From NCBI RefSeq assembly GCF_032854445.1, contig NC_088304.1, positions 1,302,001-1,366,000 on the forward strand: a stretch of DNA of 64,000 nucleotides, in the 5' to 3' direction. Both the position numbers and the translations under genes were made by a program. The DNA comes from Liolophura sinensis. Its lineage: Eukaryota > Mollusca > Polyplacophora > Chitonida > Chitonidae. Positions 1 through 64,000 of the stretch are shown here, piece by piece (position 1 is the stretch's first letter; every line of letters starts with the position of its first letter). The notes under the pieces were generated by a model. The model was not told the DNA's origin and ran no database searches. It worked only from the letters and a program-made list of their open reading frames with translations.

Positions 1-790
1 TGACATCAGCAGTAGTGATTACATTTGGTACAGTCTTTAATCTGATGTCAGTGGTAGTGATTACATTTGATACTGTCTTTATTCTGACATCAGCAGTAGT
101 GATTACATTTGATACAGCCTTTAATCTGATGTCAGTGGTAGTGATTACATTTGATACTGCCTTTATTCTGACATCAGCAGTAGTGATTACATTTTTGATA
201 CAGTGTTTAATCTGACATCAGTGGTAGTGATTACATTTGATACTGTCTTTAATTTGACATCAGTGTTAGTGATTACATTTGATACTGTCTTTAATCTGAC
301 ATCAGTGGTAGTGATTACATCTGAAACAGTCTTTAATCTGACATCAATGGTGATGGTTACATTTGATACAGCCTTTAATCTGACATCAGTGGTGATGGTT
401 ACATTTGATACTGCCTTTAATCTGATGTCAGTTGTGATGATTACATCTGATACAGTCTTTAATCTAACATCAGTGGTGATGATTACATTTGATACAGCCT
501 TTATTCTGACATCAGCAGTAGTGATTACATTTTTGATACAGTCTTTAATCTGACCAGTTGTGATGATTACATCTGATAGTCTTTAATCTAACATCAGTGG
601 TGATGGTTACATTTGATATAATCTTTAATCTGACATCAGTGGTGATGATTACATTTGATATAATCTTTAATCTGACATCAGTGGTAGTGATTACATTGAC
701 ATCAGCAGTAGTGATTACATTTGATACTGTCTTTAATCTGACATCATTGGTAGTGATTACATTTGATACTGTCTTTAATTTAACGCCTGC
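1..790. repeat. 42-bp minisatellite, about 19 copies, cut by the left window edge
   Basis: The unit is gacatcagtggtagtgatta followed by catttgatacagtctttaatct, with scattered substitutions and small indels. The period is a multiple of three, which explains the open frames (VVITFDTVFNLTS) on the plus strand. These frames are not a gene. Confidence 0.95.
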
Positions 791-1708
791 ATTATGATGA
801 GCCGGGAAGGGAATATTAGTCTGCATGACATCAATGAAATGTCATCAGGGTCCTACTGCCTGGCATTGTCAGGATTGTTTGCTGGGTGTCCATTGTCAGA
901 TTTGACCTAAATTCCTCGACCCAGAATTGATCTGATAAAGGTGGTTTAAGGGTTGCTTGGAAAATAGGATGATATAGGAAAGTTTCAGCGCCAAATCTAA
1001 TGTTTTAGTATCTTTATTTACCTCTAGTAGTGGACTTATTGTAGATGTGTTGTCTGTTATTTATTTCTGCCTTTGAAGTGATGATTTGTGGGTAGATTTG
1101 TTACATAGCACTCAGCCAGTTATTTAAAGAATTAAACTGGTCAATCCAGCTTGGACCTGAGTTGCCAGCATTAGGTTGGGCAAGGTGCCAACCTATGCCC
1201 ACTTATGCATGTGGTCAGTTCCCCCTGATGGATGCTACATTCAGATTGTTTTTCATTCCTTCAGTTGTCGAACAAATAGTTAAAAACTTAAAGGACAGTG
1301 CCATTCTTATCACAATAAGAAATGGCCATCCTAGGGAATGTATGAGGAGAACAAAAGGTATTACGAGACATTAACCAATCATAATAGAGGCTTAGTTCCA
1401 TATTGTGATGGGAGCCACAGTAAAAAATTCACTGATGACGCGTCACTTTGATGTCTTAACTGATCAAAATGATTTGTTGTAAGATTGATCCTTAATTGAT
1501 TGCTGTTGATTGTTTAGCTGAGTGAATACTGTTTATATATCAATGCAGGCTACGAGATATACATACACTGTATAGCAATGGTCCTGTCCAATCAAAACCA
1601 TCTATGTCACATCATAATGGCAAACTAAATTAATGTTTTCTCCCACCATAATACCGTTGTATAAGTGAAACATTCTTAAGTATGGCTTGAAACGACAATG
1701 AAAACACC

Positions 1709-1795
1709 CTCCTGTAATCAACGACCATCCTGTGATCAATCACTGTCTTGTGATCAATCACTGTTTTGTGATCAATCACCGTCCAGTGATCAATA
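1709..1795. repeat. short tandem repeat, about 18 bp, 5 copies
   Basis: Imperfect copies of tgatcaatcactgtcttg. Each contains the palindrome TGATCA. Confidence 0.85.
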
Positions 1796-3584
1796 GAACT
1801 ATCAGAATCAGGCAGAATTTTGTCGTGGGTAAAATTTTAGGTCAAATACTTGACTTCATTGGTGGTATTCAAGAATTATTTCGCAGATTTATGGTTGTAG
1901 GAAACCTGGCTTAATACAGGGAAGGAAACCACCGCTGGCCCTTTTTCAGATTCCTGATACTGACATACAAACTGGCCGTCAACATTCTTTTAGCATGGTA
2001 TGGCTTAATTCAAACATCTATCAGGTAAATAAATAAATAAATACACTCAGTGCTCAACCAGCATAACGCACCACAAGAGTGATGTTTAAGCTTCATGTAA
2101 CTGACAGCTTTTTAAGAGCCTACAGATTATTTTTAAATGACAGTGGTCAGTGTAGTAAACACTGTGGTTTACCTGCCTGCCTTCGTCCAGCATGTCCAGG
2201 TTGTTGGGTTATGATATGTCCAATCCTCAGTATCAGTCAGTGTCTACATCACTGCGCAGTCATCAAGGCATTGGCATCAAACCCCAGGTAAATATCAGGT
2301 TGATCCGTCCCTTTTGGTGTCAGTAGGGTCAGCATGGCATCACGGTGCCACACGCTGCTGCATGTACAGCCAGCATTGTGTATGTTTGCCTCGTCTCCCT
2401 ATAGACATACCCGCACAGACACACAACAAATGCCAGGCCAGCTAGTAGGCAGGGAATTAGCGGCTCTTTGTGCTGGCCAATAACAGTATTGATTTAATCC
2501 TTGTCTGTTACCTGCATCTCAAGCATCCTGGCTTGATGCACAGAGGGATTCATGGATACCAGAGAGCAGCTGCATGGAAGCTGCTGCCAGCTACTCAGCA
2601 AATCTGCGTGGTGGTGTTACCATGACAACCAGAGAATCTTGTCACATTGCTCACCAAGTGTTTGTGTCAGTTTGGTAAACAGGTCAGTTGTTTTCCATTT
2701 TACAAGGGATTTTTTTTATCTCCTGTTTTGCAGTTGCCCATTGTTCTGTCATGTATAAGTGTGTACAAATCTATAACAGCAGCTGTTCTTGTCGGCAGAA
2801 GAAAGAGAATCTCCAATTGCCAATATACTTTCAGTTTAAGCTTCAGATTTTCACAGACACATGTACATTTAGGATAGGTATAATAGGCAAAAAGTTGGAG
2901 CTACCATTAAACAGAAAAAAACAACAGAAATGTTAAATGATATAAAGACATAAATTATTTATCATATTTATTTAGCCAGAGAAACCTGATATTATCAGTT
3001 CTGTCATGAGGCAAAATTTGAAATATAACAAGCAGTAGAAACACTTAACAAATGTTTATGTGAGAACAAATGTGACCCAATTTGAACCCCTTGGAACTTG
3101 GCATGGAATTTGTGTTATATCAAGGTTTTAAGTTTTGACCTAAAAAATAAAAATAAAAAATCATTGTTTGAAATCCACCCCATTTGCTGAGTGCACAAAA
3201 ATGAAACTTCAGTACATTGCATAATATGTACTAGTATGTAAAAACATCAAATTCCAACACAGATATACGTTAAAAAGTACAATATGTTTTTGATTTAAAT
3301 TTCAAATTTTCGCTGAATTCCAAATTGTCAATGATACTTCAGGCCCAGTCTCTTAGATGCATATCTGGGTCAAATCTTGAAAATCTTTACTGATTTCAAG
3401 ACTTAAAGACTTACTGATACAAGTTTGAAAAAAATGGAAAATTACAGTTTCAGTGGACAGCTTTGTAATTTTGTTTGTTTGCCCAGGCGGGAAGGATATT
3501 AAATTGAATTCTCTGTCAATAGTAGTGCAGTGTTAGTCAACCACCTCTGGCACTCATTCAGTTTGTCATGTAGTGTGAATCTTC

Positions 3585-3720
3585 ACCCTTAAGCACTTTT
3601 AGCAGTGGAATTCATATATACAATTATTATGAAAAATTTCCTAAAAATGATTTGCTTGTGTCATTTAAGATGCAAGCTTCATAAAACAGTGCAAATTATT
3701 TCTCTACACCCCATTGTTCT
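3585..3720 (+). repeat. dispersed repeat copy related to the elements at 11.9 and 36.5 kb
   Basis: Shares words with 11903-12089 in opposite orientation, such as gatgcaagcttcat, tttgtgtcatttaag-like text and cagtgcaaattatttctcta. Its ends are eroded. Confidence 0.5.
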
Positions 3721-4296
3721 CTCATAATGTTTCTAGTTGCAGAGGCGGTTGAAACAGCTGAAGTGTTAGGATACACATACATGTCAATATACTGGTATTA
3801 CTAGAGTGATTACTGTGCATTAAGTGTACCTCAGGCTTCTGTCGTTACATAATTGATCATAATTGCTTATAGGCCTTTGTCTGTGGGCTAATCGTCTCAT
3901 TAGCAGAGCCCAATTAATTGCGATTGAAGTTGTCCTGTGATTGGCAAAAATTAGTTTTACCTGGGGTTGGGTGATGTTGGGTGGAGTGGGTGATGATGGT
4001 ATATTAGAACACCTACCATAGGTAATGACTTATTTCCTCTTACTTCCCATTACTGTTAACGCATTGACACGGACCTACAACCCAATTAATTAGCTGTTAA
4101 TACCTACTTTCCGTGTGGCCAGCCGAACAGGTGTATCATGACTACATGTAGTATTTTTGTAATTCCCTCGTGTTACCACATTTTGCACACCTGTGGCTCT
4201 GCTAATTAGCTCCGGCATTTAACAACTGTCAGGTTAAGCACAAAACGCTGGTAAGCTCAGGAAGACATGTATGTATTAATGGTACTATGTGTGGTT

Positions 4297-4555
4297 TGTG
4301 TATATCTTACCTTATCTATTTTATGCCTGTGTGTATCTTACCTTATCTATTTTATTCTTGTGTAAATCTTGCCTTATCTGTTTTATGCTTGTGTATACCT
4401 TACCTTATCTATTTTATACTTGTGTGTATCTTACCTTATCTGTTTTATGCTTGTGTGTATCTTACCTTATCTGTTTTATGCTTGTGTGTATCTTACCTTA
4501 TCTATTTCATGCTTGTGTGTATCTTACCTTATCTATTTTATGCTTGTGTGTCAGG
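4297..4555. repeat. 31-bp minisatellite, about 8 copies
   Basis: The unit is gtgtgtatcttaccttatct followed by attttatgctt. Because 31 is not a multiple of three, all plus-strand frames stay open across it. Confidence 0.95.
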
Positions 4556-4963
4556 AAAAAGGTAAATGTTATTCATAGGTTCCCATATTCAAATATTTGT
4601 ATTTTTAATCTGGGTTGTTGTTTATGTACAAGGTTGTCAGAGTAAAATTCCACACAATTTCTTACATTTAATGAATGTATGAGTATATCTAGGTTTTTTT
4701 AGCAATAGCTTAGTTTGTCTGTAGGTCAGGGGGTCCAGATTGCTTATATGGACTTAAAAACTACCCGAATGAGAATCATGAAATTCACAGTATGTGAGCC
4801 CTCGGGTCAAGTACAAAAACCACCTTGATATGCGCATAAGTGATGCATATTTACTGATTTCCAGGAGTTTCATTGGCCATCAGTTTCTGTGCAATAAATG
4901 CACTTAATTAGTATCATCCAATTTGTATACAATTTTGTGTACAGCCACGTATATATATCAGAT

Positions 4964-5068
4964 TTTATTTTTTATTTATTTTTTTATTTACTCAATAATA
5001 TTTCACTTTTACGACAGCAGGCAGCATTATGGTGGGAGGTAACCGAGCAGAGCCCGGGGGGCTGGGTC
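4964..5068 (-). mobile_element. truncated tRNA-type SINE fragment
   Basis: Matches the tail half of the family at 8290-8546: tttatttatt run, aatatttcacttttacgac, cagcattatggtgggaggtaaccg, agagcccggg. The tRNA-like head is missing. Confidence 0.75.
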
Positions 5069-5169
5069 TTTCTGTTTCTGTGTCTTTGTCCTCTAAATAT
5101 AGCTCAGTATAGATGAATGATACGCTGTACATGTAGGATTATCAAAAGCAGGATTGGCAGCATTGATAC

Positions 5170-5765
5170 TTTTTATATGCCCCTGCCATTAGGCGAAGCG
5201 TATTATGTGTTAGCGATTTTGTCTGTCAGCCTTTCTGTCTGTCCATCCGTCAATATTTGTGTCTGGGCTACAACTCCAACAGTTTTCCATATAGTTTTAA
5301 TTTACGTGGTTGTCCATTTTCGCGATTGTCATGGTAACCACATAGCCATTTTCCTAACGTACTATCATGGTTACCAAATTACCATTTCCTTATATACTGG
5401 GTATACTATATAAGTAGACATGATTTTGTGTCCGGGATACAACTCCAACTGGTTTCCATGCAGAGTTTAAGTTTTTGGTTGATACATAGATACACACAGG
5501 GCGATGTGTCATGACTCACATTTGCCTATTTTTGCGGTTGTCATGGTAATCGATAGCCATTTTTCTTATATATACTATATAAATAAAAAGGATTTCGAGT
5601 ATGGGCTACAACACCAACTGTTTTCCGCATAAAGTTTTCATTTGAGGTGGACACATTTGTCCACTTGCGATGAACATTCCCGTAAGGGGTCATACTTAAT
5701 GCTGCTGGTATTCTTTTATACATTTTAAACAAATGCATATGTTGGGGCGTATGCTATGTTCACCT
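5170..5765 (+). mobile_element. dispersed element with internal 165-bp triplication
   Basis: Begins atatgcccctgccattaggcg, contains ctgtctgtccatccgtc, and ends gggcgtatgctatgttcacc. Similar sequences are, to my recollection, common in mollusc genomes. Three imperfect modules starting near 5261, 5430 and 5598 each carry (g)gctacaactccaactgttttcc. No coding capacity is evident. Confidence 0.6.
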
Positions 5766-6205
5766 GAACTCTTGTTCAGTTTGAATCTCATCTTGTTTTG
5801 GACTTTTCATGTGTAAAAAATTTTCACTGACAGTTTTATCAGCTTTATGGGTAAACTGTATGTGCCTGTGGTAAACTGACCTTGGCAAGTTACTGACTAA
5901 CTTTCTCAAGTGGAACTTAGAGCTATACCTATGCATCTTTTTGGTGGAAGACAAATGGTCTTATGCAAATTGTCATACAAGCATCATCAAGAACTTTAAT
6001 ACTGCCACAAAGACTGGAGATTCTACACTTTCACTGGCCAATACTGGAATATGAGTTCATAAATTAATTTGATATTGCATTTCTAAAATCTTTTTCACAA
6101 AATCTTTATTGCAGTGAGAACCTATGTATATATCTTGCCTGATCAATCAAAGTTAACCTGATTTGTTTTTTTAATACACTCCACAACATGCTTTGTCTGT
6201 TTCAG

Positions 6206-6446
6206 AGATTATGGAATAACCTCAGCTGTCAGTCATCTCTGTGGCGTATCCAGTGGCAACTCAGCTGTAGGTAACAAGAGCCAGGAGCCTGTGAGGTGGG
6301 GGAAGTTTCTGGTGAACTGTAAAGTGTGCCTGGTCTCTGATCATGAGTTAGCTTTGTCTGAGAGTTTCTTAGGCAGTGATTTCTGGACGGAGAACTTTGA
6401 GCGCTGTCACCTGAGTGAGGAATTGTGGGATAGTATAACAAAATGG
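6206..6446 (+). CDS. possible terminal coding exon of an unrecognised gene
   Basis: After acceptor tttgtctgtttcag one frame stays open for 80 codons to TGA. It has a protein-like, Trp- and Cys-containing composition: DYGITSAVSHLCGVSSGNSA, VRWGKFLVNCKVCLVSDHEL, FLGSDFWTENFERCHLSEEL, WDSITKW. An AATAAA follows 340 bp downstream. I do not recognise the protein. No upstream exon in matching phase was identified with confidence. Confidence 0.35.
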
Positions 6447-6785
6447 TGAGGAACATCACCAACAAAAATTGCCGGCAAAATAGTCCTTATCGAAACAGTG
6501 TCTTCTACACTCATCTGAAACTTAAAGTGAAGATAAATGGTGCAACAAAGTCAATTCCAATCACAGCCCCAGGCACAAAACTATTTTCATGAATTTTTCT
6601 TCAAATTTCTGATTATGCCATAAAAAGCCTTTAAAGTAGGATAACATATGGTGGCCTTTTTGGACTGAGGCTAGATCTAAGTCACCTGAAGTTTCATCAC
6701 TTTCAGTGTGGAGAAAAGGCTGAGTTTTGTTGTCCAGAAATGTACAATTATGAGCTCTTTTTCCCACAATGCATTAGTGTTACAT

Positions 6786-6791
6786 AATAAA
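6786..6791 (+). terminator. candidate polyadenylation signal after the 6.2-kb exon
   Basis: AATAAA on the plus strand, 340 bp after the TGA of the possible terminal exon. Support depends on that exon being real. Confidence 0.3.
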
Positions 6792-6814
6792 CGATTTCTG
6801 TATTTAGGGTTGGT

Positions 6815-8285
6815 AGGGAGTAGGGATGCAAAATGCGCAGACAGCCAGATTACTGAATATGCTGGATGAATTTCAGAAAGTACTGAAAGAGAAATTTAGG
6901 TTTCTGATTAGACTGATGTCACACGCACTTAATTAATAAGAATTTCCCTTATTTGTCAAAGAACAAAACCCTTAGTTTGAAAATAGTTATTTTCTGTAAG
7001 CACATCTCTGACAAGCTACTTGAGGATCAGTCTAATATTGAGTTTTAATGGATTTTCAGGATGTTTCAGAGACTTCTGACATGCAAATGTGCAGCTATGA
7101 CAACATATAGGCCAGTCACCAAAAACACACAGGAGATGGTTTTAACTTATCTGTTTGTCTTATTGGACCTGGGTGTATTAGGACTTAACACAAGATTTAA
7201 CTTTAAGCCGAGTCTTCGATTAATTAACAGCACATTACACATGAACTAAATCTACTGCTGTTATAGTTTGACTTTCAAATGGTATTGGCTGCTGAATTTG
7301 GCTAAAATCTTAAATATAAAAAATGACTTAACATCAGCATTAGCTAAGTACACTTTCAAATGACTTGGCCTTGGGGTTTAGCGCTAAACTGAAAGTTACT
7401 GTTAACAGGTATTAAAAGACCTTCTAAAACTTTGCTTTTGACAAAGTTAGTCTTTTTTCTGGAAAGTTCAGGTCACCTCTGAAAAGTGTTTTCAGATTTG
7501 TTTCAAAGATAAGAACTTCTGAAATATATGTTTCAGGACTAAAAGTATTATTTTTTCATGACTTCTGTTTGCTGGTAAAAATGCATTTTTGTATGGTTTT
7601 TTGTGGCATATAGAGTATTTCATTGATATGATGGTGGGTAGGTTTATTGGTGAAGGAAACAAGGGAAATCTCAGGGGATCTCAAGGGAAATCAACTCCCT
7701 TTGCCTAACGATACTCAATACATAAAGCCTCAACTGAATCAAAGGGGGGCAGAATGTAAGCATGCAATGTCACTGGCCAAAGACCAATCAACTCTAGCTA
7801 CACCAAGCTTTCAGCCCCGCCAGGGTCCCAGATGGCTTCAAGGCAGACAGTTTCAGGAAGCTAATAATGGAACACCAACTTCCCTTTGTGGTTTACAGGC
7901 AAGCCCAAACTTGAAAATTCAAGAATGGAATAAAAATAAAACTGAAAATCCACCTTTTTGTTTAGGCATGCTTTCATGATTTTCCACTTTCTATAGTGTT
8001 TCCGATCATGTAAATATGTTTTCAGCATGAAAAATTGCTGGGATGGTCCATATTTACCACAGATTAGACAGTTTTCGACTTTTCTTTTTATCCTCTTTGA
8101 TGACCTAGAAAAAAAAAAGATATGTTCATCTCAGCCAAGTCACAGACAGCTGGAAATTGGGTTGCCTGGACTAAATGGTGTAGCACATACATCCTGGGTT
8201 GTACATCCTGCCAAGCAGTGCATGTCATATCCCGTCATCTCTGGTATATGTGATAGGTAATTGGGATAATTTCAGTTCAATTCAA
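6815..8285. other. no gene recognised
   Basis: Unique-looking DNA. An open frame at 7647-7979 has low-complexity composition, no splice context and no family resemblance. Confidence 0.5.
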
Positions 8286-8289
8286 ATGT

Positions 8290-8546
8290 ATTTATTTATT
8301 TATTTGATTGGTGTTTTGCACCGTACTCAAGAATATTTCACTTATACGACGGCGGCCAGCATTTATGGTGGGTGAAAACCAGGCTGGTGAAACCCACGAC
8401 CATCCGCAGGTTGCTGCAGACCTTCCCAGGTACGGAGAGGAAGCCAGCATGAACTGGACTTGAACTCACAGGGACCGCATTGGTGAGAGACTCCAGGGTC
8501 ATTACGCTGTGCTAGTGCACTAACCAACTGAGCCACGGAGGCCCCC
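8290..8546 (-). mobile_element. tRNA-derived SINE, near full length
   Basis: Read on the minus strand it begins ggcctccgtggctcagttgg, with an A-box-like tggctcagttgg. It then has a B-box-like gagttcaagtcc, a body ending gaaatattcttgagtacgg, and a (aaat)n tail. Other family copies, mostly partial, lie at 31364, 57771, 60072, 20237, 46820 and 49707. Confidence 0.9.
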
Positions 8547-8655
8547 TCAATCAATTCAAATGCAAGTAGCCGGTTTCGGCCACTGTTAGAGTGAAGAAGC
8601 TTCAGATTATCTGTCTTGAAAGCATCTCAGACTTGCCATCACGAAACCACACAAC

Positions 8656-8890
8656 ATTTATTTGTTTATTTGATTGGAGTTCTACATCGCACCTGAGAGT
8701 ATTTCACTTAAAGGGTAGCAGCCAGCATTATAATGGCAGGAAACTGCGCTCTGGGAAACCCATGACCATCTGAAGATTGCTGACAGACCTTTTCACATTC
8801 ATGACATACCCAGCACAACCTGGACTTGAACTCACAGCAGTCACATTGTTGAGATGCTTCGGAGTCATTGTGCTGCAATAAAATGCTAAA
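8656..8890 (-). mobile_element. diverged tRNA-derived SINE
   Basis: Same family and orientation as the copy 110 bp to the left, with many substitutions. The words gaacccatgaccatctg, gcagccagcattataatgg and ggacttgaactcacagc are still recognisable. Confidence 0.8.
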
Positions 8891-9577
8891 CGCTTGGTCA
8901 TGACATTTGACTGAAGATGCAGTACATGTGTGTGTCGAGACATTTCTTTGGATGACTTACAGCAATGAGACTGACGTGTAACTGGGTCGAACTAGAGGCA
9001 TTGTTCAATTCAGTCAAGGGTCCTAGTCTGCTGCAGGAGAGTGAAGCAGAACTGCTGACATTGTGAAGGTGGGGATACACTGTAAAACAAAGATAGCATA
9101 AGCAGCCACCAGTCATGTCCCACACAGAATGCTGTCCGACAACACAGAACTGCCACAAAATCAAGGAGGAAACCCGATAGGTATTTGGTATAAGAAACAG
9201 TTTTATTATGTTACAGTACAAAAAGGATACTGTACAAAATTAAGCACTTCAAATTTTCTGTACAAACATGGGATTTAAATAACAGAAAACAAGCACTGAC
9301 ATTAAAGACTCGCAATTTAGTATTTGAAATTTCCTGTGTTACCATATAAAACTGTAAGAGTCACCACATAAAAGTGGTGCATGTTCACAAATGCTGATAT
9401 TAAGTGTTTCACCAGATATGATCATGGTTTCAAATATCACCCCAGTACACTCGGCATGTAGGTCAAAGTGATCATAACAGGCATACTTGTCCAAGATTTG
9501 ACTTAACAAATGCTCCAACACTGCCATTTCTCTCTGAAACTAAGAGACATTCTTCCAGCAACTTGCCTAGTTTGGCT

Positions 9578-10005
9578 ATTTCCCTTGCCACTCCCCTGAT
9601 TCAGTTCTCTCATGCAACCATTTCCCTAATGACTCCCCAATTCATTCCTTTGCCTCGCCACTCCCAATTCAGCCACTCCCAGATTCAGCCATTTCCATTG
9701 CCACTCCCCAATTCAGCCATTTCCATTGCCACTCCCCAATTCAGCTATTTCCCTACTGACTTCCCTGATTCAACCATTTCCCTTGACACTGCCTTCATTC
9801 AGCTATTTTCCTAATATCTCCTCTGATTCAGCCATTCCCCCAGCACATGCAACCACTTCCTTAATGACTCCCCAATTTAGCCATTTCCCTTCCGAATCTC
9901 CTAATTCAATCAGTACCCCCCCCCCTCCCTTGATTCAGCCATTTCACTAGCCACTCCCCTGATTCATTCATTTCTCTAGCCACCCCCTGATACAGCCATC
10001 CCCCC
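9578..10005. repeat. degenerate tandem repeat, about 28 bp
   Basis: Imperfect copies of ccatttcccttgccactccc followed by ctgattcag. Pyrimidine-rich on the plus strand. The open frames across it reflect a lack of stops in the repeat. Confidence 0.85.
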
Positions 10006-10196
10006 CACCTTTTTAAGATCATGGTTATTAATTGCAAATTATGCTGAAATTCACATACAAGCATGGTTACTCCTGAAGACATAGTTCATGATTTTTCTGA
10101 TGGCTGAAATACATTTCCATGCAGTTAAAGAATTTTGCTAGTGTTATAGGCTTAAACTAGTTTGTATTAAAACCTATCAAGAAAATGTTAACTTAA

Positions 10197-10366
10197 AGGG
10201 ATACTGAATCGATTCTGATTGGCTGGTGTGGGAGATAGGTCAGGCTATGCCAGGCCTAGGCTGTATACCAGGTATGGTACATTTATTCAAGCGTGACCAA
10301 GGCTGCAAAATTTGACACAGGAAATCCTATCTCCACTGTCTGCCAACCAGTCGATTCTGTATCAAT
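10197..10366. mobile_element. 170-bp MITE flanked by TTAA
   Basis: The left end AGGGATACTGAATCGA and the inverted right end ATTGATACAGAATCGA match at 13 of 16 positions. TTAA directly flanks both sides (10193-10196, 10367-10370). The TTAA target is typical of piggyBac-like elements. The assignment is inference. Confidence 0.65.
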
Positions 10367-11902
10367 TTAAGCATTGGCTGAAGAACTTACATGTATATAA
10401 AAAAACGTTGAACGTAACGAGTACTGTAATGTGATGAAAAGTCAAAGGTTGATGATAAAATCTGAAAAGTGCAGGTTTTGTTTCTGTAGATACAATCCAT
10501 TTACATGGTTAACACAATCATGGCACAAAAGGTTCTAATACCTAAATTCACAAAAACTTCACACATGTCCACTATAAAACTGACCCATCTTTCCCTATGG
10601 AGGGTTTGTAAGTCAATTTCACTGACACCAGCTAGAGCATAACTCACACAGGCACAGAGGCAACCCATAGACATGTTAACCTCTGGAGCTCCAACAATCA
10701 GAAAATTAAAACTGTGTGAACCAGATAACCAAACTACCAATGCAGGACTTTCAGTAAAGTGTACAGAAAAGGTAAGGGACTGGCTTCCTGAGATTCAATG
10801 AATTAATTTTGCGAAATCTCGTTAGAATGATTCTGATTTTAATGCATTATGGGATGAAAATGTGGCTCACACACATTCAGAGCCCTTAAACTTCCATGTA
10901 ATTTTGATAAAGGTCAATCATTTTATGACAAAATGGCAGAGTGATATTCCAAAAGTTAAAGCCAACACAATGAAATCCTAACAGACACCTAAGATTTAAT
11001 GATAAATTTCAAACATGGTTACCACAATACATATCAACACGCAAAAGGATCTCGAAACCACAAATTAACGATGTTTCAAAGGGGCAATGAACCTTTCCTT
11101 TAAAGGCAAAGAAAAGACTAACTTGAAGTTTTTCTTGTATGAAAGACATTTAAACACTGTCCACCAAAAGAGTTTGATTTCCAACCCAGTAAAACTCTAT
11201 GTGAAACTTTGGATTCTGTGGTGGCCTTGTCTGAGGAGTGATCATCAGGTTTCTGGCACTTACAACACAAAGACTGCTATACTTCCTTATACACAATGTA
11301 CGCCATATGCATAGAGATCTAAAAAGGCATTCGCTGACCGGGAATTGAAATGAACTGTTTGAAGCGAACAGCATGGAAGAGACGTCACTGATCTGGGGTC
11401 ACTACACACCACCATAGGATCTGATGATTTCACACTGTTTTACTTGGCTGAAAATATTCTTACAAAAAATAAAGCAAACTTTTTGCTTAGACAGTTTTAA
11501 ATCATCTTTCATTTGATACATACTTAATTTGAGTGTTTTCTTTGCCTTTAAGTCTCCTACAAAACGATACTTTATGCAATGTTGGGGAACGAGTTTAAAA
11601 CTTCCTTTCAAAATACCCTTTTTCTTCACTCCCATAAATCCACAAAAAAATCGACCAGTACAGGGGAAATTAGAAGACATCATTCATAAGACTTTAAATA
11701 AAAGAATGGATGATCATGACAGGATTTTTGAAGAATACATGTATTTTTCTCACATCAAAGGGCAAATACCGGCATAACCTTAACAGAAATCATAAAACAC
11801 CCATCCTGATCAGATCCCAATCCTCTTAACCACAGGCTCTCTCACGCAGAGTTTGTTGAGGATTGTTTTTTTACAAGTGGCCTTGATACATATACCTTAA
11901 TT

Positions 11903-12089
11903 CTTCAATCTTTTCAACCACCACTGCGAGCTCTATTTCAAAACATTCCGTGAGAACTATGGGTTGTAGAGAAGTAATTTACACAGTTTAATGAAGCTTG
12001 CATCTTAAGTGACACAAACAAATCATTTGTATCATCATTTTCATAATAATTCTTTGCACAAAGTGCTTTAGTGGTTGAAAAGGTTGAAG
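11903..12089. mobile_element. 187-bp MITE with CTTCAA ends
   Basis: The ends CTTCAATCTTTTCAACCAC and, inverted, CTTCAACCTTTTCAACCAC differ at one of 19 bases. A second copy with similar ends is at 36461-36645. Confidence 0.7.
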
Positions 12090-14796
12090 TTTTACAGTAC
12101 ATGTAAAGTTGTTCCATGAATCAAGAAATGTTGTTTTCTTACTCTAGCAATAGATGTACACTGTAAGCGCAAAGACCACAGTTTGTGAATTCACAAGTAC
12201 CATGTTACCACTTATCACTGTTTATAGGGTAAGGCCTTAAGCCATGTAACATCAAGTCCACACAACCACTAATACAGGTGACAATTATTTCAAATACTAA
12301 TCCACTATCGCCATCACTGAATAAATTAGGTGAAAAATCAAACCACGTGTTGTATAAAATTGCAAATACATGTCTTTCCAGTGGCTGCAGACTGCTTCCG
12401 TAAATCTTTCACAAGTCACAATGAAGTGTTTCTGAATATATCACAAAATCTGATACATGTCAGCCTCTAATCAACCAAGCTGAAACTATCATACAAGGTT
12501 CTTAATTCATTTACCCACTGTTCCAAACTGTAAAGAAAAATACTTTTTTCAGGACTCTATGATCAGGTATGTTTAAAGTTTAATTTTATTAGTCAACACA
12601 GAATAATGCCTTCAGAATATGCTTGAACAAGACACCTTGCAAACATGCAAAAACATTAAAGAGTTATTGTACCTCATTCATCAGTCCATTTTGAAAAAAA
12701 TTCAATGTAACATTTCATATTTTAAAATAAATTTAATCAAAGACATATCCAAAAATGAACTCCTTCCTTTTATTTTAAAAGACTTTTAAGGTCTTGTTAT
12801 CCTTTCAACAGATGGGTGGGAGTTTGGAAATTTATACAAACATGTCGGTAAAAAATCATCCACGCCTATTCCTTGAACTCCAGCTACACAAATCAAATCT
12901 AGACAAACCACAGCAACAAACCATACTTATTCAATATTGGATTCCATTAGTTTAGGAAATCAATCAAAATGAATATCCACTCAGTCTATTATTGTTCCGT
13001 ACAATCTTCTGTATTTTGTAATGTAATGTTTTAATGAACGCAGATTTAAGAGATGGACAGAAAATGACATTTGTGCAGACTCGCAGCTTCTTTTGCAAAA
13101 TGTTTCAGAAATTTTAATGTGAATCACATAATCACAAACAAACACTGTTGTCTTTGTGTGAGATGGACTTATGAATTGGTTTGTGAAGTTGTCCAACCAT
13201 GTTTTACTTGCATAAAACCAATGAATGATGTTGTATTTGCATTTGACCTTGACTATCACCTCAAGGATGCGCTCAAAAAAAATCACCTTGACCAACCTAA
13301 ATGGTGTGCCTGGGCAAAGTGGAATTCTTACTTGTTTGATCTCATCGAACAGACAGCCTTGAAATCACACAGCTTGTCCATACAGACCTACATAACTACC
13401 TAGCATCTGTATTATTTTTGACTTCTTCAAATACTAAATGTTTCTGATCCATTACAGCAACAAGAATGAGAATCATAGCCTGAGGCAGCGTGCGTCTCAA
13501 CATCTCTGACACGGCCTACTACATGGAAAATTAACATGGGAAAGACACAGAAAACAGGAGAAAATGAGACACTTGATTTTCAGGTCCATACTGAGCACGT
13601 TGCATGGACTGGGTGGGTCATGAACTGATGTGTCTCCAACATGACAACCTGACCACTGTTGACACTGCTGGGCTCTAAAGTCTTACATGTGTAACCAATG
13701 GAAGAAAGTACAGCGAGCACTGTTGTCAGCAGATGAAACTTCTTGCAGGAAGAGACAGTTCAAAACTAATCATCTCCAGACTGCTGCCACCAGTTTTAAT
13801 CATATTTTAAAAGTGGAACTATATAATGCATTCAGAAGTCTGAATTCTAAGATGAACTTTACAAACCATGTTGCGAATGCCAGGATAATCTTATGACATA
13901 ACCTTTTTTCCTTATATTTACCTGCAGAAAAATATTAACATAATTAAAGTAGTCTTTAACTTTTTCATGAAGTCGGTTATTCCAACATCAACCGTGTTTA
14001 GAGTGCAAACAATCCACACTGGTTAGGATTCATACAAATGTAGCCCACCTTTCAATTCTAACACTTGCATGCATTTAAATTTTATAAAGTATTTTCACGC
14101 ATAGTTTTATCATGTCTGATGAAACTCACTTCAGTTTTTTGTTTTCTTTCACCTTACCTTACCAGGCAATCTGATTAATCATTTCACAAGACAAAGAATC
14201 CCAACTTGAGTCTGAGAAAATGTTGCTTGGTTTCTCATTTTGAGTCCTCTATCTCATGTAGACTCAATCCTGACACTGAGGAAGCAGATAAGTTTCACAC
14301 ACTATTCCCGATAAATACCCACATTTCTTCCGTCTCATTAGATGCCCTGTTAGAGTTTCCCTTATGTTAATTCAACAGTTCACCTCTTTTTTTTTCTGTT
14401 TGAGCTGATCCAGGCTGTGCACTCCTGTGGTATTTGGTGCTCCAAACAAGGAATCCTGCTAACAACTGGGTACTCAGGAGCACGTCCCAGAAATGAAGGG
14501 AGATTTGGTGCTGCCCAGTATTTCATCCAAGAGTTACTTCCCTTGTCTTTCTGTGTTAAAGTGAAAGACAGCACCTGGCTAATGTTCATGTAAACTGAAA
14601 GACTACCATTTAAAGTATCTTAAACGGACATTAAATATTTTTTGAGATTTTTTTCAACCTAGTAAAAGTTTAGTGAAACTTTGTCTTGTCACAGCTTCAG
14701 CCATCTCCATTATCCACAGCAAGGTGACGTCCCGTTTACTCCAGTTCTCTAATGTCGAAGGTATTTCCCCACATAAAGTCTGAGCAGTTAGGAACG

Positions 14797-14950
14797 TTAA
14801 CACTAGCACTGAATTCGGTTTGGACAGAGAAGCGAATTCGGGGACAATAACATTGTCTGTGCCTTGTATTCACACCTGAACGAATCTGTGCACAAAATCG
14901 TAACGAAATTTGCTTTGATGTCCAGAACGCATTCCGTGCTAGTGTGAATG
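14797..14950. mobile_element. small inverted-repeat element
   Basis: Arms with CACTAGCACTGAATTC on the left and, inverted, CACTAGCACGGAATGC on the right, about 155 bp overall. The target duplication is unclear. Confidence 0.45.
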
Positions 14951-16245
14951 CGCTTGTAGCCTATGGCAGGTCGAAGTTGTGGAGTTTGGCGATGAAGGAC
15001 GAAGTGATAAAAGCTTTCTCAGAAATTGGATATACTGGACAGGTATTTCTTCCACTGCTTGAACTGTTGGTAGGCCTACTATATCACTGATACAGCTTAT
15101 GAGCAGCCAGCAGATGCAGGGCCGAGGTACTCCTGGTTCAGGTCGTAGCCTCCGAAAGGGTTGTGCTGCTACTGGTAATTCTGAGCCCTATTAAATGTTT
15201 ACAAAATTGTTGTACAACTGTATTCATGCTGAATTCTGAGACAAATGGAAATAAATCTACGCACCACTGAGGCTGATCTAGGCATTCGACTGTCGAGGGA
15301 TTTTATGCTTCAATTTTTAAGACGAGAGTAGTTCTGACCTAGTTATTGCGGAGTAAGCACCTCAGCTTAAACACGGCGTTTCAATAATTTTACTGTATCT
15401 TATAAAAGAAAACGGATAAAAAACCATCCCTTGCAAGCTAGAAAGACGATGGGCAAAATTAAAATTCTTCAGTTCTAATAAATTCAGAAAAAAAAAATGA
15501 TATAAGATTTAATTAATTTTTAGCATTTTCTGATGAGATGCCATCTTCTCATTCGAATGCACCTTCTGCATCCCTAATGAATATTGCACTGACTCAGAGA
15601 TTTGTTATTTAGCAGCTGTATGCTGACTATATGCTCACATGTACAACCAAAAAATGGATTTGTATAATTTGAGCAGCGTGTCTATGTAGGCCTGGGGTCT
15701 ACTGAGGAGATGAATGCTGTTTGGGCTAAGATGGTATGCTGCCGTCTGACAAAATCTGTGATACCGTCATACAACACTGGCTTGTAAATCAACTGATTTT
15801 AAATTATACAGACCTGTCCCACAACACGGTGTGAAATGGCCCCTTGGCTACACGTGAGTAAATCAATGTAAATGATCTCAAAATGATGTTTTATGCAGTC
15901 GTTCTGTGTTATCATGTCACATCATGGAGTGAATGGGTAAAGGCTATGTCAGAGCTTAGGTCGCCCTATCTAATAGCAACGTGTTTGATTGGATAAAATT
16001 CTCAAGATGGGTGCCTCGATTCAAACCAGCCATTTGTGCAGTACTGTCATTTTGTTCTACATGTTATTCAGTGAATCTCATTAAAATAATAATTCACCGT
16101 TCTGCTTTCATTTGAAATACGTTTAGCCAGGTGCTGTCTTATCCTTTAACTTGAAGATGCCAGTATACCTGTTGAGAGACTAGCACTATGATGTTTTTAA
16201 TGTTTGGTCATTTCTGCAAATATGCCACTGCATCAGGTTGAAATG

Positions 16246-16251
16246 TTTATT
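16246..16251 (-). terminator. candidate NAA25 polyadenylation signal
   Basis: AATAAA on the minus strand, about 460 bp after the NAA25 stop. It is the closest canonical hexamer I noticed. Longer 3' ends cannot be excluded, because the next several kb are AT-rich and gene-free. Confidence 0.3.
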
Positions 16252-16706
16252 CCTGAACAGAAGCTTTTGAATGAGTGGTCTCCACCACTGTGGAGATAGT
16301 GTTGCCATCCTAGCAGTTTGCTCCAGGCAGGAGAACGATTCAGCCAAACTCTCGTCTCTGATCAGGGTAATTCTGTAAAACCCCTACACATTCCATTATC
16401 TGCTTAAGTACACATTAACGCTTTGCTCGACATCATAAGTCTGACATCAAACAAGGCCATAAAACCGACAGCTACACTGTGATGTTTGGACAACACCCCC
16501 CCACACAACGCTCATGCTCGCGGTCTTTCAGCTTGGACGCCTTTATATCAAGTTCACTTCTTTAGCTCAGTCACTGAGGGAGAGCTTGGGTTCTCCTTGC
16601 CCAGCGTCCAGTGCCCCCTGGACGCTAAGAGAAGCCACACAAACCCACCAGTCCCTCACACCACAGCGGAGTTGGTCTAACTAGATTGGTTAGCTTGAGG
16701 CTCACA

Positions 16707-16829
16707 TCATAAGCGCAGACTATTGAGGTAGTGAAGTTTCGTGTGCAGGAACTCGGACATTTGTTTGGCTGTCTGCTGGTAGCTGCTTTCTACTCCCTTC
16801 CACATCTCCTGTGAGGCGTGCTGGTCGTC
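16707..16829 (-). CDS. NAA25: NAA25 coding exon 28 with stop codon
   Basis: The exon encodes DDQHASQEMWKGVESSYQQT, then AKQMSEFLHTKLHYLNSLRL and TGA. It aligns with the human C-terminus VQGKVQSSYLHSLLEIGELL. Acceptor ggttggtag. The stop occupies 16707-16709. Confidence 0.92.
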   Translation of the reverse strand, partial: DDQHASQEMWKGVESSYQQTAKQMSEFLHTKLHYLNSLRL

Positions 16830-19800
16830 CTACCAACCACAAAAACAATGTTTTACATGAAGCTATGCTAACTGAAACCTGGAGTTTACAAGAGCTAACA
16901 AACCTGAGAAAATACTTATTTCAATGTTGTTCACTCTGGAATATTTCATTTATATATTGGCAGTCAGTTTTATATTTGGAGGAAACTGGAGTACCCAGGT
17001 AAACCACTGACCTTTGGCACATTACTGACCCACTTTGCTACATGTGACATACAGACATGCTCAACATAGTATTGGAGGACAAGTGCATGTATAGTAAAAC
17101 AAATAACCATTTTTTTTAGCCCTTGCTACATCTTCTTTATGGCAGACACTAGAGAATGTCACAGATATCACAGTAGTCATTCTCCCTGACTGTGGGTAGT
17201 GGTACAAGAGCCTTTGCTGTAAACTTCAGTTTCTGAAAACTAACATGTTGTGGAGAGCACCGCACAAGTAAACTACTTTGGAGATCTTCTTTCGATTTTG
17301 ACAAAGACTGCTTTAAATCTCGCCTGTGTGCTACAGCTTTCAGGAATTTAGGCACACACACAAATCGTCATGGTTACTCAGCATGCTCTGTTTTAATTTG
17401 GGAATTTAGAGGCCTAATATTATTAGGAACTGTTAAATACATGAACGTAGACTACCTTACACGGTGTAAATCATTTCGCCACATACACTATCACAGGCAA
17501 TCAAGGTACCAGCTGGTATGTGACACTTGCAGCCACGATCCTCAAAATAGCGACAGCGCATCAATAACTTTTCGTGACACAAAACTAACTTACCTCTGAG
17601 TGGCTGACTGAGATGGACAGATTGAGGTTAAGAGCACTAAGGGCTTACCTCTGAGTCACTGACTGGGGCAGACAGATTGAGGTTAGCCATGTCCAGAGAG
17701 AGAAACACAGGATCCAGGTTCTGAGAGGCCACATGCAGACCTTGTGCCCCCTTCTCCAACCCCTCCACTAGCTGTGTGAAGTTCCCAAAACTCACAGGCT
17801 GAAATATTAAGACTTTCAGACTAAGAACAAAAGATCTCAAAACTAACAGGCTGTGACACACAAAAATTCTCCTGACTAAGGACAAACGTTCTCCTAACTA
17901 AGGACAAAAGTTCTCCTGACTGTGGATGAAAGTTCTCCTGACTGTGGTTGAAAGTTCTCATGACCATGGATGAAAGTTCTCATGACCGTGGATGAAAGTT
18001 CTCATGACCGTGGATGAAAGTTCTTATGACTGTGGACAAAAGTTCTCATGACTGTGGACAAAGCTGACACACAAATGTCTAGTCCAAACATGCAAATTGT
18101 CAGAACTTTTCTTACTGGACATATTCACTGATTGGTTGATTGATTGGTGTTTAATGCCATGCTCCTGAATTTTTCAGTTAAATGATGGAGCTCAGGTTTA
18201 TGCGTGGAGGTAACCGGAGTATCTGGAATAAACTGACCTTCAGCAGGTATCTAACAAACCTTTGGGGCTAAAAGCTGCAGAAACAGTTAGAGCTGGGTTT
18301 GAACACACGACCTTATTCATCAAAAGCTTTAAGAGCTGTAAGATCCCATACCACCCCCACCCACCACCCCCCATGCTACAGGCTGAAACAGTTAAGTTAT
18401 CAAAATAGTTAAAAATCTAGTTAAGAATTCATGGATTCTCATATCAAGACAAGCAGAACTGCATAAGGTGAAAACTTAGACACACAGAAAAGTTTGTTCA
18501 GCCATGATAATTATAATTTCCTTTCAATGAACAACCTTGTTGGCTGAGATACCAAATTGTATCACCAAGTGCTCAATGTCCCAGCAAACTCAGTTACCAT
18601 TCTCTCAGTTACCATTCTCTCAGTAACATCTTTGAGTTATCATTCTCTCAGTTACCATTCTCTAAGTAACATCTCTGAGTTACCATTATCTCAGTTACCA
18701 TTCTCTAAGTAACATCTCTCAGTTACCATTCTTTAAGTTACCATTCTCTCAGTTACCACTCTCTAAGTAACATCCCTCAGTTACCCTTCTCTAAGTAACA
18801 CCTCTGTTACCATTCTCTCAGTTACCACTCTCTAAGTAACATTTCTCAACTACCATTATCTCAGTTACCATTCTCTCAGTTACCATTCTCTAAGTAACAT
18901 CTCTCAGTTACTTTTCTCTCAGTTACCATTCTCCCAGTTACCATTCTCTGTTACTACTATCTCAGTTACCATTCCCTCAATAACATCTCTCCAGTGATGT
19001 TTTCTGAAGGACAAGGTCATAATTTAAATTTTTGCTCACAGGAGAATATGAAAATAAAACTGGAAAAACAGTTAATGCCTGAGAAGTGTGGAGCGTGTCA
19101 GTAATTGCTCCTGTTAAAAACATGTTCCTGTTAAAAAACGGACATTTTTTATTTTTATTTCATTTGTGGATTCTTTCTTTTTTTTGCTTCACCTCGCTCG
19201 TAAATAGGGCTGGCATAACATATTTATCATTATCATATTTATTTCTCACACTGAAGTACATGTATCACACTGAAGTACATTTATCACACTGAAGTACATT
19301 TCTCACACTGAAGTACATTTATCACACTGAAGTACATTTCTCACACTGAAGTACATTTATCACACTGAAGTACATTTATCACAATGAAGAACATTTCCTC
19401 TGAACCGTGGCAATGGTTAACATAAGTGGATAGAGTTCAGGTCTGCAAGCACTGAGAGAGCATACAGCAGTCAAACAACAAAACCTAACTTACCACAGGT
19501 AATGACGAGTCTTTCTTCTTTTTCTGTTTCTTCGTGAAGGCTGTTTTGAGCGGTTTGAGAAGGCGGTGACATACGCCTGCTAATACTGTTGCATGGGCCA
19601 GGCTCTGTAATGTAACAACAACAGTAACACTGTCACAGCTGACACACGGATAGACTGGTGTGTACTAGTATGTCAAAGAATGCAGGACTAGATTTCCAGA
19701 AAATCATAAATGATTTTGCCAAAACAGTACATAAATACATGTCATACACATTATTTGAGCAGCTAAAAGATATTTTTCGAATAGGTCATCATCCAACCAT

Positions 19801-22800
19801 CCAAACAAACCTCAAAACACCTTTCTGAGATCAAAAAAATTCTGTGAACGGGGCAAAATGAATCCCTATGTAGTGGACCTCCCTGCCACCCAATGTGTCC
19901 AAACACACCAGTGCAGAATCCAGTGTTTAAAAGATGATTTTACTCAGCTGACAAAAATCCTCAGGAAACAAAAAACAAAACATAACCCCATCAGACTATT
20001 TTTTTGGATGCTGTTATCAGCTTATTTGTTTTAATATTTCCAATTCCAACCTTCTCACCTCAGCTGACATGACAAACTGCTCTATAACTTCATGGTGAAG
20101 AGAACAGCCAGAGTCTTCCTGAAGGATGAGTTTACAGTCCTGACTCCACACCAACTCTGCCATACAAACAGTTTTCATTCAGAAGATTTCTTATATACAT
20201 AAATTCAAAACATTTTCCATTTCTTAACAGATGATGTTCTATTTATTTATTTATCTGATTGGTCTTTTAGGCCGTGCTCGAGAATATTTCACTTATACGA
20301 CGGCGGCCAGCATAACTCTGGGTGGAAACCGGGCAGAGCTCGGAGGGGAACCCACGACCATCCGCAGATTGCTGGCAGACCTTCCCACGTACGGCCAGAG
20401 AGGAAATGATGTTCTACAGCACTTGCATCTAAACATTACACTATCCCAAGGCATGTCCTCTTTTTCTTTTTTCTTTTCTGTAATACATCATTGAATCTGC
20501 ATACACTGTAATTGCGCTCTTACAGTACTTTGGTTAGAGAATGATGTGTTTTTACACAGCTTGGTACTCGCTTGTCTACAAACGGCACGAAATCACGCTC
20601 GTTACAGGAATGGGATGATTTAATTCTCAACTTCTTTCAAAAAAGACAAAAACCGCTAAAATGTTCACATCCTAAAACTTACTTGACCAGCATTATACAG
20701 CGCTACAGTTAGGCTGAGTTCCTCTTCTACCCACCATTGACTAGCGCTACAGTTAGGCTGAGTTCCTCTTCTACTCACCATTAACTAGCTCTACACTTAG
20801 GCTGAGTTCCTCTTCTACTCACTGTTAACTAGCCCTACAGTTAGGCTGAGTTCCTCTTCTACTCACCATTAACTAGCCCTACAGTTAGACTGAGTTCTTC
20901 TTCTACTCACCATTAACTAGCCCTACAGTTAGGCTGAGTTCCTCTTCTACTCACCATTAACTAGCTCTACACTTAGGCTTAGTTCCTCTTCTACCCACCA
21001 TTAACTAGCCCTACAGTTAGGCTGAGTTCCTCTTCTACCCACCATTGACTAGCGCTACACTTAGGCTGAGTTCCTCTTCTACCCACCATTGACTAGCGCT
21101 ACAGTTAGGCTGAGTTCCTCTTCTACCTACCATTGACTAGCTCTACACTTAGGCTGAGTTCCTCTTCTACCCACCATTAACTAGCTCTACACTTAGGCTG
21201 AGTTCTTCTACTCACTATTAACTAGCGCTACAGTTAGGCTGAGTTCCTCTTCTACCCACCATTGACTAGCCCTACAGTTAGGCTGAGTTCCTCTTCTACT
21301 CACCACTGACTAGCGCTACAGTTAGGCTGAGTTCCTCTTCTACCCACCATTAACTAGCTCTACACTTAGGCTTAGTTCCTCTTCTACCTACCATTGACTA
21401 GCTCTACACTTAGGCTGAGTTCCTCTTCTACTCACCATTAACTAGCTCTACACTTAGGCTGAGTTCTTCTACTCACTATTAACTAGCGCTACAGTTAGGC
21501 TGAGTTCCTCTTCTACCCACCATTGACTAGCCCTACAGTTAGGCTGAGTTCCTCTTCTACCCATCATTAACTAGCTCTACAGTTAGGCTGAGTTCCTCTT
21601 CTACTCACCATTAACTAGCCCTGCACTTAGGCTGGGTTCTTCTTCTACTCACCATTAACTAGCCCTACAGTTAGGCTGATTTCCTCTTCTACTCCCCATT
21701 AACTAGCTCTACTCTTAGGCTGAGTTCTTCTACTCACCATTAACTAGCGCTACACTTAGGCTGAGTTCCTCTTCTACCCACCATTGACTAGCTCTACACT
21801 TAGGCTGAGTTCCTCTTCTACTCACCATTAACTAGCCCTACAGTCAGACTGAGTTCCTCTTCTACCCACCATTAACTAGCCCTACAGTCAGACTGAGTTC
21901 CTCTTCTACCCACCATTGACTAGCGCTACAGTCAGGCTGTTCCTCTTCTACTCACCATTAACTAGCTCTACACTTAGGCTGAGTTCTTCTTCTACTCACC
22001 ATTGACTAGCCCTACAGTCATACTGAGTTCCTCTTCTACCCACCATAAACTAGCCCTACAGTTAGGCTGTTCCTCTTCTACCTACCATTGACTAGCTCTA
22101 CACTTAGGCTTAGTTCCTCTTCTACCTACCATTGACTAGCTCTACACTTAGGCTGAGTTCCTCTTCTACTCACCATTAACTAGTTCTACACTTAGGCTGA
22201 GTTCTTCTTCTACTCACCATTGACTAGCCCTACAGTCATACTGAGTTCCTCTTCTACCCACCATAAACTAGCCCTACAGTTAGGCTGAGTTCCTCTTCTA
22301 CCTACCATTGACTAGCTCTACACTTAGGCTTAGTTCCTCTTCTACCTACCATTGACTAGCTCTACACTTAGGCTGAGTTCCTCTTCTACTCACCATTAAC
22401 TAGCTCTACACTTAGGCTGAGTTCTTCTACTCCCCATTGACTAGTGCTACAGTTAGGCTGAGTTCCTCTTCTACCCACCATTAACTAGCTCTACACTTAG
22501 GCTTAGTTCCTCTTCTACCTACCATTGACTAGCTCTACACTTAGGCTGAGTTCCTCTTCTACTCACCATTAACTAGCTCTACACTTAGGCTGAGTTCTTC
22601 TACTCACTATTAACTAGCGCTACAGTTAGGCTGAGTTCCTCTTCTACCCACCATTGACTAGCCCTACAGTTAGGCTGAGTTCCTCTTCTACCCATCATTA
22701 ACTAGCTCTACAGTTAGGCTGAGTTCCTCTTCTACTCACCATTAACTAGCCCTGCACTTAGGCTGGGTTCTTCTTCTACTCACCATTAACTAGCTCTACA

Positions 22801-25800
22801 CTTAGGCTGAGTTCCTCTTCTACTCCCCATTAACTAGCTCTACACTTAGGCTGAGTTCCTCTTCTACCCACCATTGACTAGCTCTACACTTAGGCTGAGT
22901 ACCTCTTCTACTCACCATTAACTAGCCCTACAGTCAGACTGAGTTCCTCTTCTACCCACCATTAACTAGCCCTACAGTCAGGCTGAGTTCCTCTTCTACC
23001 CACCATTGACTAGCGCTACAGTCAGGCTGTTCCTCTTCTACTCACCATTAACTAGCTCTACACTTAGGCTGAGTTCTTCTTCTACTCACCATTGACTAGC
23101 CCTACAGTCATACTTAGTTCCTCTTCTACCCACCATAAACTAGCCCTACAGTTAGGCTGAGTTCCTCTTCTACTCACCATTGACTAGCCCTACAGTCAGA
23201 CTGAGTTCCTCTTCTACCCACCATTGACTAGCCCTACAGTTAGGCTGAGTTCCTCTTCTACTCCCCATTGACTAGCACTACAGTCAGGCTGAGTTCCTCT
23301 TCTACTCACTGTTAACTAGCCCTACAGTTAGGCTGAATTCCTCTTCTACTCCCCATTAACTAGCTCTACACTTAGGCTTAGTTCCTCTTCTACCTACCAT
23401 TGACTAGCGCTACAGTTAGGCTGAGTTCTTCTTCTACTCCCCATTAACTAGCTCTACACTTAGGCTTAGTTCCTCTTCTACCTACCATTGACTAGCACTA
23501 CAGTTAGGCTGAGTTCCTCTTCTACTCCCCATTAACTAGCTCTACACTTAGGCTGAGTTCTTTTTCTACCCACCATTGACTAGCGCTACAGTCAGACTGA
23601 GTTCCTCTTCTACTCACCATTGACAAGCCCTACAGTCAGACTGAGTTCCTCTTCTACTCACCATTAACTAGCGCTACAGTTAGGCTGAGTTCCTCTTCTA
23701 CCCACCATTGACTAGCGCTACAGTTAGGCTGAGTTCTTCTTCAACTCACCATTAACTAGCTCTACACTTAGGCTGAGTTCTTCTTCTACTCACCATTGAC
23801 TAGCGCTACAATCAGACTGAGTTCCTCTTCTACTCCCCATTAACCAGCCCTACAGTTACGCTGAGTTCCTCTTCTACTCACCATTGACTAGCGCTACAGT
23901 TAGGCTGAGTTTCTCTTCTACACACCATTAACTAGCGCTACAGTCAGGCTGAGCTCCTCTTCTACTCACCATTAAATAGCCCTACAGTCAGACTGAGTTC
24001 TTCTTCTACTCACCATTGACTAGCGCTACAATCAGACTGAGTTCCTCTTCTACCCACCATTCACTAGCGCTACAGTTACGCTGAGTTCCTTTTCTACCCA
24101 CCATTGACTAGCGCTACAGTTAGGCTGAGTTTCTCTTCTACACACCATTAACTAGCGCTACAGTTAGGCTGAGCTCCTCTTCTACTCACCATTAACTAGT
24201 CCTCCAGCTGAGGTCCTCAGTCGTTCCTCTAATGTGCTGTCTATCCGCTCTACAGCAAAACAAATAAACAATTACACGTATCATTCAGAGCTGACCTCTT
24301 CAGCTGCTGGTACAGGTAATGTCAAACTGCGATCATACATCTGAAGTAATCCTTTTTTTTTTTTTTTTGTTGGAAATAGCACTCTAAAAAAAGTTCTAAC
24401 AGGTATTGCTTTTCATAAAATACTGTCTTTAACCTAATAATTCATCCCAGAAGGTGCACTTTCCGAGGCCAATAAATGTCACAATATATAACTTTTGGTT
24501 ACGAAACTTACACTTTTTGTATAAACACCTTTCCAAATTTTGTAAAATGAGTAGCTTTCTCATGGACAAGATATTAATGCATCAGTTGCAGAAACCCATT
24601 CAATAAATACTTACCTAGACCTTCTTCTCTTAGTGTTTGACAATAGAAAACGTTCTCCACCATTTCTATAAATAATTTACTATGTAGACCGCTGAGATAA
24701 GAGGAGAGTCTTGTCCTGAAGGGCCCTTGTAACGGGTACTGTGGGGCAGAAAACACCACCATCACTAACATAGGATAGAGTACTCTCCCATCATTTCATC
24801 AATGTCTCATTTCTTCATCTATTTGTTTGTTGTGTGATGCAATACCACATTTTTTAAACTCCTACAAAAGCAGTCAACTCAACGCGTTCAGAAAACTAGT
24901 GTCTCGGGAGTAACCAGCTAGCCTTCAGCAAGCTACTGGCAAACTTTCCCATGTGTGACAAGGTTTTCCCATCACGTGTGACATGGTTTTCCCATCATGT
25001 GCAACATGGTTTTGCCCTCATGAGTGACATGGTTTTCCCATCACGTGCGACATGGTTTTCCCCATCATGTGTCATATCACGTGTCACATGGTTTTCCCAT
25101 CACGTGTGACAAGGTTTTCACGTCACGTCCAACATGGTTTTGTCGTCATGAGTGACGGGGTTTTCCATCATATGTCACATGGTTTGCCCATCACATGTGA
25201 CAGGTCTACCTGTGCGCAGTGTACATGGCGAATTCAGAAATACTTTGGATCAAATTCAGCAAATTAAAACTCGTATTAGAACTTATTAACATTTTGTATC
25301 TATACTTTTTTTTATTAGATTGAAATGTACATGACATTTAGTCCCCTGAGAAAGTTGCAATGGTGGATATACACAAGTGAAGAATTCTTTGGACATGAAG
25401 AAGAAAATTAATTTTTAAATGACATAGGCAGTAAATCACCTACAGCTTCATGACATTTTTCACCAACTAATCATTCTGTTGTACTAAGTTGGTGAAAATC
25501 AAATTTGAATTTTTTGCAATTAATATGAATATATAAGGTCACATGACTTTTCACAAGCTACTGAGCCTTCTGTACTACAGTTCGTACACCAAGGTGATTA
25601 GCTGGTAAAAATTCCATGAAATAACGAGGGACTTATTATACACAGTGTAGAGTCCTTTATGTGTACACTGGGATGTATTTGTGGGAAATGCATAGCTTAC
25701 ATCGGCAGGTGTTGCAAACTGCTGCTGACACGCCTCCAGGTGTGACTTCAGCTGACTGAAGAGCGTGTGCAGCACTTGCGTCATGCTGGGCTTGCTGTTG

Positions 25801-28800
25801 TCGTTTACGCCATTGTTAGCGTGGTCGTGAGATGTTGAAGATTTTCCTAATGAGATGGCTGCTGCTAAGATCCTTAGCTGTAAATTACGTAACTTCAGCC
25901 AAGCTTTCTGCAATGAGGTATGAAGTCGCATATACATTTATTATACGTAAGTGCAAAAAATTCACAAACAATAAGGCGCAGAAAATTACACAAACAATAA
26001 GGTGCAGAAAATTACACAAACAATAAGGCGCAGAAAATTACACAAATTTCTCTGAAATCATCTATAAAACTGACGTTTTCCCAGTAGGCTATCATCCCAC
26101 TTTCCAAACAAACATTAAACCATCTTTCTAAAATCAACAAAACTCTCAGAATCTGGAGAAATGAGCCAAACAGTCATGGATAATATTCAAGGTTAGGTAT
26201 CGCTTAACTCCACACGGGAACTTTTCCCTTATAGAACTGTTTTATACGTCAAGGCATCAGCAGTCCCTGGTGTAAATCATCAAGCGTGGATAGTTACTGG
26301 TAAACTTTCCAGCGTGTGACATAAAGATATTCACACATTACTCGAGAAGACAAGTGATCGTCAATGAATCTTGCTCGACTGCAAAAATGGTGACTTGTGC
26401 ATCATCAACAGGTTGTTGTCACCAGGGCCTCACAAACAGTGAGCGAATGAATGAGTGAATGAATGAGTGAAACCTTTATTTAAAGAGTTTAGCTCTGTCA
26501 AATTTAACAATTTGCTCTTCCCAGAGGCCCTCTACAACAATACATGAACAAGTACAAACAGTATATACAATTCCATCTTTTAAAACATGAAAACAGTCAA
26601 TAATATATAACTACATTTATCAGCTAATATAAATTTACTGGCTGAAATAATTTTTCAAATAAACTGACTTACACTCAGAAAGTGATGGTGCTGTTTCGAT
26701 TAGACATTCTAAACTGTTACAAGCATGACAGCTCACTACTGTAAAACTTTTTTTTATAATAGTTATGTTTATCAATATGAAGGTTGTTAACAGTTGATCT
26801 GAGACACTTACAGCGTACTGCTGTGTTTTTAACAAGTAATTCTTTTAGATATAGTGGTAACTGATCATGAAATGATTTAAACAGTGACAGGAGAATGACA
26901 GGAGAATAAATATTTGTATACAACAAGAGAGAAGGAAACTAACACTGGAGCCCAATGGTTTAATACCACAGTGTCACAGAATTTAAATTCATCTCCCACC
27001 ACCTCCGTCTAGGCCCTTGACTCCATGGAAATACAAAAACTTACCTCTTCTTCAAACGATTTTAACTTGATTTCTTCCAAATTTATTCTGTGAAATGAAA
27101 GCACAAAAAACTCAGATTCAACAGGCCACTTCCGACACATTTACAGCAAGGAAAAAAAAATATGGAAAACATGGAAAGAAAAGATTTAACTTTAACCCAC
27201 ACTGCCATGGTCAATGTTTTTGAGAACAAAGAAAATCCTTTGTGGAGATAATTTAACTCTGATCAAATCTGCAGTAAAAGACCTCAAATTCTGATCAAAA
27301 AACTGAAATTTTACTGGTAACAATACTTTCACTGCTGAAACTTACATCATTCTGGTAACATACAATGTGATCTTCCAAACAAATCCCAAAACCCTTTTCT
27401 AAAATGAAGATGGAACTCTCAGAATCTGGACAAAAGCTTAAACTTAGCCATGGGCAAAATTTGAAGTCATTTTGTCAAAAGTAAACTTACAAGTGAGGTG
27501 GGTCCCAAGTTAGCATCACAGTGAAATCCCTGTTGTCACACAGCTCATCAAAATCTGTCTTGTCTGAAAAGGAATGAGACTCTCTTACAGCTGCATACAA
27601 GAGTGGTAACAGGACTGAATCAATGGCAGGGGTTTAGCCTCGTTCTTATAATCTGTGGTATACCTGGTCTGCTCTCAATATAAGCGTAACTGTAGCCATG
27701 ATATTTAGCTTCCTTTTTTCACATGGTTAGTCCATCCAATGAATGACATATTCATATCTTTACTTTTCACAAAAACAAAAAAACAAAAAATAAAACAGGA
27801 GAGAAGAGTTATGCATGTGTTATGTGCATGCGTTTTTAACAGTTTACAATGTACTGATAACATACTGCCACCCTGACACTCTCTAATCCATACTGTGGCA
27901 AAAGTGGTTACAAGGAATCACAAGGCTTCACTGTATCATATGTCTGACAGCCTTCTGATGGGCTGTTCTCTTTAAGACCAGAGAAATGAATGCTACATGT
28001 TGTCCAGTGAATAAAGTTTAGGATATAACAGCTGCTGCCTGTGAGGTAGACTGTTTAAAGTTCAGGTAGTAACGGCTGCTGCCTGTGAGGTAAACTGTTT
28101 AAAGTTCAGGTAGTAACGGCTGCTGCCTGTGAGGTAGACTGTTTAAAGTTCAGGTAGTAACGGCTGCTGCCTGTGAGGTAAACTGTTTAAAGTTCAGGAA
28201 GTAACGGCTGCTGCCAGTGAGGTAGACTGTTTAAAGTTGAGGTAGTAACGGCTGCTGCCAGTGAGGTAGACTGTTTAAAGTTCAGGATGTAACGGCTGCT
28301 GCCAGTGAGGTAGACTGTTTTAAGTTCAGGATATAACAGCTGCTGCCTGTGAGGTAAACTGTTTAAAGTTCAGGATGTAACGGCTGCTGCCAGTGAGGTA
28401 GACTGTTTAAAGTTCAGGTAGTAACGGCTGCTGCCAGTGAGGTAGACTGTTTAAAGTTTAGGATATAACGGCTGCTGCCAGTGAGGTAGACTGTTTAAAG
28501 TTCAGGATATTATGGCTGCTGCCTGTGAGGTAGACTGTTTAAAGTTTAGGATATAACGACTGCTGCCAGTGAGGTAGACTGTTTAAAGTTCAGGATATTA
28601 TGGCTGCTGCCTGTGAGGTAGACTGTTTAAAGTTCAGGAAGTAATGGCTGCTCCCAGTGAGCTAGACTGTTTAAAGTTCAGGATGTAACGGCTGCTGCCA
28701 GTGAGGTAGACTGTTTAAAGTTCAGGAAGTAACGGCTGCTGCCAGTGAGGTAGACTGTTTAAAGTTCAGGAAGTAACGGCTGCTGCCAGTGAGGTACATG

Positions 28801-31800
28801 TAGACTGTTTAAAGTTCAGGATTTAACGGCTGCTGCCAGTGAGGTAGACCGTAAAGTTCAGGATGAAATGCTGCTGCCAGTGAGGTAAACTGTTTAAAGT
28901 TCAGGATGTAACGGCTGCTGCCAGTGAGGTAGACTGTTTAAAACAATGTGGAATTACTTTATTTATTCATCGTTGTCTAACATCATTATTCTCAGTGACA
29001 CAAAAATAGCCAAACTGAGCCTGGTTAACCTCTCCTAAAGCTGGGACACAATAGAGAAACTAATAAAACTACAAAGTCTTTTCAGTATGCCACAACCTGG
29101 AACTGAACACAGGTCTCCTGCATACCAGGCAGACACTCTAACCTCTCAGCCATCACAAGGATGTATCAACTGTAGTAAACCTACCCTTCTCAGGATCTAT
29201 CTCCATATAAGACATCATCTGCTCTGTACTATTATGGCTGAAAAAAACAAAAACAGCAGATAAATATTGGCCAACTTTTAATGAGAATTAACATCTATAT
29301 CTCAAAGATAAAAAAGCTTCTAGGGCATAAGAGACATGAAATTCTGCCCACTTAGGACTTAATTACCCATTTTTAACATGCACAATGAATAAGCTGAACC
29401 CTCTGTAAGATGTAATCCTTTATAAGCTACAATGTGTAGAATTATTAAAGATTAGTTCAGTTTTTAAATAAGACATACACACAAGAAGCAAAAAATACAT
29501 ACTTTCAGATAAAAGAGTTGGCTAAATTTAACACAGTAATCACATGCCAAAATTGGCTACTCTAATTTTCAACTGAATAAAATAGAAAAGAATTTACCTG
29601 TTTGTTTCTAACACTAGATCCAGCACCAAACGTTCTGCTGTTGCTGTGGCAAACTGAAGCGAGTTTTGCAGCTTTTCTCGGAATTTTACAAATTCAAAAA
29701 TCTGGCAAAGAAAACAGGTACATTTGTAGCAAGAAAATGGTCTAAAGTGAAAAAAAAAACTGAAAATGACAAATGACACCTATGAAATGCATCACTCCAC
29801 AAAAATAGTCATCATCAGAATTGGTCACAACAGGTTTCACAAATAAGACCCGTCTCAAACAGCGTTCTGCAATACATTCAGATCCATTTTAATAACATTA
29901 TTTATCACATTGTTGCTGAATGCCACACTGAAGAATTTTACACCTATAGGGAGCTGATCAGTTTTATCAGTGTAGGAACCTTGTAGTATAGAAAAACCAC
30001 CGACTTTTAGCAAGTTACAAATGAACTTTTCTTGGTGAAGTTTCTTGATGAAGTACAGATGTGCACACCATACTGGTGGAAGTCAAGCAGAATAAGTTAT
30101 TGTAACCATGGGCCCACACAGACCGAGACTGTAACCACAGGCCCACAAAGACAAATTGTAACCACGAACCCACAAAGACTGAGACTGTAACCACAGGCCC
30201 ACAAAGACCGAGATTGTAACCACAGGCCCACAAAGACCGAGATTGTAACCACGAACCCACAAAGACTGAGACTGTAACCATGAACCCACAAAGACCGAGA
30301 TCGTAACCATGGGTCCACAAAGACCAAGATTGTAACCACGAACCCACAAAGACTGAGACTGAAACCATGAATCCACAGAGACCGAGACTGTAACCATGGG
30401 TCCACAAAGACCAAGACTGTAACCACAGGCCCACAAAGACCGAGATTGTAACCACGAACCCACAAAGACTGAGACTGAAACCATGAACCCAAAAGACCAA
30501 GATCATAACCATGGGTCCACAAAGACCGAGACTGTAACCATGGGTCCACAAAGACCGAGATTGTAACCACGAACCCACAAAGACTGAGATTGTAACCGAG
30601 ATCGTAACCATGGGTCCACAAAGACCGAGAGCAGCAAATTAAACCAGTACCTAAATCAGGTTTGTGATCAAAGAAAATCAGTGATAGATTAAGGACACAA
30701 CCAAACTAGACAAGATCTCTGAATTGATTTATCAATTTGATATGAGAATACTTTACTTATACAACGACAGCCAGCATTAAGGTGGAAGGAAATCTTGAAG
30801 AGCTTGGGGAGACCTACAACCATCGGCAGGTTGCTGGAAGACCATCCAACATACAACTAGAGAGGAAACATCCCTGAAAAGCCCTCTGACATAAGACTAC
30901 AACCAAACTAGCAACGGTGGAATCCGGCACAGAACTTCAAGGGCCTGTCATATGAAATGTGAGTGACACCTTTCACACCTGAGCCAGGCTAGAGCCCCAG
31001 TAAGTGTATGACACTACACAGAAATGGTAATCTTTCCTACCTTTGTAAATGATCCATATTTATAAGATGAGATGAGATATTCAGCAGTCTGTGAACAAAA
31101 ACACACACACAAAAAAAATAAGTATAATGTTATACTAGAAAAAAATACGTATAAAATTCGTCCATGACCAAAAGAGGTTTGTCTGAAAAGTGGTTTGTCT
31201 GAAGAGTGCCTGTAGGATTATATCCTCCTGGGAAAATGTCAGCTTCTATTTGTCACTAAAAATGAAATATTTTGGGCGAAATCTTAGTTCAATTACTGTA
31301 CATTAAGTAATGCTCTGTATTTTCAACCATGTTGATTTACGTAATCTGTACTGCTTCATCTACTTATCTATTTTAACTGGTGTTTTACACTGTACTTAAG
31401 AATATTTCACTTATACAATGGCAGCCAGCATTGTGAGAGGAGCTGGGCAGAGCCCGGGAGAAAACCACGGCCATCCACGGGTTGCTGCCAGACTTTTCCA
31501 CCCACGGCCAAGAGAGGAAGCCAGCATGTACTGGACTTGAACTCACAGCAACCACATTGGTGGGAGGCTCCTGGTCATCGCGCTGCGCTGATGTGCTAAC
31601 ACCCTCAACCACAGAGGCCCATAATATTGCAAAAAGAATTATTATTTATTTCCCCTTCTCCTAAATGGCAACTTTATCTCATGAAAGGGACTTAAGACAA
31701 TGGAATTTTTCTTCCCTGCCTGACTGATCTTAGCCGAGTTCTCATTTCAAGAGGTAAAATTTCACTATTTGTTTTGACTCCTCAGTAGTATACCTCTTTA

Positions 31801-34800
31801 TGATTGACAGTAAAAAACCGGAGCATCGTCCCGTACATCGCACACGCTGACATCACATGACCTAATCGACCCACATGGTTAAACAGTATATGTCTGAAAT
31901 AAACAAAGACAGGTCAAAGTTCACATTTCATAGGCTATGATATTTTTGCAATCTGCTCACTGAGCAAACATAGCTCAGGTCGGGTTCCATCTGATCGATT
32001 ACATTACAATTCCCAGCTTTTAAGATATCAGCCATGGTGGAAAGAGTTAACAGACTAGGTCATCTTGCAAAAACCTTGCTTGTCAGACATAATGCCGAAT
32101 GGGGCATTTATAAAAAAAATTTCTAAGGACAGCAGGCTTCTTATGTACCAGCAGTTCTATGTAAGACAGCAGACTTCTTATGTACAAACAGTCCTAGGTA
32201 AGGAGAGCAGACTTCTTATGTACCAGCAGTCTTATGTAAGGACAGCAGACTTCTTATGTACAAGCAGTCTTATGTAAGGACAGCAGACTTCTTATGTACC
32301 AGCAGTCCTATGTAAAGACAGCAGACTTCTTATGTACCAGCAGTCCTATGTAACGACAGCAGACTTCTTATGTACCAGCAATGTGAGGAAGCCTGGCAGA
32401 CTTCTTCTGTACCAACACTGTGAGGAAGCCTGGCAGACTTCTTATGTACCAGCAATGTGAGGAAGCCTGGCAGACTTCTTATGTACCGGCAGTCCTGTGT
32501 AAGGACAGCAGACTTCTTATGTACCAGCAATGTGAGGAAGCCTGGCAGACTTCTTCTGTACCAACACTGTGAGGAAGCCTGGCAGACTTCTTATGTACCA
32601 GCAATGTGAGGAAGCCTGGCAGACTTCTTATGTACCGGCAGTCCTGTGTAAGGACAGCAGACTTCTTATGTACCAGCAATGTGAGGAAGCCTGGCAGACT
32701 TCTTCTGTACCAACACTGTGAGGAAGCCTGGCAGACTTCTTATGTACCAGCAATGTGAGGAAGCCTGGCAGACTTCTTATGTACCGGCAGTCCTGTGTAA
32801 GGACAGCAGACTTCTTATGTACCAGCAATGTGAGGAAGCCTGGCAGACTTCTTGTGTACCGACAGTCCTGTGTAAGGACAGCAAACCATGTGCTTTTTGC
32901 TCCATCTAAAACACTATACTGTAAAAAGTGACTTACGCCATTGTATCATTCATGATGTGCTTAATCTCCATGGCATCGTAGAGAGCTGGGCAAGGCCCAA
33001 AAACACCTGCAACCAAACAAAGCAAGAACGGGTAAGTCATCCATTTTTAAATTAAAGTATGTGATGAAGTACCATGCCGGCCTACGGTGGCTTGTCAGGG
33101 ACGTTTCACACTACAGGGGTATGGTTGCACACTACAGGGGCCTGGTTGCACACTACAGGGGCCTGGTTGCACACTAAAGAGGACTGGTTGCACACTACAG
33201 GGGCCTGGTTGCACACTAAAGAGGACTGGTTGCACACCACAGGGGCCTGGTTGCACACTACATGGGGCTGGTTGCACACCACAGGGGCCTGGTTGCACAC
33301 TACATGGGGCTGGTTGCACACTACAGGGGGCCTGGTTACACACTACAGGGGGCCTGGTTGCACACTACAGGGGGCCTGGTCGCACACTACAGGGGACATG
33401 GTTGCACACTACAGAGAGCATGGTTGCACACTACAGGGAGCATGGTTGCACACTACAGGGAACATGGTTGCACACTACAGGAGCCTGGTTGCTAAATACA
33501 GGGAACATGGTTGCACACTACAGGAGCCTGGTTGCTAAATACAGGGAACATGGTTGCACACTAGAGGAGCCTGATTGCTAATTACAGGTAACATGATTGC
33601 ACACTACAGGGGCCATGGTTGCACACTACAGGGGCCTGTTTGCACACTACAGGGAACATGGTTGCACACTACAGGGAACATGGTTGCACACTACAGGGGA
33701 CATGGTTGCACACTACAGAAGCCTGGTTGCTAAATACAGGGAACATGGTTGCACACTACATGAGACCGGTTGCTAAATACAGGGAACATGGTTGCACACT
33801 ACAGGAGACTGGTTGCTAAATACAGGGAACATGGTTGCACACTACAGAAGCCTGGTTGCTAAATACAGGGAACATGGTTGCACACTACAGAAGCCTGGTT
33901 GCTAAATACAGGGAACATGGTTGCACACTACAGGGGCCATGGTTGCACACTACAGGGTCCTGTTTGCACACTACAGGGAACATGGTTGCACACTACAGCG
34001 GCCTGTTTGCACACTACAGGGAACATGGTTGCACACTACATGGGCCATAGTTGCACACTACAGGGAACATGGTTGCACACTATAGCGGCCTGTTTTCACA
34101 CTACAGGGAACATGGTTGCACACTACATGGGCCATAGTTGCACACTACAGGGAACATGGTTGCACACTACAGCAGCCTGTTTGCACACTACAGGGAACAT
34201 GGTTGCACACTCCAGGGGCCTGGTTGCTAAATACAGGGATGACAAAGGGATCTTCAAGGCACTCTTGGACTGTCAACTACAAATACATCTACACGTTAAA
34301 CCAGATGTACCACGTGAAAATATAAAAGCCACCTCCTGCCAAATATGGATGGAGTTTGGTCCCAAACATAAACAAAACAAAGAAGCACATTTGCTACACA
34401 TCACTTCATCCCTAGAGACCTGCAAACCGTACATGCACCTCTTGTCTTCCAGCCAGATATATTTTTCAAATGTGTATTAAGAGGGAAGTGTGATACAAAA
34501 ATTTAGCCCAGAATAATTTTCATTTATTACACATAATGATAAGAGTAAAGTTTAAACCGGGCTTAACTTTTACACCTTTAAACAGCCAACTCAGGAGCAT
34601 AATTTAATCTGCTCCAGCTGTCTAATCACTCACCCATGCGGCAGTACAGCTGTACAAGCAGTAACTTGAACTGAAAGTTTGACGGGCTGTGCTTCACACC
34701 TTTTTCCAGGTGAAGGATCATCTGCCAAACCAGACTGTCATTCCCTGAAAATACAGATCGGAGAAGGTCAGTAACCATGGAAATGGCTGTATGACTGCAG

Positions 34801-37800
34801 ACAGTCCATCCACGGCTGAGAGGAGAGACACACATTACTGTCCACTTCAATGCTGCAATATTTGTGCACTTCATAATTACTAAACAAAGCAAACAAAACC
34901 TTTGAATTTATTCTTTCTCTATATTATACCCCATTTACCCATTTCACAGTTGTGAACTGTCATTTCTTATTTCATGAAAAATCTTAGATTTATTTATTTT
35001 ATTAAGAATAATTTTAAAAAATTTCTTTTTTTATAGTGGTAAACCCACAACCATCTACAGGTTTGCTGGTTGATCTTAATAATTGAGTAAAGGGATGCAC
35101 ACTTAATGCTGACACTGGGGACAGGATTTACTGGGGGCATAGTGGTTGTACTGTCTGAGTGACCTACCTGTGGCTTTCCACACGTCAATCATAAAGTGTG
35201 TGGGAGAGGCGTGGGGCTGGGGACATAGTGGCTGTACTGTCTGAGTGACCTACCTGTGGCTTTCCACACGTCAATCATAAAGTGTGTGGGAGAGGCGTGG
35301 AGCTGGGGACATAGTGGCTGTACTGTCTGAGTGACCTACCTGTGGCTTTCCACACGTCCATCATAAAGTGTGTGGGAGAGGCGTGGAGCTGGGGACATAG
35401 TGGCTGTACTGTCTGAGTGACCTACCTGTGGCTTTCCACACGTCCATCATAAAGTGTGTGGCAGAGGCGTGGGGCTGGGGACATAGTGGCTTACTGTCTG
35501 AGTGACCTACCTGTGGCTTTCCACACGTCCATCATAAAGTGTGTGGGAGAGGCGTGGGGCTGGGGACATAGTGGCTGTACTGTCTGAGTGACCTACCTGT
35601 GGCTTTCCACACGTCCATCATAAAGTGTGTGGGAGAGGCGTGGGGCTGGGGACATAGTGGCTGTACTGTCTGAGTGACCTACCTGTGCTTTTCCACACGT
35701 CCATCATAAAGTGTGTGGGAGAGGCGTGGGGCTGGGGACATAGTGGCTGTACTGTCCAAGTGACCTACCTGTGGCTTTCCACACATCCATCATAAAGTGT
35801 ACCGCCAACACCAGGTAGTTGTCAGAGTACTGCAGGTCTGTACTCAGCAGGTCACGACCTAGTTTAGCAAAAAGGTAAGCCAAAAAAAAACACCTTGAAT
35901 AAATATTTGCACATGTACAGGCAACCAACAGGCAATTATAGCGGATATGAACTCTCCAGAAAGCTGTAGTAACAGGGTTACAATCTCCTGGTTTGCAAAA
36001 CTCAGCAGACAATATCAATTAAAAATTATTTACTTATATATTTTCATGTCGTACTAAAGGATATTTCATATATACCGTACATGGGTGGAAAAAATCCAGC
36101 ACAACAGAGGTTTAAAAAAAAAACCCTTTGCACTGCCTCAAAATCTTCTTGAGAAGTGAAAATGTTTTAAATGTACTTAATAACTGGTATGATTCGCTGC
36201 ACAATGTTAAGTCACTGATGAAGTTGGCAATGTTTTGTTTCAATTATGCACATGCCAATCATGTCTGTATGTATGCTTGGGGTTTTATGTCGTACTTAAC
36301 AGCTTTTCAGTCGTATGAAGAAGAGGAGGAGTCATAAGGTGAGTGTAACACGCCAATTACAAATGAAATCTGAGCTAGAGTAGCCAGTACATGCAGTGCC
36401 CCTGGGGCAGATGGTTAAATTAAGCAATTATAAGGAGCCCTAAAAAAGGGTACCCTATTTCTTCAACTATTTCAACCATCTCTGCAAATCAGTGATTTGA
36501 AACATTCTGTTGTGTACAGAAGTAATCTGCACAGTTTTACGAAGTCTGAATTGTTCATAACACAGACAAATCAATTTTCGTGTTTTTTTCATAGCAACTG
36601 TAAGCATAAATTCCACTGAAAAAGTGCTTTAGTGGTTGAAATGGGGGTGCAGATTTACAGTAACATATTACCGAATTGCAGGCCCTCCTTGTGCCTGGAG
36701 ATCAACTCTTGGGACAGCTTCAGCTTCTCCTCACTGGACATCTTGGGGGCACCCCTCATGAACCTCTTCAACTGGAGGTAGGTCATGTGACGATACATCT
36801 GCTTGACCTTTTGGAGAGCAAAAGGCAATTTATGAAGACAAACTTAATTACCATGTAAAATTTTGTAAACATAGTCCTGTGATGTCATTCTTTTATGAGG
36901 GTCATCCAGATCAGAAGATAAAATTTCTGCTTTAATGGAGCGATTTATATTTTGTGTTTCAGAACAACAAAAGAATAATTCTGTTTTTACAACAACACTC
37001 AGTGTTAGCAATTCAACATTATTAGCAGGTACACACAGGCTGGGCATACACCACCCCTCCATCAACGTCTGCACCAAGCTCCAAAGTCTTCCACACAAAA
37101 CAACAAAAAGAATAATTCTGTTTTACAACAACATTCAGTGCTAGCAATTCAACGTTATTAGCAGGTACACACAGGCTGGGCCATACACCACCCCTCCATC
37201 AACGTCTGCACCAAGCTCCAAAGTCTTCCACACAAAACAACAAAAAGAATAATTCTGTTTTTACAACAACACTCAGTGTTAGCAATTCAACATTATTAGC
37301 AGGTACACACAGGCTGGGCATACACCACCCCTCCATCAACGTCTGCACCAAGCTCCAAAGTCTTCCACACAAAACAACAAAAAGAATAATTCTGTTTTTA
37401 CAACAACACTCAGTGTTAGCAATTCAACGTTATTAGCAGGTACGCACAGACTGGGCATACACCACCCCTCCATCAACATCTGGACCAAGCTCCAAAGTCT
37501 TCCATATATTGTCCAAAAACTGAAACAGGAAATAAAACAAGAGTGAAAGTCAAACAATTGATACACATCAGGGGTCATTTTCAGATGATTTATGTTCGTG
37601 TAAATCAGACGTATGTCTTGAAACATATTGCACTTATGTGGTTAAGTTCTTGGTTAGAGGAAACTAAGTACTTGCTGGACAAAACCACGCACATGCTGGA
37701 CAAAACCAAGTACTTTCTGAACAAAACCAAGCACTTTATGAACAAAAGCAAGCACTTGTGGACAAAACCAAGCATCTGCGTGACAAAACTAAGCCCTTTA

Positions 37801-40800
37801 TGAACAAAACCACACACATGCTAGACAAAACCAAGCACTTTATGAACAAAACAAATCACTTGCTGGACAAAACCAAGCACTTGCTGCACAAAACCAAGCA
37901 CTTGCAGGACAAAACCAAGAACATGCTGGACAAAATCAAGCACATGCTGGACAAAACCAAACACATGCTGGACAAAACCAAGCACTTGCTGAACAAAACC
38001 AAGCACATGCTCACAGAACATGGCAAATGCTGGACAAAACCAAGCATAAACTGGATAAAACTGATCATATGCAGGAGGAAATCAAGCTTATGTTGGGAAA
38101 AAAACGAGAATTTGCTGGAGGAAACCAAGCATATACAAGAGGAAACCAAGCATATACAGGAGGAAACCAAGCTTATACTTGAGGAAACCCTTGAATATGC
38201 TTGGGGGACAGCATATGCTGGAAAAAAATGAGCTTACATTTGAGAGAAACCTAAAATATGCCAGAGAAAACCAAGCCTATACTGGATGAAACTGAGCTTA
38301 TACATGAGGAAACTTGGAATATGTTGGAGGAACTTGGAATATGCTGGGGGAAACCAAGTCTATGCTGGAGGAAAGCACTTCTCCTACTGCACAAATCTGA
38401 ACATAACATCACTGCTATAATAGCCTTCAGGTTTTGTGGTGAAGGAAACAAGAAAAACACACTTGATATAGCAAAGTACTCCATAATAATCTACAACAAA
38501 ATTAATATTCTGAGCTATTTCACTGAGGCAACATTAGTTCACTTCTACATATAAAATGATGTAACTGGGTGTAAGAAGCTAGAAGGGAATACAGCTTCAC
38601 ACTGTTACTGTCTTTACCTGCATGAATTCTCATGCAACACCAATTACATGTACTAATTCATTTGATTGATGTTTTACGCTGTACTCAAGAATATTTCACT
38701 TATATTCACTTAAGGCAGCTAGAATTATAGTGGGAGTAAACCTGGCTGGGAAACCACAGCCATCAGCAGATCGCACACAGCAACAAGAGAAGATATAACC
38801 TGTCTGGTATGGATCAGTAATTATATCCACTTCCTCAGAGTTATTTTATAACCTGCCTGGTATGGATCAGTAATTATATCCACTTCCTCAGAGTTATTTT
38901 ATAACCTGTCTGGTATGAATCCAGTAATTATATCCACTTACTCCAAGTTATTTTATAACCTGCCTGGTATGGATCAGTAATTATATCCACTTACTCACGA
39001 GTTATTTTATAACCTGCCTGGTATGGATCAGTAATTATATCCACTTACTCCAAGTTATTTTATAACCTGCCTTTTATGGATCAGTAATTATATCCACTTA
39101 CTCCCGAGTTATTTTATAACCTGTCTGGTATAGATCAGTAATTATATCCACTTCCTCAGAGTTATTTTATAACCTGTCTGGTATGGATCAGTAATTATAT
39201 CCACTTACTCAGAGTTATTTTATAACCTGCCTGGTATGGATCAGTAATTATATCCACTTCCTCAGAGTTATTTTATAACCTGCCTGGTATGGATCAGTAA
39301 TTATATCCACTTACTCCCCAGTTATTTTATAACCTGCCTGGTATGGATCAGTAATTATTTCCACTTACTCCCGAGTTATTTTATAACCTGCCTGGTATAG
39401 ATCAGTAATTATATCCACTTCCTCAGAGTTATTTTATAACCTGCCTGGTATGGATCAGTAATTATATCCACTTACTCCCGAGTTATTTTATAACCTGCCT
39501 GGTATAGATCAGTAATTTATCCACTTACTCCGAGTTATTTTATAACCTGCCTGGTATAGATCAGTAATTATATCCACTTACTCCCGAGTTATTTTATAAC
39601 CTGTCTGGTATGGATCAGTAATTATATCCACTTACTCACGAGTTATTTTATAACCTGTCTGGTATAGATCAGTAATTATATCCATTTCCTCAGAGTTATT
39701 TTATAACCTGCCTGGGATGGATCAGTAATTATATCCACTTACTCCCGAGTTATTTTATAACCTGCTTGGTATGGATCAGTAATTATATCCACTTCCTCAG
39801 AGTTATTTTATAACCTGCCTGGTATGGATCAGTAATTATACCCACTTACTCCCGAGTTATTTTATAACCTGTCTGGTATAGATCAGTAATTATATCCACT
39901 TACTCCCGAGTTATTTTATAACCTGCCTGGTATGGATCAGTAATTATATCCACTTCCTCAGAGTTATTTTATAACCTGCCTGGTATGGATCAGTAATTAT
40001 ATCCACTTACTCCCGAGTTATTTTATAACCTGCCTGGTATGAATCAGTAATTATATCCACTTCCTCAGAGTTATTTTATAACCTGCCTGGTATAGATCAG
40101 TAATTATATCCACTTCCTCAGAGTTATTTTATAACCTGCCTGGTATGGATCAGTAATTTATCCACTTACTCCAAGTTATTTTATAACCTGCCTGGTATAG
40201 ATCAGTAATTATATCCATTTCCTCAGAGTTATTTTATAACCTGCCTGGTATGGATCAGTAATTATATCCACTTACTCCCGAGTTATTTTATAACCTGCCT
40301 GGTATGGATCAGTAATTTATCCACTTACTCCGAGTTATTTTATAACCTGCATGGTGTAGATCAGTAATTATATCCACTTACTCCCGAGTTATTTTATAAC
40401 CTGTCTGGTATAGATCAGTAATTATATCCACTTCCTCAGAGTTATTTTATAACCTGCCTGGTATGGATCAGTAATTTATCCACTTACTCCAAGTTATTTT
40501 ATAACCTGCCTGGTATAGATCAGTAATTATATCCACTTACTCCGAGTTATTTTATAACCTGCCTGGTATGGATCAGTAATTATATCCACTTACTCCAAGT
40601 TATTTTATAACCTGTCTGTATAGATCAGTAATTATATCCACTTCCTCAGAGTTATTTTATAATCTGCCTGGTATGGATCAGTAATTTATCCACTTACTCC
40701 AAGTTATTTTATTAACCTGCCTGGTATAGATCAGTAATTATATCCACTTACTCCGAGTTATTTTATAACCTGCCTGGTATGGATCAGTAATTATATTCCA

Positions 40801-43800
40801 CTTCCTCAGAGTTATTTTATAACCTGCCTGGTATGGATCAGTAATTATATCCACTTACTCCCGAGTTATTTTATAACCTGCCTGGTATGGATCCAGTAAT
40901 TTATCCACTTACTCCGAGTTATTTTATAACCTGCCTGGTGTAGATCAGTAATTATATCCACTTACTCCCGAGTTATTTTATAACCTGTCTGGTATAGATC
41001 AGTAATTATATCCACTTCCTCAGAGTTATTTTTATAACCTGCCTGGTATGGATCAGTAATTTATCCACTTACTCCAAGTTATTTTATAACCTGCCTGGTA
41101 TAGATCAGTAATTATATCCACTTACTCCCGAGTTATTTTATAACCTGCCTGGTATGGATCAGTAATTATATCCACTTACTCCAAGTTATTTTATAACCTG
41201 TCTGGTATAGATCAGTAATTATATCCACTTCCTCAGAGTTATTTTATAAACCTGCCTGGTATGGATCAGTAATTTATCCACTTACTCCAAGTTATTTTAT
41301 AACCTGCCTGGTATAGATCAGTAATTATATCCACTTACTCCCGAGTTATTTTATAACCTGCCTGGTATGGATCAGTAATTATATCCACTTCCTCAGAGTT
41401 TTTATAACCTGCCTGGTATGGATCAGTAATTATATCCACTTACTCCCGAGTTATTTTATAACCTGCCTGGTATGGATCAGTAATTATATCCACTTCCTCA
41501 GAGTTATTTTATAACCTGTCTGGTAGGGATCAGTAATTATATCCACTTACTCCAAGTTATTTTATAACCTGCCTGGTATGGATCAGTAATTATATCTACT
41601 TACTACGAGTTATTTTATAACCTGCCTGGTATAGATCAGTAATTATATCCACTTCCTCAGAGTTATTTTATAACCTGTCTGGTATGAATCAGTAATTATA
41701 TCCACTTACTCTCGAGTTATTTTATAACCTGCCTGGTATGGATCAGTAATTATATCCACTTCCTCAGAGTTATTTTATAACCTGCCTGGTATGGATCAGT
41801 AATTATATCCACTTACTCCCGAGTTATTTTATAACCTGCCTGGTATGGATCAGTAATTATTTCCACTTACTCCCGAGTTATTTTATAACCTGCCTGGTAT
41901 AGATCAGTAATTATATCCACTTCCTCAGAGTTATTTTATAACCTGCCTGGTATGGATCAGTAATTATATCCACTTACTCCCGAGTTATTTTATAACCTGC
42001 CTGGTATAGATCAGTAATTTATCCACTTACTCCGAGTTATTTTATAACCTGCCTGGTATAGATCAGTAATTATATCCACTTACTCCCGAGTTATTTTATA
42101 ACCTGTCTGGTATGGATCAGTAATTATATCCACTTACTCACGAGTTATTTTATAACCTGTCTGGTATAGATCAGTAATTATATCCATTTCCTCAGAGTTA
42201 TTTTATAACCTGCCTGGGATGGATCAGTAATTATATCCACTTACTCCCGAGTTATTTTATAACCTGCCTGGTATGGATCAGTAATTATATCCACTTCCTC
42301 AGAGTTATTTTATAACCTGCCTGGTATGGATCAGTAATTATACCCACTTACTCCCGAGTTATTTTATAACCTGTCTGGTATAGATCAGTAATTATATCCA
42401 CTTACTCCAGAGTTATTTTATAACCTGCCTGGTATGGATCAGTAATTATATCCACTTCCTCAGAGTTATTTTATAACCTGCCTGGTATGGATCAGTAATT
42501 ATATCCACTTACTCCCGAGTTATTTTATAACCTGCCTGGTATGAATCAGTAATTATATCCACTTCCTCAGAGTTATTTTATAACCTGCCTGGTATGGATC
42601 AGTAATTATATCCACTTACTCCCGAGTTATTTTATAACCTGCCTGGTATGAATCAGTAATTATATCCACTTCCTCAGAGTTATTTTATAACCTGCCTGGT
42701 ATAGATCAGTAATTTATCCACTTCCTCAGAGTTATTTTATAACCTGCCTGGTATGGATCAGTAATTTATCCACTTACTCCAAGTTATTTTATAACCTGCC
42801 TGGTATAGATCAGTAATTATATCCATTTCCTCAGAGTTATTTTATAACCTGTCTGGTATAGATCAGTAATTATATCCACTTCCTCAGAGTTATTTTATAA
42901 CCTGCCTGGTATGGATCAGTAATTTATCCACTTACTCCAAGTTATTTTATAACCTGCCTGGTATAGATCAGTAATTATATCCACTTACTCCCGAGTTATT
43001 TTATAACCTGCCTGGTATGGATCAGTAATTATATCCACTTACTCCAAGTTATTTTATAACCTGTCTGGTATAGATCAGTAATTATATCCACTTCCTCAGA
43101 GTTATTTTATAACCTGCCTGGTATGGATCAGTAATTTATCCACTTACTCCAAGTTATTTTATAACCTGCCTGGTATAGATCAGTAATTATATCCACTTAC
43201 TCCCGAGTTATTTTATAACCTGCCTGGTATGGATCAGTAATTATATCCACTTCCTCAGAGTTATTTTATAACCTGCCTGGTATGGATCAGTAATTATATC
43301 CACTTACTCCCGAGTTATTTTATAACCTGCCTGGTATGGATCAGTAATTATATCCACTTCCTCAGAGTTATTTTATAACCTGTCTGGTATGGATCAGTAA
43401 TTATATCCACTTACTCCAAGTTATTTTATAACCTGCCTGGTATGGATCAGTAATTATATCCACTTACTACGAGTTATTTTATAACCTGCCTGGTATAGAT
43501 CAGTAATTATATCCACTTCCTCAGAGTTATTTTATAACCTGCCTGGTATGGATCAGTAATTATATCCACTTACTCCAAGTTATTTTATAACCTGCCTATA
43601 TCAGTAATTATATCCACTTCCTCAGAGTTATTTTATAACCTGCCTGGTATAGATCAGTAATTATATCCACTTACTCCCGAGTTATTTTATAACCTGCCTG
43701 GTATGGATCAGTAATTATATCCACTTCCTCAGAGTTATTTTATAACCTGTCTGGTAGGGATCAGTAATTATATCCACTTACTCCCGAGTTATTTTATAAC

Positions 43801-46800
43801 CTGTCTGGTATAGATCAGTAATTATATCCACTTCTTCAGAGTTATTTTATAACCTGCCTGGTATGGATCAGTAATTATATCCACTTCCTCAGAGTTATTT
43901 TATAACCTGCCTGGTATGAATCAGTAATTATATCCACTTACTCCAAGTTATTTTATAACCTGCCTGGTATAGATCAGTAGTTATATCCACTTACTACGAG
44001 TTATTTTATAACCTGCCTGGTATAGATCAGTAATTATATCCACTTACTCCAAGTTATTTTATAACCTGCCTGGTATAGATCAGTAATTATATCCACTTCC
44101 TCAGAGTTATTTTATAACCTGCCTGGTATGGATCAGTAATTATATCCACTTACTCCAAGTTATTTTATAACCTGCCTGGTATGAATCAGTAATTATATCC
44201 ACTTACTCTGAGTTATTTTATAACCTGCCTGGTATAGATCAGTAATTACATCCACTTACTCTGAGTTATTTTATAACCTGTCTGGTATAGATCAGTAATT
44301 ATATCCACTTCTTCAGAGTTATTTTATAACCTGCCTGGTATGGATCAGTAATTATATCCACTTACTCCGAGTTATTTTAACACACAATGGGTTTCATCCC
44401 TACCATAATCTGATCCTCATCTGTCAACAGATCAATGAACATCTTCAAGTCGTTAAAACAACTGTTCTTATCACCAAAAAGCTCAAAAAACTTCTGACAT
44501 AAATCAAGAGGAGTCCCTGAAAATGGAAGAAAAAAATCCCAAATTAGATGTAAAATTAATCAGATATCTACAGTTTTAATTAATGGCACCTACATTTAGT
44601 AGTACAATAAGTTCCTAGTGACAAAGCCTATCCTGTGATCTCTGAAATCAGTTGTTAGGAACACGTGCATAAATTACTGCAACTAACTTCAGTTATTCAT
44701 GAATTAGTTTTACTTCTCAAAGAGTCAGTATATCTGCACAAGGATTATACTTTCATTTCAAATCCCACGGGTGTAAATTACTGCCTTATTCAAGATTGTT
44801 TTGCTTAACTTTCAATCTAAATGTAGTTTATGATTATTAAAAAGGTGTAAAACAGTGAAAACCATGTGTGAGTGTCTCGCCGCCCACTGGATTACCTAAC
44901 TTGGTGATGTCCTTGCAGTTTTTCTGCTGCAGACGTTTCAACAGCTCCAGTTCTGCCAGGTACGGCCCCCGTCTCAAGCGGCCATCTTGGACATATTTTT
45001 TCACGTCCTGATGTACAAACTGTATGGCCATATCCAGTGTGTGGTCAATCTTCTCGGAACTGAACACAAAACAAAACTTACTGTATCATTTTTAACACCT
45101 TAATCACGTGTTACATAACTCAGATTTAGTAGCAAGGCTACCCAGGAGTTCACCTGCAGGAGACACATGAACGCAAAAATCCAGCTCAATACATAAGGTA
45201 CCGAAATCATGAGTTTGGTAATTTACAGTAATTAGTATGGTCACATGACATCAGTGATGGAAATCCCCCTTGTGTCAATGTGCTTTATATGCATGTAAAA
45301 CTTCAGCTCAATGCATGTGGTACTTTTTGAGATACCACTGATTCTAACACATGAAGTCATGAATTTTGCAGTTTACGGTATTTAATTAATGATGGAATAC
45401 CCCCCTCATATTACTGTGCTCTTCATGCGTCCAACCCCTGAGCTCAACACATGCTGCACTTTTTAAGATACCACCTATAACAGTTTGTTCAAGATTGTTT
45501 TCCCTGTTAACGGATGCTGATGCCAATGCCTGGGATTAACTATGCCTGAACTTTGTACAGGTGAGCTAAAAATGAAGCAATTCCTCATTTAATTTTTGGT
45601 ATGAAAATGTTCCTTGGCATGTTGACCTATTACCAGACCTCCAGATTAACCGTCAGCAAGATGAAAATAACTTTGACAGACAACATGGCAGATGTCACAC
45701 AACTCCTGAGAGTAGACGATTTAATGAACTTGTGTGAAACCCGTGACATCAATGCCGCTGATGGTCATTTTACCCACAACGTTCTGTCAATGGAGAATCA
45801 TTTATCCTGTTCCCAAGACTCAGCGAAAGTATGGAAAAGTGAATAAAATAATCAATCAGTAAATTAGAGACCTATTCTGGCAAACTCATTAAATTTCAAA
45901 GCAAAATTTTGACAATGTTTTACTTCCGACCTTGTTAACTATATAGAAGTATACTGTTGCTTATAAACAAATCCATATCATCACAGCCCATAGTAGACTC
46001 ATCATAAAGAGAAATCACATCACCACATTGTGAGAAATTGCCACTTGCTCTGATTATCTTTTTTCAGTACTTATTTTATCACAGACCTTGACTGGTTTGT
46101 TAGTGCTCTTTAAAGGATACATGAAATGCTTTGTTTTATATCTTAATGTGCAGATTACCATGTGTGATAACATAACAGTATAAACAAATCTTTTCAATTT
46201 CACTTGGGGGGGAGGGGGGGGGAAGGGCTTCGAAGAACAGTTTTCTTAAGGCCACTGAAGTCAGTCCAAAAAATTAAGTAGCTTGCAGTAGTGACATCAA
46301 CAATGATCCATTTTTAAAAAGAACTCTGTGGGTAACAGACTGAAAGGGTTTGGCCGATTAAGGGGTGGGGGTGAGGGGCACAAATCGAATTAGGGCACGG
46401 AGGTGGCGCTAAGAGGTGGCATCTGTGTACGTCATTCTGTCCACACTGCAGCGACACGGTTCGCTGGGTTCAGAGCACTCCCGGGGGTGTTCACCGAGTT
46501 GTGAGCAAAGATCAATGATGACGTAATTTCCAAAAAAATCTGACTGTTGATGGAAAATATGCATAACATAGAGGGGTAATTAACAAGTACAAAAATACCC
46601 TCAAAATGAAATTTTTTAACAACCATTCCAGGGCATAATTTTCTTCATTTGGCACAGAAACATAATCTTTGTTTTAAGACTCCCTTTTCATATATCCTTT
46701 AAACTTTGCCTCCTGCCATTCCTGGGGTCTGCTTTAGAAAGCTGTCAGTGTTATTTATCTCTTCATCATATGTTGCTATAGGTGTTACTACAGGTGCACA

Positions 46801-49800
46801 TTGCCACTTCTCCGTGAGATTTATTTATTTATTTATTTGATTGGTGTTTTACACCGTACTCAAAATTATTTCGCTTACACGATGGCGGCCAGCATTATGG
46901 TGGGAGGAAACCCACGACCATCTGCAAGTTGTTGCCAGACCTTCCCACATGCGGCCGGAGAAGCTTAGTAAGACAAGCCCCCTGAGAGATGCAATTACGT
47001 AACTCACCTGTCTTCGCTGGGGGTCCACTGTGAGTCTATCAGACTAAATACTGCTTGCAGGTAACCCAGCCAGTTCTGCCAGTCGTCTGGGCTAAAGGGT
47101 GGTAAAACAAAACACATCTGTGTCTAAGTGGGGGCAGGTACAAGGGACATAACTCTGACATTCTTCTCATGTTTAAGAGTCTAGGAAATACATGGGAAAC
47201 ACAGACTATCCAACTTTATATTTAGACACTTGTATAAAAAATGTAAACCAACTTCTTTAGCAGGATAGTCAGGTTCCGACAGTACAGAATTAGTGAAAAT
47301 GAGCCTGAACTGTAAGAAGAGGCAGGTTTTCTGAGAAATGTTTTTTTCTTCAGAAAGATGGAATTTTTCATAACACATCTTGGAGGACTGAGCGTAAAAG
47401 TTTGGTTTAACTTTAAAGTGAACTTAAAGTGTGCCACTATATATACATACAATAAAGGATGTAGGACACAGTTATCACCGAAAAATATGAAAAAAATTCT
47501 ATAAAGTTTTGGGAGACTGTAGCAACTTGTCACAGTGAGCGAGTAAGGGGACCGCCTCGGAAGTCATTGCTTGAAGAAAAATATTTTGACTTTGCATCAT
47601 TTTTCCATAGCAAAGTCAGATTTATTACGAAAATGTCTTCCCCACATCTGAATGAAAGAGTATTTTATAAATCAGAAGGTCCTGGTATGTTCGGTAAATT
47701 GTGGCTAGGTTCTGACAATTTTTTTAACTATTTATTTTGTTGATAAGCAATGTAGAATTTTTAAAATATTTTGAGACCATTTCTGGAATACTACCTTATT
47801 ATTTAATTCAGATTTAGAGGCTGTCTTTACGTTCACTTTAATCTTGTCACAACACAATTGGGAAAAAGGTTCCACTGACACATGATTCACTGGTCAGTTA
47901 TTTTGTCTTGAAACCACTCACGAGAGCTTAAAAAAAAGTATTGTCAGATGGACTGCTGAAAACTATATTTAAGAGAACTTATACTGTATTTTTAGACTTT
48001 ATTAGATTGAATTATATGCACCTGCAGTTACAGCTGAAACTTCTAGGAACATTATGCCAGTGATCTTTAAAGGAGAAGAAAATTTTTTTTAAAATGACAC
48101 TACAGGCCGAAAAAAGCACATTTTTTTCTATCTGGTAGTCCCTGCTGCATAATTTTGCCAATTTTCCCTGTAATTTATGTTGGGGGGGGTGTTGCCTCTC
48201 GCCCAATGAGAGTTAAAACTGCTGGCTTGTTCGTGTAAACTTGGAACCTACGTCCAACATTCCAGTTTCCCGATCGTCAAGTGGAAAATGAACTGTACTG
48301 TTCGCTACCTTCTGGGAAGAAGAGTTCTACTGGAAATGTACGAACTGCACTTCGACGGTTACCGATGGCAATTCTCCTCCTAAGACAGAAGACTTCAGGA
48401 CTAGTTCTTAGGCAAAATGGAGTCACCCACAGCGGATGTTGGCACTAACTTTATTTATAATTTATCAATATGAGGTACATATTAGAATTTTTTTTATGAC
48501 ATGCACCTGCAAGGAAATGCATACTCATTTGAATGGTATTTGATTGATATTTCAATTTTCTTCTCCTTGTGCATTAAGAGATATTGTAACATTAAAAACT
48601 GTGCTCACGGTGGGAAAACTTCATGTGACGTCACAGTACCCAAACACTAGCCATAAGTTTTCATAAAACCAACAGTTTTGAATGCATTTACTCACTTTAA
48701 CAGAAATCCAAAGTATCTTTGAAGAGAGTTGTCAATTCTACTCTGGTGAGCCTTACTTCACTTTTACATATTTTTTCACTTTTTAAACTCCCAGACTGCA
48801 GTAAAACCATGATCGGTATTCCAACTGTAACAATAACTACTTACTCTCTGATCAAGTTTTCCTTGCATGCCACGTTTGCCTCAGGCCACCTCTCCAGCTT
48901 GCACAGAAGATCTGCCGACTTCTTGGACACAAAATGTAGCTCACTCACTAACTTCTCTGTGAATGAAAAATTCAACACCTAACTAATGATTGGCTCATTC
49001 ACCAACTGACTGATGATTGGCTCATTCACCAACTGACTGATGATTCGCTCATTCACCAACTAACTGATGATTCGCTCATTCACCAACTAACTGATGATTG
49101 GCTCATTCACCAACTGACTGATGATTGGCTCATTCACCAACTGAGTGATGACTGGCTCATTCACCAAATGACTGATAACTTGCTCATTCACCAACTGATT
49201 TATGACTGGCCCATTTACCAACTGACTGATGACAGGCTCATTCACCAACTGACTGATGACAGGCTCATTCACCAACTAACTAAAGATTCGCTCATTCACC
49301 AACTAACTGATGATTTGCTTATTCACCAACTGACTGATGACGAACTCTTTCACCAGCTAACTGTTGATTTTCTCATTCACAAACTAACTGGCTCATTCAC
49401 CAACTAACTGATGATTTGCTCATTCACCAACTGGCTGGCTCATTCGCCAAATGACTGTGATTGGCTCATTCACAAACAACTGATTCATTTCTGGCTCACA
49501 CTGATGATATAGTCCAAAAGTAAATCAAATGTACACAGCAAACGTACCCCCAAGTGGACTTTGTATGACCCTCAAGGCTTCCTCAGTGTGCCCCAGCAGC
49601 TCCAGGATGATCAAGTACATCTGTACCTCTGTAACAGCAAAACATTTAGTACATGGATATCTACTTTCTGTTTCAGTAAAAACACACATGACCATCCAAA
49701 TCATGGCTTATTTATTTATTTATTTGATTGGTGTTTTACGCCATACTCAAGAATATTTCAATTGTACGACTGCGGCCAGCATTATGGTGGGCAGAGGCCA

Positions 49801-52800
49801 GGGGAAACCCACGGCCATCCGTGGGTTGGTGGCAGACCTTCCCATGTACGGCCTCATGGCTGACACATTTAAAAATTATATTGTTGAAATTGGTCTTGAA
49901 CGAACGTTAGACTGTGCAAACTGCCATACAGACCTGTATCTTAAGAGCTATAATTGTTTGTATGTATTGTAAGAAGGCAAGTGAACGACAGTACATACCA
50001 GCCTAAACCTAAAATTTCGCCCATGATTCTGGGACTTCTAATGATCTCATTTTGCCTGATTCTGGGAGCTCAAATGATCTCATTTTGCCTGATTCTGGGA
50101 GCTCTAAAGATCTCATTTTGCCTGAGTCTGGGAGTTCTAATGATCTCATTTTGCCTGATTCTGAGAGCTGCATGATTTCATTTTGCCTGATTCTGAGAGC
50201 TCTATGATCTCATATTGCCTGATTCTGGGAGCTCAAATGATCTCATTTTGCCTGATTCTGGGAGCCCTAACGATCTCGTTTTGCCTGATTCTGAGAGCTC
50301 TATGATCTCATTTTGCCTGATTCTGGGAGCTCAAATGATCTCATTTTGCCTGATTCTGGGAGCCCTAACGATCTCGTTTTGCCTGATTCTGAGAGCTCTA
50401 TGATCTCATTTTGCCTGATTCTGGGAGCTCAAATGATCTCATTTTGCCTGATTCTGGGAGCCCTAATGATCTCGTTTTACTTGATTCTGGGAGCTCAAAT
50501 GATCTTGGGAATCTGTTTGAGGTTTACTTGGAAGGTAAATGATATCCTCTAGCACAAATGTAATCTTTCAGCACTGAAGCAATATTTTATGATTATATTC
50601 TATTTATTTGCTCTTAAAAACACATTTTTTTCTCAATCTTATAGGACATTAGCCTTTCTTGACCTACATTTCTTACCTGCTTCTGCCTCAATTTTCTCCT
50701 CTTTGACATACTTCTGTGTCATCCTCTCTGCTAACGGTAGAAACATAGTGTGCGACAGTTTCTTATCCTTTGTCGAATGTGCCTAGAATGGAAAAATGGT
50801 ATTTCTGAACATTTTATACTTCAAACGATCCTTGTGGTGTTGGTCTCACAGATATCAAGAAATTCCTAACCTCTAGCTTGAATACCCAAGTTTGTATTTA
50901 ATGAAATCAGAAAATGATTAATGTAACCTCAGGTGTATCTACTGCATTTGATCCACACTGTGTAATTTCATCCTTCGCTTTCATTTCTCAAGATTCTGAA
51001 ATTTCTAATAATGCTTGAAAGTTAATTTGAAGATATTTGTGGAAAGAAAAATGATATTCTACCTGGAAAATGCAGGTTTCAGCAAGAAAAGTGACATGAC
51101 ATCTATTTGCCTCTATACATGCACATTTTCAGCCAATTTCAGCAAGTCATTTACAGCATAAATATATAAAGCTTAGAAATACTGGCAAACTGCATTGTAA
51201 GCCAAACAACGGATGAATGGGCATTGGTCTCTCCTTACTTGCATGACTATGCTCATGACCGCCCAGAAGTAATAGGGGTTTTTGTTCGGCCGCAGTTTGT
51301 GAAGGACCATGGCAGTCTGTTGCTGTTTCTTGTAGTCCCCCTGACGCACGTACGCCATGAACAGCGCTGAGAGAATCTCCTCATTGTCAGGTCGACCTTT
51401 GAACGCATTCTCATACAAATCTACGATCAAGTCCACTGGAAAATAGAAATGGGAATCGTTAGCTTTTAATGATGAGAATGAAAACCACTTTGGCAGATTT
51501 ACAGCCAAATCTATGATCAAGTCCACTGGAAAATAGCAATGGGAATCGTTAGCTTCTAATGATGAGAATGAAAACCACTTTGGCAGATTTACAGCCAAAT
51601 CTATGATCAAGTCCACTGGAAAATAGCAATGGGAATCGTTAGCTTTTAATGATGAGAATGAACACCACTTTGGCAGATTTACAGCCAAATCTATGATCAA
51701 GTCCACTGGAAAATAGTAATGGGAATCGTTAGCTTCTAATGATGAGAATGAACACCACTTTGGCAGATTTACAGCCAAATCTATGATCAAGTCCACTGGA
51801 AAACAGAAATGGGAATCGTTTGCTTCTAATGATGAGAATGAACACCACTTTGGCAGATTTACAGCCAAATCTATGATCAAGTCCACTGGAAAATAGCAAT
51901 GGGAATTGTTAGCTTCTAATGATGAGAATAAACACCACTTTGGTAGATTTACAGCCAAATCTACGATCTAGTCCACTGGAAAATAGCAATGGGAATCGTT
52001 AGCTTGTAATGATCAAAACGAACACCACTTTGGTAAATTTACAGCCAACGCTACGATCAAGTCCACTGAAAACCAGAAATGGGAATCGTTAGCTTCTAAT
52101 GATGAGAATGAACACCACTTTGGCAGATTTACAGCCAAATCTATGATCAAGTCCACTGGAAAATAGCAATGGGAATCGTTAGCTTCTAATGATGAGAATA
52201 AACACCACTTTGGCAGATTTACAGCCAAATCTACGATCAAGTCCACTGGAAAATAGCAATGGGAATCGTTAGCTTCTAATGATGAGAATAAACACCACTT
52301 TGGCAGATTTACAGCCAACTCTACGATCAAGTCCACTGGAAAATAGAAATGGGAATCGTTAGCTTCTAATGATGAGAATAAACACCACTTTGGCAGATTT
52401 ACAGCCAAATCTATGATCAAGTCCACTGGAAAATAGCAATAGGAATTGTTAGCTTCTAATGATCAAAACGAACACCACTTTGGTAAATTTACAGCCAACG
52501 CTACGATCAAGTCAACTGAAAATCAGAAATGGGAATCGTTAGCTTCTAATGATGAGAATGAACACCACTTTGGCAGATTTACAGCCAAATCTATGATCAA
52601 GTCCACTGGAAAATAGCAATGGGAATCGTTAGCTTCTAATGATGAGAATAAACACCACTTTGGCAGATTTACAGCCAAATCTACGATCAAGTCCACTGGA
52701 AAATAGCAATGGGAATCGTTAGCTTCTAATGATGAGAATAAACACCACTTTGGCAGATTTACAGCCAACTCTACGATCAAGTCCACTGGAAAACAGAAAT

Positions 52801-55800
52801 GGGGACATTCACACCACATTTACAGCAGTATGGTGGTGAGTGGAATGGTGCATGTCTCAATATTCATGAGAACAAAGGTTGAAAAAAAAAATGGTAGATG
52901 TCATTTAAAATATCCAAGTTATCTACATGTGCATGCAAACACAGAAAAAGTACTGTGTAATAATGATAATAGTGTTGGGTACAGTAAATAATACACTGGT
53001 CTGTTAATTTACCGTTTTACCTTTTGTCATCCATGAACTGACAAGGCAAACTTCCAATTAAATGACAGCTAAATGTCATCAGGGAACATTATTAGAAACC
53101 AGTAACCAGATTTATCAGTTTACGACATGTTAAGACTTGACGTACGATATAAAATGACTGACTTAACGTACACTTATGCACTTCTCTGTAGCAGATGGCC
53201 ATGGCATGTAATGTCGCCTCATCTGTCGGGTGCTGGGCGTGAACCTCCTGTAGGAACCCTGAACTCTCATCATGACGACCCAGGCGTAACAAAGCCAGCG
53301 CCTTTAACACCTGTTCTCAGACATAAGCACAAATAAGGGTGAAGCCTCAACAACAACTGTTCCAAAGAAAAATTTTTAATCTGAACAAATACTTGAAATT
53401 TAATAACAATTAATTTCCAATGTCCTCCCAGCAATAGAATGCTTTTTCCGCAAAGAGTACAACACCACAACATGTACTGATATTTATCTGATTGGTGTTT
53501 TACGCCGTACTTAAGAATATATTATTAAAAATAATAAGCTGATGCAATGTTTTCACTGAGTGAGACAGGGCATTAAGAGGTGGTAATGAGGTCATGATGT
53601 GACAATTATGAACAGCTTACATCCCATCTGTAACGCTATACACGTACCTTCGCACACTGAAAATCCTTCTGTTTCCTCAATACTTTCTCAGCTTCCTGGA
53701 TTGCTTTCTTGTTGTTTCCATTGTCAAGGCAGTCTACAAGAAGTATCGTCAAGTATAGAAGTAATTTTTTTATGTTACATAAACTAGAGACAATATTATC
53801 TCCTTACTAAGTAACAGATGGCATGGGCCAAAAAAATCCCCCCCCCACCACCCCCCGGGCTCCATAATGTTATATCATAGGAAAATGAACATTTCTGATG
53901 GTCACTCAGGGAGAGGAAAACATGGGACTTCAACATGGGGTGGCCATTTTGTTTTCGCCCATGCCACAGGTCGTCCTACAGAATTCTTCTAAAATTTAAC
54001 ATCTTTGTAAGATCATTTAACATCTTTGATTTCATAAGCGTCTAGGTTTACCTATTTCATTAGCTTCTAGGTTTACCTATTTCGTTTGGACTTTTCACTA
54101 TAACTAGAACTAACACGTACAGCGGATATTGTGATAAGCTTAACAGCACGCTGCAGTTCTAGTCAGAGGTTGGTCCATTCTTAGAATCTGTTTTCATGAG
54201 TATGACGCATATGCCAGGAGCAATTCGTGCGCACACAATGGAAGGTGTGCAGTTTAACGTGAAAGCACGAACAGAGATGAGGTGTCGAAGATTTTGTTCA
54301 TTTAAACATTGTCTAAAATGGACTTAATATGCAAAAATAAGACCACATATGAGGAAAGCGGCACTATGACTACTAAAATATCAGTGGAAAAAGAGTACAA
54401 GATGGGTAATTTAGCATTAGCAACGTTGTTTGGAAAATCTTAATCAGTCCAACTATATAGACTTCTCACTATTACTGCTGCAGGCCATAAGGCATATCAC
54501 ATTATCTGCTGGAAGTTCTAGTTTCAAAATTTGTACTAAAATTTGATGCAAACACTGGCTGTTGTGTAGACAACAGAAGTTGTGCTACTCTGAAAAAATG
54601 AAAGCTTCAATGACTCAATATTTCAGCATTTTATTTCCCCATCATCAGGTGATTAGATTTTGCCAATAACTTTTGATGAGGGCAAAATAAAATTGTGAAA
54701 TACTGACTCGCTTTTTTTCAGAGGGACACTACTTGTGCGATCGAGATCCACATGTGTGTCCTTCAATCGCATGAGGCAGTGGCAAGCAGACAGGGAGGTA
54801 AAGAATGAGATGGGAAGGTAAAGAGACACAATTTTGGATGATATTCAGAGAACTATGGCTGATAATATTCGGAAATAATAGTATGTTTGACAACCGAGCA
54901 ATCTGGACACCATATGTTAATTGTGAATGTCAACAAAAGCTGGTTTTGGACTTAAGAGGCATTAAGCCCTGGACGACAACACTTGTAGGGCCTGGCGTTG
55001 TCATGGCTGGGTTCCCTTTAGATCACTGGGATGAATTGTAAAATTTAGGAAAACAGTCCATTAGGAACCTACCTCGCCCATCCAGCCACTACTTTACAAT
55101 GCTTCGCATCCTTGGGCACCTGACTTAAAATCCTGAGACCATCCCTAAGGTAAATATCCATCATATTTATTGAAGTCTCCCTCTATGATGACTTCTCATT
55201 TACAAAATAGCCGACATCTACACGGTGCGCATGCGCAGGCAGGCAGTTGGCAACAAAACTATCCCTCCCTTCAATTATGCTGTTTATAAAGTCCCTTTGT
55301 TTATTATGCGATCACACGCTGGCTAGTTTTAGTCACCTTGACTTTAGATGGTACAAATGGCGCATCATGAACCAAACTAGAGCACGTGCCATTGTTTTGA
55401 CATGTGTGACCTCCACAAATGAAGCCAGTAATGGCCAGCCATTGTGTATCCAGTTGCCTGGCTGCGCATGCCCGCCATGTAAATGAGAAGTCAATGAAGA
55501 GGGAGATTCAAATAAATATGGATGGATACTTACCTTTGGGGGATTGACATCTCAGGATTTTACCAGTCAGGTGCCCCACATCCCTAAGCATTGTACACTA
55601 GTGGCTGGATGGGCAAGACAGGTTAGTAATCGACTGTTTTCCAAAGTTTGACAATTCATCCTACCGCGCCGAAGGGGACCCAGCCATGACTACATGAGGC
55701 CCTACAATTAAATTTACAGTTATTTTATCACCGCAAGTTAGGCATGTTAGCGCCCAAAACGGCCAATGCCCAGATGTTCCCAGTGTTGAATCAAGTGAAA

Positions 55801-56230
55801 CTTATCAGTGGACGTGCTGGATAATGTAGAGACAAGGTTGATGCACATGTGTTGGTTGTTGACCCTCTACTCCGATGCTCTCCCATGAAATGATGTCCAT
55901 TTACCACATGACGGCAGCCTCGCCTTTACAAATCCCCACAAAGTTTGAACTATTTCGACTAATTCATAGAGGGATCGTGACTTTAATCTGAATAAATGTA
56001 TCGTGTAAGTTGTTGTTGTCATTGTACAATGTGATCGTCAGTAAATGTCAGTCAAGATCATGACGATTTCTGCTGAAAGGTGACTCTTCTGTCAACATCA
56101 ACCGTTGTAGACATTTACATGTCTCTCGTCCCTCGATGGTCACGAACGAAAGACAGGCATGGTTCATTTTCTCACCGTAAATCGGCCGAAGTCGACGTTC
56201 GTTCACATCCACATGGCTGCGAGACGCCAT
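16707..56230 (-). CDS. NAA25: NAA25 (MDM20), NatB N-terminal acetyltransferase auxiliary subunit, 28 coding exons, complete
   Basis: NAA25 is the non-catalytic TPR-like subunit of NatB. With the catalytic subunit NAA20 it acetylates nascent Met-Asp/Glu/Asn/Gln N-termini at the ribosome. I assembled 28 coding exons by hand: 56230-56176, 53733-53648, 53310-53172, 51435-51239, 50782-50677, 49628-49548, 48956-48845, 47091-47008, 45059-44896, 44516-44404, 37519-37448, 36807-36672, 35858-35769, 34744-34634, 33006-32937, 31893-31794, 31088-31041, 29701-29598, 29237-29185, 27563-27491, 27087-27045, 25907-25701, 24738-24615, 24249-24190, 20156-20059, 19604-19494, 17798-17649, 16829-16707. All junctions are GT-AG with consistent phase. 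The total is 2910 nt (969 aa), near the human length. Family landmarks recalled from human NAA25 include the N-terminal RRLRPIY, NPYYFW, FLPLAERM, GPYLAELELLKRL, HSPSNFQFKLLL, DNRDF and a lysine-rich KKQKKKK near the C-terminus. The gene looks intact. Tandem arrays fill most introns. The least certain boundary is the exon 11 donor. Confidence 0.97.
16974..17100 (-). mobile_element. fragment of a second SINE-like family
   Basis: Shares gtacccaggtaaaccactgacc, ttactgaccca and gtgacatacagacatgct with fragments at 18125, 24893 and 26260. Confidence 0.45.
17588..17648 (-). repeat. single tandem duplicate of the exon 27 3' end and donor
   Basis: On the minus strand, taacctcaatctgtccatct then cagtcagccactcagag|gtaagt repeats the last ~35 bp of exon 27 plus its donor, 55 bp downstream of the real one. 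It is a diverged decoy donor. Confidence 0.85.
17649..17798 (-). CDS. NAA25: NAA25 coding exon 27
   Basis: The exon encodes PVSFGNFTQLVEGLEKGAQG, LHVASQNLDPVFLSLDM and ANLNLSAPVSDSE. It aligns with human FTSFQDYVTGLQTL. Acceptor atttcag, donor gtaagc, phases 0 and 0. Its 3' end and donor are duplicated once, 55 bp away, at 17588-17628. Confidence 0.92.
17862..18064. repeat. 23-bp minisatellite, about 8 copies
   Basis: The unit is aaagttctcatgaccgtggatga with variants, in NAA25 intron 26. Confidence 0.9.
18125..18340 (-). mobile_element. SINE of a related family
   Basis: Starts gattggttgattgattggtg and shares the tail organisation of the main SINE. The body differs (ggaggtaaccggagtatctgg). 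A B-box-like gtgttcaaaccc is on the minus strand. Confidence 0.65.
18585..18990. repeat. 13- and 26-bp minisatellite
   Basis: Alternating ctcagttaccatt and ctctaagtaacat units, imperfect, in NAA25 intron 26. Confidence 0.9.
19240..19392. repeat. 19-bp minisatellite, about 8 copies
   Basis: Unit cacactgaagtacatttat, nearly uniform, in NAA25 intron 26. Confidence 0.92.
19494..19604 (-). CDS. NAA25: NAA25 coding exon 26 (lysine-rich)
   Basis: The exon encodes SLAHATVLAGVCHRLLKPLK, then TAFTKKQKKKKDSSLPV. Human NAA25 has a comparable lysine run near its C-terminus. Acceptor attacag, donor gtaagt, phases 0 and 0. Confidence 0.93.
20059..20156 (-). CDS. NAA25: NAA25 coding exon 25
   Basis: The exon encodes LVWSQDCKLILQEDSGCSLH followed by HEVIEQFVMSAE. 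It lies in the human region GDLLEV...LLENLVFFVE. Acceptor tatggcag has a weak pyrimidine tract. Donor gtgaga, ending in phase 0. Confidence 0.85.
20237..20405 (-). mobile_element. truncated tRNA-derived SINE
   Basis: The tail half is well preserved (ttcacttatacgacggcgg, cccacgaccatccgcag, cttcccacgtacggcc). It stops before the tRNA-like head. In NAA25 intron 24. Confidence 0.88.
20690..24189. repeat. 44-bp minisatellite derived from the exon 24 donor, about 79 copies
   Basis: On the minus strand each unit reads ctagttaatggtgagtagaa, then gaggaactcagcctaactgtaggg. The exon 24 junction CTAGTTAATG|gtgagtagaag and the preceding exon bases align with it, and the array joins exon 24 directly. Many units keep a perfect gtgagt donor and others have gtgggt or gtaggt. 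A higher-order copy is visible at an offset near 1131 bp (ccctgcacttaggctgggtt at about 21620 and 22751). Confidence 0.95.
24190..24249 (-). CDS. NAA25: NAA25 coding exon 24, whose donor seeds a 44-bp array
   Basis: The exon encodes ERIDSTLEERLRTSAGGLVN. Acceptor gctgtag, donor AATG|gtgagt, phases 1 and 1. The last bases of the exon and its donor (CTAGTTAATG|gtgagtagaag) recur throughout the adjacent 3.5-kb array. Confidence 0.88.
24615..24738 (-). CDS. NAA25: NAA25 coding exon 23
   Basis: The exon encodes YPLQGPFRTRLSSYLSGLHS, then KLFIEMVENVFYCQTLREEG and L. The start matches human YPFLGPVPTRMGGFF. Acceptor ccccacag, donor gtaagt, ending in phase 1. Confidence 0.92.
24893..25205. repeat. 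SINE fragment leading into a ~26-bp array
   Basis: The fragment gtaaccagctagccttcagc then aagctactggcaaactttcc is followed by repeats of catgtgtgacatggttttcc. The array unit includes the last bases of the fragment (cccatgtgtgaca), suggesting expansion from it. In NAA25 intron 22. Confidence 0.8.
25701..25907 (-). CDS. NAA25: NAA25 coding exon 22
   Basis: This is the largest exon (207 nt). It encodes KAWLKLRNLQLRILAAAISL, a polar segment, then MTQVLHTLFSQLKSHLEACQ and QQFATPAD. Human NAA25 has TLWLRIRSLTLRLISGL and LLLQQLEATLETGKRF. Acceptor attgcag, donor gtaagc, phases 0 and 0. Confidence 0.95.
25965..26048. repeat. 27-bp repeat, 3 copies
   Basis: Unit acacaaacaataaggcgcag followed by aaaatt, nearly identical copies, in NAA25 intron 21. 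Confidence 0.92.
26260..26400 (-). mobile_element. fragment of the second SINE-like family
   Basis: Shares ttactggtaaactttccagc, gtgtgacataaag and gaagacaagtg with the fragments at 16974 and 24893. Confidence 0.4.
27045..27087 (-). CDS. NAA25: NAA25 coding exon 21
   Basis: This 43-nt exon encodes INLEEIKLKSFEEE and aligns with human EEHKKLSLEEE. Acceptor tttcacag, donor gtaagt, ending in phase 0. Confidence 0.88.
27491..27563 (-). CDS. NAA25: NAA25 coding exon 20
   Basis: The exon encodes DKTDFDELCDNRDFTVMLTW followed by DPPH. It matches human WEDLRDNRDLNVFFSWDP. Acceptor ttttcag, donor gtaagt, ending in phase 2. Confidence 0.95.
28010..28940. repeat. 44-bp minisatellite, about 21 copies
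   Basis: Unit aaagttcaggatgtaacggc then tgctgccagtgaggtagactgttt, in NAA25 intron 19. It is not obviously related to exons 19 or 20. Confidence 0.95.
28960..29165 (-). mobile_element. tRNA-like SINE of a third type
   Basis: The minus strand 29158-29095 reads gatggctgagaggttagagt, gtctgcctggtatgcaggag, acctgtgttcagttccagg, with A-box and B-box-like blocks. The mismatched acceptor ends argue against a functional tRNA gene. Confidence 0.5.
29185..29237 (-). CDS. NAA25: NAA25 coding exon 19
   Basis: This short exon encodes HNSTEQMMSYMEIDPEK, in the variable segment before the conserved DNRDF block. Acceptor tttttcag, donor gtaggt, phases 2 and 1. Identity rests mainly on position and reading phase. 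Confidence 0.85.
29598..29701 (-). CDS. NAA25: NAA25 coding exon 18
   Basis: The exon encodes IFEFVKFREKLQNSLQFATA followed by TAERLVLDLVLETN. Human NAA25 has IPEFIAFRNRLNNSLHFAQV and RTERMLLDLLLEAN. Acceptor tgccag, donor gtaaat, ending in phase 2. Confidence 0.96.
30095..30632. repeat. 29-bp minisatellite, about 18 copies
   Basis: Unit gagattgtaaccacgaaccc then acaaagacc, in NAA25 intron 17. The 29-bp period cycles frames, so long minus-strand frames (up to 198 codons) are open without being genes. Confidence 0.95.
30721..30885 (-). mobile_element. diverged SINE tail
   Basis: Recognisable words of the main SINE: ctttacttatacaacgacagcc, agcattaaggtggaagg, acaaccatcggcaggttgctgg. In NAA25 intron 17. 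Confidence 0.65.
31041..31088 (-). CDS. NAA25: NAA25 coding exon 17
   Basis: This 48-nt exon encodes TAEYLISSYKYGSFTK and matches human TSEYIIQAYKYGAFEK. Acceptor gttcacag, donor gtagga, phases 0 and 0. Confidence 0.95.
31364..31622 (-). mobile_element. tRNA-derived SINE, near full length
   Basis: Has the tail, body and tRNA-like head (minus strand: ggcctctgtggttgagggtg through tgtgagttcaagtccag). In NAA25 intron 16. Confidence 0.88.
31794..31893 (-). CDS. NAA25: NAA25 coding exon 16
   Basis: The exon encodes HILFNHVGRLGHVMSACAMY, then GTMLRFFTVNHKE. Human NAA25 has AESLGQYAAASQSCNFALRFF here. Acceptor tttcag, donor gtatac, ending in phase 0. Confidence 0.93.
32118..32885. repeat. minisatellite with a 149-bp higher-order unit
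   Basis: The basic motif is gcagacttcttatgtaccag. From about 32330 a 149-bp composite unit repeats three times with identical translation, indicating very recent amplification. In NAA25 intron 15. Confidence 0.95.
32937..33006 (-). CDS. NAA25: NAA25 coding exon 15
   Basis: The exon encodes VFGPCPALYDAMEIKHIMND followed by TM. It aligns with human VVDLYSSLDAKHIQHDTIG. Acceptor gttgcag, donor gtaagt, ending in phase 2. Confidence 0.93.
33098..34235. repeat. ~22-bp minisatellite, about 52 copies
   Basis: Unit ggttgcacactacagggaac then at, with variants ggttgctaaatacaggg and composite blocks. In NAA25 intron 14. It starts about 90 bp upstream of the exon 15 acceptor. Confidence 0.95.
34634..34744 (-). 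CDS. NAA25: NAA25 coding exon 14
   Basis: The exon encodes NDSLVWQMILHLEKGVKHSP, then SNFQFKLLLVQLYCRM. It matches human HSPSNAQFKLLLVRIYCMLG almost exactly. Acceptor attttcag, donor gtgagt, phases 1 and 1. Confidence 0.96.
35109..35768. repeat. 86-bp minisatellite derived from the exon 13 donor, 7 copies plus the real site
   Basis: On the minus strand each unit has cactttatgatggacgtgtg, gaaagccacag|gtaggtcact and a 55-bp intron segment. The first 31 bp match the end of exon 13, and the last unit merges into exon 13 itself. The first decoy extension meets an in-frame TGA after 20 residues. Confidence 0.96.
35769..35858 (-). CDS. NAA25: NAA25 coding exon 13, whose donor seeds an 86-bp array
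   Basis: The exon encodes GRDLLSTDLQYSDNYLVLAV followed by HFMMDVWKAT. Human NAA25 has TELQFSDYYCLLAVHALIDVW. Acceptor aaactag, donor gtaggt, phases 1 and 1. The last 31 bp plus the donor recur seven times downstream in intron 13. Confidence 0.95.
36022..36100 (-). mobile_element. weak SINE tail fragment
   Basis: Words catgtcgtactaaaggatatttc and gggtggaaaaaatcc recall the SINE tail. In NAA25 intron 12. Confidence 0.35.
36461..36645. mobile_element. 185-bp MITE with CTTCAA-type ends
   Basis: Ends cttcaactatttcaacca and, inverted, ccccatttcaaccac. The interior shares aagtgctttagtggttgaaa with 11903-12089. In NAA25 intron 12. Confidence 0.6.
36672..36807 (-). CDS. NAA25: NAA25 coding exon 12
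   Basis: The exon encodes VKQMYRHMTYLQLKRFMRG, then MSSEEKLKLSQELISRHKEG and LQF. It aligns with human LCVVQLTRLLG and KLSVVRELMLRYQHGLEFG. Acceptor ccaaaag, donor gtaata, ending in phase 1. Confidence 0.95.
36955..37447. repeat. ~137-bp tandem repeat containing exon 11, 3 partial copies
   Basis: Minus-strand copies carry ggaagactttggagcttggt, then gcagacgttgatggaggggt and ggtgtatgcccagcct|gtgtgt, i.e. about 55 bp of exon 11 with its donor. The acceptor is missing. Periods are 136-138 bp. In NAA25 intron 11. Confidence 0.93.
37448..37519 (-). CDS. NAA25: NAA25 coding exon 11, partly copied in a 137-bp array
   Basis: The exon encodes FLDNIWKTLELGPDVD followed by GGVVYAQS, with acceptor gtttcag. 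The start aligns with human FINQLL. I placed the donor at TCT|gtgcgt because it is the phase-0 GT in this exon that joins exon 12 in frame and gives a family-like length. This is the least conserved region, and gtggtg 24 nt earlier is an alternative donor. Three partial copies follow in the intron. Confidence 0.75.
37655..38385. repeat. 21-bp minisatellite grading into degenerate copies
   Basis: Unit gacaaaaccaagcacatgct then g. The 21-bp period is 7 codons, so the plus strand reads as heptad-like LDKTKHM repeats for up to 157 codons. It lies antisense inside NAA25 intron 10 and has no gene signals. Confidence 0.93.
38658..38790 (-). mobile_element. truncated SINE
   Basis: ttgattgatgttttacgctg, tactcaagaatatttcactt and gaaaccacagccatcagcag mark the family. 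It abuts the large array to its right. Confidence 0.8.
38800..44385. repeat. 53/54-bp minisatellite, about 104 copies, 5.6 kb
   Basis: Unit ataacctgcctggtatggat, cagtaattatatccacttac, tcccgagttatttt, alternating with a 53-bp ttcctcagag variant. Diagnostic variants recur at the same offset of 2502 bp (gtaattatttcc at 39351/41853; cctgggatgg at 39711/42213), so a 2.5-kb block was duplicated. It ends about 20 bp from the exon 10 donor. Confidence 0.97.
44404..44516 (-). CDS. NAA25: NAA25 coding exon 10
   Basis: The exon encodes TPLDLCQKFFELFGDKNSCF followed by NDLKMFIDLLTDEDQIM. It matches the human block FQYFKKFGDKPCCFTDLKVF. Acceptor ttttcag, donor gtaggg, phase 0. A 5.6-kb tandem array begins about 20 bp into the following intron. 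Confidence 0.95.
44896..45059 (-). CDS. NAA25: NAA25 coding exon 9
   Basis: The exon encodes SEKIDHTLDMAIQFVHQDVK, a short linker, then RRGPYLAELELLKRL and CKDITKLG. Human NAA25 has LRGPHLAELELIRRL at the same point. Acceptor gtgttcag, donor gtaat, ending in phase 1. Confidence 0.95.
45180..45480. repeat. two imperfect ~170-bp tandem copies
   Basis: Both contain agctcaa.acat, atgagtttggtaatttac or equivalent, and gatggaaatcccccttgtgt or equivalent. In NAA25 intron 8. Confidence 0.6.
46114..46698. mobile_element. 585-bp MITE flanked by TTAA
   Basis: The ends AGGATACATGAAA and, inverted, AGGATATATGAAA differ at one base, with TTAA on both sides (46110-46113, 46699-46702). No coding capacity. 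In NAA25 intron 8. Confidence 0.75.
46820..46967 (-). mobile_element. truncated SINE
   Basis: (ttta)n, gattggtgttttacaccgta, acgatggcggccagcattat, cccacgaccatctgcaag. The tRNA-like head is missing. In NAA25 intron 8. Confidence 0.88.
47008..47091 (-). CDS. NAA25: NAA25 coding exon 8
   Basis: The exon encodes DPDDWQNWLGYLQAVFSLID followed by SQWTPSED. It aligns with human SDDWQFYLTYFDSVFRLIEE. Acceptor ccctttag, donor gtgagt, phases 2 and 2. Confidence 0.94.
47417..47837. mobile_element. 421-bp MITE flanked by TTAA
   Basis: Ends AGTGAACTTAAAG and, inverted, AGTGAACGTAAAG (one mismatch), with TTAA at 47413-47416 and 47838-47841. In NAA25 intron 7. Confidence 0.72.
48070..48568. mobile_element. 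~500-bp MITE with AAGGAGAAGAAAATT ends
   Basis: Perfect 15-bp terminal inverted repeats. TTAA is present next to the left end. The right flank reads gtgcattaa, so the target site is disrupted or different. In NAA25 intron 7. Confidence 0.68.
48845..48956 (-). CDS. NAA25: NAA25 coding exon 7
   Basis: The exon encodes EKLVSELHFVSKKSADLL, then CKLERWPEANVACKENLIR. The LxRWPE motif is shared with human NAA25 (LSRWPEC). Acceptor attcacag, donor gtaagt, ending in phase 2. Its 5' edge resembles the 27-bp units of the array in intron 6. Confidence 0.94.
48972..49495. repeat. 27-bp minisatellite, about 19 copies, next to the exon 7 acceptor
   Basis: Unit ctcattcaccaactgactga then tgattgg. The exon 7 edge on the same strand, ctcactcactaact, matches the unit start at 12 of 14 bases, suggesting an origin from the junction. 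In NAA25 intron 6. Confidence 0.9.
49548..49628 (-). CDS. NAA25: NAA25 coding exon 6
   Basis: The exon encodes EVQMYLIILELLGHTEEALR followed by VIQSPLG. It aligns with human EVELYYMILERLGKYQEALD. Acceptor gttacag, donor gtacgt, phases 1 and 1. Confidence 0.94.
49707..49858 (-). mobile_element. truncated SINE
   Basis: (ttta)n, gattggtgttttacgccata, cggccagcattatggtggg, cccacggccatccgtgggtt. The head is missing. In NAA25 intron 5. Confidence 0.88.
50015..50515. repeat. 33-bp minisatellite, about 15 copies
   Basis: Unit tgattctgggagctcaaatg then atctcattttgcc, in NAA25 intron 5. The period is a multiple of three and gives open frames such as ISFCLILGA. Confidence 0.95.
50677..50782 (-). CDS. 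NAA25: NAA25 coding exon 5
   Basis: The exon encodes AHSTKDKKLSHTMFLPLAER followed by MTQKYVKEEKIEAEA. Its FLPLAERM motif matches human NAA25. Acceptor cattctag, donor gtaag, ending in phase 1. Confidence 0.95.
51239..51435 (-). CDS. NAA25: NAA25 coding exon 4, whose acceptor seeds a 90-bp array
   Basis: The exon encodes DLIVDLYENAFKGRPDNEE, then ALFMAYVRQGDYKKQQQ and NPYYFWAVMSIVMQ. It starts at acceptor ttttccag|TGGACTTG and ends at donor gtaagg. About 20 bp of its 5' end, together with its acceptor, is repeated upstream in intron 3 with a 90-bp period. Confidence 0.95.
51436..52805. repeat. 90-bp minisatellite derived from the exon 4 acceptor, about 15 copies
   Basis: On the minus strand each unit carries tgctattttccag|tggactt, gatcatagatttggctgtaa and atctgccaaagtggtgttc. 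The ttttccag acceptor and about 20 exon bases match exon 4. The frame stays open and in phase with exon 4 for about six units upstream (to about 51958). Confidence 0.97.
53172..53310 (-). CDS. NAA25: NAA25 coding exon 3
   Basis: The exon starts VLKALALLRLGRHDES, continues through HPTDEATLHAMAICYREVHK and ends one base into a Leu codon at donor gtacgt. That donor joins exon 4 to give HKLDLIVDLYE, which aligns with human HRPELVTKLYE. Confidence 0.93.
53481..53525 (-). mobile_element. SINE tail fragment
   Basis: Short match tatctgattggtgttttacg then ccgtacttaagaatat, in NAA25 intron 2. Confidence 0.6.
53648..53733 (-). CDS. NAA25: NAA25 coding exon 2
   Basis: The exon encodes DCLDNGNNKKAIQEAEKVL followed by RKQKDFQCAK. 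It has acceptor cttgtag, donor gtacgt and ends in phase 0. It matches the first TPR-like helix pair of NAA25 (the human protein has YLDNGNNKMAIQQADKLL here). Confidence 0.95.
54983..55707. mobile_element. 725-bp foldback element with ~220-bp inverted arms
   Basis: The left arm (54983 to about 55200: ttgtagggcct, gtcatggctgggttccc, ggaaaacagtc, gcccatccagccact, gcacctgact, aaatcctgaga, gacttctcattta) recurs inverted at about 55480-55707. The loop is about 270 bp with no transposase. In NAA25 intron 1. Confidence 0.8.
56176..56230 (-). CDS. NAA25: NAA25 coding exon 1
   Basis: The exon encodes MASRSHVDVNERRLRPIY and the first base of an Asp codon, then donor gtgag. It aligns with the human start (MATRGHV...RRLRPIYD), which fixes this ATG. 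Its context is strong (A at -3, G at +4). An in-frame upstream ATG at 56314 would add 28 residues with no family match, so I did not use it. Confidence 0.95.
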
Positions 56231-56250
56231 TTTGTCGGCCGCAGCTGTAA

Positions 56251-56262
56251 AACTCGCGAGAT
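56251..56262. promoter_or_regulatory. CTCGCGAG palindrome just upstream of the NAA25 start
   Basis: The palindrome CTCGCGAG, within actcgcgagatt, lies about 25 bp upstream of the NAA25 ATG. A TCTCGCGAGA-type element is known in TATA-less vertebrate promoters. Its relevance here is inference. Confidence 0.25.
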
Positions 56263-57770
56263 TATGCGAGATATAGATTACACTCGTACCTTTACAAAAA
56301 TGTTCATTCGACAAAGTTACCAGCCATACGGTTGACCCTTGACAGGAAAATAAAGGACCAATGATTTAAGTTTGAATGAACATACACCTGTGATAAATTT
56401 ATGTATCCCAGCTGCGCTTTTATTGCATCTGTTCATATATCCAACGTGGCGATCTAATTAAACACGATGAGTATGCAGTCCCTATCCCCGGATTAAGCGA
56501 CACAAAGATATATCCAAGTGCAAATGTAACGCTATCGGGGCCTCAACACCAGTATGTAGATATCAAACAAAATGTCCTTACTACGCTGCAAATAATTATA
56601 CCAGCTAGTAGACGCGAATTATCAACAAATTGAAAAAATGAAACGAATGTGAACAAAGATAGGTTTGTATTCTCTCAGTGCACCATGGTACAGTCAACTA
56701 TGTTTAGGAGAAATGGCGGGCTCACTGTGAACCACGCCTTATGCAGCTGTAGGCAGGGATATTTTAGGCCTAACGCCAATAGGCCTATAGATAGAACGAG
56801 ACATAAGACGACGACAGCAAAATTTGGAAACCGAAGCCAAAAGTTATTTAGTCCAGCAAAACAATGTAGGTGAAACAGCCACTGTACATTTTAGATGTAT
56901 TGTGATGGAAAACATTCCATTGCTGATCATATCTAGTCAAAAACCAATTGTAAAAAAAGAGTAGGTTTACTTAACACGTGCGAGGCCTGTAGCTTAGAAT
57001 TACTGTCGTAAGTGTGAAACAGAATACCATCAAAAAGTATGCCCTTTTGAAAGGAAGATTCCGAACATACTTCTATGATTTTCCTTTTTTTTTTCTTACA
57101 GTGAAGAAAATACAAAGTGCTGACGTACGCTGACGTCACGGATTTGTTTTATTCCCTTAAACTGATATGTCCGCTATCAACAAACGCGCGAGCCTATAAG
57201 AATGGCCAACTTCCCACTCAAAGCAGGAGGTGGTCAGGTAGTACCTGAGCAGCACACGACACTATTCAGGAGGGTGAAGTATATAGTTGCAGCAAAGAAA
57301 TTTGTTTACTTATTTCCCAAATGTTTTATTAGGGGAATTTATTAAATTTCTCCACCTGTGCGGCAATGTTGCCTTGATTATTTATTTACTTGACCTTATT
57401 GTCAAGTGTTGCGACACGGGTCCTGGCACAAGTATGTTCAGAGACAGGAAAATTCAGTACAACTGAATTCCATATTGAAAGCATACATTGATTTTTACAA
57501 TAAATGTGATCCTGAACATGGGGTAATTAAAGGGGGTGGGATAAATATCGTTTCCCATCTTTCGTCAACACTGTTAAAAGCTATAGGGCCTACGTGATTG
57601 GCTCGCTGACAGTTCATTGATAATAATCAGCCAATCCAAAGCTACACACGAGCCGAACTATACTTTCGTTTACTACGTAACTGTGTCGTCTGTATCGAGT
57701 TCAAACGTCCAAAATATGTTGACTCAGTGGCCAAAGGTACTTTAGAAATTCCCTTATATATAAGTTTCAG

Positions 57771-57977
57771 GGGCCTCCGTGGCTCAGTCGGTTAGCGCGC
57801 TAGCGCAGCGTAATGACCCAGGAGCCTCTCACCAATGCGGTCGGTGTGAGTTCAAGTCCAGCTCATGCTTGCTTCCTCTCTGGCAGTAAGTGGGAAGGTC
57901 CTCTAGCAACCTGCGGATGGTCGTGGGTTTGCCCGGGGGAAAAACACCAATCAAATAAATAAACAAATAAATAAATA
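57771..57977 (+). mobile_element. tRNA-derived SINE with well-preserved head
   Basis: Begins gggcctccgtggctcagtcg, gttagcgcgctagcgcagcg; B-box-like gtgagttcaagtcc. The body is shortened internally, then the (aaat)n tail. It is the best view of the family's promoter. Confidence 0.92.
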
Positions 57978-58931
57978 TATCAGTTTCATCTCTAAATGTG
58001 CGAATGCTGTTGCCGTCGAATTTTTCGAATGTTGTTCTCTGGTATGTGTATATATGTTTTGCTGTATTTTAGTTGGCGTTCTCACACACGCTACGCACTC
58101 ATCGTCGTCACGGACTTTCCTGGGTTTCTCAAGATCTTCCACTGACAAGCATGTGTTGTTAACTACAAGCAGTATCTGCTTCTCAGTTTTAACTGTATCT
58201 ATGATGATGTAAAAAATTCAGAGAAAGTTTGGTGAGTATAGACATGTCTGAGGTTGAATTTTCTGTGTGGCGTATATATCATCCTGCACAGAAATGTTGA
58301 CCTTTCATCCTTAAATTACTTTGTACTTCTACACGCGCTTTTGTAAGCGGACACAAGTCAAAATAATCTCGCTGATTTGAGGCATAATTTTGTATTAATT
58401 TTTTTTTTTTTTGTATTCAATTCTAGTCAAAAATTTCGTTTCTTTCTCGCCAAGGCTCGAAGCAGGCTAAAATTTTTAATTTAATGATAAATTTGATACT
58501 ACTTAGTCACTGGTTGGAGATCCCCCATATAGTACTATCCATGTACATGTATTTTAACGTTGGATGTATGTGTAAGTATGTAAACCATAGAAGGACTCAG
58601 CATGAAAGAATCGTCCACGACAACGCGATGTAGGCCTACGTGCTCTAGATTGACTTACCCGAGGGAGGTGTGGGGGGGGGGGGGGGGGACGGAAGGTTCA
58701 TGCTCGAACCGTCGTCACTTACATCAACTAAAACACCACAAAACAACGCTTTTATAACAATATCCTGAAGAAGCGCTCGTATTTATAACGTTGGTCTCAC
58801 ATGAATCTGTACCTATGACGATACACGCATGTGCGAGTTTAGATTAGGCCTGTTTACAAGTCTTGCGCAAGTGTCAGAAATCCGGCCCTTGCTCAACATG
58901 AGCTCTTGAGGCATTGATCTGAGGAATACTC

Positions 58932-58939
58932 TATATAAA
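58932..58939 (+). promoter_or_regulatory. TATA box of the DUF4291 gene
   Basis: TATATAAA lies 98 bp upstream of the exon 1 ATG. Transcription would be expected to start near 58960-58970, leaving a 5' UTR of about 70 bp. No experimental start is known. Confidence 0.4.
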
Positions 58940-59036
58940 TAAGTCTACCCCCATAACATAGACATGATTACGGATTCTCCTAGGGTCAGACATAGTGTTA
59001 CAACGCGAGATACAAGAGTAACGAGATATAAAGACC

Positions 59037-59242
59037 ATGGCAACATCTACCGAACAAGCTGCAACAACAACAGCGACACACCGCGGTCTTGACGTCAAAA
59101 CTGAAAGCGAAAGGTACAATGATCAGAGACGAATGTGGCCGAGTTCAGGGCGGCACATTTTGGCACATTACGATGACAGCTCTATCATCGTCTATCAGGC
59201 GTTCAAATCGTCCATAGCTGATTATGCTGTCAAACATCAAAG
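59037..59242 (+). CDS. DUF4291 gene, coding exon 1
   Basis: Encodes 68 residues plus two bases. It begins MATSTEQAATTTATHRG and ends IADYAVKHQ. The donor AG|gtatgg joins exon 2 to complete an Arg codon, giving HQRFGGPDYKFERMTW. Confidence 0.9.
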
Positions 59243-62200
59243 GTATGGTATACAGCAGCTGTACAGTTAGCTCTTTATGACTGTTATTACGTACGTTAAT
59301 CAGCACCGAAAGACACCAGCTCGATCCTGTTCTTATACTGGCCTGGCGTCGTTGGAGTCTCGACACTAGTAACTGTTAATTTCGTGCTCAATGCAGGTTT
59401 CGGCCGATTGTCTATGTTATCAAAAAAATCCTGTGCAAATAAAATACACCAATCCACTAACTTCGATCAGTACTTTCTGCACCACAGCAGATATGCCCCT
59501 ATACTTGCTTTAGAATAGATGTACGTATGATAATGCCATGAATGCTTCCATGGCACACACTCTGTGGTCACTCCCGCTATTTTCACAGTGCCCCATGACG
59601 AAGCATGCGCGTAACGGCTGAAGATTTTATACTAGGCTTGTAAAATATTGATTCATTTTCATTTTAGGTTTGGGGGTCCAGACTACAAGTTTGAGAGAAT
59701 GACATGGATTAAAACAAACTTCCTGTGGATGATGTACAGAAGTGGATGGGCAACCAAACCGGGGCAAAATCGCATTCTTGCAATTCGAATATCGCGGGAT
59801 GGCTTTGAAAAGATTCTAGCTAATGCCTTCACCATAGAGGTAAGTTGTCAGTAGTCCGATTCAGTGCGGAAAATTCAAAAACCTCCACAGATGTTAACGT
59901 GACTTACATTCACTTACTATAACATTGGATTCATGAAACATAGCAATCCATTCATTTAACATAGCATTAGATTCATAAAATGTAGCATTGTATTCATTTA
60001 ACATGGCATTACATTCACATGGTATAGTATTGCATTAACTCAATTAATCATCACATAAAGGTAGTAGTACAGGGTCCTCCGTGGCCGAGGTTATTGGCAT
60101 GCCAGCACAGAGCAGTGGCTCAGGAGCCTCTCTTTCAATGCGTTCACTGTGAATTCAAGTCAAGCTCATGAAAGCTCCCTCTTCGGCCGTACATGGGAAG
60201 GTCTTTCAGCCTCATTTCCTTCCACCCTAATGCTGGCCATGTCAGCAGGAAAATAAATTGATAATGGTAGGTCTAAGTAACAAAAACAAAAAATGGGGAG
60301 GCTAACTTTATGATAACTGTATTTCACACCTGACACACCTGAAGTTTGTCATCATGTTAGTGACACACTTTGCTTCACACTGGTAGATTCATCCAACTTA
60401 TAGGGCTATGTAAGAGTCCAATTTTTGTGAAGTTTTATTCATTTCTTAATTGTTAAAATTAAAAAATTATTCTGAAAGTACATTTTTACCTAGCATACAT
60501 GTACTTTAGGTGAAATGAAATGTAGGACTTTAAAGCCGTTATGTGCTGCTGAAAGTGCAGTTTTACTGGCTAAACCTCAGGTGAAATACGGTAATTAATT
60601 GTCGCTGTGAGTGCAGTTTACTGGCTAAACCTCAGGTGAAATATGGTAATTAATTGTCGCTGTGAGTGCAGTTTACTGGCTAAACCTCAGGTGAAATACG
60701 GTAATTAATTGTCGCAGTGAGTGCAGTTTTACTGGCTAAACCTCAGGTGAAATACGGTAATTAATTGTCACTGCGAGTGCAGTTTTACTGGCTAAACCTC
60801 AGGTGAAATACAGTAATTGTCACTGTGAGTGCAGTTTACTGGCTAACCCTCATGTAAAATACAGTAATTGTCACTGTGAGTGCAGTTTACTGGCTAAACC
60901 TGAGGTGAAATACAGTAATTGTCACTGTGAGTGCAATTTTACTGGCTAAACCGCATGTGAAATACAGTAATTGTCACTGTGAGTGCAGTTTTACTGGCTA
61001 AACCGCATGTGAAATACAGTAATTGTCACTGTGAGGGAAGTTTTACTGGCTAAACCTCATGTGAAATACAGTAATTGTCACTGTGAGTGCAGTTTTACTG
61101 GCTAAACCGCATGTGAAATACAGTAATTGTCACTGTGAGGGAAGTTTTACTGGCTAAACCTCATGTGAAATACAGTAATTGTCACTGTGAGTGCAATTTT
61201 ACTGGCTAAGCCTCATGTGAAATACAGTAATTGTCGCTGTGAGTGCAGTTTTACTGGCTAAACCTCAGGTAAAATACGGTAATTAATTGTCGCAGTGAGT
61301 GCAGTTTACTGGCTAAACCTCATGTGAAATACAGTAATTGTCACTGTGAGTGCAGTTTTACTGGCTAAACCTCATGTGAAATACAGTAATTGTCACTGTG
61401 AGTGAAATTTTACTGGCTAAACCTCATGTGAAATACAGTAATTGTCACTGTGAGTGCAGTTTACTGGCTAAACCTCATGTGAAATACAGTAATTGTCACT
61501 GTGAGTAAAGTTTTACTGGCTAAACCTCATGTGAAATACAGTAATTGTCACTGTGAGTGCAATTTTACTGGCTAAACCTCATGTGAAATACAGTAATTGT
61601 CACTGTGAGTGAAGTTTTACTGGCTAAACCTCATGTGAAATACAGTAATTGTCACTGTGAGTGCAGTTTTACTGGCTAAACCGCATGTGAAATACAGTAA
61701 TTGTCACTGTGAGGGAAGTTTTACTGGCTAAACCTCAGGTGAAATACAGTAATTGTCACTGTGAGTGCAATTTTACTGGCTAAGCCTCATGTGAAATACA
61801 GTAATTGTCGCTGTGAGTGCAGTTTTACTGGCTAAAGCTCAGGTAAAATACGGTAATTAATTGTCGCAGTGAGTGCAGTTTACTGGCTAAACCTCATGTG
61901 AAATACAGTAATTGTCACTGTGAGTGCAGTTTTACTGGCTAAACCTCATGTGAAATACAGTAATTGTCACTGTGAGTGAAATTTTACTGGCTAAACCTCA
62001 TGTGAAATACAGTAATTGTCACTGTGAGTGCAGTTTACTGGCTAAACCTCATGTGAAATACAGTAATTGTCACTGTGAGTAAAGTTTTACTGGCTAAACC
62101 TCATGTGAAATACAGTAATTGTCACTGTGAGTGCAATTTTACTGGCTAAACCTCATGTGAAATACAGTAATTGTCACTGTGAGTGAAGTTTTACTGGCTA

Positions 62201-64000
62201 AACCTCATGTGAAATACAGTAATTGTCACTGTGAGTGCAGTTTTACTGGCTAAACCTCAGGTAATTGTCGCTGTGAGTTCAACTCGGGCTCTTGCTGGCT
62301 TATACTTTGGCCATAACATGGGAAGGTCTACCAGCAACTTGTGGATTGTCGTGAGTTTCCTCCTGGCTCAGGTTTCTTAACACCATTTTGCTGGCTGTTA
62401 CCATATAGGTGAAATGTTTTTTAGTGCAGTGTAAAACACCAATTGGATAAACAGATAAATGTTGTGTTCAGGTAACTAGCTTAGTCGTGTAATATCTGCT
62501 GGTTTACAGGAATTGACTATTTGAAACTGGTGCCAGGTACGGTAAACCTACAGTCAACATCATTCAGGAGAAAGTTGGTACAGTATGTTTCAAATCATCG
62601 CAGACACTGCTACTAAATGTCACAAGTTTTCTGTTTGTTACAGCTTCAGAAGTCTAAGGGCTTGACCAGTGAGGACGTAAATGTGCGGTTACAGTGGGAT
62701 CCAGACCACTCCCCTAACTACCACAAGCAACAACGAAGAGCAATTCAGCTTGGCCTCAAAGGGGAGGTAAGCCAGGAAAACTTCAGAGTGGCAAATTAAA
62801 CAGGCTAAACATAAACAATAAAACAAAGATGTATATTGGTTTTATTCAGCTGTTGAGTTCAGGAAAATTGTGGAATTTTTTACCTGCAGCAGGTTTTTTT
62901 TTGTTCCAGTTATAGGCCTTGCAGAGTCATCGATAAGCTTAGATGATGCATCTAAACTTCCAGGGCCTATAAAAGCTAAACACTGTACGGTAAATATTTG
63001 GCAAATTACTGACCCTCTGCAGACCCGAATGTGAAATATAAATAAAGCAGATTTGACAGGTTTATAAAGAGGTACATACATATTGCATGTAAAGAGAACA
63101 TAAATGAAATGAGTGCCATTTGAGTGAGTGAGTGCGTGCATGGGGTATAAGTTCGTGCTCAACAATTTTCACTCATATGACAACGAAGGAATCCTTAGGG
63201 TGTATGTAATGTGCCCCTTGTTTCTGGACGGATTTCCACCGCTCTTTTATCTATTGCTGCTTCACTGAGACGACTTACCAAAGGCAAGTAAGCTGCCCCG
63301 CCCGAGCCATTATACTGATACGGGTCAACCAGTCGTTGCACTATCCCCTTCACGCTGAAGGCCAAGCAAGGAAGTTACAACTTCCTTTTTTAAAGTCTTA
63401 GGTGTGACTCACCCAGGATCGATCCTACTGTTCCCGAAGCGGACACTCTTCCAACTGTGCTATTGGGGGCTGGTCAGTGCCATTTGAAGCGCCTGGAAAA
63501 CTGTCCCCCAAAACACTGGCATTTACAGTTGACTTTTTCAGCACCACACTAAGAAAGCGTTCAAAATATAATCAAATAGTGGATATAATCACATCACTCC
63601 CTGTGTTTGTCCACAAAAAATAATGAAAAGATCTCTGATAAACTACCTTGGGACTATTCTAAGAAGTAAGATGAATTTTCATTTGATAAAAAATAATGTT
63701 AAAAAGCTTTTGAAAATATAGTCAAAAATATATAAAATCTGCTCTGCCCCCGCCCCCCTCCTTCCCCAATTAAATTACTCATATATATTGTTAAGTATTG
63801 CTAATATTGGACACATTTTTCTATTGCCTTTCATTTGAAACATGAATGTCTACTTTGAAGTTGCACTTCTCAGGCATGTCTGTAGCCTTCCGTTTGCTGT
63901 CATTAGATTTGAATGGTCTGTCATGGAGAAAGCACTTAAACTTTCAGAAACATTAGCCCAGAATGTTTTACTCCTCTTTCCAGATAGTTAAAAAGTTTTC
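59037..64000 (+). CDS. DUF4291-family protein, 3' end beyond the window
   Basis: The gene has three complete coding exons (59037-59242, 59668-59839, 62644-62766) and the start of a fourth (63984-64000). All junctions are GT-AG with phases 2, 0 and 0. The assembled 172 residues contain the family-like blocks HYDDSSIIVYQAFKSSIADYA, RMTWIKTNFLWMMYRSGWA, KPGQNRILAIRISRDGFE, VRLQWDPDHSP and RRAIQLGLKGE. These are characteristic of DUF4291, a domain of about 200 residues known from bacteria and various eukaryotes with no established biochemical role. About 30-40 residues should remain outside the window. The first 35 residues are a polar extension ahead of the domain. Intron 2 (2.8 kb) carries a SINE and a 1.7-kb tandem array. 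The ATG has a good context (gaccATGG) and a TATA box lies about 100 bp upstream. Confidence 0.92.
59668..59839 (+). CDS. DUF4291 gene, coding exon 2 (domain core)
   Basis: Acceptor ttttag, donor GAG|gtaagt, ending in phase 0. The exon carries the most conserved family segment: MTWIKTNFLWMMYRSGWA, KPGQ and RILAIRISRDGFE. Confidence 0.95.
59912..60045. repeat. ~26-bp degenerate tandem repeat
   Basis: Imperfect copies of attcatttaacatagcatta, in intron 2 of the DUF4291 gene. Confidence 0.75.
60072..60262 (+). mobile_element. diverged SINE
   Basis: gggtcctccgtggccgaggt, caatgcgttcactgtgaatt, aagtcaagctcatg and cggccgtacatgggaaggtc. In intron 2 of the DUF4291 gene. Confidence 0.8.
60545..62268. 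repeat. 51-55-bp minisatellite, about 33 copies
   Basis: Unit ttactggctaaacctcatgt, gaaatacagtaattgtcact, gtgagtgcagt. A higher-order copy is visible at an offset of 574 bp (actggctaagcctcatgtga at 61201 and 61775). In intron 2 of the DUF4291 gene. Confidence 0.96.
62269..62460 (+). mobile_element. 5'-truncated SINE fused to the end of the array
   Basis: gtgagttcaactcgggctct, catgggaaggtctaccagca, ttgtggattgtcgtgagttt and a final aacaccaattggataaacag. It starts at the box B region, where the array unit gtcgctgtgagtgca resembles the SINE word gtcgctgtgagttca. Confidence 0.75.
62644..62766 (+). CDS. DUF4291 gene, coding exon 3
   Basis: Acceptor tgttacag, donor GAG|gtaagc, 41 codons. It encodes LQKSKGLTSEDVNVRLQWDP and DHSPNYHKQQRRAIQLGLKG, matching the C-terminal half of the domain. 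Confidence 0.94.
63175..63478 (-). mobile_element. tRNA-derived SINE of a different family
   Basis: The minus strand reads gcccccaatagcacagttgg, aagagtgtccgcttcgggaa, then agtaggatcgatcctgggtg. A-box (tagcacagttgg) and B-box (ggatcgatcc) blocks are clear. In intron 3 of the DUF4291 gene. Confidence 0.7.
63984..64000 (+). CDS. DUF4291 gene, start of coding exon 4 (cut by window end)
   Basis: The acceptor ctctttccag is followed by IVKKF and a partial codon in the expected phase. This fits the family pattern of a short basic and aromatic segment after the QxGLxGE block. Confidence 0.65.

What the first reader, a model, noticed from the sequence alone, without database searches (positions are those of the whole stretch)
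17588..52805. Recurrent minisatellites seeded by NAA25 splice junctions
At least five arrays in one gene (exons 4, 11, 13, 24, 27; probably also 7) are built from units that include a piece of the adjacent exon, the splice site and flanking intron. Arrays elsewhere could be chance. Independent units of 90, 137, 86, 44 and 55 bp each containing a junction suggest either a mechanism that starts duplication at splice junctions, or tolerance of such duplications because the outermost site is still used. I know of no described system of this kind.
Basis: partly seen in the sequence, partly recalled or inferred. Interest (0 to 1): 0.88.

Follow-up and report, generated by a model that had tools for sequence, protein, structure and literature searches.

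The report
Splice-junction minisatellites in a chiton gene
In a chiton, short DNA stretches that include the edge of an exon and its splice signal have been copied over and over, up to about 80 times in one intron; this kind of repeat was already known from amphioxus, and here it looks like ordinary minisatellite growth that splicing tolerates.

Summary
The window is the NAA25 gene of the chiton Liolophura sinensis (28 coding exons, minus strand). Tandem arrays span the exon 4 acceptor (90 bp x15.4) and the donors of exons 11 (137 bp x4), 13 (86 bp x7.8) and 24 (44 bp x80). Exon 27 has only a two-copy 55-bp duplication of its donor; the array near exon 7 stops 13 bp short of the junction. Nearly all copies keep AG or GT.

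The special reading is weaker. Junction-spanning minisatellites are already described as "mirages" in amphioxus. Arrays cover 16% of 200 kb sampled here. A seed-placement null expects 1.7-1.9 junction arrays in this gene against 4 seen (P 0.08-0.12), or 3.1 (P 0.37) with larger periods as units. In 46 myosin exons, 4 of 92 junctions are spanned against 2.2 expected (P 0.18). A modest excess is not excluded; no junction-seeking mechanism is shown.

Best explanation: randomly seeded minisatellites, kept because the mRNA still uses the outermost site, which gives the shortest exon. That choice is inferred from the annotated protein; no RNA was seen. New member of a known kind; no mollusc report in the papers searched.

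The parts
16710..56230 (-). NAA25 coding region of Liolophura sinensis, 28 coding exons, 27 GT-AG introns
   Evidence: spliced mapping of P0001, unique solution for each intron; joined exons equal P0001
51416..52803 (-). 90-bp x15.4 array over the exon 4 acceptor (exon 4 = 51435-51239); unit = 70 nt intron with pyrimidine tract and TTTTCCAG, plus 20 nt of exon 4; 16 of 16 copies keep AG, 14 of 16 have CTAAC upstream
   Evidence: TRF; rows; site counts
36963..37504 (-). 137-bp x4 array over the exon 11 donor (exon 11 = 37519-37448); unit holds 57 nt of the exon; 4 of 4 copies keep GT
   Evidence: TRF; rows; site count
35131..35800 (-). 86-bp x7.8 array over the exon 13 donor (exon 13 = 35858-35769); unit holds 32 nt of the exon; 8 of 8 copies keep CAG|GTAGGT
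   Evidence: TRF; rows; site count
20691..24199 (-). 44-bp x80 array over the exon 24 donor (exon 24 = 24249-24190); unit holds 10 nt of the exon; 70 of 81 aligned copies keep GT; unit found only at this locus
   Evidence: TRF; rows; site count; genome search
17589..17685 (-). two-copy 55-bp duplication over the exon 27 donor (exon 27 = 17798-17649); copies 17644-17685 and 17589-17630, 86% identical
   Evidence: second donor CAGAG|GTAAGT
48970..49489 (-). 27-bp intronic array that stops 13.5 nt before the exon 7 acceptor; does not span the junction
38794..44379 (-). 53-bp x105 intronic array starting 24.5 nt inside the exon 10 donor; does not span the junction

Best explanation
These are minisatellites of the 'mirage' kind. 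Short tandem duplications arise at many places in this minisatellite-rich genome; some of the first duplicated segments happen to straddle a splice junction. Such a duplication does not change the protein if the spliceosome keeps using the copy joined to the real exon body (the first donor, or the last acceptor: the choice that gives the shortest exon, as exon definition predicts), so it is not removed and can grow like any other array. Shown: array density, a local unit (exon 24), intact extra sites, a protein model with outermost sites, junction frequency close to a random null. Inferred: that mRNA really uses those sites, that expansion was by slippage or unequal exchange, and that selection is weak.
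For: Array density: 74 arrays in 20 evenly spaced 10-kb stretches of one scaffold, C10 (3.7 per 10 kb, 16% of bases; 12% without one stretch that is wholly satellite). NAA25: 17,819 of 36,614 intron bases lie in arrays. Null: 4 junction arrays against 1.71-1.85 expected, P 0.08-0.12; 3.08 expected, P 0.37, with the largest period as unit. The same thing occurs in other genes: 4 of 46 myosin exons (C1:26644541-26644732 donor, 31 bp; C2:5377145-5378505 acceptor, 32 bp; C3:25740948-25741500 donor, 124 bp; L040 donor, 66 bp), i.e. 4 of 92 predicted junctions against 2.17 expected. The exon 24 unit has 51 listed matches, all within C10:1322701-1326199, so it looks home-grown, not dispersed. P0001 splices at the outermost sites and aligns to six mollusc homologues without a repeat-sized insert there. 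Inner donors of exons 11 (5 of 5 GT sites modelled), 13 (7 of 7), 27 (1 of 1) and 24 (70 of 70) give premature stops; of 15 upstream exon 4 acceptors, 10 give stops and the nearest 5 stay open. Inner sites show no clear decay: GT/AG changes in 0 of 32, 0 of 16, 0 of 8 and 10 of 160 cells (exons 4, 13, 11, 24).
Against: The counts lean above the null in both samples (4 v 1.8; 4 v 2.2), and the excess is nominally significant if exon 27 is added (P 0.03-0.05) or if only units of 25 or 40 nt and more are kept (P 0.045 and 0.009, post hoc). No RNA was seen, so use of the outermost site rests on one predicted protein. For exon 4 the used acceptor lies downstream of 15 similar acceptors, most with a branchpoint-like CTAAC, which a simple first-AG rule would not favour.
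Confidence: 0.78

Rival explanations
1. A DNA process favours duplication at splice junctions (for example breakage tied to transcription or R-loops near 5' splice sites), so junction arrays exceed chance.
For: Observed counts exceed the null about twofold in both samples; 5 of 21 duplications in NAA25 with exon 27 counted (P 0.03-0.05); units of 40 nt or more 4 of 6 (P 0.009, post hoc); 7 of the 9 junction duplications are at donors. In three of seven donor cases the exon match starts at or within four bases of an AG (E24, C1 myosin, L040).
Against: P 0.08-0.37 for the four arrays depending on unit choice; 0.18 for the myosin sample. Exon share of the unit has no fixed length. NAA25 was picked for its arrays. 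Donor bias 7:2 has P 0.18 and is also expected from tolerance.
Confidence: 0.12
2. The extra sites are used: inner copies give alternative transcripts, either in-frame inserts (exon 4, 30 aa per copy) or stop-containing RNAs that tune NAA25 output.
For: Nearest five upstream exon 4 acceptors keep the frame open; nearly all inner sites are intact and many score as well as the true site (30 of 81 copies at exon 24 and 8 of 8 at exon 13, true copy included).
Against: P0001 shows none; substitutions in the exon 4 array are not lowest at codon positions 1 and 2 (0.042, 0.061, 0.040 for positions 1 to 3), so no sign of coding constraint; amphioxus mirages are reported not to disturb splicing.
Confidence: 0.12
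3. Assembly artefact or collapsed alleles.
For: A run of 200 N abuts the C2 myosin array in L031, so arrays may trouble the assembly.
Against: HiFi assembly (passages); copies carry distinct substitutions and indels; the same pattern is in several genes.
Confidence: 0.03

Closest known systems
Amphioxus 'mirages' (Adh3, TnC, BflGb6, BflGb9, PGBD5; PMC3087553 and PMC3902484, passages read; the 2002 Adh paper seen only as a reference, not held)
   Same: Tandem repeats spanning exon-intron boundaries; both 5' and 3' boundaries; repeated AG/GT signals in many copies; units of 10-160 bp; reported regular splicing
   Different: Different phylum; 80 copies over exon 24 here, against 3 to 6 units in BflGb6; several in one gene; no RNA or polymorphism data here
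Human variable internal tandem repeats at exon-intron boundaries in segmental duplications (PMC2812944, passages read)
   Same: Minisatellite units at exon edges, proposed to create new introns or alternative transcripts
   Different: Human paralogues, short arrays (on average 30-bp units repeated 4 times), about half in coding sequence
Ordinary intronic minisatellites of this genome
   Same: Same kind of arrays, with overlapping unit sizes and identities
   Different: Seed unit includes a splice junction

Membership tests
mirage (junction-spanning minisatellite) | repeat unit spans an exon-intron boundary of a real gene | tested here: met
mirage (junction-spanning minisatellite) | many copies keep the splice signal | tested here: met
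   16 of 16, 8 of 8, 4 of 4 and 70 of 81 copies (exons 4, 13, 11, 24)
mirage (junction-spanning minisatellite) | occurs at both donor and acceptor sides | tested here: met
   NAA25 4 donors (one only a two-copy duplication), 1 acceptor; myosin 3 donors, 1 acceptor
mirage (junction-spanning minisatellite) | regular mRNA splicing is not disturbed | tested here: inconclusive
   predicted protein uses outermost sites and homologues agree; no RNA
mirage (junction-spanning minisatellite) | inner copies homogenised, boundary copies less so | tested here: inconclusive
   exon 4: far-end copy 16 of 66 positions off consensus, exon-joined 3 of 90, inner mean 3.9%; exon 13: 3 of 69, 3 of 86, 1.4%; exon 11: 2 of 132, 4 of 137, 1.5%; exon 24: 1 of 10, 2 of 44, 8.0%
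mirage (junction-spanning minisatellite) | length polymorphism, somatic instability | not testable with these tools
   one assembly, no reads
dispersed mobile element | copies elsewhere in the genome | tested here: not met
   exon 24 unit found only at its own locus (lists are lower bounds); other units not tested

The most novel reading that the evidence does not exclude
Duplication in this genome is about twofold enriched at splice junctions, donors above all, through a transcription- or splicing-linked process, giving a chiton genome with many thousands of multiplied splice sites that feed new introns and alternative exons.
Probability: 0.12. Interest if true: 0.8.

Novelty: new member of a known kind. 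Interest (0 to 1): 0.42.

Why it matters
If a few percent of junctions carry up to 80 near-identical competing splice sites, as these small samples suggest, the chiton is a ready natural experiment on how the spliceosome picks one of many equal sites, and on whether tandem duplication of junctions creates introns, an old proposal. It also suggests that the repeat annotation of this genome misses much of it: the assembly paper lists 0.08% under simple repeats and others, with 14.04% unclassified, while TRF finds arrays over 16% of the bases sampled on one scaffold.

Tried and rejected
Exon 7 as a junction array: rejected, 13.5 nt gap. Exon 27 as an array: only two copies. Selection against extra sites: no excess loss of GT/AG. 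Coding constraint in the open exon 4 array: none seen. A 17-nt piece of the exon 13 unit has no other match in the window; possible filler at the first joint, not pursued. Pfam and NCBIfam scans of four and two long ORFs gave only two weak Pfam hits on the repeat ORF, taken as spurious. A first splice-mapping script found nothing because of a bug and was replaced. Random-stretch ORFs: 20 of the 33 candidate ORFs were scanned, 7 had a Pfam match, and 0 of these 7 exons had a spanning array, though several of their edges score poorly. Not in print: the paper searches gave no mollusc report that I recognised; a gastropod haemocyanin intron paper listed has no hit for minisatellite, mirage or tandem repeat (PMC7931591). 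This is a partial library.

The myosin count covers 46 of 81 listed matches: all 26 listed in four gene spans and 20 others with an open frame of 147 aa or less (some more of that kind were left out); 35 were not fetched. Junctions there are predicted by a site matrix near the HMM ends, not by cDNA, and 20 exons were seen with about 200 nt (73 nt on one side of L049) of flank only.

Correction made on re-checking: the single 'open' case at exon 24 was the true donor itself; inner donors are 70 of 70 with a stop.

Full report
What the window is. A draft protein from window ORFs found P0001, NAA25 of Liolophura sinensis, at 87% identity to the draft; the exons of P0001 then mapped to the window and their joined translation equals P0001. 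The window is G000:C10:1302001-1366000 of a 609,464,459-base, 632-contig assembly, the size of the published HiFi and Omni-C assembly of this chiton (PMC11068029, passages; renamed from L. japonica in PMC12441733, passages). Coding exons run from 56230 to 16710 on the minus strand; all 27 introns are GT-AG with a single solution each.

The observation. TRF gives 20 separate arrays inside the gene, 17,938 bases. Four span a junction: the exon 4 acceptor and the donors of exons 11, 13 and 24. In each, the copy joined to the exon is the real exon edge and the rest run into the intron. Exon 27 has one extra copy of its donor. The array beside exon 7 and the 5.6-kb array beside exon 10 stop 13.5 and 24.5 nt from their junctions.

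The extra sites. AG is kept in 16 of 16 exon 4 copies, GT in 8 of 8, 4 of 4 and 70 of 81 copies at exons 13, 11 and 24. GT or AG positions do not change more than the rest of the unit. In the exon 4 array 14 of 16 copies carry CTAAC in the 40 nt before the AG (that CTAAC is branchpoint-like is recalled) with a pyrimidine tract, so the acceptor is multiplied as a whole. All 83 inner donors modelled (exon 11 5, exon 13 7, exon 27 1, exon 24 70) give a stop, as do 10 of 15 upstream exon 4 acceptors; the nearest five acceptors would add 30 aa each in frame. The annotated protein uses the outermost site at all five, and six mollusc homologues show no repeat-sized insert there (P0001 has one or more extra residues inside exon 11 against all six). 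No RNA was available, so the actual choice is inferred.

Is it more than chance? I let each array start from a unit dropped at random into the gene with arrays collapsed to one unit. For 20 arrays the expected number straddling one junction is 1.71, or 1.85 if only placements that spare exons count; 4 were seen, P 0.08-0.10 by simulation and 0.12 by a Poisson formula. With exon 27 counted, 5 against about 2, P 0.03-0.05. With the largest TRF period as unit, 3.1 expected, P 0.37, and 0.22 with exon 27. Cuts chosen afterwards give P 0.045 (units of 25 nt or more) and 0.009 (40 nt or more). The gene was picked because it looked striking, so these values flatter the claim.

A sample chosen without regard to arrays. 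Myosin head exons were located by family search (81 matches) and 46 examined. Four have a spanning array: a 31-bp donor array, a 32-bp acceptor array of about 43 copies beside a run of N, a 124-bp donor array whose unit is about 115 nt of exon and 9 nt of intron, and a 66-bp donor array. That is 4 of 92 predicted junctions; local array density predicts 2.17 (P 0.18), the density of the random stretches 1.58 (P 0.08). Seven further Pfam-confirmed exons in random stretches had none. Junction arrays thus recur in this genome at a rate close to what its array density predicts; an excess of about twofold is neither shown nor excluded.

How it most likely works. Tandem duplication seeds land anywhere; those wholly in exons damage the protein, those in introns or across one junction do not, as long as the copy next to the exon body is used. 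This fits exon definition, which favours the shortest exon: the first donor and the last acceptor (inference). The variable exon share of the unit (10 to about 115 nt) argues against a process tied to a fixed place at the splice site. The surplus of donors (7 of 9) is what tolerance predicts, since an acceptor array places rival acceptors upstream of the true one, but it is not significant (P 0.18).

What is known. Junction-spanning minisatellites are described in amphioxus as mirages, with regular splicing despite repeated signals, length differences between haplotypes, and a proposed role in intron gain (PMC3087553; PMC3902484; passages). Human repeats at exon edges are linked to new introns (PMC2812944; passages). 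The chiton case meets the sequence features of that kind and extends it, in the papers I searched, to a mollusc and to larger copy numbers than the globin example. It is a new member of a known kind.

Noticed in passing
window 20691-24199; L030 541-732 (C1:26644541-26644732); L040 373-586 (reverse strand): In three of seven donor-side cases the exon-matching part of the unit starts at or within four bases of an AG present in both exon and unit (CTAG or CCAG), as if the first duplication joined there; chance or short microhomology not separated.
   Followed up: partly
L009-L028: TRF arrays cover 16% of 200 kb of scaffold C10 (12% without one stretch that is wholly satellite, L021), while the assembly paper lists 0.08% as simple repeats and others and 14.04% as unclassified.
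   Followed up: partly
L031 about 1445-1644 (C2:5376945-5377144): A 200-N run abuts the 43-copy acceptor array of a myosin gene: the assembly seems to break at the array, or the stretch is masked.
   Followed up: no
window 51416-51967: The exon 4 array is open in frame with exon 4 over its last five units (within a 264-aa ORF), so inner acceptors could add 30-aa repeats.
   Followed up: partly
window about 20296-20487, 31388-31645, 46852-47043, 57832-58068, 60147-60348 (minus); L017 2968-3117; L020 6969-7118: ORF fragments reading like 'GKPTTIRRLLTDLPTYGRRGSQHELDLNS' or parts of it recur in introns and other loci: probably a dispersed short interspersed element.
   Followed up: no
C1:26642195-26642299 and C1:26643291-26643386: Two neighbouring exons match nearly the same myosin profile positions (118-152 and 121-152), as expected of mutually exclusive muscle myosin exons.
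   Followed up: no
window 35200-35731: A 17-nt piece of the exon 13 unit matches neither flanking exon nor intron and has no match elsewhere in the window (up to 3 mismatches).
   Followed up: partly
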